Position numbers and translations under genes: made by a program
Part shown: in pieces, positions 1 through 64,000 of the stretch
Numbering within the stretch: the first letter of the stretch is position 1
Layout: every line of letters starts with the position of its first letter
Assembly (NCBI GenBank): GCA_907163375.1
Contig: CAJQUW010000932.1
Location: 620,001-684,000 of the forward strand
DNA: 64,000 nt
From: Prostheceraeus crozeri
Taxonomy: Eukaryota; Platyhelminthes; Polycladida; Euryleptidae
Direction of reading: 5' to 3'
The notes under the pieces: generated by a model
What the model saw: only the letters and a program-made list of their open reading frames with translations
Told to the model about the DNA's origin: nothing
Databases searched by the model: none

Positions 1-541
1 ATATTGCATTGATTTTGTTGTTGACGTTATCTGAGATGTAAGGGATCTTGTAGTATGAATATTCTACGGATTCATTGCGTTCTTGTCTGATATTATTTCT
101 TGTCACATATTTGAGATCTTTCAGATAGTCATTCAGTTCCAGTACTTTTGAGAAGTATTGCAGCGCTTTGAGTTTTCTACTTCTGGTACTGCAGCGTTCT
201 GTAATTCTTCTTTGTTCGTTACGTACAAAATTTATCTTGTTGTTCATTGGAAGGGCTGACATGTAATTCACAAATAATGGTTTTTTCGCCTTCTTCTTGT
301 AAAAGTCAAAATTGATTGAATCATCGGTGATAGTTAAAATGAAATCAAGTAATGTTGTTGTACCATTTGTTGAGTGTTCAATAGTGAAATCAATGTTCTC
401 ATGTAGCAGGTTCATTATCTCTTGAATTTTTATTGCTTCGTCTTTTGATGTCGTTAAAATGAGAATGTCGTCTACATATCGTGCACATAAACCAATGGTT
501 GGATGGGAAAGAATCTGCTTCTCCAACATAGGCGTATCCAG
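1..541 (-). pseudogene. Penelope-like element reverse transcriptase fragment
   Basis: The minus strand is open from about 541 down to the window edge and reads as the C-terminal half of a Penelope-like reverse transcriptase. The catalytic signature RYVDDILIL lies near 470-490. It is followed by a thumb-like segment and a basic stretch ending in YYKIPYIS near the window start. In the Penelope family this protein primes reverse transcription at a nicked target. The fragment continues beyond the window, so its downstream GIY-YIG domain cannot be seen here. Its last ~99 bases are an inverted copy of 1051-1149. No ATG is present because the 5' part is missing. The family call is confident; activity is not expected. 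Confidence 0.8.
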
Positions 542-1017
542 AATTTCAGTTTAGGGGGCCTAGGCTGAGGCATGAGTGCTATGAGGCTATGAGCGAATCT
601 CTAGCCTTGCGCATATCTGTATGCATGGTATGCAGCTGCAGGTATATTTGATCGATTTTATTAGTGATCTCCTCAAAACGAGACACAACATTATTTATCT
701 GTAGATTTTATGATCACATAATGCTAAAATAGGCCTATGTGCTCATATTACATAGGCATAACAAGATATTCAAAGGAGCCCATGACATGTGAAGTATGTT
801 TTCTCATAAAAATTTGAGTTACAGAATTCACATCTTCAGTCAGAGTTTCGCTAGTGACAATATTGAGCGAGAAAAACGCGAATGGCATGTATATGCTGTA
901 GGCCTACATGTTATTCTATACTTTCACCCTCCATTTGTGAGAGAAAATGGACTTTTTGTGGCAACTCCCTTACTGCTAAGTAGTTTAGGGGGGCCTAGGC
1001 TACCCAGGCTCCCCTAA
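542..1017. other. spacer between inverted Penelope fragments
   Basis: This stretch separates the two head-to-head Penelope fragments. Both ends carry related inverted sequence: tttagggggcctaggct near 550 and tttaggggggcctaggct near 982, with a palindromic ggctcccctaaat end at about 1008-1018. The flanks also share inverted ATACGCCTATGTT. It could be a small fold-back insertion or rearranged Penelope untranslated sequence. The 73-codon frame at 796-1017 has no recognisable content. Confidence 0.4.
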
Positions 1018-1577
1018 ATACGCCTATGTTCTCCAATGAATTCATGAATAGAAATAATATCAGACAAGAACGCAATGAATCCGTAGAATATTCATACTAC
1101 AAGATCCCTTACATCTCAGATAACGTCAACAACAAAATCAATGCAATATTTCAAGAGTTCAAGCTTCCAGTTAAAATAACTCACGAATCTTTCACTCTCA
1201 GAAATGCACTGAACAAACAACAGAAAAACAACAAATATGCAGCTGGAAATCATGCCTGAAACCATGAAACAGAAATATGTCTCAAAGAAATGGTGGTATA
1301 CGAAATAAGATGTAACAAATGCAAAGAACGCTACGTTGGAAGCACAATAAGAAAACTGCACACCACAATCATTGAACATCTCAAATCAAAAGACTGATCA
1401 ATGTTTAGACATCTCAAGATGTGCCAAACCAATAACCAACAAATATCAGTGTCAATCATAGACCATGATAGAGATCTAATAAACCTTAGATTCCGTGAGG
1501 CTATGCAAATCAAGATTTTGAAGCCATCTATCAACAACAAAGATGAGCTATCAGATTTTTATACTCTAATTTTCTAA
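1018..1577 (+). pseudogene. Penelope-like element C-terminus with GIY-YIG endonuclease
   Basis: One frame runs from about 1018 to a TAA at 1575-1577, interrupted by in-frame TGA codons at 1257 and 1395. The first part repeats the RT C-terminus (YYKIPYIS). After the first stop come VVYEIRCNKCKERYVGST and IIEH, the GIY-YIG endonuclease signature with the CxxC pair typical of Penelope elements. The segment between the LDTPM-type RT sequence and NNIRQ is deleted relative to the copy on the other strand. This is a second, oppositely oriented, dead copy of the same element. Partial inverted copies are common for Penelope elements. Confidence 0.8.
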
Positions 1578-4500
1578 TTCTTGTGTACATAGTATTTCAA
1601 ATTTTGTATCCTTTTTTGTATTTAGCTAGCTTAGTCTTTTCTATCCTTGTAAAACTTGAGAATGGAGTCAATAACTCCGAAATATTGTTTTTAAAAGCTA
1701 ATAAAATAAAGTAATTCCATCAAATATTTTATTCAACAATCAGCAGCAAGGCTTACAACATAATCATAATCAACTTAAAATTTCCATCAAAATGCTGCTC
1801 AAGGAAAATTGCGTTTTACGGCTGATTCACTTTTACGGGTTTTAGGCAAATTTGAAAACGTGGGGGGTGGGGATAACCCACAAGTAACCAAAGTTGCATG
1901 CTACATTGCCACTTATATAGGCGGAAATGGAACTAATTTTCAAGGAAATTTCATGAACCACATAATAATGCATGTCTTAATGGAAAAGTTGGGATCACAT
2001 TGTGCTTCTTGACTGAAATTTCACCTTGTAAATTCAATTTTCATCTCATAATTTTGTGATTCACTAAGTCTATGATTTCTTGAATATGAATAGTAAAATG
2101 TGGACCCTTGGTGGACCCATTTACATCATTTGAAGTTAATTGTGATCTTTGTCTTAGATTATGACATTTTGTTCTTTCATGTGGCAAGTATACATGTAGT
2201 AGCCTGCGTGATATGATCACGCTTAAGAAAATACTCTTGTTAATAGGGCTGAGCAGTAAACCAATGGAAACCCACCGAATGACTTACTCTATGCAGTACT
2301 CCGGTAGTAAACCAACAATTGCTGACCTAAAAAACTGCATTGCCTCTCTAAAGTTGACATGACGCAGAGGATTTACAAATACTGTTTCTGTACTGCTGCC
2401 ATGATTGGTAAAATCCGTTTAGATTTCTCCTAAAGTTCAAGAATTTTCTTATCTCACATGTGGTAATGGGTCTAAAATCGAGTCATGGATCACTCGAGTT
2501 TATTTAATAAAATCCAAGCTGCATACACATTCGGGATTTAATCAATGCTGAGTTGCTACTCTGCCTACTCTATCGTACGGTGTATTCACAGTATGCATTG
2601 ATTCAAAAGTTTTAAGCCAAACTGCCAAAATAAAAAGTGGCAAAGTGATCTTGTACTGCACTTCCATGGATAGTAATTGCACTGTCCTATATAGTAAACT
2701 TCCCTGAAATTCCCTCACGATAGAAATTCTTGCCAAATTAGGTTAAGCGTTCCTGACCAATTGTATTACCCTGAGATATTTATTTTTTTAATATCGAGAA
2801 ATAACTTTCTATACTGACTGAACAGAGTTTTAATGGTTTCACAACTTCAGACAAATTCTTTTGTAAATACTCAGAAAAAATGAACTTCAATAAGTCTTTC
2901 AATGGCTTTTCAAAGTCATCATTGTGATAAACGAATTTTAAATCATTTTTGAGCCGACTGACGGTATATCAAAGAATGAATATTTTAGAAATCGAATCAG
3001 ATGGTAAGGAGAATGAATCCCATTCATAAAAAGAAAAGATATTCATGTCTAAGAGACTCGAGACATTTCACAACACCGACAATCTGCAGATTGTCGGCCA
3101 ATCAGCTGCCAATTAGTCGGTTGATAGGAGCTATACCTGTAACTTCTGTTTCTCGTCCATGGCATGAGATGGAGTGTGGAATTCGTCATCTGTAGTTTTA
3201 GCTATTGTTCTAGTTTGAGATGCAACGTCCAATGACGAATGAGGTATGCTCGAATTCTTTGCACTGAGCTTGCCACTTAATAAATCCTAATTGAGTGTAT
3301 GACCATCATAATAATATGATCTGGGAATAGTAATTGAATGTTTTCAGAAAGGACATTAGCTTTATAGGACATTGTCAAAATGATATTTTTGTATCAACCT
3401 AATTTGCTGATAAATGCATTGGGCTGGAATCAAAAAGTAGGCATAAATACGTAGACTGTCGACTGAAACAAGTATCTGCATACAGTGAAAATTTTTGTAC
3501 CAAAAGATTCCAACACTTTGAAAGATTCAGTTTTTGCGGAGATTACGTTCCTGCTATCCAAAAAGATTATTTGAGCAGTTTTTGAAAAGCTAAAATTTTT
3601 CAAATTAAGTATTCCTGCATTTATATACCGAGATGGCCCCCTTTATGTGAAACAAGCTAGATATCAAAGGAATGAACATTTGCTAACAAGCATCATAATT
3701 AAGCGGAAATCAAGCTGATGATGAGGAACTTTCATGAACTGCATTAGAATGCAAGTCCCTGGAAGTCTTCAGGGAAAAGTTGAGATCAAGTTGAAGTCAT
3801 GTTTTAAAATTCAATTTTTAGTGGCATGATTTTTTGATTCACATGCGTCGTTTCTTGAATCTGAATAGTGCTGAATAGTAATGTTGATCCATTTACACCT
3901 TTTGAAGATCATTCACTTTATAATTATGCTTTTATTCTTTCAGTAGCAGGTAGTTTGCGATATGATCACGCTTCAGAAAATAATCTTATTATAGTAAGCC
4001 ATGACCTTCAAAGCAATGGGAAGTCATCGAATTGCTAGCAAAATAAACCATATTACCTCTCAAGGTAGTCAGGACATATTACCTTTTTTCTTCAGTATTG
4101 CTGTCTGAATAAGTCAAATTCGTGTGCATTTCTCCAAAAGTGCAAAAATTCATATATCTCACATGTGGTGTTGTGGTTCGTGTCAAGTTCATTTTTTGAA
4201 ATCGAAGCAGTATACACATTGGGGATTTAATAAATGCTGAGTTAGCACTCAGCCTAAATAAACTTTCTCTATGGTTGGAATATATGTGTAGACCTATTTA
4301 AAATATTTTAGAATGATTTCAAGCCGTCCTTTTTTAAGACAGTGGGCACTCGAGTTACCAATTTTTCAGTAAATTCATCCTTTACATACTTGAAATATAA
4401 ACGTGTATATTCCGGTAATTTAGCTAACAAGATGCTTTTCGATGTTACTAAACTACGGTCTACATCATATAGAGTGCATACCTTATGGTTAACATGGTGT

Positions 4501-7500
4501 CAAGCACAAACCACATCCATGGAGAGCAAGTCCTATTTGGATATCAGGGCATGGCAACATAGAGTAGTTATGCATGGTAATAACTCAAAAAAGGCCTACA
4601 CCGAATAAAGTGCAAAAGGCTTCAATTAAGCATTCTATCGCGATAGAGAATGAACATACGGAATAAAAAGTAGATAAATTATAACAAACAAGCAAGTGCC
4701 GATTGTCATTTACTATTGGAATGACAACGCCTGTGCACACCGGACTTCCATCGTCACGGTCGACATCAAGCAGGAACAGGCAAAGCTTTGACCATAGACA
4801 TCGGATTACATTTTTAGGATCAAAGATATTTAATTGTTTAAAAGGGTTATATGAGAAATAGATGCCTAAATTTGAACCCATCTTAGTACGGTCCTTATTG
4901 TGGCAAAAAGCACTAGGGCATAATTGCTGTTTTGTCAACTGTGTGGTGTGCAATGCGACAAAATGCCTTGGAAATGGCATATGATACAAAGCATAATTCA
5001 CTGATATTATATGATAAGTTTTAAGAATATTCATTCAGCAGTTTCTCTGAAAAAAATTATTAAAGATGAGAGCGGTAATACAGCAATTTAATGTAGTACT
5101 ATCAATTTGGAAGAAAAAATGTTCAGATGAAGACTGATGGGGTGTTGATGAACACTCAACTCCCTCTGTAGAATTCATGACTATTGATAAATTCAGTGAG
5201 AATCCGAATATTACAGTGAGGAATTGGTTGTTGATAAGGCTCACCCATGTCAACAACGCTCTTCGAGCTATTCATCAGGCTGAAACTACAATATAGATCT
5301 GTGTATTGCAAATAATTAACAGAGGGCATTTCAGGTCCAAGTGGAATCGATCATCGCATGTCTGTCACTGTCACAGATGTTGTCAAAGTGCATTGTATAA
5401 CATACGCAACATATGTCGTTTCTTTATATTTGCTTAAACCAATTTTATATCAAATTTTCTGATAATTCATATTTATTTTTTCTGTTGTATCATGCAATTT
5501 CCTACCGCAAAATTCATATACACGTTAGATTATTGCCAAGCTTGGCAATCGCGTCTTGCGTGGCCGGGCACCCGTGGGCACATGCAACGATATACATGTT
5601 CAACCATAGCCAGGCCCCGTACTCATTACAAAATAAACAATCTAACTGCATTATCAAAAGTAAAGACGCGGTTCATTTTTCTGTTCAAAACAGTCATTTA
5701 GTCATGTATTTGATGTATTGTAAGTGAACTTTACTCTGCTTTCATCTAAAGATGAAGCAATTGGTTTTCATTTGTGTTATTCCTATATATGCGCACTTCA
5801 GATTTAATAATCAGCTGACGTAAAATAATACAATGAAGTCTAATTGAAAGAATTGTATCAACAGGGTACTCCTATTTACAACTGCGCTTTGCAAAACATC
5901 TGAAAAAGTAGAATGTTATATTTGTTGCAATTTGGAAGTTGTTTTTAGACATACATAAAAATTTCTTGATTCATTATTAAAATGCATTTTAGTTCTGTAA
6001 TTAGCACTGTAAAGAGGCAATGTTGCTCGCTTACAAAATATTTTCAAATTCATGCAATATCAGCTTATTTTCATTGGTTTTGTTGCACACGAGGTAAAAA
6101 CACGTCTATTTCCTACCTAGCCCTTTATAATATTAAACATCTTTATCTTAAAAAATTATGATTAGGATCGCAAAGTAGTGATATGTAGGTAGTGTCGACT
6201 CAAAAAAGTATCTGTATACAGTGAAAATTCTTATATCAAAAGATTCAGTTTTTTGCGGAGATCACGTTCCCGCGTGGCTCAAAAAATTATTTGAGCACTT
6301 TTGAAAAAAGTAAAAAATTTGCTAATTTATATACTATCGAGATATAGTGATGAAAATTTTCCGGAAAATTTTGGAAAATATTGGAAAAATCGGAACATTT
6401 TCGAAATTTTTGAAAGTTTTGATTCTTTGTGATAGACCCTATACTTTGACCGCTTCCACAGCCAAGGCAGCTACACACCGGTAGAATGGGTCTAAAATTG
6501 TTGATTTCATCATTATCTCGAATAAAACGATCTTGAAAATGGAAAATTTTGAATTTTCGTGATATAATTTTTGCGTTTAATTCCACAGCCGAGGCACATA
6601 CACATCAACGGATGTTCTAAAGCTCTTGATTTCATCGTATTATTTCGATTAAAACAATCGTAGCAATACGAGTCCATTCCGCGGATTTTAGAGCATTCCT
6701 TTGTCACCAGTGGCTTGTGGTAATTTGTTGGAATTTTTAATATTATCACACAGACACCGTTTGGGATACCGTGATTTTTTTCCTTTACTGTAGGTGTATA
6801 ATTTCATGCAATGTTTGGAGCAAAAATAATACACTTTCTTTGGGAGTTTGTTTGTAGCTTGAAAGTTAAGCTTTATTATGCAGCCTTGATTATAATGACA
6901 CAAATTCTCCATATGTTGATGAACATGTGAAGCATAAGCACATAGTCCACCACAGCATTATACATGAGCGACCATATTGGAAGATATATAAAGACTGTAA
7001 ACTGGTGAAATATTTGGAAACTATATCTGTGATGAGTAAAAGAATATCCATGATAGCTTCTAACTTCTGGCGTATTGTCCGATATCTTCGTTGAGGGCAA
7101 ACTACACGTCTTCCATTTCTAGTTCAGATGGTTCAGATAGTTCCAACTCGATTTCAGATCTACGCAAATGAATTTCAGACATTTTCAGATGAATTGGAGA
7201 TTTTCCAGTTGAATTTAAGATCCTTTCAAAGTTGGGTTTCTGACAGATATCTGAAATTCAGCTAGAGAAATCTGAAATCCATCTTATGTCTGAAATTCAT
7301 TTGGAAATTTCTGAAATAGACATGGAAAAGGTGCAATTGGTTACAAACGGTGACATGTAGGAATGATAGAGAAGTTTTCGGTCTTTGAATATTACATAGT
7401 CTTTTCAAACGACTATAACAAGTCTCCAAAACATAGGCAAAAACGTCAATCACCGAAAAATAAATTTCAAAATTTTCCATTTGCATCACGACCGAGATGA

Positions 7501-8185
7501 CGCTCCAATATAAGTAGCATGAAACAATTTGGACATCAAAATGAATGAACATTTGCTAATACGCATCGTAGCCAAGAGGAAATTAAGCTGATTATCAAGG
7601 GAATTTCATGAGCCGCATTATAATGGAAGTCTTGTTGAAAAAGTCGCGATATTATTCGTGCTTTCTTGGCTGAAATTTCATATTCTTAATTCTGTCTTTG
7701 CTTAATTCAATTTTCATCGTCATCATTTTATGATTCACTAAATTTATGTCTCATTTCTAGAATCCGAATAGTGATGTGGATCCATTTACATCTTTCAAAG
7801 TTAATTGAAATCATTTTGATTACGTGATTTCCCTCTGCCATTGCCAGGTTGCCTGTGATGATATGATCACGCATAAGAAAATACTCGAGGTTGAACATGA
7901 AGGTAGTAGGAACCGTAGGGATGTATAGTTATAGAGTGTCGACTCAAAAATATGTCTGTATACAGTGAAAATTTTTATATGAAAGATTCAGTTTTTTGCG
8001 GCGATTACGTTCCCGTGGTCCAAAAAATTATTTAAGCACTTTTGAAAAAAGTCAAAATTTGCCAATTTATATACTACCGAGAGACTCTCTTAAATAAGTA
8101 GCATAAAACAAGTTGGATATCAAAAGGAATGAATATTTGCTAATAGGCATCGTAACTAAGTGGAAATGAAGCTGATTATCAAGGG
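1578..8185. repeat. gene-free tract of degenerate interspersed repeats
   Basis: No convincing gene is present. The tract is AT-rich and built from diverged copies of repeat modules. One module contains gaatttcatgancnncatta and tgatatgatcacgcttaag (copies near 1.92-2.25, 3.70-3.98 and 7.57-7.89 kb). Another contains gattcagttttttgcgg and atttgagcacttttgaaaa (copies near 3.48-3.65, 6.19-6.35 and 7.93-8.09 kb). Frames at 4342-4608, 4585-5034, 5035-5256 and 5413-5727 look random and match no family I know. The copy at 7575-7680 preserves the uninterrupted target sequence of the Polinton inserted at 8192. Confidence 0.7.
6350..7560 (+). repeat. long repeat, inverted partner of 33810-35275
   Basis: This segment reappears in reverse complement at about 33.81-35.27 kb. 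Clear anchors are the tract around gatagagaagttttcggtc at ~7370 with its partner at ~33930, the run of alternating tcagat/tgaaat motifs at 7140-7320 and 34000-34160, and the tctaaaattgttgatttcat region at ~6490. The copies are diverged and the partner carries an extra ~460 bp MITE. I see no coding capacity. It is probably an old DNA element or a dispersed inverted duplication. Confidence 0.6.
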
Positions 8186-8191
8186 AATTTC
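8186..8191. repeat. 6-bp target-site duplication, left (AATTTC)
   Basis: AATTTC directly precedes the left end of Polinton A1 and recurs directly after its right end at 24888. A related repeat copy near 7600 carries a single AATTTC in the same context, giving an empty-site comparison. Six base pairs is the duplication length known for Polintons. Confidence 0.92.
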
Positions 8192-8773
8192 AGTAATGAG
8201 CAAAAGACCGTTCCAGGACACCATAAAATTCAAAAAAATAGTATCTTTAAAAACGACATAAATTCATGAATTTGAACCCTTTTTCAGGTTTTTAAGACCT
8301 AAATACATAAATTTAGTCCATTTAAAAAGTACCATTTGTTCAAAAAATGGTATTTTTAAAAACGACATAAATTCATGAATTTGATCCCTTTTTCAGGTTA
8401 TGAAGACCTAAATTCATAAATTTAGGCGTTTTTAAAAATACGCAATTTTCAAATTTTTCAAAATCTCAAAATTTGAGAATTACAATTTACACCCGCCCTT
8501 AAAATCATGACCGTTCCAGGACACCGAAAAAATCAGAAAAGTTAAGAATCTCAAAATTTGAGAATTATAATTTTCTCGCTTAAATCATGACCGTTCCAGG
8601 ACACCGTAAAAATCATAAAAGTTAAGAATCTCAAATTTGTGATTATGACATTTTTCATTGCTCAAATCATGACCGTTCCAGGACACCGAAAATCATAAAA
8701 GTTGAGAATTTCAAATTCATGAGTTTAGACGTTTTTCAGGTTTTTAAAATATATCATGTGTCTAATAATATTT
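8192..8773 (+). repeat. Polinton A1 left terminal inverted repeat
   Basis: It starts AGTAATGAGCAAAAG and matches 24393-24887 in reverse complement. It is built of shorter internal repeats: aattcatgaattt palindromes and a ccgttccaggacacc motif that recurs about every 70-130 bp (near 8206, 8511, 8588 and 8672). The left copy has more of these units than the right, so the arms differ in length (about 582 versus 495 bp). No ORF lies in it. Confidence 0.9.
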
Positions 8774-9092
8774 GAAGGAATTGACATATTCTTAACAATA
8801 AGTTTGAGGAGTATTTACAATTGTCATTTCATCAGGTGTTCTTACAATTCCTGTTGTTGCTACTGCTTTGCACTCAGATGAACACTCAATTGTAGAGAAC
8901 ATCTGCTTCTCGCATTCATGAAGAAAAGGCATTTCAGTGTAAAGAGCTGTGACTTCCCACTCAAACATTTGAAAGGAAACAATGTATGAAAGAACAAACA
9001 GCTGCTACACCCACTTAGACATTTGTAAGACGTGGAATATATAACCAGCAAATCCTACTCCGGCGTCCCTTAAGAAATTTTTTTATTATAAA
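8774..9092. other. unassigned sequence inside the left arm of A1
   Basis: Non-coding sequence between the terminal repeat and the protease gene. It is not shared with the corresponding part of A2 (53760-54520). The two copies become alignable only at cccttaagaaatttttttat (A1 ~9066, A2 ~54513), just before the protease ATG. It is probably an insertion or replacement specific to this copy; I recognise nothing in it. Confidence 0.5.
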
Positions 9093-9551
9093 ATGAACAA
9101 CATAAATGAGTTTTTAAAATTATATGGAACACAAACAACTACAAATTTTGATCTAAAGAAAATTGCAAATCAATTAGGAATAAAGAATTTTCATGTTCTA
9201 ATGAGAGACGAATTACAATTCCTAAAAAATAAGCCAACAATAATTATAAATTTCATAACAAATCTTCATACGTCAGATGAAAAAGGAATACATTGGTCTG
9301 CAGGTATCTTTAATAAAAATCGAGATAATTACTATTTCGACCGCCCGGAGGCTGAGAACTATTGGATCGACTCTTATGGACTTCCACCTACAAACGAAGT
9401 CAAAAAATTACTTGGCAATGGAATTTATAATACATTTCAAATTCAAAAACCGGGAACTACTTATTGTGGTCAATTATGTCTTAATGTTTTATTTAAATTA
9501 CAAAAAGGAGTACCATTTCTTGATATTATGTTAGAATTGAACGAACCGTAG
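9093..9551 (+). CDS. adenovirus-type cysteine protease (Polinton PRO)
   Basis: A 152-residue protein resembling adenain, the adenoviral maturation protease that cleaves capsid precursors. Visible catalytic pieces in order are His67 in GIHWSAG, Asp93 in WIDSYG, Gln118, and Cys125 in TTYCGQLC. The Gln-to-Cys spacing of seven matches adenovirus protease. At 152 residues it is somewhat shorter than adenain (about 200). The ATG follows an AT-rich leader shared with A2. The last residues (NEP) are encoded by a small hairpin (gaaccgtaggttc), so the C-terminus may have been rewritten by a palindromic insert. The gene lies convergent to the integrase gene, about 65 bp away. It is intact here and broken in A2. 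Confidence 0.82.
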   Translation: MNNINEFLKLYGTQTTTNFDLKKIANQLGIKNFHVLMRDELQFLKNKPTIIINFITNLHTSDEKGIHWSAGIFNKNRDNYYFDRPEAENYWIDSYGLPPTNEVKKLLGNGIYNTFQIQKPGTTYCGQLCLNVLFKLQKGVPFLDIMLELNEP

Positions 9552-9600
9552 GTTCTATGGCTACGCCTAACAAGGGAATTTCATTCCCGAAACGTTAGTT
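9540..9600. repeat. palindromic micro-inserts at the 3' ends of PRO and INT
   Basis: Two short hairpins sit between the convergent protease and integrase genes: gaaccgtaggttc near 9544 and gggaatttcattccc near 9578. Both are also present in A2 at ~54990-55036. They belong to the set of short GC-richer palindromes scattered through this AT-rich element. A terminator role for the two converging genes is possible but unsupported. Confidence 0.6.
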
Positions 9601-9616
9601 CCAATAATAATGATAA

Positions 9617-10918
9617 TTAAAAATCAGTTCGTTGTAATTTATTTTGATAAAATCGGCCTCTGATATTTTCATCATCTAAATCTTTGATTTCGTAAGTAAT
9701 CGGATAAGTTTGATTTATTTTACAAACTTCAAATATCTCTTTAGTCCAATAGCCAACGAAGCCTTTTTCAAATTTATTTTTATACTTAAATATTCTAACT
9801 CTATCTCCAATTTTAAATTTCGGCTTACGTTTCTGCAAATTCGGATTACTCTCATTCGAATAATTATTCTCGAATATTTTTTTTCTTATCAAATCAGGGT
9901 CGTCAGAAGCATTCTTTGGAGTTTTTTCAATACCAGAATGAACTTTATTATTGTACTCTTCTACAACTCCTGGTAATATCTTCAACCATTTCTGATTTCT
10001 TTGCTCAGTAAATTTCTTGAATAATTTATTTTTTAACGTCCGATTGAATCTTTCTATCACTACAGCTTTTCCAGCGTTTTCAGTTGAATAAACAGTTTCA
10101 AATAGTGGCTGAACGTTTCGGTTATAAAATTCCGACCCTTTATCAACAAACAATTTTTTTGGCTTTCTATTACTTTCTTTAAAGATTTCTTCAAACGCAT
10201 ATTTAACTGATAGTCCACTTTTATTTTTTAAAGGCTTTACCCAAGCGTATCGTGTATATAAATCTATAACGGTCAATGCGTATTTGTAGTCCCTTTCATT
10301 CGGCATATGAACAAGATCAGCACTCCAAATATCATCTTTATTAAATACTTTTACTTTCAATAGATATTTCGGCTTTCTGCATTCCCTATGAATTTCGGAG
10401 GCGTAGGTTCGAGCGTTGCTCTCAGACAGCTTTGCTGTCGTTTCATTTAAACCCTGACCGAATAATATTTTAGCTTGTAAAGCTTTCTTAACAAACATTC
10501 TTTTAATTTTTTCTCTAAATGTAGGATTTTGAATACTATCTAATTCTTGAATCATCTTCTTATCAGCTGCATGTCGAGAACTTAGATCATGATTTCGATA
10601 AGTTAAATCATGTCTATAACCGGCGGCGTCTACTCTATTTATTGGTTCCTCACCTGGTTTTGGATTATTATTCTCATCTAGTCTTATATCTAATCGAGTT
10701 CCTGGACCAGTATATGAATGACCAGGAAGATGTTTTTCTTTCGAATATTTACTCCAAATAAATCCAGGAAAGTTTTCTAATGTTTTTTGTATGTCGTTAC
10801 ATTCATAAATTTTACAATTTCAGATTTTATTTTTGTTTAATAGATAATTTAATAAATCTAAATTAGCAATTTTTAATTTAATTAAATTTTCGGAATTTGT
10901 AGAATTTGTGGAAACCAT
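9617..10918 (-). CDS. PLA2-like domain fused in frame to DDE integrase (one internal TGA)
   Basis: One frame of 434 codons from ATG at 10918 to TAA at 9617, interrupted only by TGA at 10820-10822 (codon 33). Codons 50-121 form a parvovirus-type phospholipase A2 domain: calcium loop YTGPGT (69-74), catalytic pair His103-Asp104 in RHDLTY, and Asp119. The integrase core follows: Asp in WSADL (201), Asp in FVDKG (259), Glu in VVIERFNRT (289), then a basic SH3-like C-terminus. D-to-E spacing is about four residues shorter than in Polinton B. There is no HHCC zinc domain and no chromodomain. The linker codes through hairpins gagcgttgctc and gacagctttgctgtc. The integrase inserts the element; the PLA2 would breach membranes in a virion. 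Whether this is a real fusion or separate start sites is open. Confidence 0.78.
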
Positions 10919-10963
10919 TTTTAAAGATAAAAAAGTTTTAAAAGATAAAATAAAATAAATGTT

Positions 10964-11446
10964 TTACCTTATCATACTAGGACTTAGATATATTCCAGAA
11001 CCATCTTTAGTTTCCTTAATTTCAATTAAATCATCAACATTGTGGAGAATATTTTTAAGAACTCGTTTTCCTTCATCAACTAATGTTAATTTACTAATAA
11101 AATTATCTACTATTCCGTCACCCCTAGCAACTTTCTCTAACTCTCTATTATGACGTTTTTGTTCTTCTAATGCTGCCTTCTCTGATTTATTTTTATTTAC
11201 TGCTTGGACAATACCAGCTGTCCCACCTGCAACACTTCCTGCTGCTGCTATACCACCTATTATTAGTGGAATTAATGGGAGAATTCCACCATTCTTTTCT
11301 TCTTGTAATTGAATATTCTCTATCATTGGTTTACTTATGTAATACTTCTTTTTGTTAATCGTAATAGTTTTAGGGGTATTTTTGTCAACAATATTACGTA
11401 ATTTTAATTCAACAGTTTTATTATTATTACTTTTCGCTTGCGACAT
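10964..11446 (-). CDS. small Polinton protein with glycine-rich hydrophobic loop
   Basis: A 160-residue protein, intact in A1 and A2 (about 96% similar by eye). It has a lysine-rich N-terminus, a hydrophobic Gly/Ala segment (residues ~54-80, with PLIIGGIAAAGSVAGG), then a charged helix with KAALEEQKRHNRELEK. Hydrophobic-loop proteins of this kind recur in Polintons and may be membrane-active or capsid-cementing, by analogy with adenovirus pVI or pX. That role is inference. It lies between the integrase and capsid genes on the same strand. Conservation of an open frame in both copies suggests it was functional recently. Confidence 0.6.
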   Translation of the reverse strand: MSQAKSNNNKTVELKLRNIVDKNTPKTITINKKKYYISKPMIENIQLQEEKNGGILPLIPLIIGGIAAAGSVAGGTAGIVQAVNKNKSEKAALEEQKRHNRELEKVARGDGIVDNFISKLTLVDEGKRVLKNILHNVDDLIEIKETKDGSGIYLSPSMIR

Positions 11447-11449
11447 TTT

Positions 11450-11645
11450 TAATAAAAAAATTTTAAGTTATCAAAAATTTTAATATATTCTAGTTATGAA
11501 TAAATTTTAGGTTACCAAAAATTTTTAATCTATTATAGTTATGAATAAATTTTAAGTTAAGAACTTTTAATCTATTCTAGTTATGAAAAAATTTTAAGTT
11601 ATCAAAAATTTTAATTAACTTATCAGAGCGAAGCTCCTCGAGGCT
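11450..11645. repeat. AT-rich imperfect tandem repeat and hairpin before the capsid gene
   Basis: Three or four imperfect copies of a unit with attctagttatga and aaattttaagtta occupy 11460-11610. They are followed by the hairpin gagcgaagctc (~11626) and cgaggcttcagccg over the capsid stop codon. A2 has fewer copies of the tandem unit and lacks the gagcgaagctc hairpin. Confidence 0.6.
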
Positions 11646-12980
11646 TCAGCCGATCCTAGCCATCTTTCCATTAAGAATTTCAATAGAATATTTTACATCT
11701 TCTCGCAATAAACCATAAGCCACCAATGAAGTTGTGGAATCTTTCTTTTCAATATTAATTGTTACATCACAACCAGTCTTGATAATATCTTCAGATTGTG
11801 CACTTAAATCGAAACAGAAAACAGGATATAAATTCTTCCAATCTCCAGGAGTTAATTGTGGTTCAACTCCAAATTCTATACAAAGATTTCGATAAGAATC
11901 ATATCCTTCCATAAATTGATTATTGGTATCATCGAATCTTAATGGATCAATTGGATATCGGGTTTGATTTAATGAAACTTGTAAACTTCGAATTGTATTA
12001 ACATGGAAGAGATTATTGTTCTTATCAAAACTTGGAGAATTATTTCTTTGAAAAGTTAGTAATAAATATCTTGGAGTATTCGCAGTTCTAGTAAAATGCC
12101 AGTTAAATCTTTGTTCGGAAAAAGTTACTGAATTAGCAGTACGCTTTAGAAAATTTACTGGAATTGGTTTGTTAGTATTTAATCTTTTTGCAATAGCTGT
12201 TTCAACCTCTAAACTAGGAGTAATATGCTTAATCCACCATTCAAGTCTATCAATTTTTAAATATGCTTTTTTTCCAGTCTTACCAAAAAAGATTAATTCA
12301 TTATTTGCTGTGCGATGAATTAGTAATTTAAATTTTAATTGATATGATCTTTTATCATAATCTAAATATCCGAATAATGGAGACAATGACCAATTTACTG
12401 TTTGCTTACTTTTCTTGTTAAACTCACGTCTTTCTTTATATGCACTATTGTTTGTTTTATTTCAATGTTTTGCAATATTTTCTACATCTTTCGCAATTCC
12501 TGCGGCATCTGTTCCAGCGTAAGTTAAATCATCTATAATTATATCATCATTAGTATCAGGAAACCAACCTTCGATTTCATACTTTTTATTATTTTCACCA
12601 ATTGTTACAAATCTAAGCATTGTATCAATTACACCTGGAGAATCACTTATTGTTTCTATATTTTGAGTTGCAACATCTAAACGCATTTGTGTAAATAATT
12701 TTGGAAAAAAATTATTCTCTAATGCAATATTATCGGTATCTGGTAATGGTGTTGTAAAATTGGCATCACTATATAAAGAATATTCACAGTGTAAAAATAA
12801 ATCAGGTAGATATATATAACTCTGCTGATTATCAACTTCAAAATTTCAATCACCTCCAGTATTCACTCTACTAGAAGATCCGGGATTCATAGCAATTCTT
12901 ATATAGTCATTCTTTTTTTGATTATAACTAACACCTGGTGGTTTATCTAATTCAAATTTTTTTTCAATTAGCGAAGACAT
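11646..12980 (-). pseudogene. major capsid protein candidate, two in-frame TGA codons
   Basis: A frame of 445 codons from ATG (12978-12980) to TGA at 11646, interrupted by TGA at 12846-12848 and 12462-12464 but with no frameshift. A2 has leucine codons (TTA) at both positions. Length, position next to the small capsid-type genes and a mid-protein segment such as RLEWWIKHITPSLEVETAIA fit the double jelly-roll major capsid protein that Polintons share with adenovirus-like viruses. I identify it by context and family resemblance rather than a diagnostic motif. It would form hexon-like capsomers. The two nonsense codons make this copy non-functional unless TGA is read through. Confidence 0.6.
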
Positions 12981-13132
12981 TTTTATAAAAAATAATTTGA
13001 CTTTTTGTTTTTTCTCACACACAGACAACATTTTACTAAAAAAAGTTTAATAAAAAATCTTACTAAAATAATTTTACTAAAAAAATTTTGCTAAAGTAAT
13101 TTTAATAAAAAAATTTTTATTAAAATATAATT

Positions 13133-13701
13133 TTAGAATTTTGCTAGACCAGCTCCGCTACAGCTTTGCTGGTTAGACCGAAGGTTGCTGCTCACACCAT
13201 TACCTCTTATTTCTTCAATTGAACGTTTTATGGCTACGCCTGATTTCTTCTTATGTTTACTATCAGACGGAGCTCCGCTCCTCAAGGTTTCACCCCCTAC
13301 AGCTATGTTAGCAATTTTGTTTTTTGTTTCCTCTGAAAGTTTTTTAAATTTTTTAGTTCTTCAGAATCATTCCTAAGTTTACGAATAGCTTCTAGTTGTT
13401 TTAATTCGTTTTGAGACTTAACAGCATTTGATATTGCACTAGCTGTACTACCTATAGCAGCTGCTCCTTTTGCAGCAGATGTAATCAAATCTTTATTATT
13501 TTTAATTAAGTTAACGATACTTCCAATACCAGAAAAGATGCCAGCTCATTCCGTGTGAACGGCACCTGCGGTGCCTAGGAACTTTTGTGTTCCGACTGTT
13601 TCTCTATTATCATAATGATAAACAGGATTCATACGTGGTTCATGAGCAATTCTTTGATTTGAAGCAAAATGTTTAAGATTGTGTTTATAAATTATAGGCA
13701 T
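13133..13701 (-). pseudogene. amphipathic small capsid-type protein, broken copy
   Basis: Homologue of the intact 177-residue gene at 58466-58999. This copy differs by a one-base loss in a T-run (~13335), a TGA in place of a glycine codon (13546-13548) and a 36-bp in-frame palindromic insertion (13561-13596). The lengths agree exactly: 534 + 36 - 1 = 569 bp. The core has an alternating Ala/Gly helix (ITSAAKGAAAIGSTASAISN) and a lysine-rich tail encoded partly by hairpins (ccagctccgctacagctttg, ~13149). A membrane-lytic or pVI-like role is possible but not shown. Confidence 0.65.
13561..13596. repeat. 36-bp in-frame palindromic insertion, A1 only
   Basis: Two tiny hairpins, ggcacctgcggtgcc and ggaacttttgtgttcc, lie inside the coding frame here and are absent at the homologous place in A2 (~58893). 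The flanks are otherwise collinear. The length is a multiple of three, so the insertion adds 12 codons without changing frame. Confidence 0.85.
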
Positions 13702-13773
13702 TTTTTAGGAATAAATTTGACTTTTAGGAAAAATATTTACGATCGGCTAAAGCCTCGAGGACGTTTGGTCCGT

Positions 13774-14661
13774 TTAAGATTTACGTTTGTGAATGTCCAA
13801 CAACTTCGTGATAACTTTATTAATTGTCTGTTGCACTTTATCTATTGCGTCAAGTAGCGTGTGATGTACTTTAATTTCTTTTCTATTAACTTGCATTTTC
13901 TCCTGATTCATCTTCAACGCCGTTTTAAGAGCATTTAACTTAATTTTAAGAACATCTAGTTGTCTTTGAACAGAATCTAACTGTTCTTTATTTTCTTTAG
14001 AGTTTTCTTGTAAATTTTTCTTTAATTCATTTTCTAAATTGATTTTAAGAGTTTTCATTTTATCAACTTTTTGATTAAGTGAGTTTACTTCATTTATTAT
14101 TCTATTCATCTTTTTCATTTGTTGAGTAATTTTAGAACTCAATTCATCAACACTTTTTTGGAATGTAGTTTGTAACTACTTTAATTTTTTTTAAAATTCT
14201 TTCAGGTAGTTTTTCTATTTCATCTTCTAATTGTTCTTTTAACATTTTTATATGATGTTTATTTTTAATGACTGCAGATTTTAACTTTATAGAAAGTAAT
14301 ATTAAAATTTTTGATTGTTCAGAAATCTTTTTAAAAAGTTTTGCTATATCTGCTTCTAGCTCTCTATCCTTTTATCAAGTTTTAATAATTTTTCGTTTAA
14401 TGATTTCTCATTAAGTTTAAGCAACTTTAATTCATTCATCAGTGGAACCAAAACATCGTTTATACATTTTTCTTTTAAGTCATTGATTTGTGTATCAACA
14501 TATTGTTTATTTGTCAACTCTGTATTTTGTTGCGGAAGAATAGAAAGATGCAATGGACCAGATAAAACGTCTCCAGTTTTCATGATATAATTTTCTATCT
14601 CTATTTCTAATTCGCGATTTGTCGGGATATATGCACCTCCACCAACATTTGGTAACATCAT
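13774..14661 (-). pseudogene. fibre-like protein with phage-tail motif and coiled coil, frameshifted
   Basis: The N-terminus (ATG at 14661) has MKTGDVLSGPLHLS and LTNKQYVDTQI, the pattern GDxxxGPLxLsxxPxxxxxxxNKxYVD seen in bacteriophage tail-fibre and collar proteins. After it comes a long heptad-rich coiled coil (LKLLKLNEKSLNEKLLKLD; later LDVLKIKLNALKTALKMNQE), ending at 13774. The coding region is split here by frameshifts near 14370 and 14180. The homologue at 59072-59936 is split at a different place. A trimeric spike is a natural reading; attachment function is inference. The gene diverges from the clamp gene at 14770. Confidence 0.6.
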
Positions 14662-14769
14662 TTTTTAAGCAATAAAAAAGTAATTTTCTTATATAATGAG
14701 AAAAAAAATAAAATTTTTTTCTAATAAAATTAAGAAAAATTTTTCTAATAAAAATAAAAAAATAAAAAA
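14662..14769. promoter_or_regulatory. divergent intergenic region, fibre-like and clamp genes
   Basis: An A/T-only spacer of about 108 bp separates the divergent ATGs at 14661 and 14770. Any promoter for both genes must lie here or inside the genes. A2 keeps a shortened version (59937-59980). No specific TATA element can be assigned because the whole spacer is A/T-rich. Confidence 0.4.
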
Positions 14770-14863
14770 ATGAAAAAACCAAATTTAAAAAAATTATATT
14801 CGTCTGCATCATCCTGTTCTTCTTATTCGACGAGATCAACGGGATTTGAAAATAAATGTTTTG

Positions 14864-14895
<32 letters not shown>

Positions 14896-16058
14896 AATCC
14901 ATGTATAGATGTAAAAATTTTATTTGAATTACAAGCCGAAATATTTAGAGAACACACTAGACACCTTCTATAGAAACTAATTATTGTATTTTTCCAGGTG
15001 ATCCATTTATTAAATTTATGGAGATTGTAAGTAAATATAATGATGTAGCTTATGTTGAATTAAATAAAGAAAATATGGTTATAATAGGTCATAATAACGT
15101 TTATGGTTTTATTAGAGCAGTGTTACCAATTAGTAATACTGAATGGATAGAAAATAAAATTATTAATTATATTAATGTAACAGAATTAGTTAAAAAATTA
15201 AAATCCTTTTCAAAAGAAAAAATTAGATTATTTGTTGATGAACAAAACCAATTCAAAACAAAAATTCATATCGAGAGTAAAAAGCATAACGAAGAATTAT
15301 TATGTCAAGTATATTATAGAGATACAATTTATAAACAAGAAACAGAAATGCCCCAAAGACATGATGATGATACGTATATGGGATTATATTCCAACTTAAA
15401 TATTAATTTATTAAAATCTTACATCAATAGTTTAGCACAACAAGAGAAAATTTATATGTGGACAACACCTTATACTATTAACAATGACCATAATCATAAT
15501 CATAATAATCCTCTGAATCATATTGAAGAATCTGATAAAGATGATGATGATTCTGAGACATCTGAAAAAGGTGTAAATGGTAAAAAAGATTATAAAAATA
15601 TTTGTAATCATAAAAATTTATCTAAATTTCATTTTCTTACAATTGAAAATAATAATGATGGAATAGTTGAAGATACTGTTAGACAACTATGTGTCCGGTC
15701 TACAAAATTTTAATTAGGATTTACATCTAATCAATTTAAAATTTTATCATCTTTAATAAAATCTAAAAGTGATTTAGATTATGGTGGTGTTATTAAATTT
15801 TCCAAAAGAGATCAAAGACCAATATTTTTCTCTATTATATTATCATCAGATAAAAAATGTAATTTAGAGTTAGATATTCCAATAAGAGAATGGTATCCTA
15901 TCAGGGAATGGCATCCTATACCAAAAAGTGTAATTTATGATGTTGAAGAATCAATTTATGATGATGAAGAATCAATTGATGATGATGATGAAGAATCAAT
16001 AGTTAGTGAAAAAAAATTTAAATTATCTTTTGATAAAACGTTATATGACAAAACTTAA
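14770..16058 (+). pseudogene. PCNA-like sliding clamp candidate, broken
   Basis: After an Asn-repeat N-terminus the protein has segments that parallel PCNA order. These are FIKFMEIVSKYNDVAYVEL (first helix and strand), INYINVTELVKKLKSFSKEK (like the NLTSMSKILK region) and NLNINLLKSYINSLAQQEKI (start of the second domain). After a TAA at 15711 comes FTSNQFKILSSLIKSKSD with a Pro-containing strand and an acidic tail. The frame stays open past that TAA to 16058. A clamp would hold the neighbouring DNA polymerase on its template. This copy has a 5-bp loss near 14960. The TAA is shared with A2. The assignment rests on pattern, not on a search. Confidence 0.45.
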
Positions 16059-16160
16059 TATGATAAAACTTAATGTGATAAAACTTAATATGATAAAACT
16101 TAATATGATAAAACTTAATATGATAAAACTTAATATGATAAAACTTAATGTGATAAAGAA
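16041..16160 (+). repeat. 15-bp tandem repeat (tatgataaaacttaa)
   Basis: About seven to eight copies of a 15-bp unit, tatgataaaacttaa or its tgtgataaa variant, follow the clamp frame. A2 has only two or three copies in each of two short runs (61327-61370 and 61410-61450). The unit length is a multiple of three and makes artefactual ORFs on both strands. Confidence 0.9.
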
Positions 16161-16528
16161 AATAAAATATATTAGGAACGTGAAATATATAGTAATATAA
16201 AATAACACTCAAGTCCTTGATATTATAATGTTTATATTTAAAATTAAAACACAATTTTTTCTTTAAAAAATAAAAAAATGGAAAATACCAAGTTTTATTG
16301 TAACTTATGTAAAAAAAGTTGCAAACAAAAAGAAGTTATCAATCTCATTTAAATAGTAAATTGCATTTACAAAATGTAGATCGAGTTGATGAAGGAAATA
16401 TATTAAAATTAAATAATTATATAAACTATCTAGAAACATTACCTACTGATATAAAAGTTAAAAAAAAATGTTTGATGATTATTCACATTCGGAATATAAA
16501 AAAGTTTTTAATAGTGAAGATGAACATG

Positions 16529-16558
16529 TACGAACCGAAGGTTCTAGGGCTTTGCCCG
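16529..16558. repeat. palindromic micro-insert in the polymerase frame
   Basis: The sequence cgaaccgaaggttctaggg followed by ctttgcccg encodes RTEGSRALP in frame. The same element, encoding the same peptide, appears in a different gene of A2 at 60708-60737. A related reverse-orientation copy lies at 22612-22641. It contains the hairpin gaaccgaaggttc. Confidence 0.8.
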
Positions 16559-18198
16559 CACCAGATGGGAGATATTTATTTAGCGATACTGATGAATTTA
16601 ACGAAATAGATGAATTAAACGAAATTAAAAAAACAGATGAAGCTGAACGAACCGATGAAGCCGTAACAGATATAAAATATTTATTTAATGAATCTGTTGA
16701 ACATAATGAAACCGATGAAACTTTTTCTGATATTCTAACCAACTTTTATAATATATTTAGAAAATCTTTCAAATGTTACATGAATGTAGAAGTACTTTAT
16801 ACAAAAATGGACCTGATGGAATTCCTGAAGAAATAATACAAGGACATTTTACAAATTCACAAGAAATTCATAATGTAAATGATATACAACCCATATTTGA
16901 ATCGATGACACTTAAATTAGAAAATTGTATAATTGAAGCCCAGTTACGTGAATCTGGTTGGAGATTTGTTAAAATACTATCTAAGAAAATAGTAATTGAT
17001 AAATATAAAAATAATACTGGTGGTAGTTATGTTCCTTTACCTTTCAGTTCACCACAAATAATCAACATAAAAAATGAAGATGATTATTGTTTTCTGTGGA
17101 GTATTATAGCACATTTACATCCTGCAGAATATCATAAAGAAAGACTAAGTCATTATAATAAAGAAGAATATATAAAGGAATTTGTTCTCTCTGATGGCTT
17201 ACATAAATTTCCATATGATTATAATAGGTTAATAAAGTTTCATAAAAAGAATAAAAATTTAATTGAAGTAAATGTTTTTGAATTAAATGTGAATTATGTT
17301 TCTATTGGTAAAATTACTCCACTTTACATGTCAATTAGAAATAGTATATAATGATAGAGGAAATTACATGCATCATAATATTTTTTACCAAGGAAATATA
17401 ATAAATACTGAAAAATTTGAAATTATAAAAACACTATCACCAATAATGATTAATCATAATAATTATAAAGGACGTAATTATAATTATGATTATGATACCG
17501 ATTATTTATCTTTATCTTTAGAATATCAACAAAACTTACAATTTTTAAATGAACTTTTACAAAATTGTAAAACAGATTATCAACAACAAACAAAAATATT
17601 AGTACAAGAATATGGCCATAAATATCAAAATAAGATAGAAACGATTCAAAAATTAAATGAAGAAAATGATGAAGACAATAAAGAATTAAATAATGAAGAA
17701 AATGAAACCAATCAAAAAATAAATGTATATTTAAAAAAATGTCTACAACAATATAAAGAACAATATGATAAAGAATATAGTTATCAGTTACAAATACTAA
17801 ATCAAAATTTTCATCGAAATACATTTAATCTTACAAAAGAAATTGATGAAACACATGAAATATATCAAGATAAATTTGAAAACTAGAACAGACAAAACAA
17901 CCAGCACAAGTGAATATATTATATTATCAGGGTCATTTTATATTCTGTAAAGATGTTTCTATATTTACAAAAACTTCAGATAATGCTAATTTTCCTTGTC
18001 TCCAATGTATGACGAGCTTTAGAACTTTAGAAGAAATGAATAGACATTTGGAGAATTGCCAACAAAATGAAGCAGTCAGAAACACATTTCCAAAAAATGA
18101 TTATTTAGAATATAATAAATGGTATTTTAAAATTAAAGTACCCTTTACTATTTATTGTGATTTTGAAGCATATAATGTTAATATGACACAAAATCACG

Positions 18199-18231
18199 GG
18201 ACATCGGAGATGTCTTCCAGGGCTTCGCCCG
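18199..18231. repeat. palindromic micro-insert in the polymerase (GTSEMSSRASP)
   Basis: The segment cgggacatcggagatgtctt followed by ccagggcttcgcccg encodes GTSEMSSRASP between the exonuclease start and the next conserved block. A near-identical element (GTSKMSSRASP) sits elsewhere in the same gene only in A2 (61986-62024). It contains gacatcggagatgtc and a cgggc...gcccg pairing. Confidence 0.8.
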
Positions 18232-20825
18232 ATTCTGATAATTATAAATATGAAAAAAGTGCATCTGAACAAAGTAAAGAAAAATATTTGTTTGAACAAA
18301 AACCATTATGTTGGGGAATGTACATTCATTCAAATTATCCTGAATTATTTAAATCAGAATATTATCAATACTATGGTGAAGATAGTTCAGAAATGTTTAC
18401 AAAGAAAGTAGAAGAATTACAAAATTATTTTTCACAATTGCTTGAAACAAATATACCAATGCTTCCATTAACGGATGAAGAAAAAATTAATTTTGTTAAT
18501 GAAACAAATTGTTATTACTGTGGAAAAGAATTTACAAAAAATTATAAAAATGGCAAAGGTAGATATCTTGACAAAGTAAAAGATCATGATCATCTAAATG
18601 GATTATATAGAGGTGCAGCACATAATTCTTGTAATCTTAATGCTAATAAATTTAAATGTAACTTTGTTCCTTCATATTTCTACAATGGTTCTAAATATGA
18701 TTTCCATCTAGTAATGAAAGATTTATTTTCATCTGAAAAATTACAACAACAACAAATAAATGTACTATGTAAAACAGAAGAAGAATATTTTTCAATGCAA
18801 TTATGTTGTATTAGAATTTTAGATGCATTTAGATTTTTTACTCCTTATTCATTAGATGTTATGGGAAAAACTTTGAAACCTGAACAATGTAAAATATTAA
18901 ATAAATATAATTTAAAACCTTTGAAAGGAATATTTCCGTATGAGTTCATAACTGGAGATTTTAATTCTGTGAATAAAATTATGGAAGAAAAACAACTTCT
19001 TCCAATAAATAAATTTAAATCAACATTAAAACAATCACAATTATCTGAAGAAGACTATGCAGAAGCTGAAAAGAATTGGAGAGAGTTAAATTGTAAAACA
19101 ATGTATAATTATACAATGAAATATCTTCAGATAGATGTATTAATCCTTACTGATCTTTTTGAAAACTTTCGTGACATGTGCATAGAATATTACGGAATAG
19201 ATCCATGTTATTGTTATTCTACACCAGGTTTAACATGGTTAGCAGGATTAAAACATACAAATGTTAAACTTAAACATTATAAAGAAAATACATATGATAA
19301 ATTATTATTTTTTGAATCTGGAATTAGAGGTGGAGTTTCATCAGTTTTAGGTAATAGATATGTTAAATGTTACAATAAAAAAGTAAATCCTGATGATTAT
19401 GGAATAATGAAACCTTTATCTCCAGAAGAAAGTGATCAGTTTATAAAATTGTTTAATCAAAATATAGAAGGACTTATATCAAATGAAGATAGTCAAGCAG
19501 CAGTTGATGAAATCATGAGAGAAAACTATTTGTTATATTATGATTTTAATAGCTTATATTCTTCTTGCATGATACAAGAATTACCAACAGGTGAAATGTC
19601 ATGGTGTAATATTCTAGATTATCAAAAAACATATGATGGAAATTATAATCATGGTTATATATATGAAGTTGATTTAGTATATCCTGATGAAATAAAAGGT
19701 GCAACAAAATATTTTCCTTTCTGTCCCGAAAACAAAATTCCCAATATAGAAGATTTTACAGATTATCAAAAATCTATAATTCCTAAGAAATGCAGACCAA
19801 CAAAAAAACTTATGTTAACACAAAGTAATAAAAGAAAGTATGTTGTTGAAGGAAGAATGCTAGATTGGTATTTAGAAAATGGAATGATTCTCACCAAAAT
19901 ACATCGAAAACTATTTTATCAAAAATCTAGGTGGTTAAAAAATTATATAGAGTTCAATATTGAAAAACGTAAAATAGCTAAAAGAAATAAAGATGATTTT
20001 GGAAACGTGTTCTTCAAATTAATGAATAATGCATTTTATGGTAAGACTTTAGAAAATGTGCGTAATAGACAAAATATTGAAATAGTTTATGATAAAGATA
20101 GGTTTCAAAATTTAACAAGGAAACCTACATATAAAAGAACTACTAGATTTAGTGATGAACTATGTGCTGTACATTTACGTCGAATCAGCGTAAAACATGA
20201 TAAGTTTAATTTCATTGGATTCACTATATTAGAATTAGCTAAACTATTTATGTATAAATTTATATATGATTATTTAGCACCTGCTTATGGCAAAAACTGT
20301 AAATTACACTTTACAGATACCGATTCTGTTTTCTTAGAATTAACAATACCGTATAATTCTTCACTTGATGAAGAAATTAATAAAATAAAAGATTTCATTC
20401 ATCCTTCTGATTTATGTAAAGTAAAAGATGAATTAGAAGGAAATGAAGATTTCATAACAGAAGCTATATTTTTAAAATCTAAATGTTACTGTTATGATAC
20501 AACTAATAATATTAAAACACATAAAACATTAAAAGGAATTTCAAAGGCATCAGTGGCTAATCAAATAACATTTCAAGATTATAAAAATGTATTATTTAAT
20601 AATGAAATAAAAACAGCATGTAATTATAGACTTAATTCAAAGAAACATAAAATGTATTTAAATGAAGAACATAAATTAGCATTAGATCCATTTGATGATA
20701 AAAGAAAAATTTTACCTGATGGAATAACTACTTCACCTTTTTAATTTTCTAATTTCTAAGATAGACAAATTTGATATATATAAAATTAAAAAAAATATTA
20801 TAACACTATATTTGTATATCTTTTA

Positions 20826-21592
20826 TCACTCGGCAAACAAATCTTCTATAACTCTATCATGAATTTTTTTATCAATATTAATTGTAATGAAGCCATAATC
20901 TTTTGACCAAGCATTGTTACACGATTGTTTAAATTCATCTTTATTTCTTACGCATAAATCTCTTAACAAATCACTTAAGTTTCTTGAATTTATTTCAAAT
21001 AGTATAAATATATTTGCATTCTTTCTAATAACACTTCCGTCTAATGAATACATACTTTGTGTTAAATAAAAAACACTACAGTTGTTATGTCTACCTCTTG
21101 TGAAATAATTTCTCTGAACTGACTGATTTCTATCATTAACACAATCATCAAAAATTACACAATGTTTCATTGTTTTATCTAGTTTACTAGGATCTTGCAT
21201 ATTACCACTATCATCTATTAATTGTATCTTTATATGCTTATTTTTATTAGATTCAACTAACTGATTATTTTTTGCTGCTTCTTCACACCACGAACTTATT
21301 TTTTCTTCATCTTCAGATTTTTCATATTCTTTGAATAATGAAGCAATTGCTGTTTTTTTAAGATTATTTTCAAATCCATATTTCAAAAATTGATAGACGG
21401 GTTGTTCTGCTGTTGTTGTATAAATTATAGGATTGTTATAATCCAAAAAATTTGGAGTCGTTAAAATTTTAAATAATAGATACGTTTTTCCACATCCTGA
21501 TCTTCCACAAATAACTGACAAAACTTTATTAGATAAATTTGGATGGTGATTAAATTTAAGTTTTTTTTATTTAATGGTAGTACTTCACTCAT
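20826..21592 (-). pseudogene. packaging ATPase (FtsK/HerA, A32-like), N-terminal frameshift
   Basis: The main frame (20826-21521) has Walker A GRSGCGKT at its start, Walker B HCVIFDDCV (~125-133) and the sensor-like FYLTQSM (~153-159). This is the pattern of the genome-packaging ATPase shared by Polintons, adenovirus-like and large DNA viruses. It would pump the element's DNA into a capsid. The natural ATG is probably at 21592 (MSEVLPLNKK), but an A-run near 21567 puts that start out of frame with the Walker A region. It is convergent with the polymerase gene, 81 bp apart. Confidence 0.8.
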
Positions 21593-21666
21593 TTTTTAAT
21601 AAAAAAATTTATTTTTATTTTATTTTTAAAGAAGAAGAAGAAAATTAAACTTCTCTAGCTTTGCGT

Positions 21667-21772
21667 GGGAGTTTATACCTCTCGAACGGGAGTTTATACC
21701 TCCCGAACGGGAGTTTATACCTCCCGAACGGGAGTTTATACCTCCCGAACGGGATTTTATACCTCCCGAACC
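21667..21772. repeat. 21-bp palindromic tandem repeat, five units
   Basis: Five tandem copies of a 21-bp unit whose core gggagtttatacctccc is itself a hairpin. The array lies between the ATPase and penton-like genes and overlaps the last codons and stop of the latter. The unit is a multiple of three. It resembles a single palindromic micro-insert that was amplified in tandem. Confidence 0.9.
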
Positions 21773-22546
21773 AAAAGATCTATCATAATCTCTTCACCTC
21801 CAAAATTTATTTCTTGTCCTTTCTGATATGTGATTCTCATGTTAATGTTGTTAATAGTTTTTCTTGTAATAGGGAAATATATTAATGTTTGTGGAAGTAC
21901 ATTTAATCTATAACCAATGGGTACAGTAAAAGCTGGAAAACTGAATATTAAATTTGACAATTTACCATTTATATATCCTCCTTCAATAATGTCACAATGT
22001 ACAAGAATTGAATTTATTTCAGTTATTTTTGGAATCTTCTCACCTAAATGATAACCTTGACTATAGGTTTGTTTATTAAATCCTAATAGCTTTGACAATG
22101 ATCTATCATCATTAAAATCAACTTGATGATTTTCGTCTAAAGTAAGAGAAAATTTATTAACTGCCGGTTCAACTGCAAAATGTAATTGTTTCTTATCTTT
22201 AAATGGTATACCTAAATGTCTCTTAATTTCATTTGATATTGATTCATCTTCGTAAGAACCAGGAAGAAAAGTTTGTATTTTCCATGTTTTGCCTTTATCA
22301 GTAGAATATCTAAATTGATCATTCACATTTTTGATAACGTTTTGAATAGTGTTAAATGTAGAGAAACTAGTCAATGCAATTTGATAATTTTTATTCTGTT
22401 CTAAATGTAGAATGGGTTCTAAATTACAAGTGTGTGATGAAGTAGTTGTTATAATTTTTAACGTCGTACTAAACGTTTGATGAACCCAAAATCTCTGTCA
22501 AATTTTCTAAATGATTATTAATTTTGTCTAAATCTGCTGAACACAT
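21757..22546 (-). pseudogene. penton-like minor capsid protein, frameshifted near its start
   Basis: The main frame (21757-22374 and upstream codons to ~22480) has a pattern I associate with Polinton minor capsid proteins: LEPILHLEQNKNYQIAL early, then SLSKLLGFNKQTY, INSILVHCDIIEGGYINGK, PQTLIYFPITRKTINNINM and GGEEIMIDL at the end. In this class a single jelly-roll protein forms the capsid vertices. The probable ATG is at 22546, but one base is missing near 22490, so the N-terminal ~25 codons are in another frame. The stop codon lies in the 21-bp repeat array, so the C-terminus was altered by it. Confidence 0.65.
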
Positions 22547-22611
22547 TTTTTAGTTAAAATTTTGAATAAATATTTTTTTATAAAAAAATTAAAAACAACA
22601 ACATATTTCAG

Positions 22612-22641
22612 CTACGGGCGAAGCCCTAGAACCATCGGTTC
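22612..22641. repeat. palindromic micro-insert near a stop codon
   Basis: A reverse-orientation relative of the RTEGSRALP element: cgggcgaagccctagaacc then atcggttcg. It abuts the stop codon of the next minus-strand gene (22626) and supplies its terminal sequence. Confidence 0.7.
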
Positions 22642-23436
22642 GTTATACTTTTATAATCCTCTTCATTTAGAATCTTCTTTTCTAACAGTCTTTTCAATAT
22701 AGCATGAATTTCATTGAAACTAGAATTATGTCCTTCTTTTATTGCAGATATTAAAATATTTAATCTATTTAGTAATTCTTGTGGATCATCTGGTAAAAAT
22801 ACAGTTGTTTCTGTTTTAAAACCTTTTCCTACTTTAACTCCCGTTGATAATAAATTTTCTAATTGTTTATAACGTCTAAGAGATTTTACTGCACCAACTC
22901 TATCTAACATAGCTTTATATTTTATGAGATCTTCTACAGCATAATTATTTAAATCTGCTCCTCTTAAAAGATCAACAAAATTTCTATCTAAATTAAAAGG
23001 AGATTTATCTGGTGAAAAAATTAAACCTCGAAAAGGTTGTGGAAATATATTTTTTGTCCGAGATAAAATCTAGGTATTGTTTTTCCATCTATAAATGAAA
23101 TAGAATGTTCAAATTTCATAGATTTGGGTAATTTCTTATTAATGTTTGATTCTAGTAATCCATAGTCATCTAATATAGTTTTGTGCTCTGGATCTGTTAT
23201 ATCAATTTGTTTATCATTATTTGTAAGTTCTTTTTCAAGAGTTTTAAATGGTTTCATAGTTTTTTCAAAATCAGTTTTTACTTGCTCGGTTTGCTGCATT
23301 TTTTCAAACATATCAGATTGAATACCAGCTTTTATCATTCTATGTTGAAGATGATTTTCTTTCATAATATTTCTTTGTTTTATTAACTCTTCTAATTGTT
23401 TTATTCTTTTAAAATTATCAGCTCTAATTTTATCCA
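22626..23436 (-). pseudogene. conserved Polinton protein of unknown function, frameshifted
   Basis: Two overlapping frames form one gene from ATG 23436 to 22626. The N-terminal part is a charged coiled coil (RIKQLEELIKQRNIMKEN). The break is near 23035 in an A-run. After it come a FSPDKSPFNLDRNFVDLL block and a NNYAVEDLIKYKAMLDRV block, then a lysine-rich C-terminus. Proteins with a similar P-x-L/D...Y...L segment occur widely in Polintons without a known role. It lies between the penton-like gene and the terminal gene on the same strand. Confidence 0.5.
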
Positions 23437-23558
23437 TTTTTAAAATATAATATTTGAATTTTGTGGTAACATTGGAATACAACAAAAACATTTTACTGAA
23501 CAAATTATTTTTTTATTGCTTTGTTGTCTGACATCTTTTCGTTTAAAGTTTTCTCGTT

Positions 23559-24384
23559 TTAAGTTTTGTTTAATAAAGTTTTGTTTAATAAAAGTTTGCT
23601 TAAATTTTCGCTTAAAGTTTTTAGCTCTTCTAAAAAAATTTTGTCATTTTCTTCATTAGAAATTTTACCATCAGTAAAAGTTTTACCATCACTAGAAATT
23701 TTGCCATCCTGTTTATTCTTATCATCAACTTTTTCGGACTGTAATTGAAAGGATATTTGATTTACTTCATTAGCTATTTGATCAAATTTTTCAATCTCAT
23801 CTAACGTAATAACATTATCATCACATACTCTTTGAAAGTAGTAATGTAGTTTATCATAGACTTCTTTAATATGTAAATGCTTAGTTTTTAATGATTTTCG
23901 TTTCTTAGTTATTAAAGATTTATCTAACATTGTAACAAGTGAAGTTGCAAAAACACCCGTACCTGTTAAAGCTGTAGCAACTACTGGAATTAATAAAACA
24001 CCTGAAGATATAACAATTGTTAAAGCACCTAAACTTATTGTTAAGAATATGCCAATTCCTTGTGTTACATTCTTAACTTTACTCCATCTCTTTCTTAATT
24101 TTTTATAATGCTCTAATCTTAATAATAATTGAGATTCCTTAACTTTCATATAACGTACTCTATCTTTGTGTTTTTCTTTATTCATTTTTTCAATGTCCAT
24201 TATAATGCTCTAATCTTAATAATAATTGAGATTCCTTAACTTTCATATAACGTACTCTATCTTTGTGTTTTTCTTTATTCATTTTTTCAATGTCCATTAA
24301 AGTAGAACTACGTTCATATGATAACGAAGGATATATTCTTGCGGTTTCTTCCACTTTTGTTTCATCAACTTTTGTTTCTTCCAT
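23559..24384 (-). pseudogene. terminal Polinton membrane-type protein, broken by a tandem duplication
   Basis: The protein starts MEETKVDETK (ATG 24384) and continues into a charged helix. Two adjacent hydrophobic segments follow (IGIFLTISLGALTIVISSGV and LIPVVATALTGTGVFATSLV). A segment with DDNVITLDEIEKF then resembles the D-G-x-I-S-xx-E block of a protein found at the end of many Polintons, and a repetitive GKISSDGKTFTDGK tail follows. A 97-bp tandem duplication (24104-24297) shifts the frame. It is probably membrane-associated; the function is unknown. The 5' end of this gene also appears at the left end of A2. Confidence 0.55.
24104..24297. repeat. 97-bp direct tandem duplication
   Basis: 24104-24200 and 24201-24297 are essentially identical. 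The duplication lies inside the terminal gene, repeats the MDIEKMNKEKHKDRV codons and destroys the frame because 97 is not a multiple of three. Near identity suggests a recent event. Confidence 0.92.
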
Positions 24385-24392
24385 TTTTAAAG

Positions 24393-24887
24393 AAATATTT
24401 TTAGTCACATGATATATTTTAAAAACCTGAAAGATGGATAAAATTCATGAATTTGAAATTCTCAACTTTTATGATTTTCAGTGTCCTGGAACGGTCATGA
24501 TTTGAGCAATGAAAAATGTCATAATCACAAATTTGAGATTCTTAACTTTTATGATTTTCGGTGTCCTGGAACGGTCATGATTTTAAGGGTGAAAATTGTA
24601 ATTCTCAAATTTGAGATTTTGAAAAATTTGAAAATTGGGTATTTTTAAAAACGCCCAAATTTATGAATTTAGGTCTTCATAACCTGAAAAATGACCAAAA
24701 TTCATGAATTTAGACCATTTAAAAAGTACCATTTTTTGAAAAATCGGTATCTTTAAAAACGACTAAATTCATGAATTTAGGTCTTAAAAACCTGAAAAAG
24801 GGTCTAAATTCATGAATTTATGTCGTTTTTAAAGATGCTATTTTTTTGAATTTTATGGTGTCCTGGAACGGTCTTTTGCTCATTACT
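24393..24887 (-). repeat. Polinton A1 right terminal inverted repeat
   Basis: Reverse complement of the left end, finishing in GCTCATTACT. It contains the ggtgtcctggaacggtc motif three times (near 24480, 24560 and 24857) and several aattcatgaattt palindromes. It is about 90 bp shorter than the left arm because one internal unit is missing. Confidence 0.9.
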
Positions 24888-24893
24888 AATTTC
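24888..24893. repeat. 6-bp target-site duplication, right (AATTTC)
   Basis: Matches 8186-8191. Joining the two flanks restores the sequence seen in the empty paralogue at ~7600: gggaatttcatga followed by ccgcattataatgg. Confidence 0.92.
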
Positions 24894-25105
24894 ATGATCC
24901 GCATTATAATGGAAGTCTTGTTGAAAAAGTCGCGATATTATTCGTGATTTCTTGGCTGAAATTTCATTTTCTTAATTCAGTTTTCAGCGGCATGATTTTA
25001 TAATTCACTAAATTCAGGTTTCAAACTAAAAGATGAATAGTGATGTGGACCCATTTGCATTTTTCAAAGCTAAATGAAGTCATTGTCTTTGATTATGTGA
25101 TTTTG
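24894..25105. repeat. continuation of the interspersed repeat hosting A1
   Basis: Continues, on the far side of Polinton A1, the repeat copy that ends at 8185. It matches 7600-7840 closely. It is interrupted again by Gypsy-1 after the 25106-25110 CTCTG. Confidence 0.8.
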
Positions 25106-25110
25106 CTCTG
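25106..25110. repeat. 5-bp target-site duplication, left (CTCTG)
   Basis: CTCTG before the left LTR start recurs at 33488-33492 after the right LTR. Joining the flanks gives gattttgctctgtcagtggc, matching the paralogous repeat at ~7834 (gatttccctctgccattgcc). Confidence 0.85.
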
Positions 25111-26341
25111 TGTGGAAATGCTCTTTTGTATTATCCCAGTAAACATGTGACGTCAGCGGGATGTCATGACGACGTCATTCCAGGATGGCCCACGTACGTC
25201 TTATTTGACAGTAAAAAAGACGTCACAGCGGAAGCATCACAGGACGTCAGTATGACATCCCGCCGGGACATCCCACGTACGTCACAGCGGAACTCTCACA
25301 GGACGTCAGTCTGACATCCCGCCGGGACATCCAACGTACGTCTTCAAAGTGCTCCTACGAGACGTCCTAATGAGTCACTTGACATCGTGACAGACATCCC
25401 ATTGCCGTACTTAAAACTAGTTTCAATCATTTACCCAATTATGAAGATAACGAAAACATAGGAATCATCTGTCGATAATTATATTTTCGCAAATTATCTA
25501 AGTATTTCTGTTTGCATACACGTTCCACTTGAGACAAAAGCAGACGCTGATAAATCACGGATCCTTCTTCGGTATTCCATTGACCTTTTGTAAGCACGAC
25601 GTACCTGAAGTAAGAAACAGCAAAATTTTAATTAGATCACAAAAATTACATACACATACAACACATACATATACAATGTTCAAAAGAGAAATCACTATAT
25701 TAGAATATCAATATCTGATATGATGAAATTGCTCATTAGAGGTATCGAAATGCATGCCTATCGAATTTGAGTCACCGTAGAGAAGATGCTTCGACATGTA
25801 GGCATGTAGGGCCTACATTGAATATGAACAATATATAATTCTGTAGTTCGTAAAATATAAAATTTCTTTCATTGACATGAGGCACAACTAATCCAAAAAA
25901 AAGTTTCTTCAGGCTTGTTGCCTAAAATGTAAAGGATATCGAAGCTAAATTATAAATTGAAGACATAATTAGAAACTAAAATTAGACTAAAATTTTTTTA
26001 AAAAAAATCTCATACATTTTAAAATTCACATTGTCATTATATTTTGAATGCTTGCAATACTCTGCATCTGCACAGATTTGATATATTTTTGATTTTTGAC
26101 CATCTTCGGATATTTATCGCCTGTAAAATTAGATCATGAATTTTAACATAATTTTGAATTAATACTGTACAACCCAATAAAATTTGACATTCATATGATG
26201 AGAGAATTCCTTGTTTAGAGTATTTCCTCTGTTTTCAAGCAAATGCGGGACAAGCGACCATCATCTTCCGGCTATAATTTATTTACACACAATTAATTGC
26301 ACAATCATAATAAAATTAATTTATCATCATAATTATCAATG

Positions 26342-26663
26342 AATAAAAAAGCCACTAGATTTATTTTGATAAAATTCAAAAACTAATTCTTGCACGATGT
26401 CTTTCGCCCACTCTTATTCAAGTGCAAACGTGGACTGAATATAAAATACAAAATCTAAAATCATATACTTCTGCAGTAATATATCTATGAACAATCTTTT
26501 TGTTCATAGATTCATTGCTGTAGAAGCATGATTTCACAAGTGATTTCAGATTTTGTATTTTATGTTCAATCCTGCATGTTTGCACTTGAATAAGAATGGA
26601 CGAAATGCATTGTGCAAGAATTAGTTCTTAATTTTATCAAAATGAATTTAGTGGCTTTATTTA
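26342..26663. repeat. long fold-back hairpin, ~155-bp arms
   Basis: The two halves pair over almost their full length around a centre at ~26502 (atgaacaatctttttgttcat). The outer ends pair gccactagatttattttgat with its complement near 26636-26656. Arms differ at scattered positions and by small indels. This is the form of a fold-back MITE; a transcript would form a long double-stranded RNA. Confidence 0.85.
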
Positions 26664-28479
26664 TAAACTAAGTAAAGGGGAATCATTTTTTAGACATCAT
26701 AATTATCATCAAATAATAAACGTTTTGTTCTATTTACAACATAATGCGAAACATAACGTTTTATTATATTTAAATCGAATATAGGCCTATTTCATGTAGC
26801 CCATAATGTGTTGCTAACCTTACAAATATGCAAATTATAATATTGTCACATTTGCAACCATTTCATAAAAATCCAGGCTAGCAAAAAATACATGGCATCC
26901 GATACATCCATGAGCAAAAGCAAATTATTTATTCATTCATTTTCTCAATAATTGATAACATTCAACAAAATAAGCTTACTTGAATATTATTCAACAAAAC
27001 TTATGTATGTGCATGCATTACGATATTGCAAACTGATATATGTGACGTACAATCGTCCAATTATTCAAATAGTGTATATAGTAGAATCATAATCATCATC
27101 TAGATTTGCTTAATAAGCTTAGATACCTGCACTATTCTTACATTATTACATTGTTACAGTACATTTAAATTATTCACTTACGTAAAAAAATCAATGCACA
27201 ATCACAACATTTTGATCGTCAAAATGGTTGCCTATGCATTGTCATTTATAATCCTATGGTACAAACTTCAGTATTTTGCAGAAAACTTTGAGTATTTTAT
27301 TAATGATCACACAACAGTTCAATAACAGGAAGATGAAAATGTTCGAATACCAGCGTTCCTTTTTAAGCATGGCAAAATGCATGTAAAGCCTCTAATTGTT
27401 GTAAATTATCTTCGGCAGGAGGAATTAATCTGATTCCAATTCGAGATCCAAGAAATTTGAAACAAATTAATTGATATCAGATGATGCCATGTTTTATGGA
27501 CAATTTAAATAATTTTTCTTTTATTTTTGCGATTTCATGAATTAGCTTCAACATTTATAATAATTTCGTGAAAATAAGCTTATAACTAATCCAGTGCGTA
27601 TATAGTTAATTCACTTAAACTTAATAAGAAATGAAAAGAGTAGACATCTCACCTGTAAACTCCGGTAATTGATGATATCAATCATTTTGTTGTACTGCAT
27701 TAGACTATTTTCTTGTCAGAGATCACGAGATGACATTCGAAGCCCTGGTTTTCAGCGACTAATGTAGGAGATAAAGTCAAGTCACTAAATATGAGGTGAA
27801 CCAAATCACAAGATGTTTTGTAAGATGATACAGGCAAAAGCTTAGTCGTCAACTGCTGGTCTGCAACTTGAAAATAGAAATAAATTATCTGTGAATTGAT
27901 TGTGGAGGTCGAATATGGGTGGCGGATTTAAGTTCCTCCAAATGTCCAAAGGAGAGGTGCTCGAGGCGTCGTTTAAGAAAGTTTGGTCGTAGACTTATCA
28001 CTAAAATCGTGTCGCTAGACATGAATCACGTTCGATGCGCAGTGCGAGTAACATGAATGAAATGAAGGACTGCTTGCACGTTTCCTCTCGCTGTCATGTG
28101 ATTATCGATAGTGACGCGTTGATTGAAGGTCATTCGCCCAGGCGGTAGTAGGGAAATAATCTGTGCGCAGTTCTCCTCTATTCAGAAATGAAATACGAGG
28201 GCTGCACTTAATGACGTGACCGCCAACGCTGGGATGCTTGTAAATCATCGAAAGACAGACTCATTCCATGCATCGAGTACGGGCACGAATGAATCCGAAA
28301 AATAGATCCGTTGAATTATGATATTGAACTATTGCAATTGTATTCTATTCCAACTGCAATCGCAAAATTGGGATTCATCAAATGCCCTGCGATAAACATG
28401 AATCCTATTAATAAGAAATGCATTGGTAGAAATTAGTGATGAATTTTTACATTATGTTATTTTCGAAGATACATCGATT

Positions 28480-28890
28480 TTAGATAAAAAACAAAGCAGA
28501 AAACAGATTGATGGGAGAATAAGAAATAGAAGAAGAAAAAGAAGAGCTGATAAGGAAACAGAAGAATAAAAGGAAGATAAATGAGAGAAATGAGGAGACA
28601 GAGTAGAGGAGGAAGAATGAGAAATCAAGAGAAAGGAGAGGAGGAAAAAGAGAAGTGAGAAGAGACATGGAAGAAGAAGAGAAATGATGAATTGGAACAA
28701 GAGAAGAAAATGAAAAGGTGGGGAGAAATAGAAGAGGAGGAAGAAAAGAATTGAGTTGAGAGATGAATAGAAAATAGAAAATAGGGAGAAAGAGAAGAGG
28801 AAAGAAGAAGAGAAATTAGGCTATGACAGAGAATCATTGTCAGAAGAAAAGCGAGGAGAGAGATAAAGTGAGAGAGCGAGAGTTCGAGAA
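28480..28890 (+). repeat. purine-rich low-complexity tract
   Basis: About 400 bp of almost pure A/G on the plus strand (agaagaagaaa, gaggagg), degenerate with no fixed unit. It produces the Ser/Phe/Leu-rich minus-strand ORFs at 28452-28915, which are compositional artefacts. Confidence 0.85.
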
Positions 28891-28983
28891 TGGAAATTAA
28901 AAAAGATAGTCCCAAAACTTAGTGCAATTAAGTGGAAATCATTCATCATAGCGTAAACGTCATAATTTTGTAACTTATCGTGG

Positions 28984-30453
28984 TTGTGGCTCATTGATCA
29001 TGTTTGTGTACTACGACGAAAACAGTTTTTCGAGGCTAGACAAAACCAGTTCGAGTCTATAGTGGAATTTTCTTGCCGCTTACGACGATTGATCTCAGAA
29101 TGTGACTTTGACCCGAAAACAAGAGAAATTCTTCTTAGAGACATCTTCGTGGTGGGTGTTTCTTCAAGTCAGCTTGGTGAACGTCTCCTCAGTGAAGATG
29201 CCAAAAGTTTGACATTCGAAATTGCGGTGGCACGAGGCGAAGCTTGGGAAAGGGCGCGCCACGACAGGCGTGTTATATCATCTGAACAGCTACCAGCTGA
29301 ACAGAAATCTGTGCGCAAGACGGGATTAACTACTAAACAGCCTTCTCCTGCTGTTAATCGTCGACAGTGTTTCCGTTGTGGATCGTTCAACCATGTTGCT
29401 GATGATCCGAAGTGTCCTGCGAAATCAGCTAAGTGTCATTTGTGTTCAAAAATAGGCCATTTTGGGGCTATGTGTTGCTCTTCTAAGCCAACTACCAGTG
29501 TATCATCTCATCGTTCTAGTGGCCTGCAAAGGCATCCTGTTTCTAACAGGCGTGTGTTTTCTAAATCAGTGAATCTTTTGTCTTCTCATAACGATAATGC
29601 ATGTTCTGATTCTGCAAGTGTTGGCCTACCTAGGCCTACTACTAATGTTGATTGTACAAGAGATCTATCTACCGATGTCGAGTTTGAAAATAATGTTTCG
29701 TACAGGTTGTTTGGCTTTGCAAACAGCCCTGTGAAACAAACCCCGTTTGTTAATAATGTTCTTATGACTGCCGTGCTCGACAGCGGTGCCGAGATCAATG
29801 CTATGCCTCGACAACTTTTGCCTACTGTACCATTGACTGAAACTAATGCCTCCCTCACAAGTTGGGGAAAGGCCCCTGTTGAAGTTCTCGGAAAAGCCAT
29901 GTGTACTGTAACTGCGAACGGCATTACTGTTACTGCAGTTTTTTATTTTGCTGACGTTGACGACTATCCATTGTTTTCATTACCTCTTATGCGAAAACTT
30001 AATCTTGTTTCTGCTCTACTTACTGATGAAACCAGTCAAAATGATCTAGGACCTATTAAGTCTTGTCATAATATTCAAGTCGAATCATTGCTCTTTGATC
30101 CTACTTCTAATGTTCAGTCAAATGCTCGTGATTCTCTTCATGATATTAGGCCTACCGATGCCCGAGTGTTACCTGTTGTTAGTGACTTCGCTGCGAAAGG
30201 ATTGTTTGATGGTATAGGACTTGCTAAGACTAAGCCATGTATAATTGAAGTTGACGAGTCAGTGAAACCGGTTTCTACGCCTCCACGTCGTTTACCTCCA
30301 GCCTTAGTCACTGATGTTGAGAAAAAGCTACAGGAAATGGAAACACAGGGTATCATTCGAAAAGTTACAGAACCAACTCCATGGTGTAGTGCACTAGTGA
30401 TAGCACGTAAGAAAAATAATGACTTGAGGATAGTACAGATATGCGTCCACTGA
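28984..30453 (+). pseudogene. Gypsy-1 gag (C-terminal part) and protease
   Basis: The frame enters gag mid-protein at FFEARQNQFESIVEFSCRL. It continues through two CCHC zinc knuckles (CFRCGSFNHVADDPKC and CHLCSKIGHFGAMC, residues ~132-165) and an aspartic protease VLDSGAEINAM (~264-274). It ends just inside RT after CSALVIARKKNNDLRIV. The 5' third of gag is absent, so the ATG used here is not the ancestral start. A frame change near 30435 separates it from the rest of RT. Confidence 0.85.
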
Positions 30454-31728
30454 ACAAAGCCGTCAAAAGACAAGTTTTTTCAAATACCTACGTTCGAAGA
30501 ATTAACAGCAAAGATTAATAACGCCAAATTCTTCTCGCTTTTGGATTGCACCAGTGCTTTTCATCAAATTCCAGTAGATCGTAATAGTCAGCCTCTTTTG
30601 ACTTTTGCCGGACTATCAGGTCGATACGTGTGGCAACGATTACCCTACGGATTACATAGTGCCCCGGAAATATTTCAAACTACTTTAGTTGAGATTCTGC
30701 AAGACATTCCTAATTGCGTCGTATTTTTTGATGACATTCTTCTAGGTGCAGCAACTGAGAATGAACATAGTTCACTCCTACGGATGGTTATGCAACGGCT
30801 GAATGATTTTGGTATTACACTGAATAAACAAAAATGCGTTTTCTCATCTACAATGATTGATTTTCTTGGATGCCAACTCTGTAGCAATGGCATTAAACCC
30901 TCTCCGGAGAAACTCAAAGCTCTACAGTCTATGCCTCGTCCGACTACTCGAGAACAGCTTAGAAGCTTTCTAGGATTTGCCGGTTTCCTCGGACAAAAAT
31001 TTTGCCGACATTACTCAACGCTCGCTGCTCCTTTGTTTGCTATGTGCTCCTCTGAACAACTGAATTGGACTGAAGACAATATCTCTGCATTTCTACGTTT
31101 GAAACAAGCTCTACTTGACATTTCTATCCTGAATTGGTTCGATACTAGAACTCCTATCGAAATTTTCTGTGATGCCAGTGGATTGGGAATTGGTGCTTGC
31201 CTGATGCAAAATGACAAGCCAGTCTCCTATGTAAGTCGAAAGCTTACTCCCGTGGAACAACGCTACTCGAACATTGAGCGAGAAATGTTAGGTCTAGTCT
31301 ACGCGGTGAACAGATTCAGAAGAATGATAATTGGTGTTCCGACAGCTGTCTATACAGATCATAAGCCTATTATCGCTATGATGCATAAGCATATCGACAC
31401 ATTGCCTTTACGAATTCAGAAGTGGATCATGTGTCTACAATCCCACAACATAGCAGTAAAATACATACAAGGTCGTCAAAACCTTGTAGCTGATGCCCTC
31501 AGCAGAAACCCTATTGGTCAAGTACAAGAACACAATCAGATACCTGATTTTGAAAATGCGGAATTTGCACTTTGTTTTATCCTACGTTCTCTTCCTATTG
31601 ACCTAAAACAGGTAGCTGAAGCAACAACAAATGATACTACTCTTCAGAACGTTATACATGAAATTGATAACTCCTGGTCTACACCTAATTCCAAATCATT
31701 AGGAACTTACTTTTCCATTCGCAAATGA
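30454..31728 (+). pseudogene. Gypsy-1 reverse transcriptase and RNase H
   Basis: After a short second frameshift near 30473 the frame is open to 31728. RT shows LLDCTSAFHQIPV, LPYGLHSAPEIFQ and the catalytic FFDDILLG. RNase H shows IFCDASGLGIGACLMQ, SNIEREMLGLVYAV and YTDHKPI, ending with the VADALSRNP block. The enzyme copies the element RNA to DNA. A further frameshift near 31718 separates it from integrase. Confidence 0.88.
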
Positions 31729-32939
31729 GCTAACTACCAAAGTTTCCGATCCGTTAAACCCAAATACAATTGTAGTGTGCAGAAACGAAAAGATCGTTAT
31801 TCCTACTGCTCTACGTTCCCAGCTACTTATTCAACTTCATGAAGGCCATTCGGGTACCACCAAAATGAAGCAAGTTCTCCGAACTTATGCATACTGGCCG
31901 GGATTCAGTTCAGACGTCGATGACTTCGTACGAAAATGTCCAAGTTGCACCCAATTATCTACAAAAGTTGATCGCCCTCCGCTAACAATAGCAGTTGAGA
32001 AGGAAACAGAGGTGATGTCAAAAGTTGGATTAGATTTAACAGGTCCATCACATCTTCTTCGAGGTCGAATCTTATTTACCTTCATTGACTACTACTCGCG
32101 TTACCCTGAAGCCGTCATTATCGATCATCCTACAAGCTCTGCACTCATATCGAAGCTTGCTACAATTTTCGCAACCTTCGGAATCCCTAAACAAGTGGTT
32201 ACAGACAACGGTACTCCCTTCGTTTCAAATGAATTTTGCTCCTTTTTACAAAGCCAAGGTATCAAGCACATTAAGACCGCTAACTATCATCCCCAGTCGA
32301 ACGGAGTTGTGGAAAGATTCCACGGTTCAATGAAAACTACTTGCAAAAATTTTCTCAGAACATGGACAACGAGTTTCATTACGACACGCGCTAGACAAAG
32401 TACTTTTTGACATGCGATCTGAACCACATTCCATAACAGGTATTTCTCCATACGAGCGAATGTTCAATCGTCCAATGAGAACCAAACTTTCAAACCTTAC
32501 TGATAACAACATCGGTGTACGTGCGCCTACCCGCGATGTAGAATCTGAATACAGAAAAAAGTTTAAACCTCGTACGGTTTCTTATCCGATTGGTACTGCC
32601 GTCTACTTTCGAAAAGGGGAAAAGGATTCTTATGTGAACACAGGAGAAGTAGTGGAGATTGTCGCTCCAAATACTTATAAGATCATGACACCAGATGGCA
32701 ACACTAGGATATACAATCAAGCAAATCTGAAAAGAAGATTTTCGCCAACGGAACCTATAGATGATATGGACGATGCTTACGATCAGAATTATGCTTACGA
32801 TCAAGTTATAGAAACAGCGTCTAGGACTGCATCTTCTCAAGTAGAATTCTCTTCTGAAAGCCAGAGTTCTTCCAATGAACCTAGTTCACGATATCTCTTG
32901 AGAAAAAGGTATGTTGATCCTAAGTTTTACCGACAATAG
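31719..32939 (+). pseudogene. Gypsy-1 integrase, frameshifted
   Basis: The HHCC zinc domain (HEGHSG to CPSCTQL) is followed by the catalytic core: Asp in LDLTGPS, Asp in VVTDNGTPF and Glu in NGVVERFHGS. A frameshift at ~32370 splits the core from the C-terminal part (32412-32939), which carries the GPY-like and basic regions and ends in YLLRKRYVDP. No chromodomain is evident. Confidence 0.85.
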
Positions 32940-33311
32940 CTCTTAAGTATGTTGATCCTACGTTTTATCGATGATAGCTCTTCTATACTGTTTCTTATAG
33001 TCTACCGTTTTTTTTATCGTTTTTCGCATTGTACAGTTAATAAACCTGATCTTATATTCGTGATTATTCATTAGCATTCTATATGCCAGCTTTATCAGCC
33101 GGATCTGCGTGAACTTGATGCTTCCTTATGCTCGTAGATGTTGAACTTTAAATACTACTCTATCTCTGATCTACAGGTACAAACATGTGAATTTATGCGA
33201 AATACTTTAAATATTTGTACACGTACTTCAATACTATGGACTTTACGAACTTGAATACAAGAAGTTGTTTCCTATGTTAATCTTACGACTTTTTCTATAA
33301 AAGGGGGGAAT
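32940..33311 (+). other. Gypsy-1 3' untranslated region and polypurine tract
   Basis: Non-coding sequence between the integrase stop and the 3' LTR. It ends in aaaaggggggaat at ~33299-33311, which directly abuts the LTR TGTGG and is the expected polypurine primer for plus-strand synthesis. A diverged short repeat of the last coding bases (gtatgttgatcctacgtttt at ~32947) suggests a small local duplication. Confidence 0.75.
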
Positions 33312-33487
33312 TGTGGAAATGCTCTTTTGTATTATGACTCTGTGATTTATTGGAAGTGATGAATTAGATACTTGTTTGAATTTATGTCATTCCGAAAATA
33401 TACACATTTTCGCTTTCACCCCATGCATGCTGGTTTTCAATGAAAACTTACTCGGGACAGTAGATGCCAATATTACAAATCATGACA
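33312..33487 (+). repeat. Gypsy-1 3' LTR (176 bp)
   Basis: Starts TGTGGAAATGCTC directly after the polypurine tract and ends CATGACA before the CTCTG duplication. Its first 24 bp equal 25111-25134, the only remnant of the 5' LTR. Confidence 0.85.
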
Positions 33488-33492
33488 CTCTG
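33488..33492. repeat. 5-bp target-site duplication, right (CTCTG)
   Basis: Partner of 25106-25110. The interspersed repeat continues directly after it (tcagtggcaagttgcc). Confidence 0.85.
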
Positions 33493-35502
33493 TCAGTGGC
33501 AAGTTGCCTTATGATCACGTTTAAGAAAATACTCTTGAGGTTGAACATGAAAGTGATAGGAACCCATCGAATCTCTCATTCAACATACATTAAATCTCCA
33601 AGGCTGTCATGAGAATCTGTGAAATACCATCATTCCTTCTGCATTACAATCATGATCACTCAATTCCGTTGCAATTTCTGCAAAACTGCAAAAATTTGCA
33701 TATGTCTCACATTTTGTGACAAGCTGTATCTCCCTTGAGTTCATTCAATAAAATCGAAAGTGTATACACATTGGGGATTTAATAAATGCGGATATTACCA
33801 CTCTACCTAACATATAATAGGAGTAGTGATGCAAATGGAAAATTTTGAAATTTTTTTTGGTGATTGAATTTTTCCACCTATGTTTTGGAGACTTATTATA
33901 GTCGTATGAAAAGACTATGTAATATTCAAAGACCGAAAACTTCTCTATCATCCCTGTATGTTAACTTTTTATAACCAACTGCACCTTTTCTATGTCTATT
34001 TCAGATATTTCCAAATGAATTTCAGACATAAGATGGATTTCAGATTTCTCTATCTGAATTTCAGATATCTGTCAGAAACTCAACTTTGAAAAGATCTTAA
34101 ATCCAACTGGAGATTCATGTGGATCATATCTGAAATTCATTTGGGTAGATCTGAAATCGAGTTGGAACTGTCTGAACCATCTGAACTAGAAATGGAGGAT
34201 GTGTATCCTCAGCGATGATATCGTACAATAAGCCAGAAGTTAGGATCATAGATATTCTTTTACTCATCACAAATATCTTTAGTGACCAAATATCTCACGA
34301 GTTTACAGTCTTTATGTCTTCCCATATGGTCGCTCATGAATGCTGTGTGGACTGTGTGCTTATACTTCACTTGTTCATCAACACATGAAGAATTTGTATC
34401 ACTGATCAACGCTGCATAATAAAGCTTAAACATAAGCTAATAAGCAAACTCTAAAATGAAGCACACTATTTTTGCTCCAGATCTTTCACACTGCATGAAA
34501 TTATACCCCTATTGTAAAGCAAGATTCACGTTATCCCAAACGGTGTCTGTATGATAATTAAAAATGCTAACAAAATGGCACAAGCTTCTGGTGTCAAAGA
34601 AATGTTCAAAAATCCGTGGACGGAACTCGCATACGATCGCTTTCACTAGACGAAATGACTTACTTAATCTTACTAAGGAAATCTTACAAGTTCTGACCAG
34701 AAAGTACCAGTCGTGCCAAGTCTTATTAGCAAATCTGATAAGATCTTATTTGTGATTTTTAGAAATCTTTTGAGTTGAAAAAGTCTCATATTTTGAGTTT
34801 GTCTACATATATTCAGTGCACTGATCGTTCCAGTAAGATCATTTAACAACTAAAACCATTGATATCGTCTTATCTTCGCACTGTAATCGGATCAGATTTC
34901 AGTTCACTAATTTCAGTTCACTTTATTAAATTTCAATTATCTGCTGGTAAGATCTGAAAAGATCCTATTTTGCAAAATATAAGACTTAGTAAGTCTGGTA
35001 CTTTCTGGTCAGGAAATGTAAGATCTTAAATAAAAAAAGTTCTGATCAGACTTTGCAAGAATCTGATCAGACTTAATAAGACTTAGCAAGTCTTCGTCTA
35101 GTGCAATGATGAAATTAAGAGTTTTAGACCCAATTTATTGATACCTAGCTGCCTCGGCAGTGGAAGCGCTCAAATTATAAGGACTATCAAAAAAATCAAA
35201 AACTTTCAAAATTTTCCAATTTTTTCCATAATTTTCCACGGAAAATTTTTATCACTAGATAGGAGCCATCGAATTTCTTAACATTGCCTGTCCAGGGCTG
35301 TCATGACACGGACGATCTGTAAAATAATATAATTTCCTTCTGCATGATGCTATCATGATCAGTCAATTCCGTTGCAATTTCTTCAAAACTGCATAAATGT
35401 GCTTATATCTTACATTTGGAAACATGTCCGACTGTATCCGCCTCGAGTTCATTTAATAAAATAAAAAGTGTATACATCATTGGGCATTTAATAAATGCGG
35501 AG
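33493..35502. repeat. interspersed repeat tract with inverted copy of 6350-7560
   Basis: 33493-33810 continues the repeat split by Gypsy-1 (atgatcacgtttaagaaaat). About 33810-35275 is the inverted partner of 6350-7560 and contains a MITE. 35275-35502 is another copy of the module seen at 33600-33800 (tcaattccgttgcaatttct, aataaatgcggag). No coding sequence is recognised. Confidence 0.65.
34648..35107. mobile_element. ~460-bp palindromic MITE
   Basis: Ends are inverted repeats cactagacgaa and ttcgtctagtg. The interior is also partly palindromic: gaccagaaagtaccag near 34697 pairs with ctggtactttctggtc near 34998. The homologous stretch at ~6630-6660 lacks it, so it is an insertion. No ORF. The superfamily cannot be assigned because the target duplication is unclear. 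Confidence 0.7.
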
Positions 35503-35508
35503 TACCAC
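35503..35508. repeat. 6-bp target-site duplication, left (TACCAC)
   Basis: TACCAC precedes CCCAAGTAAAA and recurs at 41069-41074. Joining the flanks gives a continuous repeat sequence, gcggagtaccactatgattc. Confidence 0.75.
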
Positions 35509-38500
35509 CCCAAGTAAAAAATGACGTTTTTTCAACGGTTGAAATCATCTTTGAAAACTAACCAAAAATCAACTTGGTGTGACAAACGTTGAAAAAACGT
35601 TGAATAAACGTTGCTGATAAACGTACGGTTGAAATCATCGTTGAAAACTAACCAATAATCAACTTGGTGTGAAAAACTTTGAAAAAACGTTGAATACACG
35701 TTGATTAAACATTTTAATTGTTTCTGCGGATATAAGCCCTAGATGACCGTTTTTGGATAAAACATGGATAATGCATGCACCATGGATAAACCCTATCAAG
35801 AAGTATCGTTACATATTAAGTAAAATGGACTTTCTTTGGAATAAGAATGGCTATACGCTACTAATAATATTTAACACTGTGAAGAGTGGGAAAAGTTTAT
35901 AAAATTTGCTCTAAATAAAAATTTGGAATTGTACATGGTTAAAACATCGATCATCCATGTACGTGGATAAAATATAACTAAAAGAGCGCTTCATTTAAAG
36001 AAGAATTGTCCATTTGAATTAGATACCGATTTTAACTAATAATATTGATGCTGTAAGAAGTGACATAAATGCATTTAAATAACTCAAAGAATCGCCCATG
36101 GATACAACATTGACATATGAAACATGCGTATATACTATTATTTCGAGTATTTCATATACATGTGCTCTTTTTATTTGATGAAATTTTGTAGACCTACAGA
36201 AAAAAATGATGAAGTCACCCGAATATCTACTTTATGCCTGTATAAAATAGATATTCGGGTGACTTCATATCATCTCCCTCTCTCTTTCTCACTCACTCTG
36301 TCCCCTTTTCTTCTTCCTCTCATTTTTCATCATCGTTCACACTCACTACATGTATACTGTATAGCTACTATAGCAACAACACCAATCAACACTGACGAAC
36401 GAATCAGGTCAACAATTACACATGACATATATTCTCAAAGGGAGCCTAAGCAATTCTACTGACACACATTTTGCTTCTCAAATCGAAATATCTGTCAATT
36501 GAAATCTATAAGCTCCACGTACCGTACCCATCAGCATGTCGATTTTGATCGATTTGCTCGTGTGTTCGCCAAATTGCTAGGCTAATAATTTGCAAAACTT
36601 TTGATATTAAATCGGTGTGTAACTGGACCAAACAATTGCATAAGCATCCAGCTCCATCTGCGTAATCGTATCTCGCTTCTATAACTTTCCGTCACTTAAG
36701 GAAATTCGATCGCCACGCGCACGCAGCTGAGGGAGTTCAGTCACATTGTTGGCAGCCTGTGATGGCCGTGGCCGCATCTGCGTGCAGACTGAGAAGTAGT
36801 GGTCGATAATATTCTCCCGCTGCGAATTGTTGATGCCTGTGACTCATAGCTCCTGCTTATAATTATTGTCCGCCCATGACGTGAAACAGAAAGCTGCACA
36901 AGTCAGGCGCAGTAGCTTGTGCACTCTTCGAACTATCTTCGGGTCTATCGAACCCGTGTTTACGTGTGCTGCTTGCTATTACAAAAATCAGCGCATCAAG
37001 AGGATATTTCTACTCACACACCGTTATTTAGTCATCGTCGGTTTTGTGATCTACGTTTTTCATCATCCTACTTCGCTATCATGCACAATACATAGAGCAC
37101 AATCTACTTACGACTACCTCACTGACCTGCAATGTGTCCAGTTATATGGATTTACCATCAATTCTCTTTCAATTATCAACAAATCGAAAATGAAAAGCAC
37201 TCGTATGTAGTCAGTGAGTTCTTCTACTCAATGAAGCCATCAAGTTCCTTCATGTATCAGAATTATTGAATTAAAAATGCATCTATTGGATCAGACTACA
37301 GAAAAAGGGTAAGTTTCTGAATGTTTTCAGATTTAGCTTGTCAATTTTGTTTCAGCATTTAGCTGCAAGTCTAGGTACATGTATTTGGAAATACCAAAAA
37401 CAAAATCGAAGGAGAGGTTTGGGCATGGATTAATTGGGTTCATTGATCATGAACGTATAGACCTTTCTATTAGTGATTACTGTTATATCTGCTTTTACTT
37501 TTACAAATGCTAAAAAGTTATAAGCGTCATACTTCATATAACTTACTGGTAACAACAAAATATCTCAATTACTCTTAGCTGTGTAGCAGACTTATCACAA
37601 GGAGTCCTACCAATACTTTGAATTCATTTGTGTGATGAAAAAAAATGATGTCACATGCTCAAGGCTTATTTACTTCGAATTCAATATGAGAAATTGAGTT
37701 GTGCATGTTTATCAGTTTTCAAGTCGACGTTTCTCGTTGAAAAATCGATAAAAAGTTGACTGTGTCGTGAAAAGAATTATAATTAAATGGAATTATGTTG
37801 AAATGATACAACATTATTTTTAAATCCGTAATTCTGACCCTTGTATTTAAAATAGCACAAACATCTGGGCATGTTGAGACAGAGTAGATGCATGCTAAAA
37901 ATTTGAGAAACTATGAGCATGAAAGAATTTGATTAGCGCAATAAAACCCATTGTAATTTAGCACTTCAATAATTAGATGTGTATCAGGCTATAGGTCTAC
38001 TTATGCTATAGCATTAATATTTGGATGACAAATAATTGAAAAAGTTTTTGAAACAGTTTAACATGCGTCAAGACCTAAAAATTCTATTTTCAGGACCGCA
38101 AAAAGTTTAGGTGGATAATGTTTTTATCAATTTCGACAATTATTATTGCTATTCGATTTCTGCTTAAGTTGTATAATTTTTCTATTGTTTCTTAAAGATG
38201 CATCCATCAAGGAAACATGTTTAAATAGGTCATTATTTCCATTTTAATTTCCATTGAATTGAAAACCTGTAGCTATTGCCTGTGGTAATTACTTATTTCA
38301 GAATTGCCACATTAAAAAAAATACCATCAATTTGATATTTCGAGTCGTTTAAGAAAACTAATCAAGCACACAAAAGATATAAATGCTACACCACGAACTA
38401 CACGTTGTATACGGCTACATGCACACCGTATAATTATGCGCACAAGACTAGTTTTGTGTTAAAGCCCTACAATGGGTTTAGTTGTGCAATTTAATCAATA

Positions 38501-41068
38501 ATTCTTCATGCTTTACGACAAGTATAAAACAATCAAAATGCAAACTCATTGCTACTCTTTCATTTGAATTTGTGTTGACTTATTACACATTATGCTTCGC
38601 ACTTTTCAATATTATTGTAGGCCTAGGTATTATGGTCACATGTTTGCTGTATGCCCATATGTCACCATGAATTACTTGAAGAGATGTCATATAAATAGTA
38701 GAGACAAGAGGATATTATGTGTGTATGTGTTTGTAGATTGTGTTTTTAAACAAACTGTTTGGATTTCAAAATAAATTTATATGTATCAATTTTATAATCA
38801 AAATTCAAACGCTCCTGAATATCTTCATCGCATGAACTGTTGAAAAAGCGGTCGGCAATAGGCTACATACTCCGTTTTTATTTGCAGATCACATTTTTCT
38901 AAAAAAGTTACTTGAATATCAGAATGAAATTGATAAATACTACGAGTATTGATTAGAAAATTATTAATAAATTGATAGTGATCACAATTTGGTCACTCCT
39001 GAATTTCTTCATTTGCTATCAAAATTCCTGTGAATATCACATGCCACATTGTCAAAGATTAAATGATCCAAAAGCAATTTTCTTAATTATCTTTACTATA
39101 ACACCCAATATTACTATAGATGATTTCTCCTTTAAACTTTGAGTAGGCCTACCCATGGAATGTTAATTGAGGGTAGTTCAGTTTGATAATTCTGCTCTGC
39201 ACATCAGCACAAAAGTTGTCTTCTTTTTACAGGTGTTGATTGCTGAGGCTGTGCAAACTCGTCTTATCTGTGCATCGATGACTCAAGACCTGACCTACGT
39301 TCGGCTGTTTTTCCGTCTTGTTATTTGAGCTAATTGGCACCGAAAGCTACTGGAATTTTATTTACCCATTAGTCTCTCATACTCGCAACGTCCAAGTGAT
39401 CATCAGATTCGGACAACCGCTTTGTGATCCAACCAAAGATGCTTTTGAGTGACCTCGCATCATCGCCTCAAACTTCATTTGAGTAGTGAATGTTTCTCTG
39501 TTGAACTGTAACAGAGAAAGTGGTATCATCTCTATTCTTAAAAATGTGACTGATAACGGCGCGACGGTGTTCGACTCGAAATGACAGTGTACCAGATGAC
39601 ATGAAATGCGCATTCGGGCTGTGGGCATGTTTTCTGTTTGGAGCGATTTTCAAATGAAGGATGATCAAATCCGGATAGAGAAATTTCCCATATATGTTGA
39701 TAAAAGTGATTTTCATCAAGATTATTTGTATCTGATCGTTCGATGTGTGCTACTATATAAACGTCATCTTGTATGGTGGTAAAGCTTTCTTCATTTGCTA
39801 AATTCTTAGTGGATGAAAAATTGTGTTTTTGAAAGATGTCCATCCCTTCTGCTGTTTACTTTGGAGAGCAGGGCTCAGTTTTTGTAATCTCGATGAATAT
39901 TATCCTACAAAGTAAAATTTTAGTAGGAATATTTTACCAAATGTATAGGCCTAACTACTGTTTTACTGCGAGGTTACTATTGTGCGGAAAGACGATCATG
40001 TCTGAAATTTGAATAAAGAGCACTTACTTCAGTTTAAAGCGCTATATTCTGTAGGCCCTATAGAATATAAAAAGAAGCGCATCGTGCCATAATGTATTTG
40101 TTTTAATCAGAAGAAAGCTCCATAAGCTGAATGATTGTTCAATCGTTTTTTATTCAAATTTCAAATATCTTTTAACTATTACTCAATAAACTGTGATGGC
40201 ACCCTTGCGGTCGGCAAGGCTGCATCAAGAAAATATCTAAAGAATATTTCAGAGTAGCATTTTCCGAATAATCGTTTGCACTGCCATTTTATATAGGTTT
40301 GTTATCAGGGATCGCAATTTTCCGATTTTTTACGAAATTAAACTAATGTAAATATTTCAAGTCTACGCATTCAAACCCGGTTTTTCCCGATTTTCCGTTT
40401 TATGTAGGTCACCTTGTTTCATTTTCGTTTTAAGTCACATAATCGTCACATAAGCAATGATAGCAAAATTTAGAGCATGTAACAGTTTATGAACCTCAAA
40501 TATGAAACATTATCTTCTACAACTATTCTACCAATTCCCGGTCAAAACATCGCAAGATTAATTCACAATGCTGCTGCAAATTACTTAATTGCATTTTTAT
40601 ATTCAATCACCATAATAGGTACGTGCCTAAATCAAGCGAAATTTCGTGACCTACAGTTTACAGTGCGGAAATAGGATGATTTTATGTGTTTAATGTATGA
40701 CTCCATATTGCATGAAGCCCGATATTTTCAGCTGATGTTCCAAGTGAGCTAGCAGTTTGTGATTCCAGTTTTATGTCATTTTTCTCATGGCAAATTACGT
40801 CATTGAAATGTAAATAGATATGCCTATCAACAATTGCGATATTTTCCTTACTTATATCGTTGAACGGGTAATGAGGATGAAAGGTTGAAAATCAGTTTAA
40901 AGAAGGTTTTATATTAACAGAAAGTGGTTGATAAAACGTTGATCAACCCACTTTCTTCAACGTTTTTAAGTAACGTTGAATCAACGTTGTATCATCGGCC
41001 AAAGCGTCACGATATCAACCATCCACCAACGTTGATTCAACGTTATCTTTTTAATTGGGATAATTGGG
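35509..41068. mobile_element. 5.6-kb non-coding element, CCCAA ends, unclassified
   Basis: Left end CCCAAGTAAAAAATGACGTT and right end ...AACGTTATC then TTTTTAATTGGG are imperfect inverted repeats, flanked by TACCAC. Subterminal regions are dense in aacgttgaa/ttcaacgtt palindromes (35530-35710 and 40920-41045). There is no transposase. Inside are a perfect 21-bp hairpin (36209-36268), a pyrimidine-rich run (36270-36320) and a more GC-rich block at 36650-37250. A donor-like AAAAAGGGTAAGTTT (~37303) and an acceptor-like ctttttacag (~39222) are also present. It is probably a large non-autonomous DNA transposon. ORFs at 36124, 36866, 39377-39843 and 40489 look incidental. Confidence 0.6.
36209..36268. 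repeat. perfect 21-bp inverted repeat with 18-nt loop
   Basis: atgaagtcacccgaatatct (plus one more base) at 36209-36229 pairs perfectly with 36248-36268. The loop is ctttatgcctgtataaaa. It is flanked downstream by a CT-rich run. The size resembles a short hairpin RNA precursor or a micro fold-back; there is no expression evidence. Confidence 0.85.
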
Positions 41069-41135
41069 TACCACTATGATTCGGATCATGATAATGCAAT
41101 TTCCGATGTCTATGGCTTTGACTAAGAGTAGGCAT
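41069..41135. repeat. target duplication TACCAC and short host repeat
   Basis: 41069-41074 is the right TACCAC. The remaining ~60 bp continue the host repeat up to the Gypsy-2 duplication GGCAT at 41131-41135. Confidence 0.7.
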
Positions 41136-41302
41136 TGTAGTAATATCTTATAGCCCCTGAGTCGGCAAGGGAAAACCAGCGTGCGTGGCGAGAACGATAG
41201 TGTCTCTATCGACAAATCAAATAGACCAATATACGAACAATTCTGCAATCCACTATCAGTGGTACAGATTAACAACTAAGCAATATACATCATTCTTCTA
41301 CA
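41136..41302 (-). repeat. Gypsy-2 3' LTR (left copy)
   Basis: 167 bp, TGTAGTAATATC to TTCTACA on the plus strand. It is flanked outside by GGCAT and inside by tctccccttttaac, the complement of a polypurine tract. Confidence 0.95.
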
Positions 41303-41432
41303 TCTCCCCTTTTAACAAACATTGTCATTTCACAGTAGGCGTATACAGTCATCGGTGTGTGTGAACAGTTCGGATCACATGATGATACATTAAACTGCAA
41401 ATCAATTCAAGGCATGCAATTCAGAGGAAGCA

Positions 41433-44043
41433 CTAATCACTATTAAAGATGTAACGATTAGGCGGAATAACTGGTCGACCTGATCGTGTCACGTAACAGT
41501 TCGTCTGAGGCGAATAGTCATCTGTTGCTGACACCACATTCGATTGAGATGCTGCATCCTGGAGAGGGTCTGGTATTCTCGAGATAATTGCAGATGAATC
41601 TTCTCTCGTCTTCTCTTCCTCCCCCGACCGAACCGGAGATGATGATGATGAAGAATACTCTCCGTGAAGCGTCCACGAGTTTCGCCCTTGGTCGAATGAA
41701 TCGCTGAACTCGTCTCCTTCTCTCGAAGAACACGCTGACATCGACTTCGTCATCAATACCAGTGCCAAACGATTTCGACGTATCCGGCTGCTACCAGAAG
41801 CTACAATAAAAGATCGGGGTTGCTCCGCCCGAGCAATAATATGTCCCATTCGTTTCAAGTCTCTAATCCAAACCAAATCATTAATTCCCAACTCCGGTAG
41901 TTCGCTAGTTCGATAGCGTTTGTCAAAATTTCTTTTTTGTTTCATGCGGTAGGATTCTTCCTTCTTGCGTAAATTATCCTCATTTGCAATTTCCGGTTTC
42001 AGCTTGGAAGGTATCACAGGTATTCTGGTTTGAAGCATTCTATTCATCAATAATTGACAGGGAGCTTTGCCGTTGATCAGAGGAGCAGTTCGGTATGCCA
42101 ATAATGCCATGTAAGGGTCTGGATTTTTTCTCAGTAAGTTCTTTACTGTTCTAACTGCTCTTTCTGCTTCACCGTTAGCTTGAGGAAACCTTGGGGAACT
42201 GGTTTCATGCTTGAAGGAGTATATCTGAGCGAATTTCCTGAATTCTTCAGAATTGTATTGAGGCCCATTATCAGAAATAACAGTTTCTGGTATTCCTTGG
42301 CAGGCAAAAATGCTTTTCAAACAGTTGACTAGATGCTCTGTCGTATAACCTTTCATTTCTCTGATTTCGATCCAACGGGAATAGTAATCAACAACAAGAG
42401 CATAAGTTCGGCTAGCGTGCTCAAAAATGTCGGATCCAACTTTCTGCCATGCATTGGAAGGAAATTCAGTAGGAATTAGAGGCTCCTTCCTTTCAGACCT
42501 GTTTTTCAAACAAACAGCGCAATTTGAAACAAAGTTCGCAATATGTTTTGAAATTTTAGGCCACCAAACAGCGTCTTTTGCTTTGGCACGACATTTAGAT
42601 ATCCCTAAATGGCCATCATGCAGTCTTGAGAGTACATCATCCCTTAGACATTTTGGAATAACAATACGTTCATTGTAGAGAAGGATATTGTCGATAATTG
42701 TAAAATGTGATCGATCATCCCAGAGCTGATTCAAGTGGGGTTCTGTTGGTCTATACTTCGGCCAACCGCCTGTAACGTATGTCTTGATTTCCTGGATGTC
42801 CTCGTCGTTGTGCTGTGCTGTTATAATTTCGGATAGTTTCTGAGGTGATGCCGGAAGTTTCGAAACTGTGTGCCTTGCAAAGTGCTGAATTTCCGAGATA
42901 AATTCAATTTCCGACACTGTCGGGTTTTCTTGTGACACTCGTGATAACGCATCAGCAGTGTATTGAAAGCTTCCTGGTACATATCTGACATTGGGCGAAT
43001 ACCTCATCATCCTAAGTCGGAATCTCTGTATTCTAGCGGGAATTTTCGATAAATCTGTAGTACTGAGTAAAGGAACGAGCGGTTTGTGATCGGTTTCCAG
43101 ATGGAAGTTCAAACCAAGGACGTATTCACTAAATCTTTCACATGCCCAACAGGACGCCAGGGCTTCTTTTTCAATAACTGCATACCTCTGTTCCGTGTCT
43201 GTTAAGGATCTCGAGGCAAAACATACTGGTCGTCTTGCTCCATCGTGTAACTGTAGAAGAACGGCTCCGATTCCAGTTGATGAGGCGTCCGCTGAGATAA
43301 TAGTTTCTCTACGTGGGTCATAAGAGGCCAATGTTTCCGACGAAGTCAACATTCTTTTTATCTGTTCGAATGCTCGCTCTTGGCCGAAGCTCCATGTCCA
43401 TTCATCATCGTCTTTCAATAGCTGGCGCAGTGGTTCATTGATCTGAGACAGTCGAGGGATAAATTTTCCAAGATGGTTTACCATTCCCATGAATCTCTGA
43501 AGTTCCTTTATATTTCTGGGCGGGGGAAACAATACTAATTCCTTGCTCGTCGATGATATTTCCTAAAAACATGGAATTTTTGGAAAATTCACATTTGTCA
43601 CACTTCAGCGTTAGACCGGATTCTTGCAATCTACTTAAAACTTGATGTAGTCGCGAATCGTGTTCGTTGCGATTGGCACCGTGGACCAAGATATCGTCCA
43701 TGTGACAAATAACTCCCTCGAGACCTTCTAAGATCCCTGACATGGTACGTTGAAAGATTTCTGGCGCCGACGAAATACCGAATGGCAGGCGGTTATATCT
43801 ATACCTTCCGAACGGTGTCAAAAATGTAGTTAAATTCTTCGATTCCTCATCAAGAGGTATTTGCCAGAATCCACTGTTGGCATCAAGTTTGCTAAATACA
43901 GTACTTCTCCCCAGTTTTGCTAAGCTGGCATCCACGGAAGCCATCGGGTGAATTTCACGTTCTACTGATCTGTTCAAATTCGTCAAATCAACACAAATTC
44001 TTACTTTCTTATTGGCTTTCGGTACGCATACGAGTCCAGAACA
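41433..44043 (-). pseudogene. Gypsy-2 reverse transcriptase, RNase H and integrase
   Basis: Continues gag-pro after a TAG at 44041-44043 that replaces the Trp expected before CSGLVCVPKAN. RT has KLDANSGFWQIPLD, LPFGISSAPEIFQR and HMDDILVHG. A one-base frameshift near 43530 (C-run) follows. RNase H has ISADASSTGIGAVLLQ and ETDHKPL, ending ADALSRV. Integrase has the HHCC domain (HDGHLG to CAVCL), Asp in VGSDIF, Asp in VISDNGPQY and Glu in NGEAERAVRT. A serine-rich C-terminal tail ends at 41433. Only two lesions are visible over 2.6 kb. Confidence 0.9.
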
Positions 44044-45525
44044 CTATTCAGTTGGCTCCGTGACCGGCGATATGACTCCAAGTTCCATCATTCTTTGTAT
44101 TTCCATCTTAACTTCGGGCAAAAGTGGGTGGGCTATTCTTCTGGGTGTGAATATTTGTATTGGCTTAGATTCGGGTCTCAATGTGATATGATATTCTGTA
44201 TTCAGCTTTCCTAATCCGTTGAATAAATTAGGGTATCTCACTTTGAAATCTTTTAAAGAACTTCCGACAACTTCATTAATTGCAGTCCGAGTAACTAGAT
44301 TCAGTTTTTCGCAGGCCACCTTACTCAGGAGAGAGTATCTCTGATTTCTGAGAACGTACAAAACCTCGGAACAGCTGTTACCTCCGATGGTCAGGGTCGC
44401 TTCTATAACTCCGATCGGTCTCAATTCTGTACCACCGGGTCCTTGGAGACATTTATCGATGTGTGTCAATGATTCTACGTCGAGCCAAGGGACTGTATCA
44501 CTCAATATGGAGACCGCCGCACCTGTGTCTAACTTGAATGCCGTTTTTCGACCATTAACCTGAACGTTTGCGGTCCAAAAGCTATTGGAATTGCAGTCCA
44601 CTGTTTTGTCCAAAAATGTACTTTCGTCATACCACTCATTGTTCCTTTCCGTTCCCTCAGCTATGTTTAACTCATTAACTTTAGAAGCTAGATTTGGGGA
44701 TCTCATTCGCAATCTGCAGGCTTTTACAAAATGTCCCCGGTTTGAGCAGTGATGACAAATAGCGTTCTTAGCAGGACAATTTTCTGGTTCATGATACTTC
44801 ATAGCACAAAAGCGGCATAATTTTGTATAGCTAGTGCTACCACTGGTTGTAGGACCTCTGTTCGATAGTAAACTGTTGGTAAGGCGTCTGTTTGCGAAAC
44901 TTTGGTTTACAGTTTGCTTGCTTTGTTTGACAAAATCAACAGATTCTTTATTACCCCGAACTACTTCGCGATTTAGTTTCCTCGATTCATGTTGGCGGCT
45001 TAAGGTAACTGCTTCTTCGAGAGTCAAATGAGCTTTTCCTTGGAGCCGATCAGACAAACCCTCGTCATTTACCCCGACAACGATCCTGTCGCGTATCAAC
45101 TCTTCTCGTAGTGCACCATATTTACACTCTGCAGCTAATTTGAATAAATCTTGTATAAAATCATCAATTGTTTCCCCATCTCTCTGGCTGCGTTTATTGA
45201 ACTTTGCTCTAAGAACTATTGTGTTTTTCCGCGCTTCAAAATACGAGTCGAAGGCATCTATCATGTCCTCGAATGTTGCGACAGTCTCATCGACATTGAG
45301 AGTAGACAGAATATCGTCAGCAGAATTGCCTACGGCGTACAATAGTGTGCTCACTTGTTCATTTTCCGGTTTTAGGTTCAGTTGAAAAGCAATTCTATAC
45401 CTTTCAAACCGTCTGCGCCATGTTGGCCATACTTCAGCTTGTGTAATAGTGGATTGGGGCAATGGATCAGGCAATGGAATTCCAGATGGGTTTCCGAAAG
45501 TTCCCGCAGGTTTATCCTCGGTCAT
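44044..45525 (-). CDS. Gypsy-2 gag and protease
   Basis: A 493-codon frame from ATG 45525. The gag capsid region has YFEARKNTIVLRAKFNKRSQ and FIQDLFKLAAECKYG. Two zinc knuckles follow (CRFCAMKYHEPENC and CHHCSNRGHFVKAC, ~234-268), then aspartic protease FKLDTGAAVSIL (~324-335). The frame ends in the RT N-terminus at VTEPTE before a TAG. Gag packages the element RNA and the protease matures the polyprotein. The frame itself is intact. No -1 shift signal between gag and pol is needed because they are in one frame. Confidence 0.92.
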   Translation of the reverse strand: MTEDKPAGTFGNPSGIPLPDPLPQSTITQAEVWPTWRRRFERYRIAFQLNLKPENEQVSTLLYAVGNSADDILSTLNVDETVATFEDMIDAFDSYFEARKNTIVLRAKFNKRSQRDGETIDDFIQDLFKLAAECKYGALREELIRDRIVVGVNDEGLSDRLQGKAHLTLEEAVTLSRQHESRKLNREVVRGNKESVDFVKQSKQTVNQSFANRRLTNSLLSNRGPTTSGSTSYTKLCRFCAMKYHEPENCPAKNAICHHCSNRGHFVKACRLRMRSPNLASKVNELNIAEGTERNNEWYDESTFLDKTVDCNSNSFWTANVQVNGRKTAFKLDTGAAVSILSDTVPWLDVESLTHIDKCLQGPGGTELRPIGVIEATLTIGGNSCSEVLYVLRNQRYSLLSKVACEKLNLVTRTAINEVVGSSLKDFKVRYPNLFNGLGKLNTEYHITLRPESKPIQIFTPRRIAHPLLPEVKMEIQRMMELGVISPVTEPTE

Positions 45526-45548
45526 TGTTCAGTTCACGTCCACGTTTA

Positions 45549-45560
45549 CCGCTGCCACCA
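45549..45560 (-). promoter_or_regulatory. Gypsy-2 primer-binding site (tRNA-Leu type)
   Basis: On the element strand it reads TGGTGGCAGCGG directly after the 5' LTR. It begins with the TGG that pairs with the tRNA CCA end. I match it to tRNA-Leu from memory of tRNA 3' ends, not from a search. Confidence 0.7.
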
Positions 45561-45727
45561 TGTAGTAATATCTTATAGCCCCTGAGTCGGCAAGGGAAAA
45601 CCAGCGTGCGTGGCGAGAACGATAGTGTCTCTATCGACAAATCAAATAGACCAATATACGAACAATTCTGCAATCCACTATCAGTGGTACAGATAAACAA
45701 CTAAGCAATATACATCATTTTTCTACA
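45561..45727 (-). repeat. Gypsy-2 5' LTR (right copy)
   Basis: 167 bp, same length as the left copy; differences seen are attaac/ataaac and cattc/cattt near the end. Followed by the GGCAT duplication at 45728-45732. Confidence 0.95.
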
Positions 45728-45850
45728 GGCATCTTTATGGTAGGCACAACGAAATCTATCAAAATTTGTGGAGTCACAGACAGTAGTAAGTAAAACTCCA
45801 CTTCTGGATAGCGCAAGATGGCCGCCGTCGCTGACGTCCCCCCCTTCCTG

Positions 45851-46040
45851 TCACCCGAGTCGGTCGTGGTGAGCCGCCGTGTTGCTTCGAGTCTGACGTC
45901 CACCCCTCCTGTCACCCGAGTCGCTCGTGGTGAGCCGCCGTGTTGCTTCGAGTCTGACGTCCCCCCTCCTGTCACCCGAGTCGGTCGTGGTGAGCCGCCG
46001 TGTTGCTTCGAGTCTGACGTCCCCCCTCCCTCTGACCCGC
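45851..46040. repeat. ~60-bp GC-rich minisatellite, three units
   Basis: Three consecutive units share gagccgccgtgttgcttcga and gtctgacgtcc...cctgtcacccgag. Composition is far more GC-rich than the surroundings. The translated ORFs on both strands are repeat artefacts. Confidence 0.88.
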
Positions 46041-46137
46041 CGACGTAGCGAGAGGTGGTTTGTGATGCGCTCTCCAGGTTGTGGTGGTGTGCCGGCCAGG
46101 TTGGCGTGGTGTGCCGGCCAGGTTGGGAGGGTGGAAT

Positions 46138-46735
46138 GTCGGAGCTCACCTGAAAAAATCCTAAGTGTCAGAGTGACTTTGTATGGACAAAATTTTGAAA
46201 ATTTTCCAAAGTGTCGCATTTCGACCTGGGACCTTTACCAAAACATGTTTCATCAAATTTCGCTGACACCCCCGACAGCGATCTTCTAATTTTGGTTCTA
46301 GTGGATGGATTTTGTCTTATAGATACTCGTTTGAAAGAGGAGAAAAAACTGCTTGGTGACATTTTTGTTGCGAGTCAATCGGACCAGCCGTTCAAAAGTT
46401 AGAGCTGTTACAAGATTTTAGGTCGGAGCTCACCTGAAAAAATCCTAAGTGTCAGAGTGACTTTGTATGGACAAAATTTTGAAAATTTTCCAAAGTGTCG
46501 CATTTCGACCTGGGACCTTTACCACAACAGTTTCCGTCAGATTTCACCGACCTCCCCCCCCCCCGGCACCAAACTTCCAATTTTGCTTCTAGTGATCGTA
46601 GAAAGTCGTGCAATAGCTCGTTTGAAAGCTAAGAGTAAGGCAAATTCACTGAAAGAAACGGCTTGTTCATATCTGTCTTCGTTTAGATGTGAGACGCCAT
46701 TTAAGATTTTGGGAGATTGGCGAAAAAACGACTGA
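46138..46735. repeat. ~285-bp direct repeat, two units
   Basis: Unit 1 starts at 46138 and unit 2 at 46423. The first ~110 bp are nearly identical (ctgaaaaaatcctaagtgtc, ttccaaagtgtcgcatttcg) and the rest more diverged (both contain ctcgtttgaaag). The layout parallels the internally repetitive terminal arms of Polinton A. Confidence 0.85.
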
Positions 46736-46865
46736 GTTAGAATTTCCCAAGAAACAGCTCCAGCGCCAAAGCGAAGCATCGGATGGGAAAACGGATTTCA
46801 GATTTGGAATCAGCTTGATGTTATTGTCCAATGAGGATCATCATCCAATGAGAATCAAGCATTTC

Positions 46866-46980
46866 TATATAAATAGCGAGCCTTCCACAGTGAGAATCAT
46901 TCCATCGTTGAATCACACGAGTGACGGACGCACATTTTCTCTCTCTCTCTCTCTCTCTATTCTATTATCCAACTAAAATG
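46866..46980 (+). promoter_or_regulatory. TATA promoter and leader exon of Polinton B
   Basis: TATATAAATAG at 46866-46876 is followed about 30 bp later by a plausible start site, a CT-dinucleotide run (46939-46958) and then ATG at 46978-46980 directly joined to GTAAGT. This makes a leader exon whose only coding codon is the ATG. It is placed to drive rightward transcription of the B genes. Confidence 0.7.
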
Positions 46981-47752
46981 GTAAGTCGCTACTTCCCTCC
47001 CTCTCCTCCCTTGAACGTAAACTTAATACAATCTTTTTCATTTTCAGGCATCTACTCCATCTGCTGCACTAGTAGGACAAAATGGCGGTCAAACGTTACA
47101 AGGTTCGCTACGATCAGATCATCTACAACTGAGGCCAGTGGAAGAAACAACCAAGGTACATAATTCTACACCGCTACAGCGTAAATTTAAACAAGTCTTG
47201 CGTTTTGACGATCATAGCGTAGTACTCCAAACGGGAATGCTCCCTTCCACGGATGTCAAGATAATGCACAATCAGTATGGGGACTACATACTGATCCCCG
47301 TGAGTCCGTACATTCGCCACCAACTTGATATTATTGAGGAGTACGTGACATTAAATATGGACATTCCTACTCCTCTTGCTCAAGAGTGGAAGGCGAGAGA
47401 TGACAAGGATACTCCCTATAGAAAGATTTGGGATGGTAATCAAATTTGCCTACCGGTATCACATTGGTGTACTTACTATAAGAAGGAGGGAGATCATTCA
47501 ACATCCATCACATGCGACGAGCTCGGAGAAGGTACTTGGGATATCCTTTTCAAAGTGAATGGGCTATATTATGGTCGGCACAAGGATAATAAAATAGCCT
47601 CGCTCTCCATGCATATGGAATCCATCCTATATATTCCAAAACCACCCAACGTGGACGACATAATTGATCAAATCCTTAACAGCAGTGGTACGAAGCGCAA
47701 GTCGGAGAAGAATGCTGCCTCAAAACGCAAATCAAAGAAGGAGAATTACTAG
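46978..47752 (+). CDS. Polinton B first gene, spliced, unknown function
   Basis: ATG (46978-46980), intron 46981-47047 (GTAAGT...TTTTCAG, 67 bp), second exon 47048-47752. The spliced product is ~235 residues beginning MASTPSAALVGQNG. The middle has LPVSHWCTYYKKEG and the strand-rich FKVNGLYYGRHKDNKIASLS. The C-terminus is very lysine-rich (KRKSEKNAASKRKSKK), suggesting nuclear or DNA-binding location. No family name can be given from sequence alone. The exon-2 frame is open from the acceptor onward without an ATG until later, which supports the splice. Confidence 0.65.
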
Positions 47753-47786
47753 TCCTTTCCTAACTCTACCCTATGACAATTCGCTT

Positions 47787-47912
47787 ATGTGCTTTGAGTG
47801 TCGTAGACGTGGTCTTATTAGATACATTTTACTTCTTCGTTGCCATCATATCATTTGTGTATTTTGTCGTGAAAAGCATCGATGTAATTCTTCATTTTGT
47901 AATATGTTATAG
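47787..47912 (+). CDS. short RING-type zinc finger protein
   Basis: A 41-residue peptide starting MCFECRRRG with CxxC, then RCHHIICVFC (C-x-H-x3-C-x2-C) and a C-terminal CNSSFC. This is the order of a compact RING/C3HC4 finger. RING proteins act as ubiquitin ligases, and viruses use them to redirect host proteins; that role is inference. It starts 34 bp after the previous stop. The same frame extends upstream to 47664 inside the preceding gene, so a longer form cannot be excluded. Confidence 0.5.
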   Translation: MCFECRRRGLIRYILLLRCHHIICVFCREKHRCNSSFCNML

Positions 47913-47946
47913 AACGTTTCCTTAGATGTGTAAATTTCCGTTTTAG

Positions 47947-48494
47947 GCTTCTATCATCATTTTTATGGATTGTGAGGGTGAACCTGTACAGGAGCTCAGT
48001 GCTATTGCTATGAACAATTGGACATATCAGATTGTTAGTGTCTATCATCAACATGCCAACTGCGATCCCAATGTTGATCAATGGGCGAGAAAACACATTC
48101 ATGGACTTAATCTGAAATATTTGCAAGACTATGGCTTTTCTTGTGAGAGTGCTCTTCTTATTGACTTTAAACGATGGTTAGCTGCTTATATGTTATACGC
48201 ATCTTTTGTAATAATCCTGGTAAGGAGAGGAAATTATTTCCCAATCTAATCATTGATGATATTTTGCTCCCGCCTTGGGATAGTAGAGTGAATCAACACT
48301 ACCATGAAGTCACGAAACGTTTTAAGGATTTGTGTGTTCCTATTTTGTCTGTTCGTTGTAGCAGCTACGTTCATAACCAATGCTTCTTTCCTCCTTACCT
48401 CAACACTGCCAAAGTCCTGTATGGTTATCATTGCTCGCTGTATGATAGTTACCAGCTGTATCTATTTTATCTCTTTCAAACCATTGATTTATAA
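47947..48494 (+). pseudogene. DEDDh exonuclease-like protein, spliced to the leader, frameshifted
   Basis: An acceptor gttttag at 47940-47946 precedes GCT TCT ATC..., which would read MASIIIF then MDCEGEPVQELSA after joining to the leader ATG. The D-x-E on a hydrophobic strand is the first catalytic motif of DEDD exonucleases. HIHGLNLKYLQDYG and a later NNPGKERKLFPNL, CSSYVHNQCF, HCSLYDSYQLYL pattern follow. A frame change near 48200 divides the gene (47965-48249 and 48174-48494). A nuclease role in processing element DNA is inference. Confidence 0.55.
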
Positions 48495-48578
48495 TGCATG
48501 CTTGTTACAGTTATTCAATAAATGTTACTATGAGAAGAGTTGCTTTCATGCAATGGATGGGTTAGATAAAGGGTGATC

Positions 48579-48989
48579 ATGTCTTCCTCAAACGACTGCG
48601 GAACATTACATTTTCATAGGCAAAGTTTAAAAGGAGCTGTTCAAGATTATGTGATAAATTTTCATAAAGATGTGACCGACATCGAAGCAGTGGTCGATGA
48701 TGCTAGCACTCTATTTCTAGAGTTAATGAATACATTCTCTGATAGCATTGTCATGGCGCGATTAGTTGCGAAAATTAAGTTTAGTCATTTTGGAAAGGAA
48801 GAGGTGGAAAGTCGCTCTTTCCATTTTGCTTCTTATTCAATGGAAGTGGTAGATCACCCCGAAGAATTTTTTAAAAGACATATGATAAAAATTGCTGAAC
48901 GTCTTAACGCATTTAACTATCATGGTAGCAGTCTAGTGATTGAAGCGATTTCAGATATTCACATTCAACTTTCTGTAAAGAAAAATTGA
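48579..48989 (+). CDS. unknown Polinton B protein
   Basis: 136 residues, mostly alpha/beta with no obvious motif. Its end, MIKIAERLNAFNYHGSSLVIEAISDIHIQL, resembles a short segment seen near the start of some Polinton polymerase or accessory proteins (...F...GS.W.I..V...I.I). I do not assign a function. Its stop overlaps the beginning of the next frame by a few bases, implying compact packing. ATG at 48579 is chosen over 48573 (GTG). Confidence 0.5.
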   Translation: MSSSNDCGTLHFHRQSLKGAVQDYVINFHKDVTDIEAVVDDASTLFLELMNTFSDSIVMARLVAKIKFSHFGKEEVESRSFHFASYSMEVVDHPEEFFKRHMIKIAERLNAFNYHGSSLVIEAISDIHIQLSVKKN

Positions 48990-48991
48990 AA

Positions 48992-49315
48992 ATGCAGTGG
49001 TACTTGATTGTAGCACAACTGGTTTTCGAGCTATGCCTGCTCACTCTCGAAGTATATTCCTTCTGTACATGCGTCTATTATTTAGAAAAGGCTAGCAAAT
49101 TCATATCTTCAAAAAGACTTGCTATAGACATCAGTAACGGTGAAACTATGTGTTGCGATGTATGTAAGCGAAAGGATGGAAATGAAAAGCGCATCTTCAA
49201 GAGATGTAAGCATGCTTTTTGTCAACGCTGTTTCATACGTAATTGCATTCAACTTTGCAAATGTAACCACTGTGATATTGCTCATTTCGAGTGTCACTTA
49301 TTCCGCAATAGTTAG
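48992..49315 (+). CDS. membrane-anchored RING finger protein
   Basis: 107 residues. A hydrophobic N-terminus (WYLIVAQLVFELCLLTLEVY, ~3-22, extending through a Cys-rich turn) is a likely membrane segment. The C-terminal half has CCDVCKRK, then RCKHAFCQRC (C-x-H-x3-C-x2-C) and CKCNHC, giving a RING order. It is a second RING protein in the same element, unlike the first in size and topology. A membrane ubiquitin-ligase role is plausible but inferred. Confidence 0.55.
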   Translation: MQWYLIVAQLVFELCLLTLEVYSFCTCVYYLEKASKFISSKRLAIDISNGETMCCDVCKRKDGNEKRIFKRCKHAFCQRCFIRNCIQLCKCNHCDIAHFECHLFRNS

Positions 49316-49368
49316 TACCTATGCAAATGTGGTAAAGAGATTTTTTTTAGCAAAGACTAACACGGAAA

Positions 49369-49734
49369 ATGGCGAAACGTAAAATGACGAAACGTGAAAG
49401 TCAAAAGTCTTCAAAGTTTTCTTCAGCCATTCAAGCTCTTCGACGAATGAAAGCAAATCAGCGATACAATGCTATACGACATGCTAACGATAAATTCATT
49501 CGTGAAATTATTTCTCATGTGAGAAAGTTGAGGACGAAGAAATTAGCACCAAAACAATGAAAGTTACTTAAGCGATATGCTACGAAATTGCGTTTCATCT
49601 CCAATCCTAAAGTCACCCTTCAAAGAAAGAGGGAAACTCTAACACAAAAGGGCGGTTTCCTTTCAGCGTTACTACCGATGCTAGCTCCTATCGTGGGCAA
49701 CGTATTGGGTAATATCTTTGGCTCTAGACGTTAA
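49369..49734 (+). pseudogene. small basic GGFL protein with an internal TGA
   Basis: Frame from ATG 49369 to TAA 49732-49734 with one in-frame TGA at 49558-49560. The N-terminal half is a basic helix (IQALRRMKANQRYNAIRHAN). After the TGA the frame resumes with KLLKRYATKLRF, then KGGFLSALLPMLAPIVGNVL, a hydrophobic GGFL segment typical of small Polinton proteins compared with adenovirus core or membrane-active peptides. The match on both sides of the TGA shows it is one gene. Confidence 0.65.
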
Positions 49735-49765
49735 TTATGCAAATGTTGAATCTCAAAGTATTATA

Positions 49766-50383
49766 ATGGATTTCAGACTTCAATGTGATAAAGTTCTGAC
49801 TGTATCAGGTCCATCTCATGCAGGTAAAACTGTTTTCACGCTGAATTTATTGGATAAAAGAAGGGAGTTGTTTAAGGAACCTATCAATCGAGTGATTTGG
49901 TGTTATGGTATTTATCAACCGTCGCTGTTTCAGGAATTGCAAAGTCGCAACTTTATTCGACATGAAGGAATTATTGCAGTGGATAAACTTCAGTCTAATG
50001 ATGTTGTTGTATTGGATGATTTATTAAAAGAAAGTAAGAATTCAAAAGATGTTACAGATATGTTCACTCGCGCAGCACATCATAAAAGGTGCTTTATCAT
50101 CTATATCACACAAAATTTGTTTCCTGATGGAAAAGAAGCTCGTACACGAAACCTGAAAACACACTATTATGCTATTTTCAGGAATCCGCGAGATAAAAGT
50201 CAATTTGAAATTTTAGCGCGACAAGTTGCACCCAGAGGATCAAAAGCCTTAATTGAAATTTTTCAAGCAGCTACTGAAAAACCACACGGTTACTTATTCA
50301 TTGACTTTACGCAAGAGTGTCCGGAAGAATTTAGATTTCGAAGTGATATTTTGAAAACTCCCATGATTATCTACAAACTATGA
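49766..50383 (+). CDS. packaging ATPase (FtsK/HerA, A32-like) of Polinton B
   Basis: About 205 residues from ATG 49766; the frame is open upstream but the conserved part begins here. Walker A is GPSHAGKT (~15-22), Walker B VVVLDDLL (~80-87) and the sensor-like FIIYITQNLF follows. This is the genome-packaging motor class of Polintons. It is intact and stops in ATGA overlap with the next gene, suggesting coupled expression. Sequence is clearly distant from the A-family ATPase, so the two Polintons are separate lineages. Confidence 0.85.
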   Translation: MDFRLQCDKVLTVSGPSHAGKTVFTLNLLDKRRELFKEPINRVIWCYGIYQPSLFQELQSRNFIRHEGIIAVDKLQSNDVVVLDDLLKESKNSKDVTDMFTRAAHHKRCFIIYITQNLFPDGKEARTRNLKTHYYAIFRNPRDKSQFEILARQVAPRGSKALIEIFQAATEKPHGYLFIDFTQECPEEFRFRSDILKTPMIIYKL

Positions 50384-51072
50384 GTTCTTATTCTTGCATG
50401 ATTGTTATTCCTCAGGATGAATATGTACAATTGACTGCCATGCAGCAAGTAAAGCAACCTCTTGCAAATCAAATGTATAGGAAAGAAATAGATTATCAGC
50501 AAAATGTTCACATCAAAGATCCACATCGTGCTGTATTATTACAATCGGAAACTGTTGAGCAATTGAAAAACTTGAAGAATAAGATGCGTGACTCTGTATC
50601 GACTGCTACACCTTAAGCATCTCGCGCACATGCCATATCTCTTTTCAATAGTATTGAACCCCATCTAAATGTAAATGATAGAGGAGAAATCATTACAGAT
50701 GAAAATAAAGTGATTGATGCTTCACGTTATGAAGACTTGATTCAGTATGCGACACGTAGAAAGCGCCGTCAGGGCTATGCTCCGCCTGGTTGGACATACT
50801 TTCTTAAACTATTGAAAAAGCATAATGTGCCAAAATTTGCTTTGAATAATGAGACATTGAAAGAACTTGATTCAACAGTGGCTACTGCTCCAATGCTTCA
50901 GACGATGAAAATGCCAACAAATTGGTTTAAGACGTCACCTGCTACATCCCCTCCCACACTCACTAAGCAAACAAGAGGAAGAACTCGACGTAGATCTACG
51001 CCACCACTAAAACTAGTAAAAGGAAAACGTAAAACAGCTCCTCCCAAGAAATACATGTTCTCAGACTATTAA
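50380..51072 (+). pseudogene. unknown Polinton B protein with one in-frame TAA
   Basis: ATG 50380 overlaps the ATPase stop (ATGA). The frame is continuous to 51072 except for TAA at 50614-50616. It begins MSSYSCMIVIPQDEYVQL. After the stop it has DLIQYATRRKRRQGYAPPGW and YFLKLLKKHNVPKFALN, and ends in a basic tail (RTRRRSTPPLKLVKGKRK). Similar proteins with a GWxxxLxxLxxxNVP pattern accompany Polinton capsid genes. A minor structural role is a guess. Confidence 0.55.
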
Positions 51073-51073
51073 T

Positions 51074-51289
51074 ATGAAGCAGATGTGTTGCTTGCCATGT
51101 AATGAACCGCCAGAGGTGAATGTCGTTGTCACTTGCACTTGCTGCGCCAGCTCTCACAATGAAACCCCTAAGCAATGTGAACACGATCGCAAAACCGCTA
51201 AAGCTAAATGCTGCAGTTGTTGTAAATGTAGAAAGGCAAGCAAACAAAAAGATGAGGAGGAGGAAAAAGAGTCAGTCGTCATCGACTGA
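51074..51289 (+). CDS. cysteine-rich small ORF overlapping integrase
   Basis: 71 residues with 14 cysteines (CCLPCNEPP, CTCCASSH, CCSCCKCRK), starting 1 bp after the previous stop and overlapping the integrase start in another frame. It may be real and metal-binding or a by-product of the overlap. No family is recognised. Confidence 0.3.
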   Translation: MKQMCCLPCNEPPEVNVVVTCTCCASSHNETPKQCEHDRKTAKAKCCSCCKCRKASKQKDEEEEKESVVID

Positions 51290-52340
51290 ACGTTTGAAGT
51301 CAATCTATTATGACGTAAAACATCCGGCAGGATTTGCATCTATCAAGAAATTATCAAAAGCGAGTGGTCTTCCACAATCACAAGTGAAACGATGGTTAAG
51401 GGGTCAGGCTACCTATACACTCCACAAACAAGCGAAAAAGAAGTACCGCACCCGCCATTATATTGTTCATGACATCGATGAACAGTGGCAAGCAGATTTG
51501 TGTGATGTTGCCTCCATTTCAAAACATAACTCGGGCAATAATTTTATTTTAACCGTCATTGATATTTTCTCGCGTTATGCGTGGGCTCAACCTCTAAAAA
51601 CTAAAGAAGGGAAAGGAGTAGCAAAAGCATTCCAAACAATTTTTCGAGAAGGTCGCATTCCAAAAAGAATTCAGAGTGATCAAGGAAAAGAGTTTGAAAA
51701 TCAGCATGTGAGAAGATTATTTGAGAGGCATGACATTGAGTTGTTTAGTGTAAAGAGTGCTTATAAAGCTGCACTCGTTGAACGTTTTAATCGCACATTA
51801 AAAAATCGCTTGTGGCGACATTTTACTGCCAACTTGACACAAAATTGGACAAAGGTTCTACAAGATACACTCCATGCCTACAATCACTCTATCCATCGTT
51901 CTATTGGACTCAGACCAGTAGATGTAAATGCTGACAATGTAGATAAAGTGCGCGAGTCATTCCAACGTAAACGCACTCATGTGAAAAGTGATGTGAAAAT
52001 TGGTGATAAAGTTCGTATCTCAAAAGTGAAGAGTGTTTTTGCTAAAGGGTACCTTCCGAATTGGACAGAGGAGGTATTTACAGTATCAAGGATTAATCAA
52101 AAAGACTCTCCCACCACCTACAAGTTGAAAGATTACAATAATGAAGAAATTGAGGGTAGCTTTTACCGCGATGAGGTTGAGATAGTCACTGAAAGTGAAA
52201 CATATTTGGTAGAGAAAATCATTCGATGTAAAAAACGACAAGGTGAAGAATGGTGTCTTGTTAAATGGACTGGTTATCCTTCAAGTATGAACTCTTGGAT
52301 GCGTCGTGCCGACATCTTTCATCTAAGTGATCGACAGTGA
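51120..52340 (+). CDS. Polinton B integrase with chromodomain
   Basis: A 406-codon frame. The real start may be the ATG at 51252 (MRRRKKSQ), since the first ~44 residues are low in conservation. YYDVKHPAGFASIKKLSKAS leads into the core: Asp in WQADLCD, Asp in IQSDQGKEF, Glu in AALVERFNRT (33 residues between the last two). An SH3-like part (KIGDKVRISK) and a C-terminal chromodomain (YLVEKIIRCKKRQGEEWCLV, KWTGYP) follow. The enzyme inserts the element with 6-bp duplications, and the chromodomain may guide it to modified histones. Intact. Confidence 0.92.
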   Translation: MSLSLALAAPALTMKPLSNVNTIAKPLKLNAAVVVNVERQANKKMRRRKKSQSSSTERLKSIYYDVKHPAGFASIKKLSKASGLPQSQVKRWLRGQATYTLHKQAKKKYRTRHYIVHDIDEQWQADLCDVASISKHNSGNNFILTVIDIFSRYAWAQPLKTKEGKGVAKAFQTIFREGRIPKRIQSDQGKEFENQHVRRLFERHDIELFSVKSAYKAALVERFNRTLKNRLWRHFTANLTQNWTKVLQDTLHAYNHSIHRSIGLRPVDVNADNVDKVRESFQRKRTHVKSDVKIGDKVRISKVKSVFAKGYLPNWTEEVFTVSRINQKDSPTTYKLKDYNNEEIEGSFYRDEVEIVTESETYLVEKIIRCKKRQGEEWCLVKWTGYPSSMNSWMRRADIFHLSDRQ

Positions 52341-52381
52341 TTCATGCAAAGTTGTAACTAACAATGTTTAGGGTTTGAGCT

Positions 52382-52837
52382 ATGAATCCAACTGCCTCAT
52401 TTTATTCACGACCCTCCTATGTAAGTAGTGGAAGACAAATTTACAGCGGCGCTCGCCGCCAACGTGGAGGTAGCATACTTGGTGCACTGAAATCTGTTGT
52501 AGCACCTCTCATATCCAATGTCGGAAGATCTTTAAAACGAAATGTTTTAAGTAATGCCGTTGGCTTTGCTGGTGATGTTGCTTGTGATCTTTCCAGAGGT
52601 AGAAGTTTTAAGAGCAGTTTGTTGAATCGTGGGAAGGAACGCGGTTTAAAAACATTGAAGCAGACCTTTGCTGGTGTTACTCAAGGAAAGAAATCGCCTA
52701 AACGAATGAATAAAGGAAGAAGGAAACATCGCGGAGCTGGTAAGGTGCGATCTTCAGTCAAAAGGCATTCACGCAAACGTCGCAGAGGCTCTAATCATTC
52801 ATCAGGCGCTAAACGACGACGCTGCCATAACTTCTAA
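52382..52837 (+). CDS. basic pVI-like capsid-associated protein
   Basis: 151 residues. The N-terminal half has the pattern QIYSGARRQRGGSILGALKS then VVAPLISNVGRSLKR, an Arg-Gly-Gly plus amphipathic helix block recurrent in Polintons just upstream of the capsid gene. The C-terminal half is strongly basic (KRHSRKRRRGSNHSSGAKRR), like a nuclear or DNA-condensing tail. A comparison with adenovirus pVI/pX is by context. It ends 2 bp before the capsid ATG. Confidence 0.7.
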   Translation: MNPTASFYSRPSYVSSGRQIYSGARRQRGGSILGALKSVVAPLISNVGRSLKRNVLSNAVGFAGDVACDLSRGRSFKSSLLNRGKERGLKTLKQTFAGVTQGKKSPKRMNKGRRKHRGAGKVRSSVKRHSRKRRRGSNHSSGAKRRRCHNF

Positions 52838-52839
52838 TC

Positions 52840-53234
52840 ATGGAGTGTAAAACTTCCGGGTTTTGTTTGTTTGATCAACAAGCCATACAGACAGATATTC
52901 TTAGTTCAAGTATTGTAGATTATCATCCTCGAACAGCTGAGAATGCTGGCCCCATTGAATTTGTTATTCCTGGTGGTAGTGATGACTACATAGATTTGAG
53001 TTATGCGATGGTTGATTTGAGGTTTAGAATTCAGCAAGCAGATGGAACTGCTATTGACGATACACATAAAGTTGGGCTGAACAATTTACCATTGACTACA
53101 TTACTTCGCGATGTTTCTCTAACGATTGGAGAGCAGCAGGTGGAAGGTGGTCAAAGCGATTATCCCTATAAATCATATTTCAATCATGAATCACAGTTTC
53201 ATCCAGCAGCACAAAAAAGTCATATGGAAGCCAT
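52840..53234 (+). pseudogene. Polinton B major capsid protein, 5' part, cut by A2
   Basis: The first ~131 codons of a protein with GPIEFVIPGGSDDYIDLSYA, VGLNNLPLTTLLRDVSLTIG and YPYKSYF. This is the N-terminal pattern of the widespread Polinton capsid protein annotated as F54H12.2-like (double jelly-roll, ~400 residues or more). The reading stops being capsid at 53235, where the terminal repeat of Polinton A2 begins. The remaining frame to 53304 is terminal-repeat sequence. The rest of the gene should lie beyond A2's right end, outside the window. Confidence 0.85.
53229..53234. repeat. presumed 6-bp target site of A2 (AGCCAT)
   Basis: The six bases before AGTAATGGGC. By analogy with A1 they should be duplicated after A2's right end, which is outside the window. 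Confidence 0.6.
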
Positions 53235-53755
53235 AGTAATGGGCAAAAGACTGTTCCAGGACACCATAAAATTCAAAAAAATAGTATCTTTAAAAACGAC
53301 ATAAATTCATGAATTTAGACCCTTTTTCAGGTTTTTAAGACCTAAATTCATAAATTTAGGCGTTTTTAAAAATACCCAATTTTTCAAATTTATCAAAATC
53401 TCAAATTTGAGAACTACAATTTTCACTCTTAAAATCATGACCGTTCCAGGATACCGAAAATCATAAAAGTTAGGAATCTGAAAATTTGAGAATTACAATT
53501 TTCTCGCTTAACTCATGACCGTTCCAGGACACCGAAAATCATAAAAATTGAGAATTTCAAATTCATGAATTTTATCCATCTTTCAGGTTTTTAAAATATA
53601 TCATGTGTCTAATAATATTTCTTTAAAAATGGAAGAAACAAAAGTGGAAGAAACCGCAAGAATATATCCTTCGTTATCTCAATTAAAAACAAGTGAAATG
53701 GATCTCAATTATAATTAAGATTAGAGCATTATGATAAATTAAGAAGACACAATTA
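53235..53755 (+). repeat. A2 left terminal inverted repeat with right-end gene fragment
   Basis: 53235-53615 matches the terminal repeat of A1 with fewer internal units. Instead of leaving the repeat, the sequence continues at ~53616-53745 with tttctttaaaaatggaagaa and caagaatatatccttcg. This is the 5' end of the gene that sits at the right end of A1 (24384 downward), followed by a shortened agattagagcattatgat. The left end of A2 therefore contains right-end sequence and the inverted repeat is effectively longer. Confidence 0.8.
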
Positions 53756-54539
53756 TTACTTAGACATTCTTCGTTATTGTATTCTCAACATTATTTAAAG
53801 TACTAATTGTGTGAACTAGAAGATCATTGTAACTCATAAACTCAAAATTATTCAATGAACCCGTACACTGGCTGATAATTGAAGAGAGACAGAGATTGAA
53901 GAGAGGGGGAGATTTATTGTTCTAGCAATGGAAACATCTAGCAGCTTTCCCCTAAAATTATCGTGGAAACTCTTGTCATTTCAATTTACCCATCGGTAAA
54001 CTTTTGACATTTCAACTTACGCGTGCGAAAAAGTTTTGACATTTCAATTTACCCCTACGTAAATTATTTTCAGAATCTCTTTTCAAAATCTATTTTCAAA
54101 GTCTGTTTTCAAAGTCTGTTTTCAAATTCAGTTTTAGAAATCGATCTGCAAAATTCATTTAGCGTTTGCCAAACACATACGGGTAGTAAAGTACTTCCCA
54201 TTGTGAAGACATGAATAGATTAAGCACATAAGAGTGCATTGACAATAAAAGCAAATAACAATAAAATTCTTCTTGTTAACTCAGAACGCATAAACGCCGA
54301 TATGCGGGTTAGTTGTCATGGCAGTTTTAAACAATCATTTCAACGATGAAACATATTAACAAATGAAGCTCATGAAGAAAATGGAAATATGTAAAACAAT
54401 ATAGATTAGAATAATTATAATATAATCATTTCAAAATCGAATAAGTAGTAAGGAAAGTCATCATTAGAGAACAGTTTAGAATCAATACCCCCTCCCTTCT
54501 GACTTCTAGGGGTCCCTTAAGAAATTTTTTTATTATAAA
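53756..54539. other. copy-specific sequence between terminal repeat and protease
   Basis: No gene. It contains short direct repeats such as ttttcaaaatctattttc / ttttcaaagtctgttttc (54070-54125) and gacatttcaatttac (three times, 53975-54055). It does not align with the equivalent region of A1. It becomes collinear at cccttaagaaattttt just before the protease ATG. Confidence 0.5.
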
Positions 54540-54980
54540 ATGAGCAACATAAATGAGTTTTTGAAATTATATGGAACACAAACAACAACGAATTTCGATT
54601 TAAAGAAAATCGCAAATCAATTGTGAATAAAGAATTTTCATGTTCTAATGAGAGACGAATTACAATTCCTAAAAAATAAGCCAACAATAACTATAAATTT
54701 CATAACGAATCTTCATACGTCAGATGAAAAAGGAATACATTGGTCTGCAGGTATCTTTAATAAAAATCGAGATAATTACTATTTCGACCGCCCGGAGGCT
54801 GAGAACTATTGGTTCGACTCTTATGGACTTCCAACTACAAACGAAGTCAAAAAGTTACTTGGCAATGGAATTTGTAATACATTTCAAATTCTAAAACCGG
54901 GAACTACTTATTGTGGTCAATTATGTCTTTATGTTTTATTTAAATTACAAAAAGAATACCATTTCTTGATATTATGTTAG
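54540..54980 (+). pseudogene. protease, A2 copy (TGA and frameshift)
   Basis: Homologue of 9093-9551. A glycine codon has become TGA at 54624-54626, and one or two bases are lost near 54950 after the catalytic TTYCGQLC, so the C-terminus is shifted. The His and Asp motif regions are still readable (GIHWSAG, WFDSYG). Confidence 0.85.
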
Positions 54981-55053
54981 AATTGAACGAACCGTAGGTT
55001 CTATGGCTACGCCTAACAAGGGAATTTCATTCCCGAAACGTTAGTTCCAAAAA

Positions 55054-56345
55054 TTAAAAATCGCTTCGTTGTAATTTATTTTGATAAAATCGGCCTCTGA
55101 TATTTTCATCATCTAAATTTTTGATTTCGTAAGTAATCGGATGAGTTTGATTTATTTTACAAACTTCAAATATCTTATTCGTCCAGTATCCGACGAAGCC
55201 CTTTTCAAATTTATTCTTATATTTAAATATTGTAACTCTATCTCCAATTTTAAATTTCGGCTTAAGTTTCTGCAAATTCGGATTACTCTCATTCGAATAA
55301 TTATTCTCGAATATTTTTTTCTTATCAAATCAGGGTCGTCAGAAGCATTCTTTGGAGTCTCTTCAATACCAGAATGAACTTTATTATTGTACTCTTCTAC
55401 AACTCCTGGTAATATCTTCAACCATTTCTGATTTCTTTGCTCAGTAAATTTCTTGAATAATTTATTTTTTAACGTCCGATTGAATCTTTCTATCACTACA
55501 GCTTTTCCAGCGTTTTCAGTTGAATAAACAGTTTCAAATAGTGGCTGAACGTTTCGGTTATAAAATTCCGACCCTTTATCAACAAACAATTTTTTTGGCT
55601 TTCTATTACTTTCTTTAAAGATTTCTTCAAACGCATATTTAACTGATAGACCACTTTTATTTTTTAAAGGCTTTACCCAAGCGTATCGTGTATATAAATC
55701 TATAACGGTCAATGCGTATTTGTAGTCCCTTTCATTAGGCATATATATTAGATCAGCACTCCAAATATCATCTTTATTAAATACTTTTACTTTCAATAAA
55801 TATTTAGGCTTTCTATATTCTTTATGAATTTCGGACGCGTAGGTTCGAGCGTTGCTCTCAGACAGCTTTGCTGTTGTTTCATCTATCCCCTGACCGAATA
55901 ATATTTTAGCTTGTAAAGCTTTCTTAACAAACATTCTTTCAATTTTTTCTCTAAATGTAGGATTTTGAATACTATCTAATTCTTGAATCATCTTCTTATC
56001 AGCTGCATGTCGAGAACTTAGATCATGATTTCGATAAGTTAAATCATTTCTATAAGCTGCGGCATCTACTCTATTTATTGGTTCTTCACCTGGTTTTGGA
56101 TTATTATTCTCATCTAGTCTTATATCTAATCGAGTTCCTGGACCAGTATATGAATGACCAGGAAGATGTTTTTCTTTCGAATATTTACTCCAAATAAATC
56201 CAGGAAAGTTTTCTAATGTTCTTTGTATGTCGTTACCTTCATAAATTTTACAATTTCAGGTTTTATGTACTTTTAATAGATAATTTAATAAATCTAAATT
56301 AGAAATTTTTAATTTAATTAAATTTTCGGAATTTGTAGAATTCAT
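55054..56345 (-). pseudogene. PLA2-integrase, A2 copy (TGA, His-to-Asn, 1-bp loss)
   Basis: Homologue of 9617-10918 with the same order and the same TGA before the PLA2 domain (56256-56258). The PLA2 catalytic His-Asp pair reads RND here instead of RHD. A one-base deletion near 55320 shifts the frame after the catalytic core. Integrase D, D and E are present. The length agrees: three codons shorter at the N-terminus and one base less. Confidence 0.8.
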
Positions 56346-56369
56346 TTTAAAAGATAAAATAAAAGTTTT

Positions 56370-56430
56370 ACCGTATAGAACCTTGTTCAGAGGCTTTAGT
56401 CGATCGGACCAAAGGTCCTGAGGTTATTAC
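56370..56430. repeat. intergenic palindromic insertions, A2 only
   Basis: About 60 bp absent from the same place in A1 (~10960), including ggaccaaaggtcc and ggctttagtcgatc. Related elements occur at 13741-13772 and 59050-59075. Confidence 0.75.
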
Positions 56431-56909
56431 CTAATCATACTAGGACTTAGATATATTCCAGAACCATCTTTAGTTTCTTTAATTTCAATTAAATCATCAA
56501 CATTGAGGAGAATATTTTTAAGAACTCGTTCTCCTTCATCAACTAATTTTAATTTACTAATGAAATTATCTACTATTCCGTCACCCCTGGCAACTTTCTC
56601 TAACTCTCTATTATGACGTTTTTGTTCTTCTAATGCTGCCTTCTCTGATTTAGTTTTATTTACTGCTTGGACAATACCAGCTGTCCCACCTGCAACACTT
56701 CCTGCTGCTGCCATGCCACCTATTATTAGTGGAATTAATTGGAGAATCCCGCCATTCTTTTCTTCTTGTAATTGAATATTCTCTATCATTGGTTTACTTA
56801 TGTAATACTTTTTTTTGTTAATCGTAATAGTTTTAGGGGTATTTTTGTCAACAATATTACGTAATTTTAATTCAACAGTTTTATTATTATTACTTTTCGC
56901 TTCCGACAT
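56427..56909 (-). CDS. small glycine-rich hydrophobic-loop protein, A2 copy
   Basis: 160 residues, intact, same as 10964-11446 with a few substitutions (PLIIGGMAAAGSVAGG). Both copies remain open, in contrast to most other genes of the family. Confidence 0.62.
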   Translation of the reverse strand: MSEAKSNNNKTVELKLRNIVDKNTPKTITINKKKYYISKPMIENIQLQEEKNGGILQLIPLIIGGMAAAGSVAGGTAGIVQAVNKTKSEKAALEEQKRHNRELEKVARGDGIVDNFISKLKLVDEGERVLKNILLNVDDLIEIKETKDGSGIYLSPSMIR

Positions 56910-57028
56910 TTTTAATAAAAAAATTCTAAGTTACGAAAAAATTTTAATCTATTCTAGTTATGAAAAAATTTTATTACTAATTACTAAAAAAAATTAATCT
57001 AAGGATTTAATTAACTTATCTCGAGGCT

Positions 57029-58356
57029 TCAGCCGATCCTAGCCATCTTTCCAATAAGAATTTCAATAGAATATTTTACATCTTCTAGCAATAAACCATA
57101 AGCCATCAATGAAGTTGTGGAATCTTTCTTTTCAATATTAATTGTTACATCGCAACCAGTCTTGATAATATCTTCAGATTGTGCACTTAAATCGAAACAG
57201 AAAACAGGATATAAATTCTTCCAATCTCCAGGAGTTAATTGTGGTTCAACTCCAAATTCTATACAAAGATTTCGATAAGAATCATATCCTTCCATAAATT
57301 GATTATTGGTATCATCGAATCTTAATGGATCAATTGGATATCGGATTTGATTTAATGAAACTTGTAAACTTCGAATTGTATTAATATGGAAGAGATCTTA
57401 TCAAAACTTGGAGAATTATTTCTTTGAAAAGTTAGTAATAAATATCTTGGAGTATTCGCAGTTTTAGTAAAATGCCAGTTAAATCTTTGTTCGAAAAAAG
57501 TTACTGAACTAGCAGTACGCTTTAGAAAATTTACTGGAATTGGTTTGTTAGTATTTAATCTTTTTGCAATAGCTGTTTCAACCTCTAAACTAGGAGTAAT
57601 ATGCTTAATCCACCATTCAAGTCTATCAATTTTTAGATATGCTTTTTTTCCAGTCTTACCAAAAAAGATTAATTCATTATTTGTTGTACGATGAATTATT
57701 AATTTAAATTTTAATTGACATGATATTTTGTCATAATCTAAATATCCGAATAATGGAGACAATGACCAATTTACTGTCTGTTTACTTTTCTTGTTAAATT
57801 CACGTCTTTCTTTATATGCAGTATTGTTTGTTTTATTTAAGTGATTTGCAATATTTTCTACATCTTTTGCAATTCCTGCTGCACCTGTTCCAGTGTGAGT
57901 TAAATCATCAGCAATTATACCATCATTAGTATCAGGAAACCAACCTTCGATTTCATACTTTCTATTATTTTCACCAATTGTTACAAATCTAAGCATTGTA
58001 TCAATTACACCTGGAGAATCACTTATTGTTTCTATATTTTGAGTTGCAACATCTAAACGCATTTGTGTAAATAATCTTGGAAAGAAATTATTCTCTAGTG
58101 CAATATTATCGGTATCTGGTAATGGTGTTGTAAAATTGGAATCACTATATAAAGAATATTCACAGTGTAAAAATGAATCAGGTAGATATAAATAACTTTG
58201 TTGATTATCAACTTCAAAAATTAAATCTCCTCCAGTATTTACTCTACTAGAAGATCCGGGATTCATAGCAATTCTTATATAGTCATTCTTTTTTTGATTA
58301 TAACTAACACCTGGTGGTTTATCTAATTCAAATTTATTTTCAATTAGCGAAGACAT
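57029..58356 (-). pseudogene. major capsid protein candidate, A2 copy (7-bp deletion)
   Basis: Homologue of 11646-12980 without the two TGA codons but with a 7-bp loss near 57396 that shifts the last ~110 codons. The lengths fit exactly (1335 - 7 = 1328). The N-terminal ~320 codons are open from ATG 58356. Confidence 0.62.
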
Positions 58357-58465
58357 TTTTATAAAAAATAATTTGACTTTTTGTTTTTTCTCATACACAG
58401 AAAAAATTTTACTAAAAAAATTTTACTAAAAAATTTTACTAAAAAATTTTACTAAAAAATATATT

Positions 58466-58999
58466 TTAGAATTTTGCTAGACCAGCTCCGCTACAGCTTT
58501 GCTGGTTAGACCGAAGGTTGCTGCTCACACCATTACCTCTTATTTCTTCAATTGAACGTTTTATGGCTACGCCTGATTTCTTCTTATGTTTACTATCAGA
58601 CGGAGCTCCGCTCCTCAAGGTTTCACCCCCTACAGCTATGTTAGCAATTTTGTTTTTTGTTTCCTCTGAAAGTTTTTTTAAATTTTTTAGTTCTTCAGAA
58701 TCATTCCTAAGTTTACGAATAGCTTCTACTTGTTTTAATTCGTTTTGAGATTTAACAGCATTTGATATTGCACTAGCTGTACTACCTATAGCAGCTGCTC
58801 CTTTTGCAGCAGATGTAATCAAATCTTTATTATTTTTATTTAAGTTAACGATACTTCCAATACCAGGAAAGATGCCAGCTCCTTCCGTGTGAACTGTTTC
58901 TCTATTATCATAATGATAAACAGGATTCATACGTGGTTCATGAGCAATTCTTTGATTTGAAGCAAAATGTTTAAGATTGTGTTTATAAATTATAGGCAT
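58466..58999 (-). CDS. amphipathic small capsid-type protein, intact A2 copy
   Basis: 177 residues beginning MPIIYKHNLKHFASNQRIAH. The middle is GAGIFPGIGSIVNLNKNNKD followed by an Ala-rich amphipathic helix. The C-terminal third is basic and serine-rich, partly encoded by hairpins such as ccagctccgctacagctttg (~58486). It may correspond in role to small capsid-interior or membrane-active proteins of related viruses, but no motif proves this. It lacks the 36-bp insert of A1. Confidence 0.62.
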   Translation of the reverse strand: MPIIYKHNLKHFASNQRIAHEPRMNPVYHYDNRETVHTEGAGIFPGIGSIVNLNKNNKDLITSAAKGAAAIGSTASAISNAVKSQNELKQVEAIRKLRNDSEELKNLKKLSEETKNKIANIAVGGETLRSGAPSDSKHKKKSGVAIKRSIEEIRGNGVSSNLRSNQQSCSGAGLAKF

Positions 59000-59071
59000 T
59001 TTTTAGGAATAAATTTGACTTTTAGGAAAAATATTTACGATTGCTTAGTAACCTGAGGACCTTTGGTCCGA

Positions 59072-59936
59072 TTAAGATTTACGTTTGTGAATGTCCAACA
59101 ACTTCGTGATAACTTTATTAATTGTCTGTTGCACTTTATCTATTGCGTCAAGTAGCGTGTGATGTACTTTAATTTCTTTTCTATTAACTTGCATTTTCTC
59201 CTGATTCATCTTCAACGCCGTTTTAAGAGCATTTAACTTAATTTTAAGAACATCTAATTGTCTTTTAACAGCATCTAACTGTTCTTTATTTTCTTTAGAG
59301 TTTTCTTGTAAATTTATCTTTAATTCATTTTCTAAATTGATTTTAAGAGTTTTCATTTTATCAACTTTTTGATTAAGTGAGTTTACTTCATTTATTATTC
59401 CATTCATCTTTTTCATTTGTTGAGTAATTTTAGAACTCAATTCATCAACACTTTTTTGGAATGTAGTTTGTAACTGCTTTAATTTTTTTTGATTCTTTCA
59501 GGTAGTTTTTCTATTTCATCTTCTAATTGTTCTTTCAATAATTTTATCTGATGTTCATTTTTAATGACTGCAGATTTAAAATTTTTGATTGTTCAGAAAT
59601 TTTTTTAAAAAGTTTTGCTATATCTGCTTCTAGCTCTCTATCCTTTCTATCAAGTTTTAATAATTTTTCGTTTAATGATTTGTCATTAAGTTTAAGCAAC
59701 TTTAATTCATTCATCAGTGGAACCAAAACATCGTTTATACATTTTTCTTTTAAGTCATTGATTTGTGTATCAACATATTGTTTATTTGTCAACTCTGTAT
59801 TTTGTTGCGGAAGAATAGAAAGATGCAATGGACCAGATAAAACGTCTCCAGTTTTCATGATATAATTTTCTATCTCTATTTCTAATTCACGATTATTCGG
59901 GATATATGCACCTCCACCAACATTTGGTAACATCAT
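59072..59936 (-). pseudogene. fibre-like coiled-coil protein, A2 copy (frameshift near 59545)
   Basis: Homologue of 13774-14661. The N-terminal 130 codons are continuous here (59544-59936) and include MKTGDVLSGPLHLS and NKQYVDTQI, then the first coiled coil. The C-terminal coiled coil (59072-59440) is in another frame. In A1 the break positions differ, which shows the two pieces are one gene. Confidence 0.6.
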
Positions 59937-59980
59937 TTTTAAAACAATAAAAAAGTAATTTTTTTATATGAAAATAAAAA

Positions 59981-61382
59981 ATGGAAAAACCAAATTTAAA
60001 AAAATTATATTCGTCCGCATCATCCTGTTCTTCTTATTCGACGAGATCAACGGGATTTGAAAATAAATGTTTTGCTAATAATAATAATAATAATCCATGT
60101 ATAGATGTTAATATTTTATTTGAATTACAAGCCGAAGTATTTAGAGAACAGACTAAAGGTTTACCTTCTATAGAAACTAATTATTATATTTTCCCGGGTG
60201 ATCCATTTATTAAATTTATGGAGATTGTAAGTAAATATAATGATGTAGCTTATGTTGAATTAAATAAAGAAAATATGGTTATTATTGGTCATAATAATGT
60301 TTATGGTTTTATTAGAGCAGTATTACCAATTTAGTAATACTGATTGGATAGAAACTAAAATTATTAATTATATCAATATTAGAGAATTAGTTAAAAAATT
60401 AAAATCTTTTTCCAAAGAAAAAATTAGATTATTTGTTGATGAACAAAACCAATATAATATTCATATCGAGAGTAAAAAGCATAATGAAGAATTATTATGT
60501 CAAGTTTATTATAGAGATACAATTTATAAACAAGAAACATTAGAAATGCCCCAAAGATATGATGATGATACATATATAGGATTATATTCAAACTTCAATA
60601 TTAATTTGTTAAAATCTTATATAAATGGTTTAGCTCAACAAGAGAAAATTTATATGTGGACTACACCTTATACTATTAACAATGACCATAATCATAATCA
60701 TAATAAACGAACCGAAGGTTCTAGGGCTTTGCCCGATCTTAAAGAATCTTATGATAATAATGATGATTCTGAAACACCTGAAAAAGGTGTAAATGGTAAA
60801 AAATATTATAAAAATATTAGTAATTATAAAAATTTAAGTGAAGAAAAATTTATATCTGATACTGATGTACATGATATTAATACTACATATAATCAAAATT
60901 TATCTAAATTTCATTTTCTTACAATTGAAAATAATAATGATGGAATAGTTGAAGATACTGTTAGACAACTACGTGTCGGGTCTACAAAACTTTAATTAGG
61001 ATTTACATCTAATCAATTTAAAATTTTATCATTTTTAATAAAATCTAAAAGTGATTCTGATTATGGTGGTGTTATTAAATTTTCCAAAAGAGATCAAAGA
61101 CCAATATTTTTCTCTATTATATCATTATCATATAAAAAATGTAATTTAGAGTTAGATATTTCAATAAGAGAATGGTATCCTATCAGGGAATGGCATCCTA
61201 TACCAAAAAGTGTAATTTTTGATGTTGAAGAATCAATTTATGATGATGATGAAGAATCAATTGATGATGATGATGAAGAATCAATAGTTAGTGAAAAAAA
61301 AAATTTAAATTATCTTTTGATAAAACGTTATATGATAAAACTTAATATGATAAAACTTAATATGATAAAGAAAATAAAATAA
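59981..61382 (+). pseudogene. PCNA-like clamp candidate, A2 copy
   Basis: Homologue of 14770-16058. An extra base near 60331 splits the first-domain frame (59981-60334) from 60285-60995. The TAA at 60993-60995 is at the same place as in A1, and the clamp-like C-terminal sequence continues in the same frame after it. It includes a palindromic in-frame insert encoding RTEGSRALP (60708-60737) that A1 lacks here. Confidence 0.45.
60708..60737. repeat. palindromic micro-insert in the clamp gene, A2 only
   Basis: cgaaccgaaggttctagggc then tttgcccg, in frame, encoding the same peptide as the polymerase insert at 16529 and 61820. A1 has unrelated codons at this position (~15508). Confidence 0.8.
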
Positions 61383-61569
61383 CTTAAGAACGTGAAATGT
61401 ATAATAATATATGATAAAACTTAATATGATAAAACTTGATGTGATAAAGAAAATAAAATAACTTAGGAACGTGAAATATATAATAATATAAAATAACACT
61501 CAAGTCCTTGATATTAGAATGTTTATATCTAAAATTAAAACACAATTTTTTCTTTAAAAAATAAAAAAA

Positions 61570-64000
61570 ATGGAAAATACCAAGTTTTATTGCAACTTAT
61601 GTAAAAAAAGTTGCAAACAAAAAGAAGTTATCAATCTCATTTAAATAGTAAATTGCATTTACAAAATGTAGATCGAGTTGATGAAGGAAATATATTAAAA
61701 TTAAATAATTATATAAACTATCTAGAAACATTACCTACTGATATAAAAGTTAAAAAAATGTTTGATGATTATTCACATTCGGAATATAAAAAAGTTTTTA
61801 ATAGTGAAGATGAACATGTACGAACCGAAGGTTCTAGGGCTTTGCCCGCACCAGATGGGAGATATTTATTTAGCGATACTGATGAATTTAACGAAATAGA
61901 TGAATTAAACGAAATTAAAAAAACAGATGAAGCTGAACGAACCGATGAAGCCGTAACAGATATAAAATATTTATTTAATGAATCGGTACGCGGGACATCA
62001 AAGATGTCTTCCAGGGCTTCGCCCGTTGAACATAATGAAACCGATGAAACTTTTTCTGATATTCTAACCAACTTTTATAATATATTTAGAAAATCTTTCA
62101 AATGTTATATGAATGTAGAAGTACTTTATACAAAAAATGGACCTGATGGAATTCCTGAAGAAATAATACAAGGACATTTTACAAAGTCACAAGAAATTCA
62201 TAATGTAAATGATATACAACCCATATTTGAATCGATGATACTTAAATTAGAAAATTGTATAATTGAAGCCCAGTTACGTGAATCTGGTTGGAGATTTGTT
62301 AAAATACTATCTAAGAAAATAGTAATTGATAAATATAAAAATAATACTGGTGGTAGCTATGTTCCTTTACCTTTCAGCTCACCACAAATAATCAACATAA
62401 AAAATGAAGATGATTATTGTTTTCTGTGGAGTATTATAGCACATTTACATCCTGCAGAATATCATAAAGAAAGACTAAGTCATTATAATAAAGAAGAATA
62501 TATAAAGGAATTTGTTCTCTCTGATGGCTTAGATGAATTTCCATATGATTATAATAGGTTAATAAAGTTTCATAAAAAGAATAAAAATTTAATAGAAGTA
62601 AATGTTTTTGAATTAAATGTGAATTATGTTTCTATTGGTAAAATTACTCCATTTTACTCAGATTCAAAAAAATTTTATTTGAATAATAAAAATTTATGTC
62701 AATCAGAAATAGTATATAATGATAGAGGAAATTACATGCATCATAATATTTTTTACCAAGGAAATATAATATGTACTGAAAATTTTGAAATTATAAAAAC
62801 ACTATCACCAATAATGATTAATCATAATAATTATAAAGGACGTAATTATAATTATGATTATGATACCGATTATTTATCTTTATCTTTAGAATATCAACAA
62901 AACTTACAATTTTTAAATGAACTTTTACAAAATTGTAAAACAGATTATCAACAACAAACAAAAATATTAGTACAAGAATATGGCCATAAATATCAAAATA
63001 AGATAGAAACGATTCAAAAATTAAATGAAGAAAATGATGAAGACAATAAAGAATTAAATAATGAAGAAAATGAAACCAATCAAAAAATAAATGTATATTT
63101 AAAAAAATGTCTACAACAATATAAAGAACAATATGATAAAGAATATAGTTATCAGTTACAAATACTAAATCAAAATTTTCATCGAAATACATTTAATCTT
63201 ACAAAAGAAATTGATGAAACACATGAAATATATCAAGATAGATTTGAAAAACTAGAACAGACAAAACAACCAGCACAAGTGAATATATTATATTATCAGG
63301 GTCATTTTATATTCTGTAAAGATGTTTCTATATTTACAAAAACTTCAGATAATGCTAATTTTCCTTGTCTCCAATGTATGACGAGCTTTAGAACTTTAGA
63401 AGAAATGAATAGACATTTGGAGAATTGCCACCAAAATGAAGCAGTCAGAAACACATTTCCAAAAAATGATTATTTAGAATATAATAAATGGTATTTTAAA
63501 AATAAAGTACCCTTTACTATTTATTGTGATTTTGAAGCATATAATGTTAATATGACACAAAATCACGGGACATCGGAGATGTCTTCCAGGGCTTCGCCCG
63601 ATTCTGATAATTATAAATATGAAAAAAGTGCATCTGAACAAAGTAAAGAAAAATATTTGTTTGAACAAAAACCATTATGTTGGGGAATGTACATTCATTC
63701 AAATTATCCTGAATTATTTAAATCAGAATATTATCAATACTATGGTGAAGATAGTTCAGAAATGTTTACAAAGAAAGTAGAAGAATTACAAAATTATTTT
63801 TCACAATTGCTTGAAACAAATATACCAATGCTTCCATTAACCGATGAAGAAGAAATTAATTTTGTTAATGAAACAAATTGTTATTACTGTGGAAAAGAAT
63901 TTACAAAAAATTATAAAAATGGCAAAGGTAGATATCTTGACAAAGTAAAAGATCATGATCATCTAAATGGATTATATAGAGGTGCAGCACATAATTCTTG
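61570..64000 (+). CDS. family B DNA polymerase, A2 copy, open to the window edge
   Basis: From ATG 61570 the protein starts with half a C2H2 finger (FYCNLCKKSCKQK). The second half (RSYQSHLNSKLH) is in the -1 frame after AAACAAAAAG, exactly as in A1. From ~61625 the frame stays open through the window end (about 790 codons), with none of the four indels that break A1. It covers the long N-terminal region, a coiled segment, the CLQCMTSF finger and exonuclease DFEAYN, and reaches DHDHLNGLYRGAAHNSC at the last bases. Polymerase motifs A-C lie beyond the window. Confidence 0.85.
61986..62024. repeat. 39-bp in-frame palindromic insertion, A2 only
   Basis: Contains cgggacatcaaagatgtctt and ccagggcttcgcccg. 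A1 reads straight through at ~16695. It adds 13 codons (VRGTSKMSSRASP) to the polymerase N-terminal region without shifting frame. It is closely related to the element at 18199 and 63566. Confidence 0.88.

Follow-up and report, generated by a model that had tools for sequence, protein, structure and literature searches.

Ultra-short two-hairpin cassettes in the genes of a flatworm Polinton are probably mobile elements

How do the genes of a virus-like transposon come to be studded with tiny GC-rich hairpins? To our knowledge, the hopping of such hairpins into genes with the frame kept is known mainly from bacteria and organelle genomes. The question is raised by a 64,000-nucleotide stretch of the genome of the flatworm Prostheceraeus crozeri (contig CAJQUW010000932.1, positions 620,001 to 684,000; hereafter the window), in which self-BLAST delimited two A-family Polinton copies, both without an assigned strand: A1 (8192..24888), with terminal inverted repeats (TIRs) at about 8192-8657 and 24428-24887, and A2 (53234..64000), which continues past the window end and was followed for 6000 further bases (sequence L061). 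The carrier shows all the Polinton hallmarks, namely PolB, rve integrase, double-jelly-roll capsid, A32-like ATPase and TIRs, and the two copies are 96.6% identical over 9270 ungapped alignment columns. We consider, with a probability of roughly 0.8, that the cassettes are ultra-short mobile two-hairpin elements of Polinton DNA that act like the GC clusters of yeast mitochondria.

The original observation is confirmed, on stronger evidence than it first had, and the insertions that it listed as distinguishing A1 from A2 reappeared in our alignment. The extra 36 bp of A1, expected near 13561, was found at 13559 and contains a 34-bp double hairpin (13561..13594, AC repeats on its flanks), and the extra 39 bp of A2, expected near 61986, was found at 61984 and contains a beta element (61989..62025, + strand) at a site that is empty in A1 and holds alpha in other copies. 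An alpha element encoding RTEGSRALP lies in A2 (60708..60735, +) within ORF 60285-60995 and is missing from A1, with a net gain of 18 bp adjoining an altered repeat tract. The intergenic A2 insert does carry hairpins (56388..56418, within an insert near 56360), but its size resolved into 31 bp plus local differences rather than a clean 60 bp. Hairpins were touched by 5 of the 18 A1/A2 gaps of at least 6 bp (end gap excluded), the other 13 being free of them. The remaining cassettes comprise a degenerate, alpha-like double hairpin where ORF 9093-9551 ends (9543..9570, +), a double hairpin GAGC-GTT-GCTC and GACAGC-TTT-GCTGTC inside the integrase ORF (10411..10439), where L064 differs in sequence, a gamma-like double hairpin (11625..11655, -) missing from L053, L055, L062 and L064, and hairpins CAGC-TTT-GCTG and GGAGC-TCC-GCTCC (13161..13281) whose presence varies between copies. 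A 28-bp alpha encoding RTEGSRALP (16531..16558, +; A2 counterpart at 61821..61848, +) is replaced by beta, an alpha-beta tandem or an empty site in other copies; a 37-bp beta encoding GTSEMSSRASP lies in PolB (18195..18231, +; A2 counterpart at 63564..63600, +), L063 and L078 carrying alpha instead; and an alpha between called ORFs (22615..22642, -) gives way to beta in L034, L041 and L065. One recurring cassette had been assigned to a clamp gene, an identity for which we found no Pfam match in ORFs 15018-15713, 16468-16836, 16773-17351 and 17296-17886.

GC-rich triloop hairpins (stem at least 4, at least 3 G/C) are more than tenfold above chance in A1 (14 observed vs 1.25 expected) and A2 (16 vs 1.35), with little excess in the remaining window (19 vs 12.75 in the middle and 3 vs 3.4 in the left flank). 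Double hairpins follow suit in A1 (6 vs 0.02), A2 (5 vs 0.02) and the left flank (0 vs 0.08); the 2 vs 0.26 of the window middle count against our reading. No Rfam family reached its gathering score in the window. GNA or TNC loops occur in 8 of the 16 distinct A1 and A2 hairpins compared with 7.5% in shuffles (P = 7.6e-6) and 2 of 19 in the rest of the window; GNA triloops form very stable DNA mini-hairpins. Stems are preserved while their letters vary between families, and in seven sequences hand-picked for register, 5 of 9 pairs were altered on both sides (covariation score 0.413 vs 0.159 shuffled, 0/500). DNA folding z-scores of single elements were modest (-1.2 to -2.4).

Recurrence of the hairpins elsewhere in the genome, on which the original prediction had made mobility depend, was borne out by a genome-wide pattern search: four double-hairpin families gave 5277, 2130, 2449 and 1159 matches in the 2.05-Gb genome and none in reversed controls, although these approximately 11,000 matches do not equal 11,000 insertions because many copies share sites by descent. 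Four families measure 28 bp; beta is 37 bp long and its left end varies. Sharing 10-19 of 28 letters pairwise, the 28-bp families may go back to a distant common ancestor rather than being unrelated. A-family Polinton DNA held or adjoined the cassette at all 90 loci examined (three families, with some overlap), flanking it on both sides at 84 and on one side, within 7 bp, at 6. The carrier contigs are many, reach 1.26 Mb among those fetched and contain retroelements and Polintons, and thus are not mitochondrial DNA. The alpha and beta patterns had no match in viral contigs, nor had the alpha pattern, the only one searched there, in prokaryote genomes. This confinement of the sampled elements to the A-family Polinton goes beyond what had been predicted, as do their mostly frame-neutral length and the substitution of alpha and beta for each other in place.

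Of the 12 sites tallied, 7 carry alpha in some copies and beta in others at the same position. Copies L004 and L046 are free of substitutions across about 1.28 kb when the swapped cassette is set aside, yet one has alpha where the other has beta at 16526, and only one of them carries a clean 30-bp alpha at 16699. Tandem alpha-beta occurs in L013 and L060. A tree of 13 of the 18 copies (five lacking a flank; one of nine branches starred) requires at least 5, 2 and 7 changes of state, respectively, at three of the sites, which lends weak support. Such exchange of alpha for beta could be gene conversion, and a wider reading would have short-homology template switching and gene conversion between Polinton copies spread the cassettes, true insertion being rare. 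The 3' half that alpha and beta have in common (TTCYAGGGCTTYGCCCG), the mixed cassettes of L046 and L010, the occurrence of all nine empty/alpha/beta combinations at 16526 and 16699 and the single orientation at all 7 shared sites speak for it; yet recombination does not produce fresh sites, bounded by short direct repeats, within unrelated sequence, nor does it account for one gamma element found both in a TIR and in a gene, and as a full account we hold it to be rather unlikely.

New sites of this kind are evident from the alleles. At 12 sites both a filled and an empty allele were recovered with exactly matching flanks. The empty allele is the undivided target sequence, and at 11 of the sites the insert is bounded by a direct repeat of 2 bp or more, site 10796 having just 1 bp. 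This set was drawn from 15 regions, two of which (9240 and 11119) yielded no exact pair, and two tandem-repeat-slip rows were left out; a second copy at each of 19257 and 24403 had a 1-bp repeat only, and the best pair was counted. The duplicated dinucleotides vary (AT, TT, TA, AC and others), and the target duplication is short, probably 2 bp, its length being ambiguous between 2 and 3 bp because element ends match the duplication. An RNA-mediated route, in which reverse transcription would copy hairpin RNAs into Polinton DNA, could draw on the ability of the element plus strands to fold as RNA and on the RNA route proposed for Allomyces elements (PMC2800124), but the direct repeats, the lack of any tails seen, a loop bias that is that of DNA mini-hairpins and a confinement to Polinton DNA odd for a nuclear RNA route make it improbable. 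Presence/absence and short duplication would also suit a conventional MITE that depends on a cut-and-paste transposase; a length of 28 bp shared by several families, no long terminal inverted repeats seen and sampled elements in a single virus-like element family make this very improbable.

That cassette lengths within frames are multiples of three, as predicted, was true of most sites. Only multiples of three (24-39 bp) were seen at 11 of the 12 exact-flank sites; at 24403, copies of 30 bp (stem base lost) and 31 bp both occur, and the 31-bp differences at 11625 and 22616 and the 61-bp difference at 20835 are located at or past gene ends. With these exceptions, selection in genes explains part of the pattern. 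When all indels were sorted by GC and fold z-score, GC-hairpin clusters were multiples of three in 7/9 coding and 7/10 non-coding cases and AT-rich indels in 8/12 and 8/20, a noisy sort, so what we say about frame is based on the 12 sites with exact flanks. Judged from the reading frames, the cassettes insert in open reading frames and the genes stay open: six lie within one 963-aa open polymerase stretch. Cassette positions have gap fractions of 0.80-1.00 in 17 other polymerases, and the alpha/beta peptide motif is absent from the 120 homologues listed of 271; absence from related polymerases polarises the change as insertion. Ancestral hairpins undergoing only loss, the case named in advance as fatal to mobility, might be read into site 15512, alpha-filled in most of 23 aligned loci, but these cassette-free polymerases and the undivided empty targets leave it next to no credence. 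Genome-wide copy number, the short direct repeats that distinguish filled from empty alleles, near-identical copies with different cassettes and absence from related polymerases together make mobility of the cassettes, as originally proposed, very likely.

For such mobile elements we tentatively suggest a machinery that, taken as a whole, is somewhat less probable than its failure. Single-stranded Polinton DNA produced by strand displacement by the protein-primed polymerase would be the stage for movement, the displaced strand would fold into GNA-triloop mini-hairpins of high stability, a structure-specific nuclease would cut with a 2-nt stagger, and gap filling would leave the target duplication. 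Elements of 22, 28, 31, 34 or 37 bp plus 2 bp make multiples of three, so that any frame would remain intact, and purifying selection might then retain those inserts that fall in tolerant loops and are read in a phase free of stops. The sequence analysis revealed no transposase or mobilising activity; on circumstantial grounds, a candidate enzyme is the endonuclease-VII-like (HNH) region of the Polinton's own PolB (ORF 17910..20744, +; residues 191-245), which scores below the Pfam cut-off in this copy and above it in 4 of 5 related polymerases. More doubtful, though possible, is a hyperparasite reading, in which frame-neutral mini-hairpin elements living only in Polinton genomes are copied and inserted by the strand-displacing polymerase and its endonuclease-VII-like region, and hairpin transposition through single-stranded DNA would be common to protein-primed replicons and to organelle genomes that replicate by strand displacement.

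The likeness to Rickettsia palindromic elements drawn in the original prediction serves as an analogy only: those elements (PMC10969869) also form several families and lie in-frame in unrelated genes that stay open, but they are bacterial and about 150 bp long, whereas the present cassettes are mostly double hairpins of 28-37 bp. By size and short duplication, the GC clusters of yeast mitochondria (GC42 and relatives) are the better fit. Like the cassettes, these are described (PMC4478555) as short GC-rich palindromes with optional sites, a short (AG) target duplication, unit merger and shuffling, and loops more variable than stems; they differ in being mitochondrial and mostly intergenic, whereas the cassettes occupy a virus-like element on nuclear-type contigs, are often genic and mostly frame-neutral, and match in duplication length while the dinucleotide varies. 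Allomyces double-hairpin elements, which likewise consist of two adjoining hairpins, and the sponge mitochondrial RHE are hairpin-forming, optional and proliferating (PMC2800124), but mitochondrial and chiefly intergenic, and the Allomyces elements reportedly lack the flanking duplications seen here. Palindromic inserts of Magnusiomyces mitochondria also lie within protein genes, many per genome, but are said to be frame-disrupting and bypassed by ribosomes (PMC5009743, PMC6649704), unlike the mostly 3n cassettes in open frames. Among the titles and abstract openings surveyed, none described such cassettes in Polinton/Maverick transposons.

Ultra-short mobile palindromes are an old puzzle of organelle and bacterial genomes whose mechanism the literature, in the portions consulted, does not settle. 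Here thousands of copies, alternative site occupants and near-identical carriers provide a data set for testing mechanism, the polymerase of the carrier replicon itself bears a candidate nuclease, and genes of a eukaryotic virus-like element appear to have repeatedly gained peptide cassettes with the frame kept. The search for relatives of PolB in viral contigs returned a single, unconfirmed pattern match. The window also contains a retroelement, whose named relatives include starfish, sea urchin, periwinkle, coral and fish proteins.

The two Polinton copies in the window, A1 (8192-24888) and A2 (from 53234, running off the end), belong to one family, the A-family, with inverted terminal repeats (TIRs), an rve integrase, a double-jelly-roll capsid protein, a type B polymerase and an A32-like ATPase. 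Aligned over 9270 columns, the two share 96.6% identity. Short GC-rich triloop hairpins were in marked excess in both copies (A1, 14 versus 1.25 expected; A2, 16 versus 1.35) and little enriched elsewhere in the window (middle, 19 versus 12.75; left flank, 3 versus 3.4), and the excess of adjacent hairpin pairs was larger still (6 in A1 and 5 in A2, each versus 0.02; middle, 2 versus 0.26; left flank, 0 versus 0.08). Between called ORFs at 21687-21754 lies a 21-bp tandem repeat of the CGGGAGTTTATACCTCCCGAA type, whose units are themselves hairpins and whose copy number varies among Polinton copies in steps of 21, 42 and 84 bp. A chromodomain integrase ORF is found near a Polinton TIR both in the window (51040-52340) and at another locus (L029), with 97.8% identity, hinting at a preferred neighbourhood.

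The paired hairpins form ultra-short cassettes of several families: alpha (28 bp, CGAACCGAAGGTTCTAGGGCTTCGCCCG); beta (~37 bp), with a different left hairpin, a variable left end and the right half of alpha; and gamma (CGGCTAAAGCCAGAGGAGCTTCGCTCCG), delta (CAAGCCGATGGCTCTAGGACAAAGTCCG) and epsilon (AAAACCTGTGGTTCACAGTCGAAGACTG), each 28 bp if the duplication is 2 bp. The four 28-mers have 10-19 of 28 letters in common pairwise. Run against the complete 2.05-Gb genome, exact patterns matched 2698+2579 times for alpha, 1091+1039 for beta, 1212+1237 for gamma and 625+534 for delta, and the reversed control patterns of these four families gave 0 matches each. Among 90 loci (60 alpha/beta loci, 20 further alpha places and 10 gamma loci), several of them overlapping and picked mainly in contig order, A-family sequence flanked the cassette on both sides in 84 and on one side, within 7 bp, in 6; confinement to the A-family Polinton is a result for this sample of alpha, beta and gamma, not a census. 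TIR subrepeats each bear an alpha cassette, at spacings of 108 bp in L082 (C205), 115 bp in L002 and 190-200 bp in L008 and L019, so that TIR growth multiplies cassettes. An 18-bp repeat in native sequence near 16664 (16600-16680; GAACGAACCGATGAAGCT type) is similar to alpha's left half, from which it may have been derived long ago.

Requiring a 12-base exact match on either side, we found filled and empty alleles in 13 of 15 regions, which represent 12 sites because one TIR site was counted at both ends. Direct repeats of 2-3 bp bounded the insert at 11 of these sites (AT, AT, AC, TT, AT, CAA, GAT, GTT, TTC, TTA and TA) and a 1-bp repeat at the remaining one, with repeats of two or more bp expected without duplication at about one-fifth of sites by a hand estimate. 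Since the elements tend to start with C and finish with G, a 2-bp target duplication of such an element accounts for both the 2-bp and the 3-bp repeats, with 3 bp a possible alternative length. Net inserts measured 24, 30, 33, 36 or 39 bp, and 11 of the 12 sites, including TIR sites outside genes, had multiples of three only; the exception, 24403, also outside genes, had a 31-bp copy and a 30-bp copy with a stem base lost. Among the length differences without exact flanks were two of 31 bp (11625 and 22616) and one of 61 bp (20835), all at gene ends or beyond. Frame neutrality is thus a property of the length of most elements themselves, with selection in genes contributing further.

Two loci on different contigs, L004 and L046, carried 0 substitutions over ~1.28 kb outside cassettes, aside from a pair of slips in simple repeats and an indel of 1 bp; over this stretch they differed by alpha (L004) versus beta (L046) at 16526 and by a clean 30-bp alpha at 16699 in L046 only. 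In the ~750 bp beyond it, 16 substitutions separate them. With overlapping loci counted separately, either alpha or beta occurred in one orientation at 7 of 12 tallied sites (16526, 16664, 16699, 18199, 19615, 22616 and 24403; beta at 16664 and alpha at 24403 in one locus each), and one kind only at the other 5. L013 and L060 bear alpha and beta in tandem at 16526. The flanks of beta-prime at 19615 (AT in L087, TT in L051) suggest separate insertions at one place, and the identical altered left flank beside alpha and beta at 16699 suggests that one was exchanged for the other in situ; insertion and exchange may each take place. Mixed cassettes in L046 and L010 point to recombination inside the right half common to alpha and beta.

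Cassette-bearing open stretches (stop-to-stop, ≥200 aa) numbered 82 rows, some of them chance frames. Two polymerase stretches each held six cassettes: L095 (995 aa, reaching the locus end and overlapping L096) and L087 (963 aa, starting at the locus start). The six in L087 mostly coincide with positions at which 17 other polymerases are gapped in the alignment (gap fraction 0.80-1.00), and alpha/beta peptides were absent from all of the 120 homologues listed out of 271, so the inserted state is the derived one. In the polymerase gene (PolB, 17910-20744 in A1), translation of alpha, beta, delta and epsilon follows their own plus strand in one phase, encoding RTEGSRASP, GTSEMSSRASP, QADGSRTKS and KTCGSQSKT and close variants; a single alpha site is in the opposite orientation. 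Stop codons occupy one of three frames per strand in alpha and none in beta.

In mode of working, the nearest match is the GC clusters of yeast mitochondria, for which PMC4478555 describes an AG duplication, optional sites and unit merger. Double-hairpin elements of Allomyces lack duplications, as summarized in PMC2800124, in contrast to the junction repeats of the Polinton cassettes at 11 of 12 sites. Also described are Rickettsia elements of ~150 bp, many in frame (PMC10969869), and mitochondrial inserts that undergo bypass (PMC5009743, PMC6649704). Among the matches listed from open-licence PMC literature, searched by titles and abstract openings, no account of cassettes like these was found for Polintons or any other virus-like element of eukaryotes. 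The kind of element is therefore already known; new are where it sits, a length that in most cases leaves the frame intact, and a carrier that offers a plausible engine.

In a gap-free alignment of seven 28-mers picked by hand for being in register, both sides had changed in 5 of 9 pairs, and covariation scored 0.413 versus 0.159 in shuffles (0 of 500 reaching it) and at most 0.185 in slid register. As a general class, GNA triloops form very stable DNA mini-hairpins; GNA or its complement was the loop in 8 of 16 distinct A1 and A2 hairpins (7.5% in shuffles, P = 7.6e-6), with AAA/TTT loops in 6 of the 16, versus GNA or complement loops in 2 of 19 hairpins elsewhere in the window. GCGAAGC, which PMC10527192 describes as the core of an extraordinarily stable DNA mini-hairpin, lies in the right hairpin's complement. 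Together, the loop bias and this core point to selection acting on the DNA in its single-stranded form.

Strand displacement is how protein-primed type B polymerases copy DNA, and it would leave single strands exposed in Polintons, though not in the chromosomes of the host. Within the polymerase, residues 191-245 form an endonuclease-VII-like region that scores 19.3 bits here, short of the 23.6 cut-off, but exceeds the cut-off in 4 of 5 related polymerases, and whose Cys/His residues (C173, C176, H206, H208 and C221 in L087) are invariant across 18 sequences. The phage T4 enzyme, endonuclease VII, cleaves branched DNA, and we infer that the region, as candidate mover, may drive cassette movement. 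In L031, L048 and L087, one 24-bp cassette in PolB (18550-18600) immediately precedes this region's DHDH motif.
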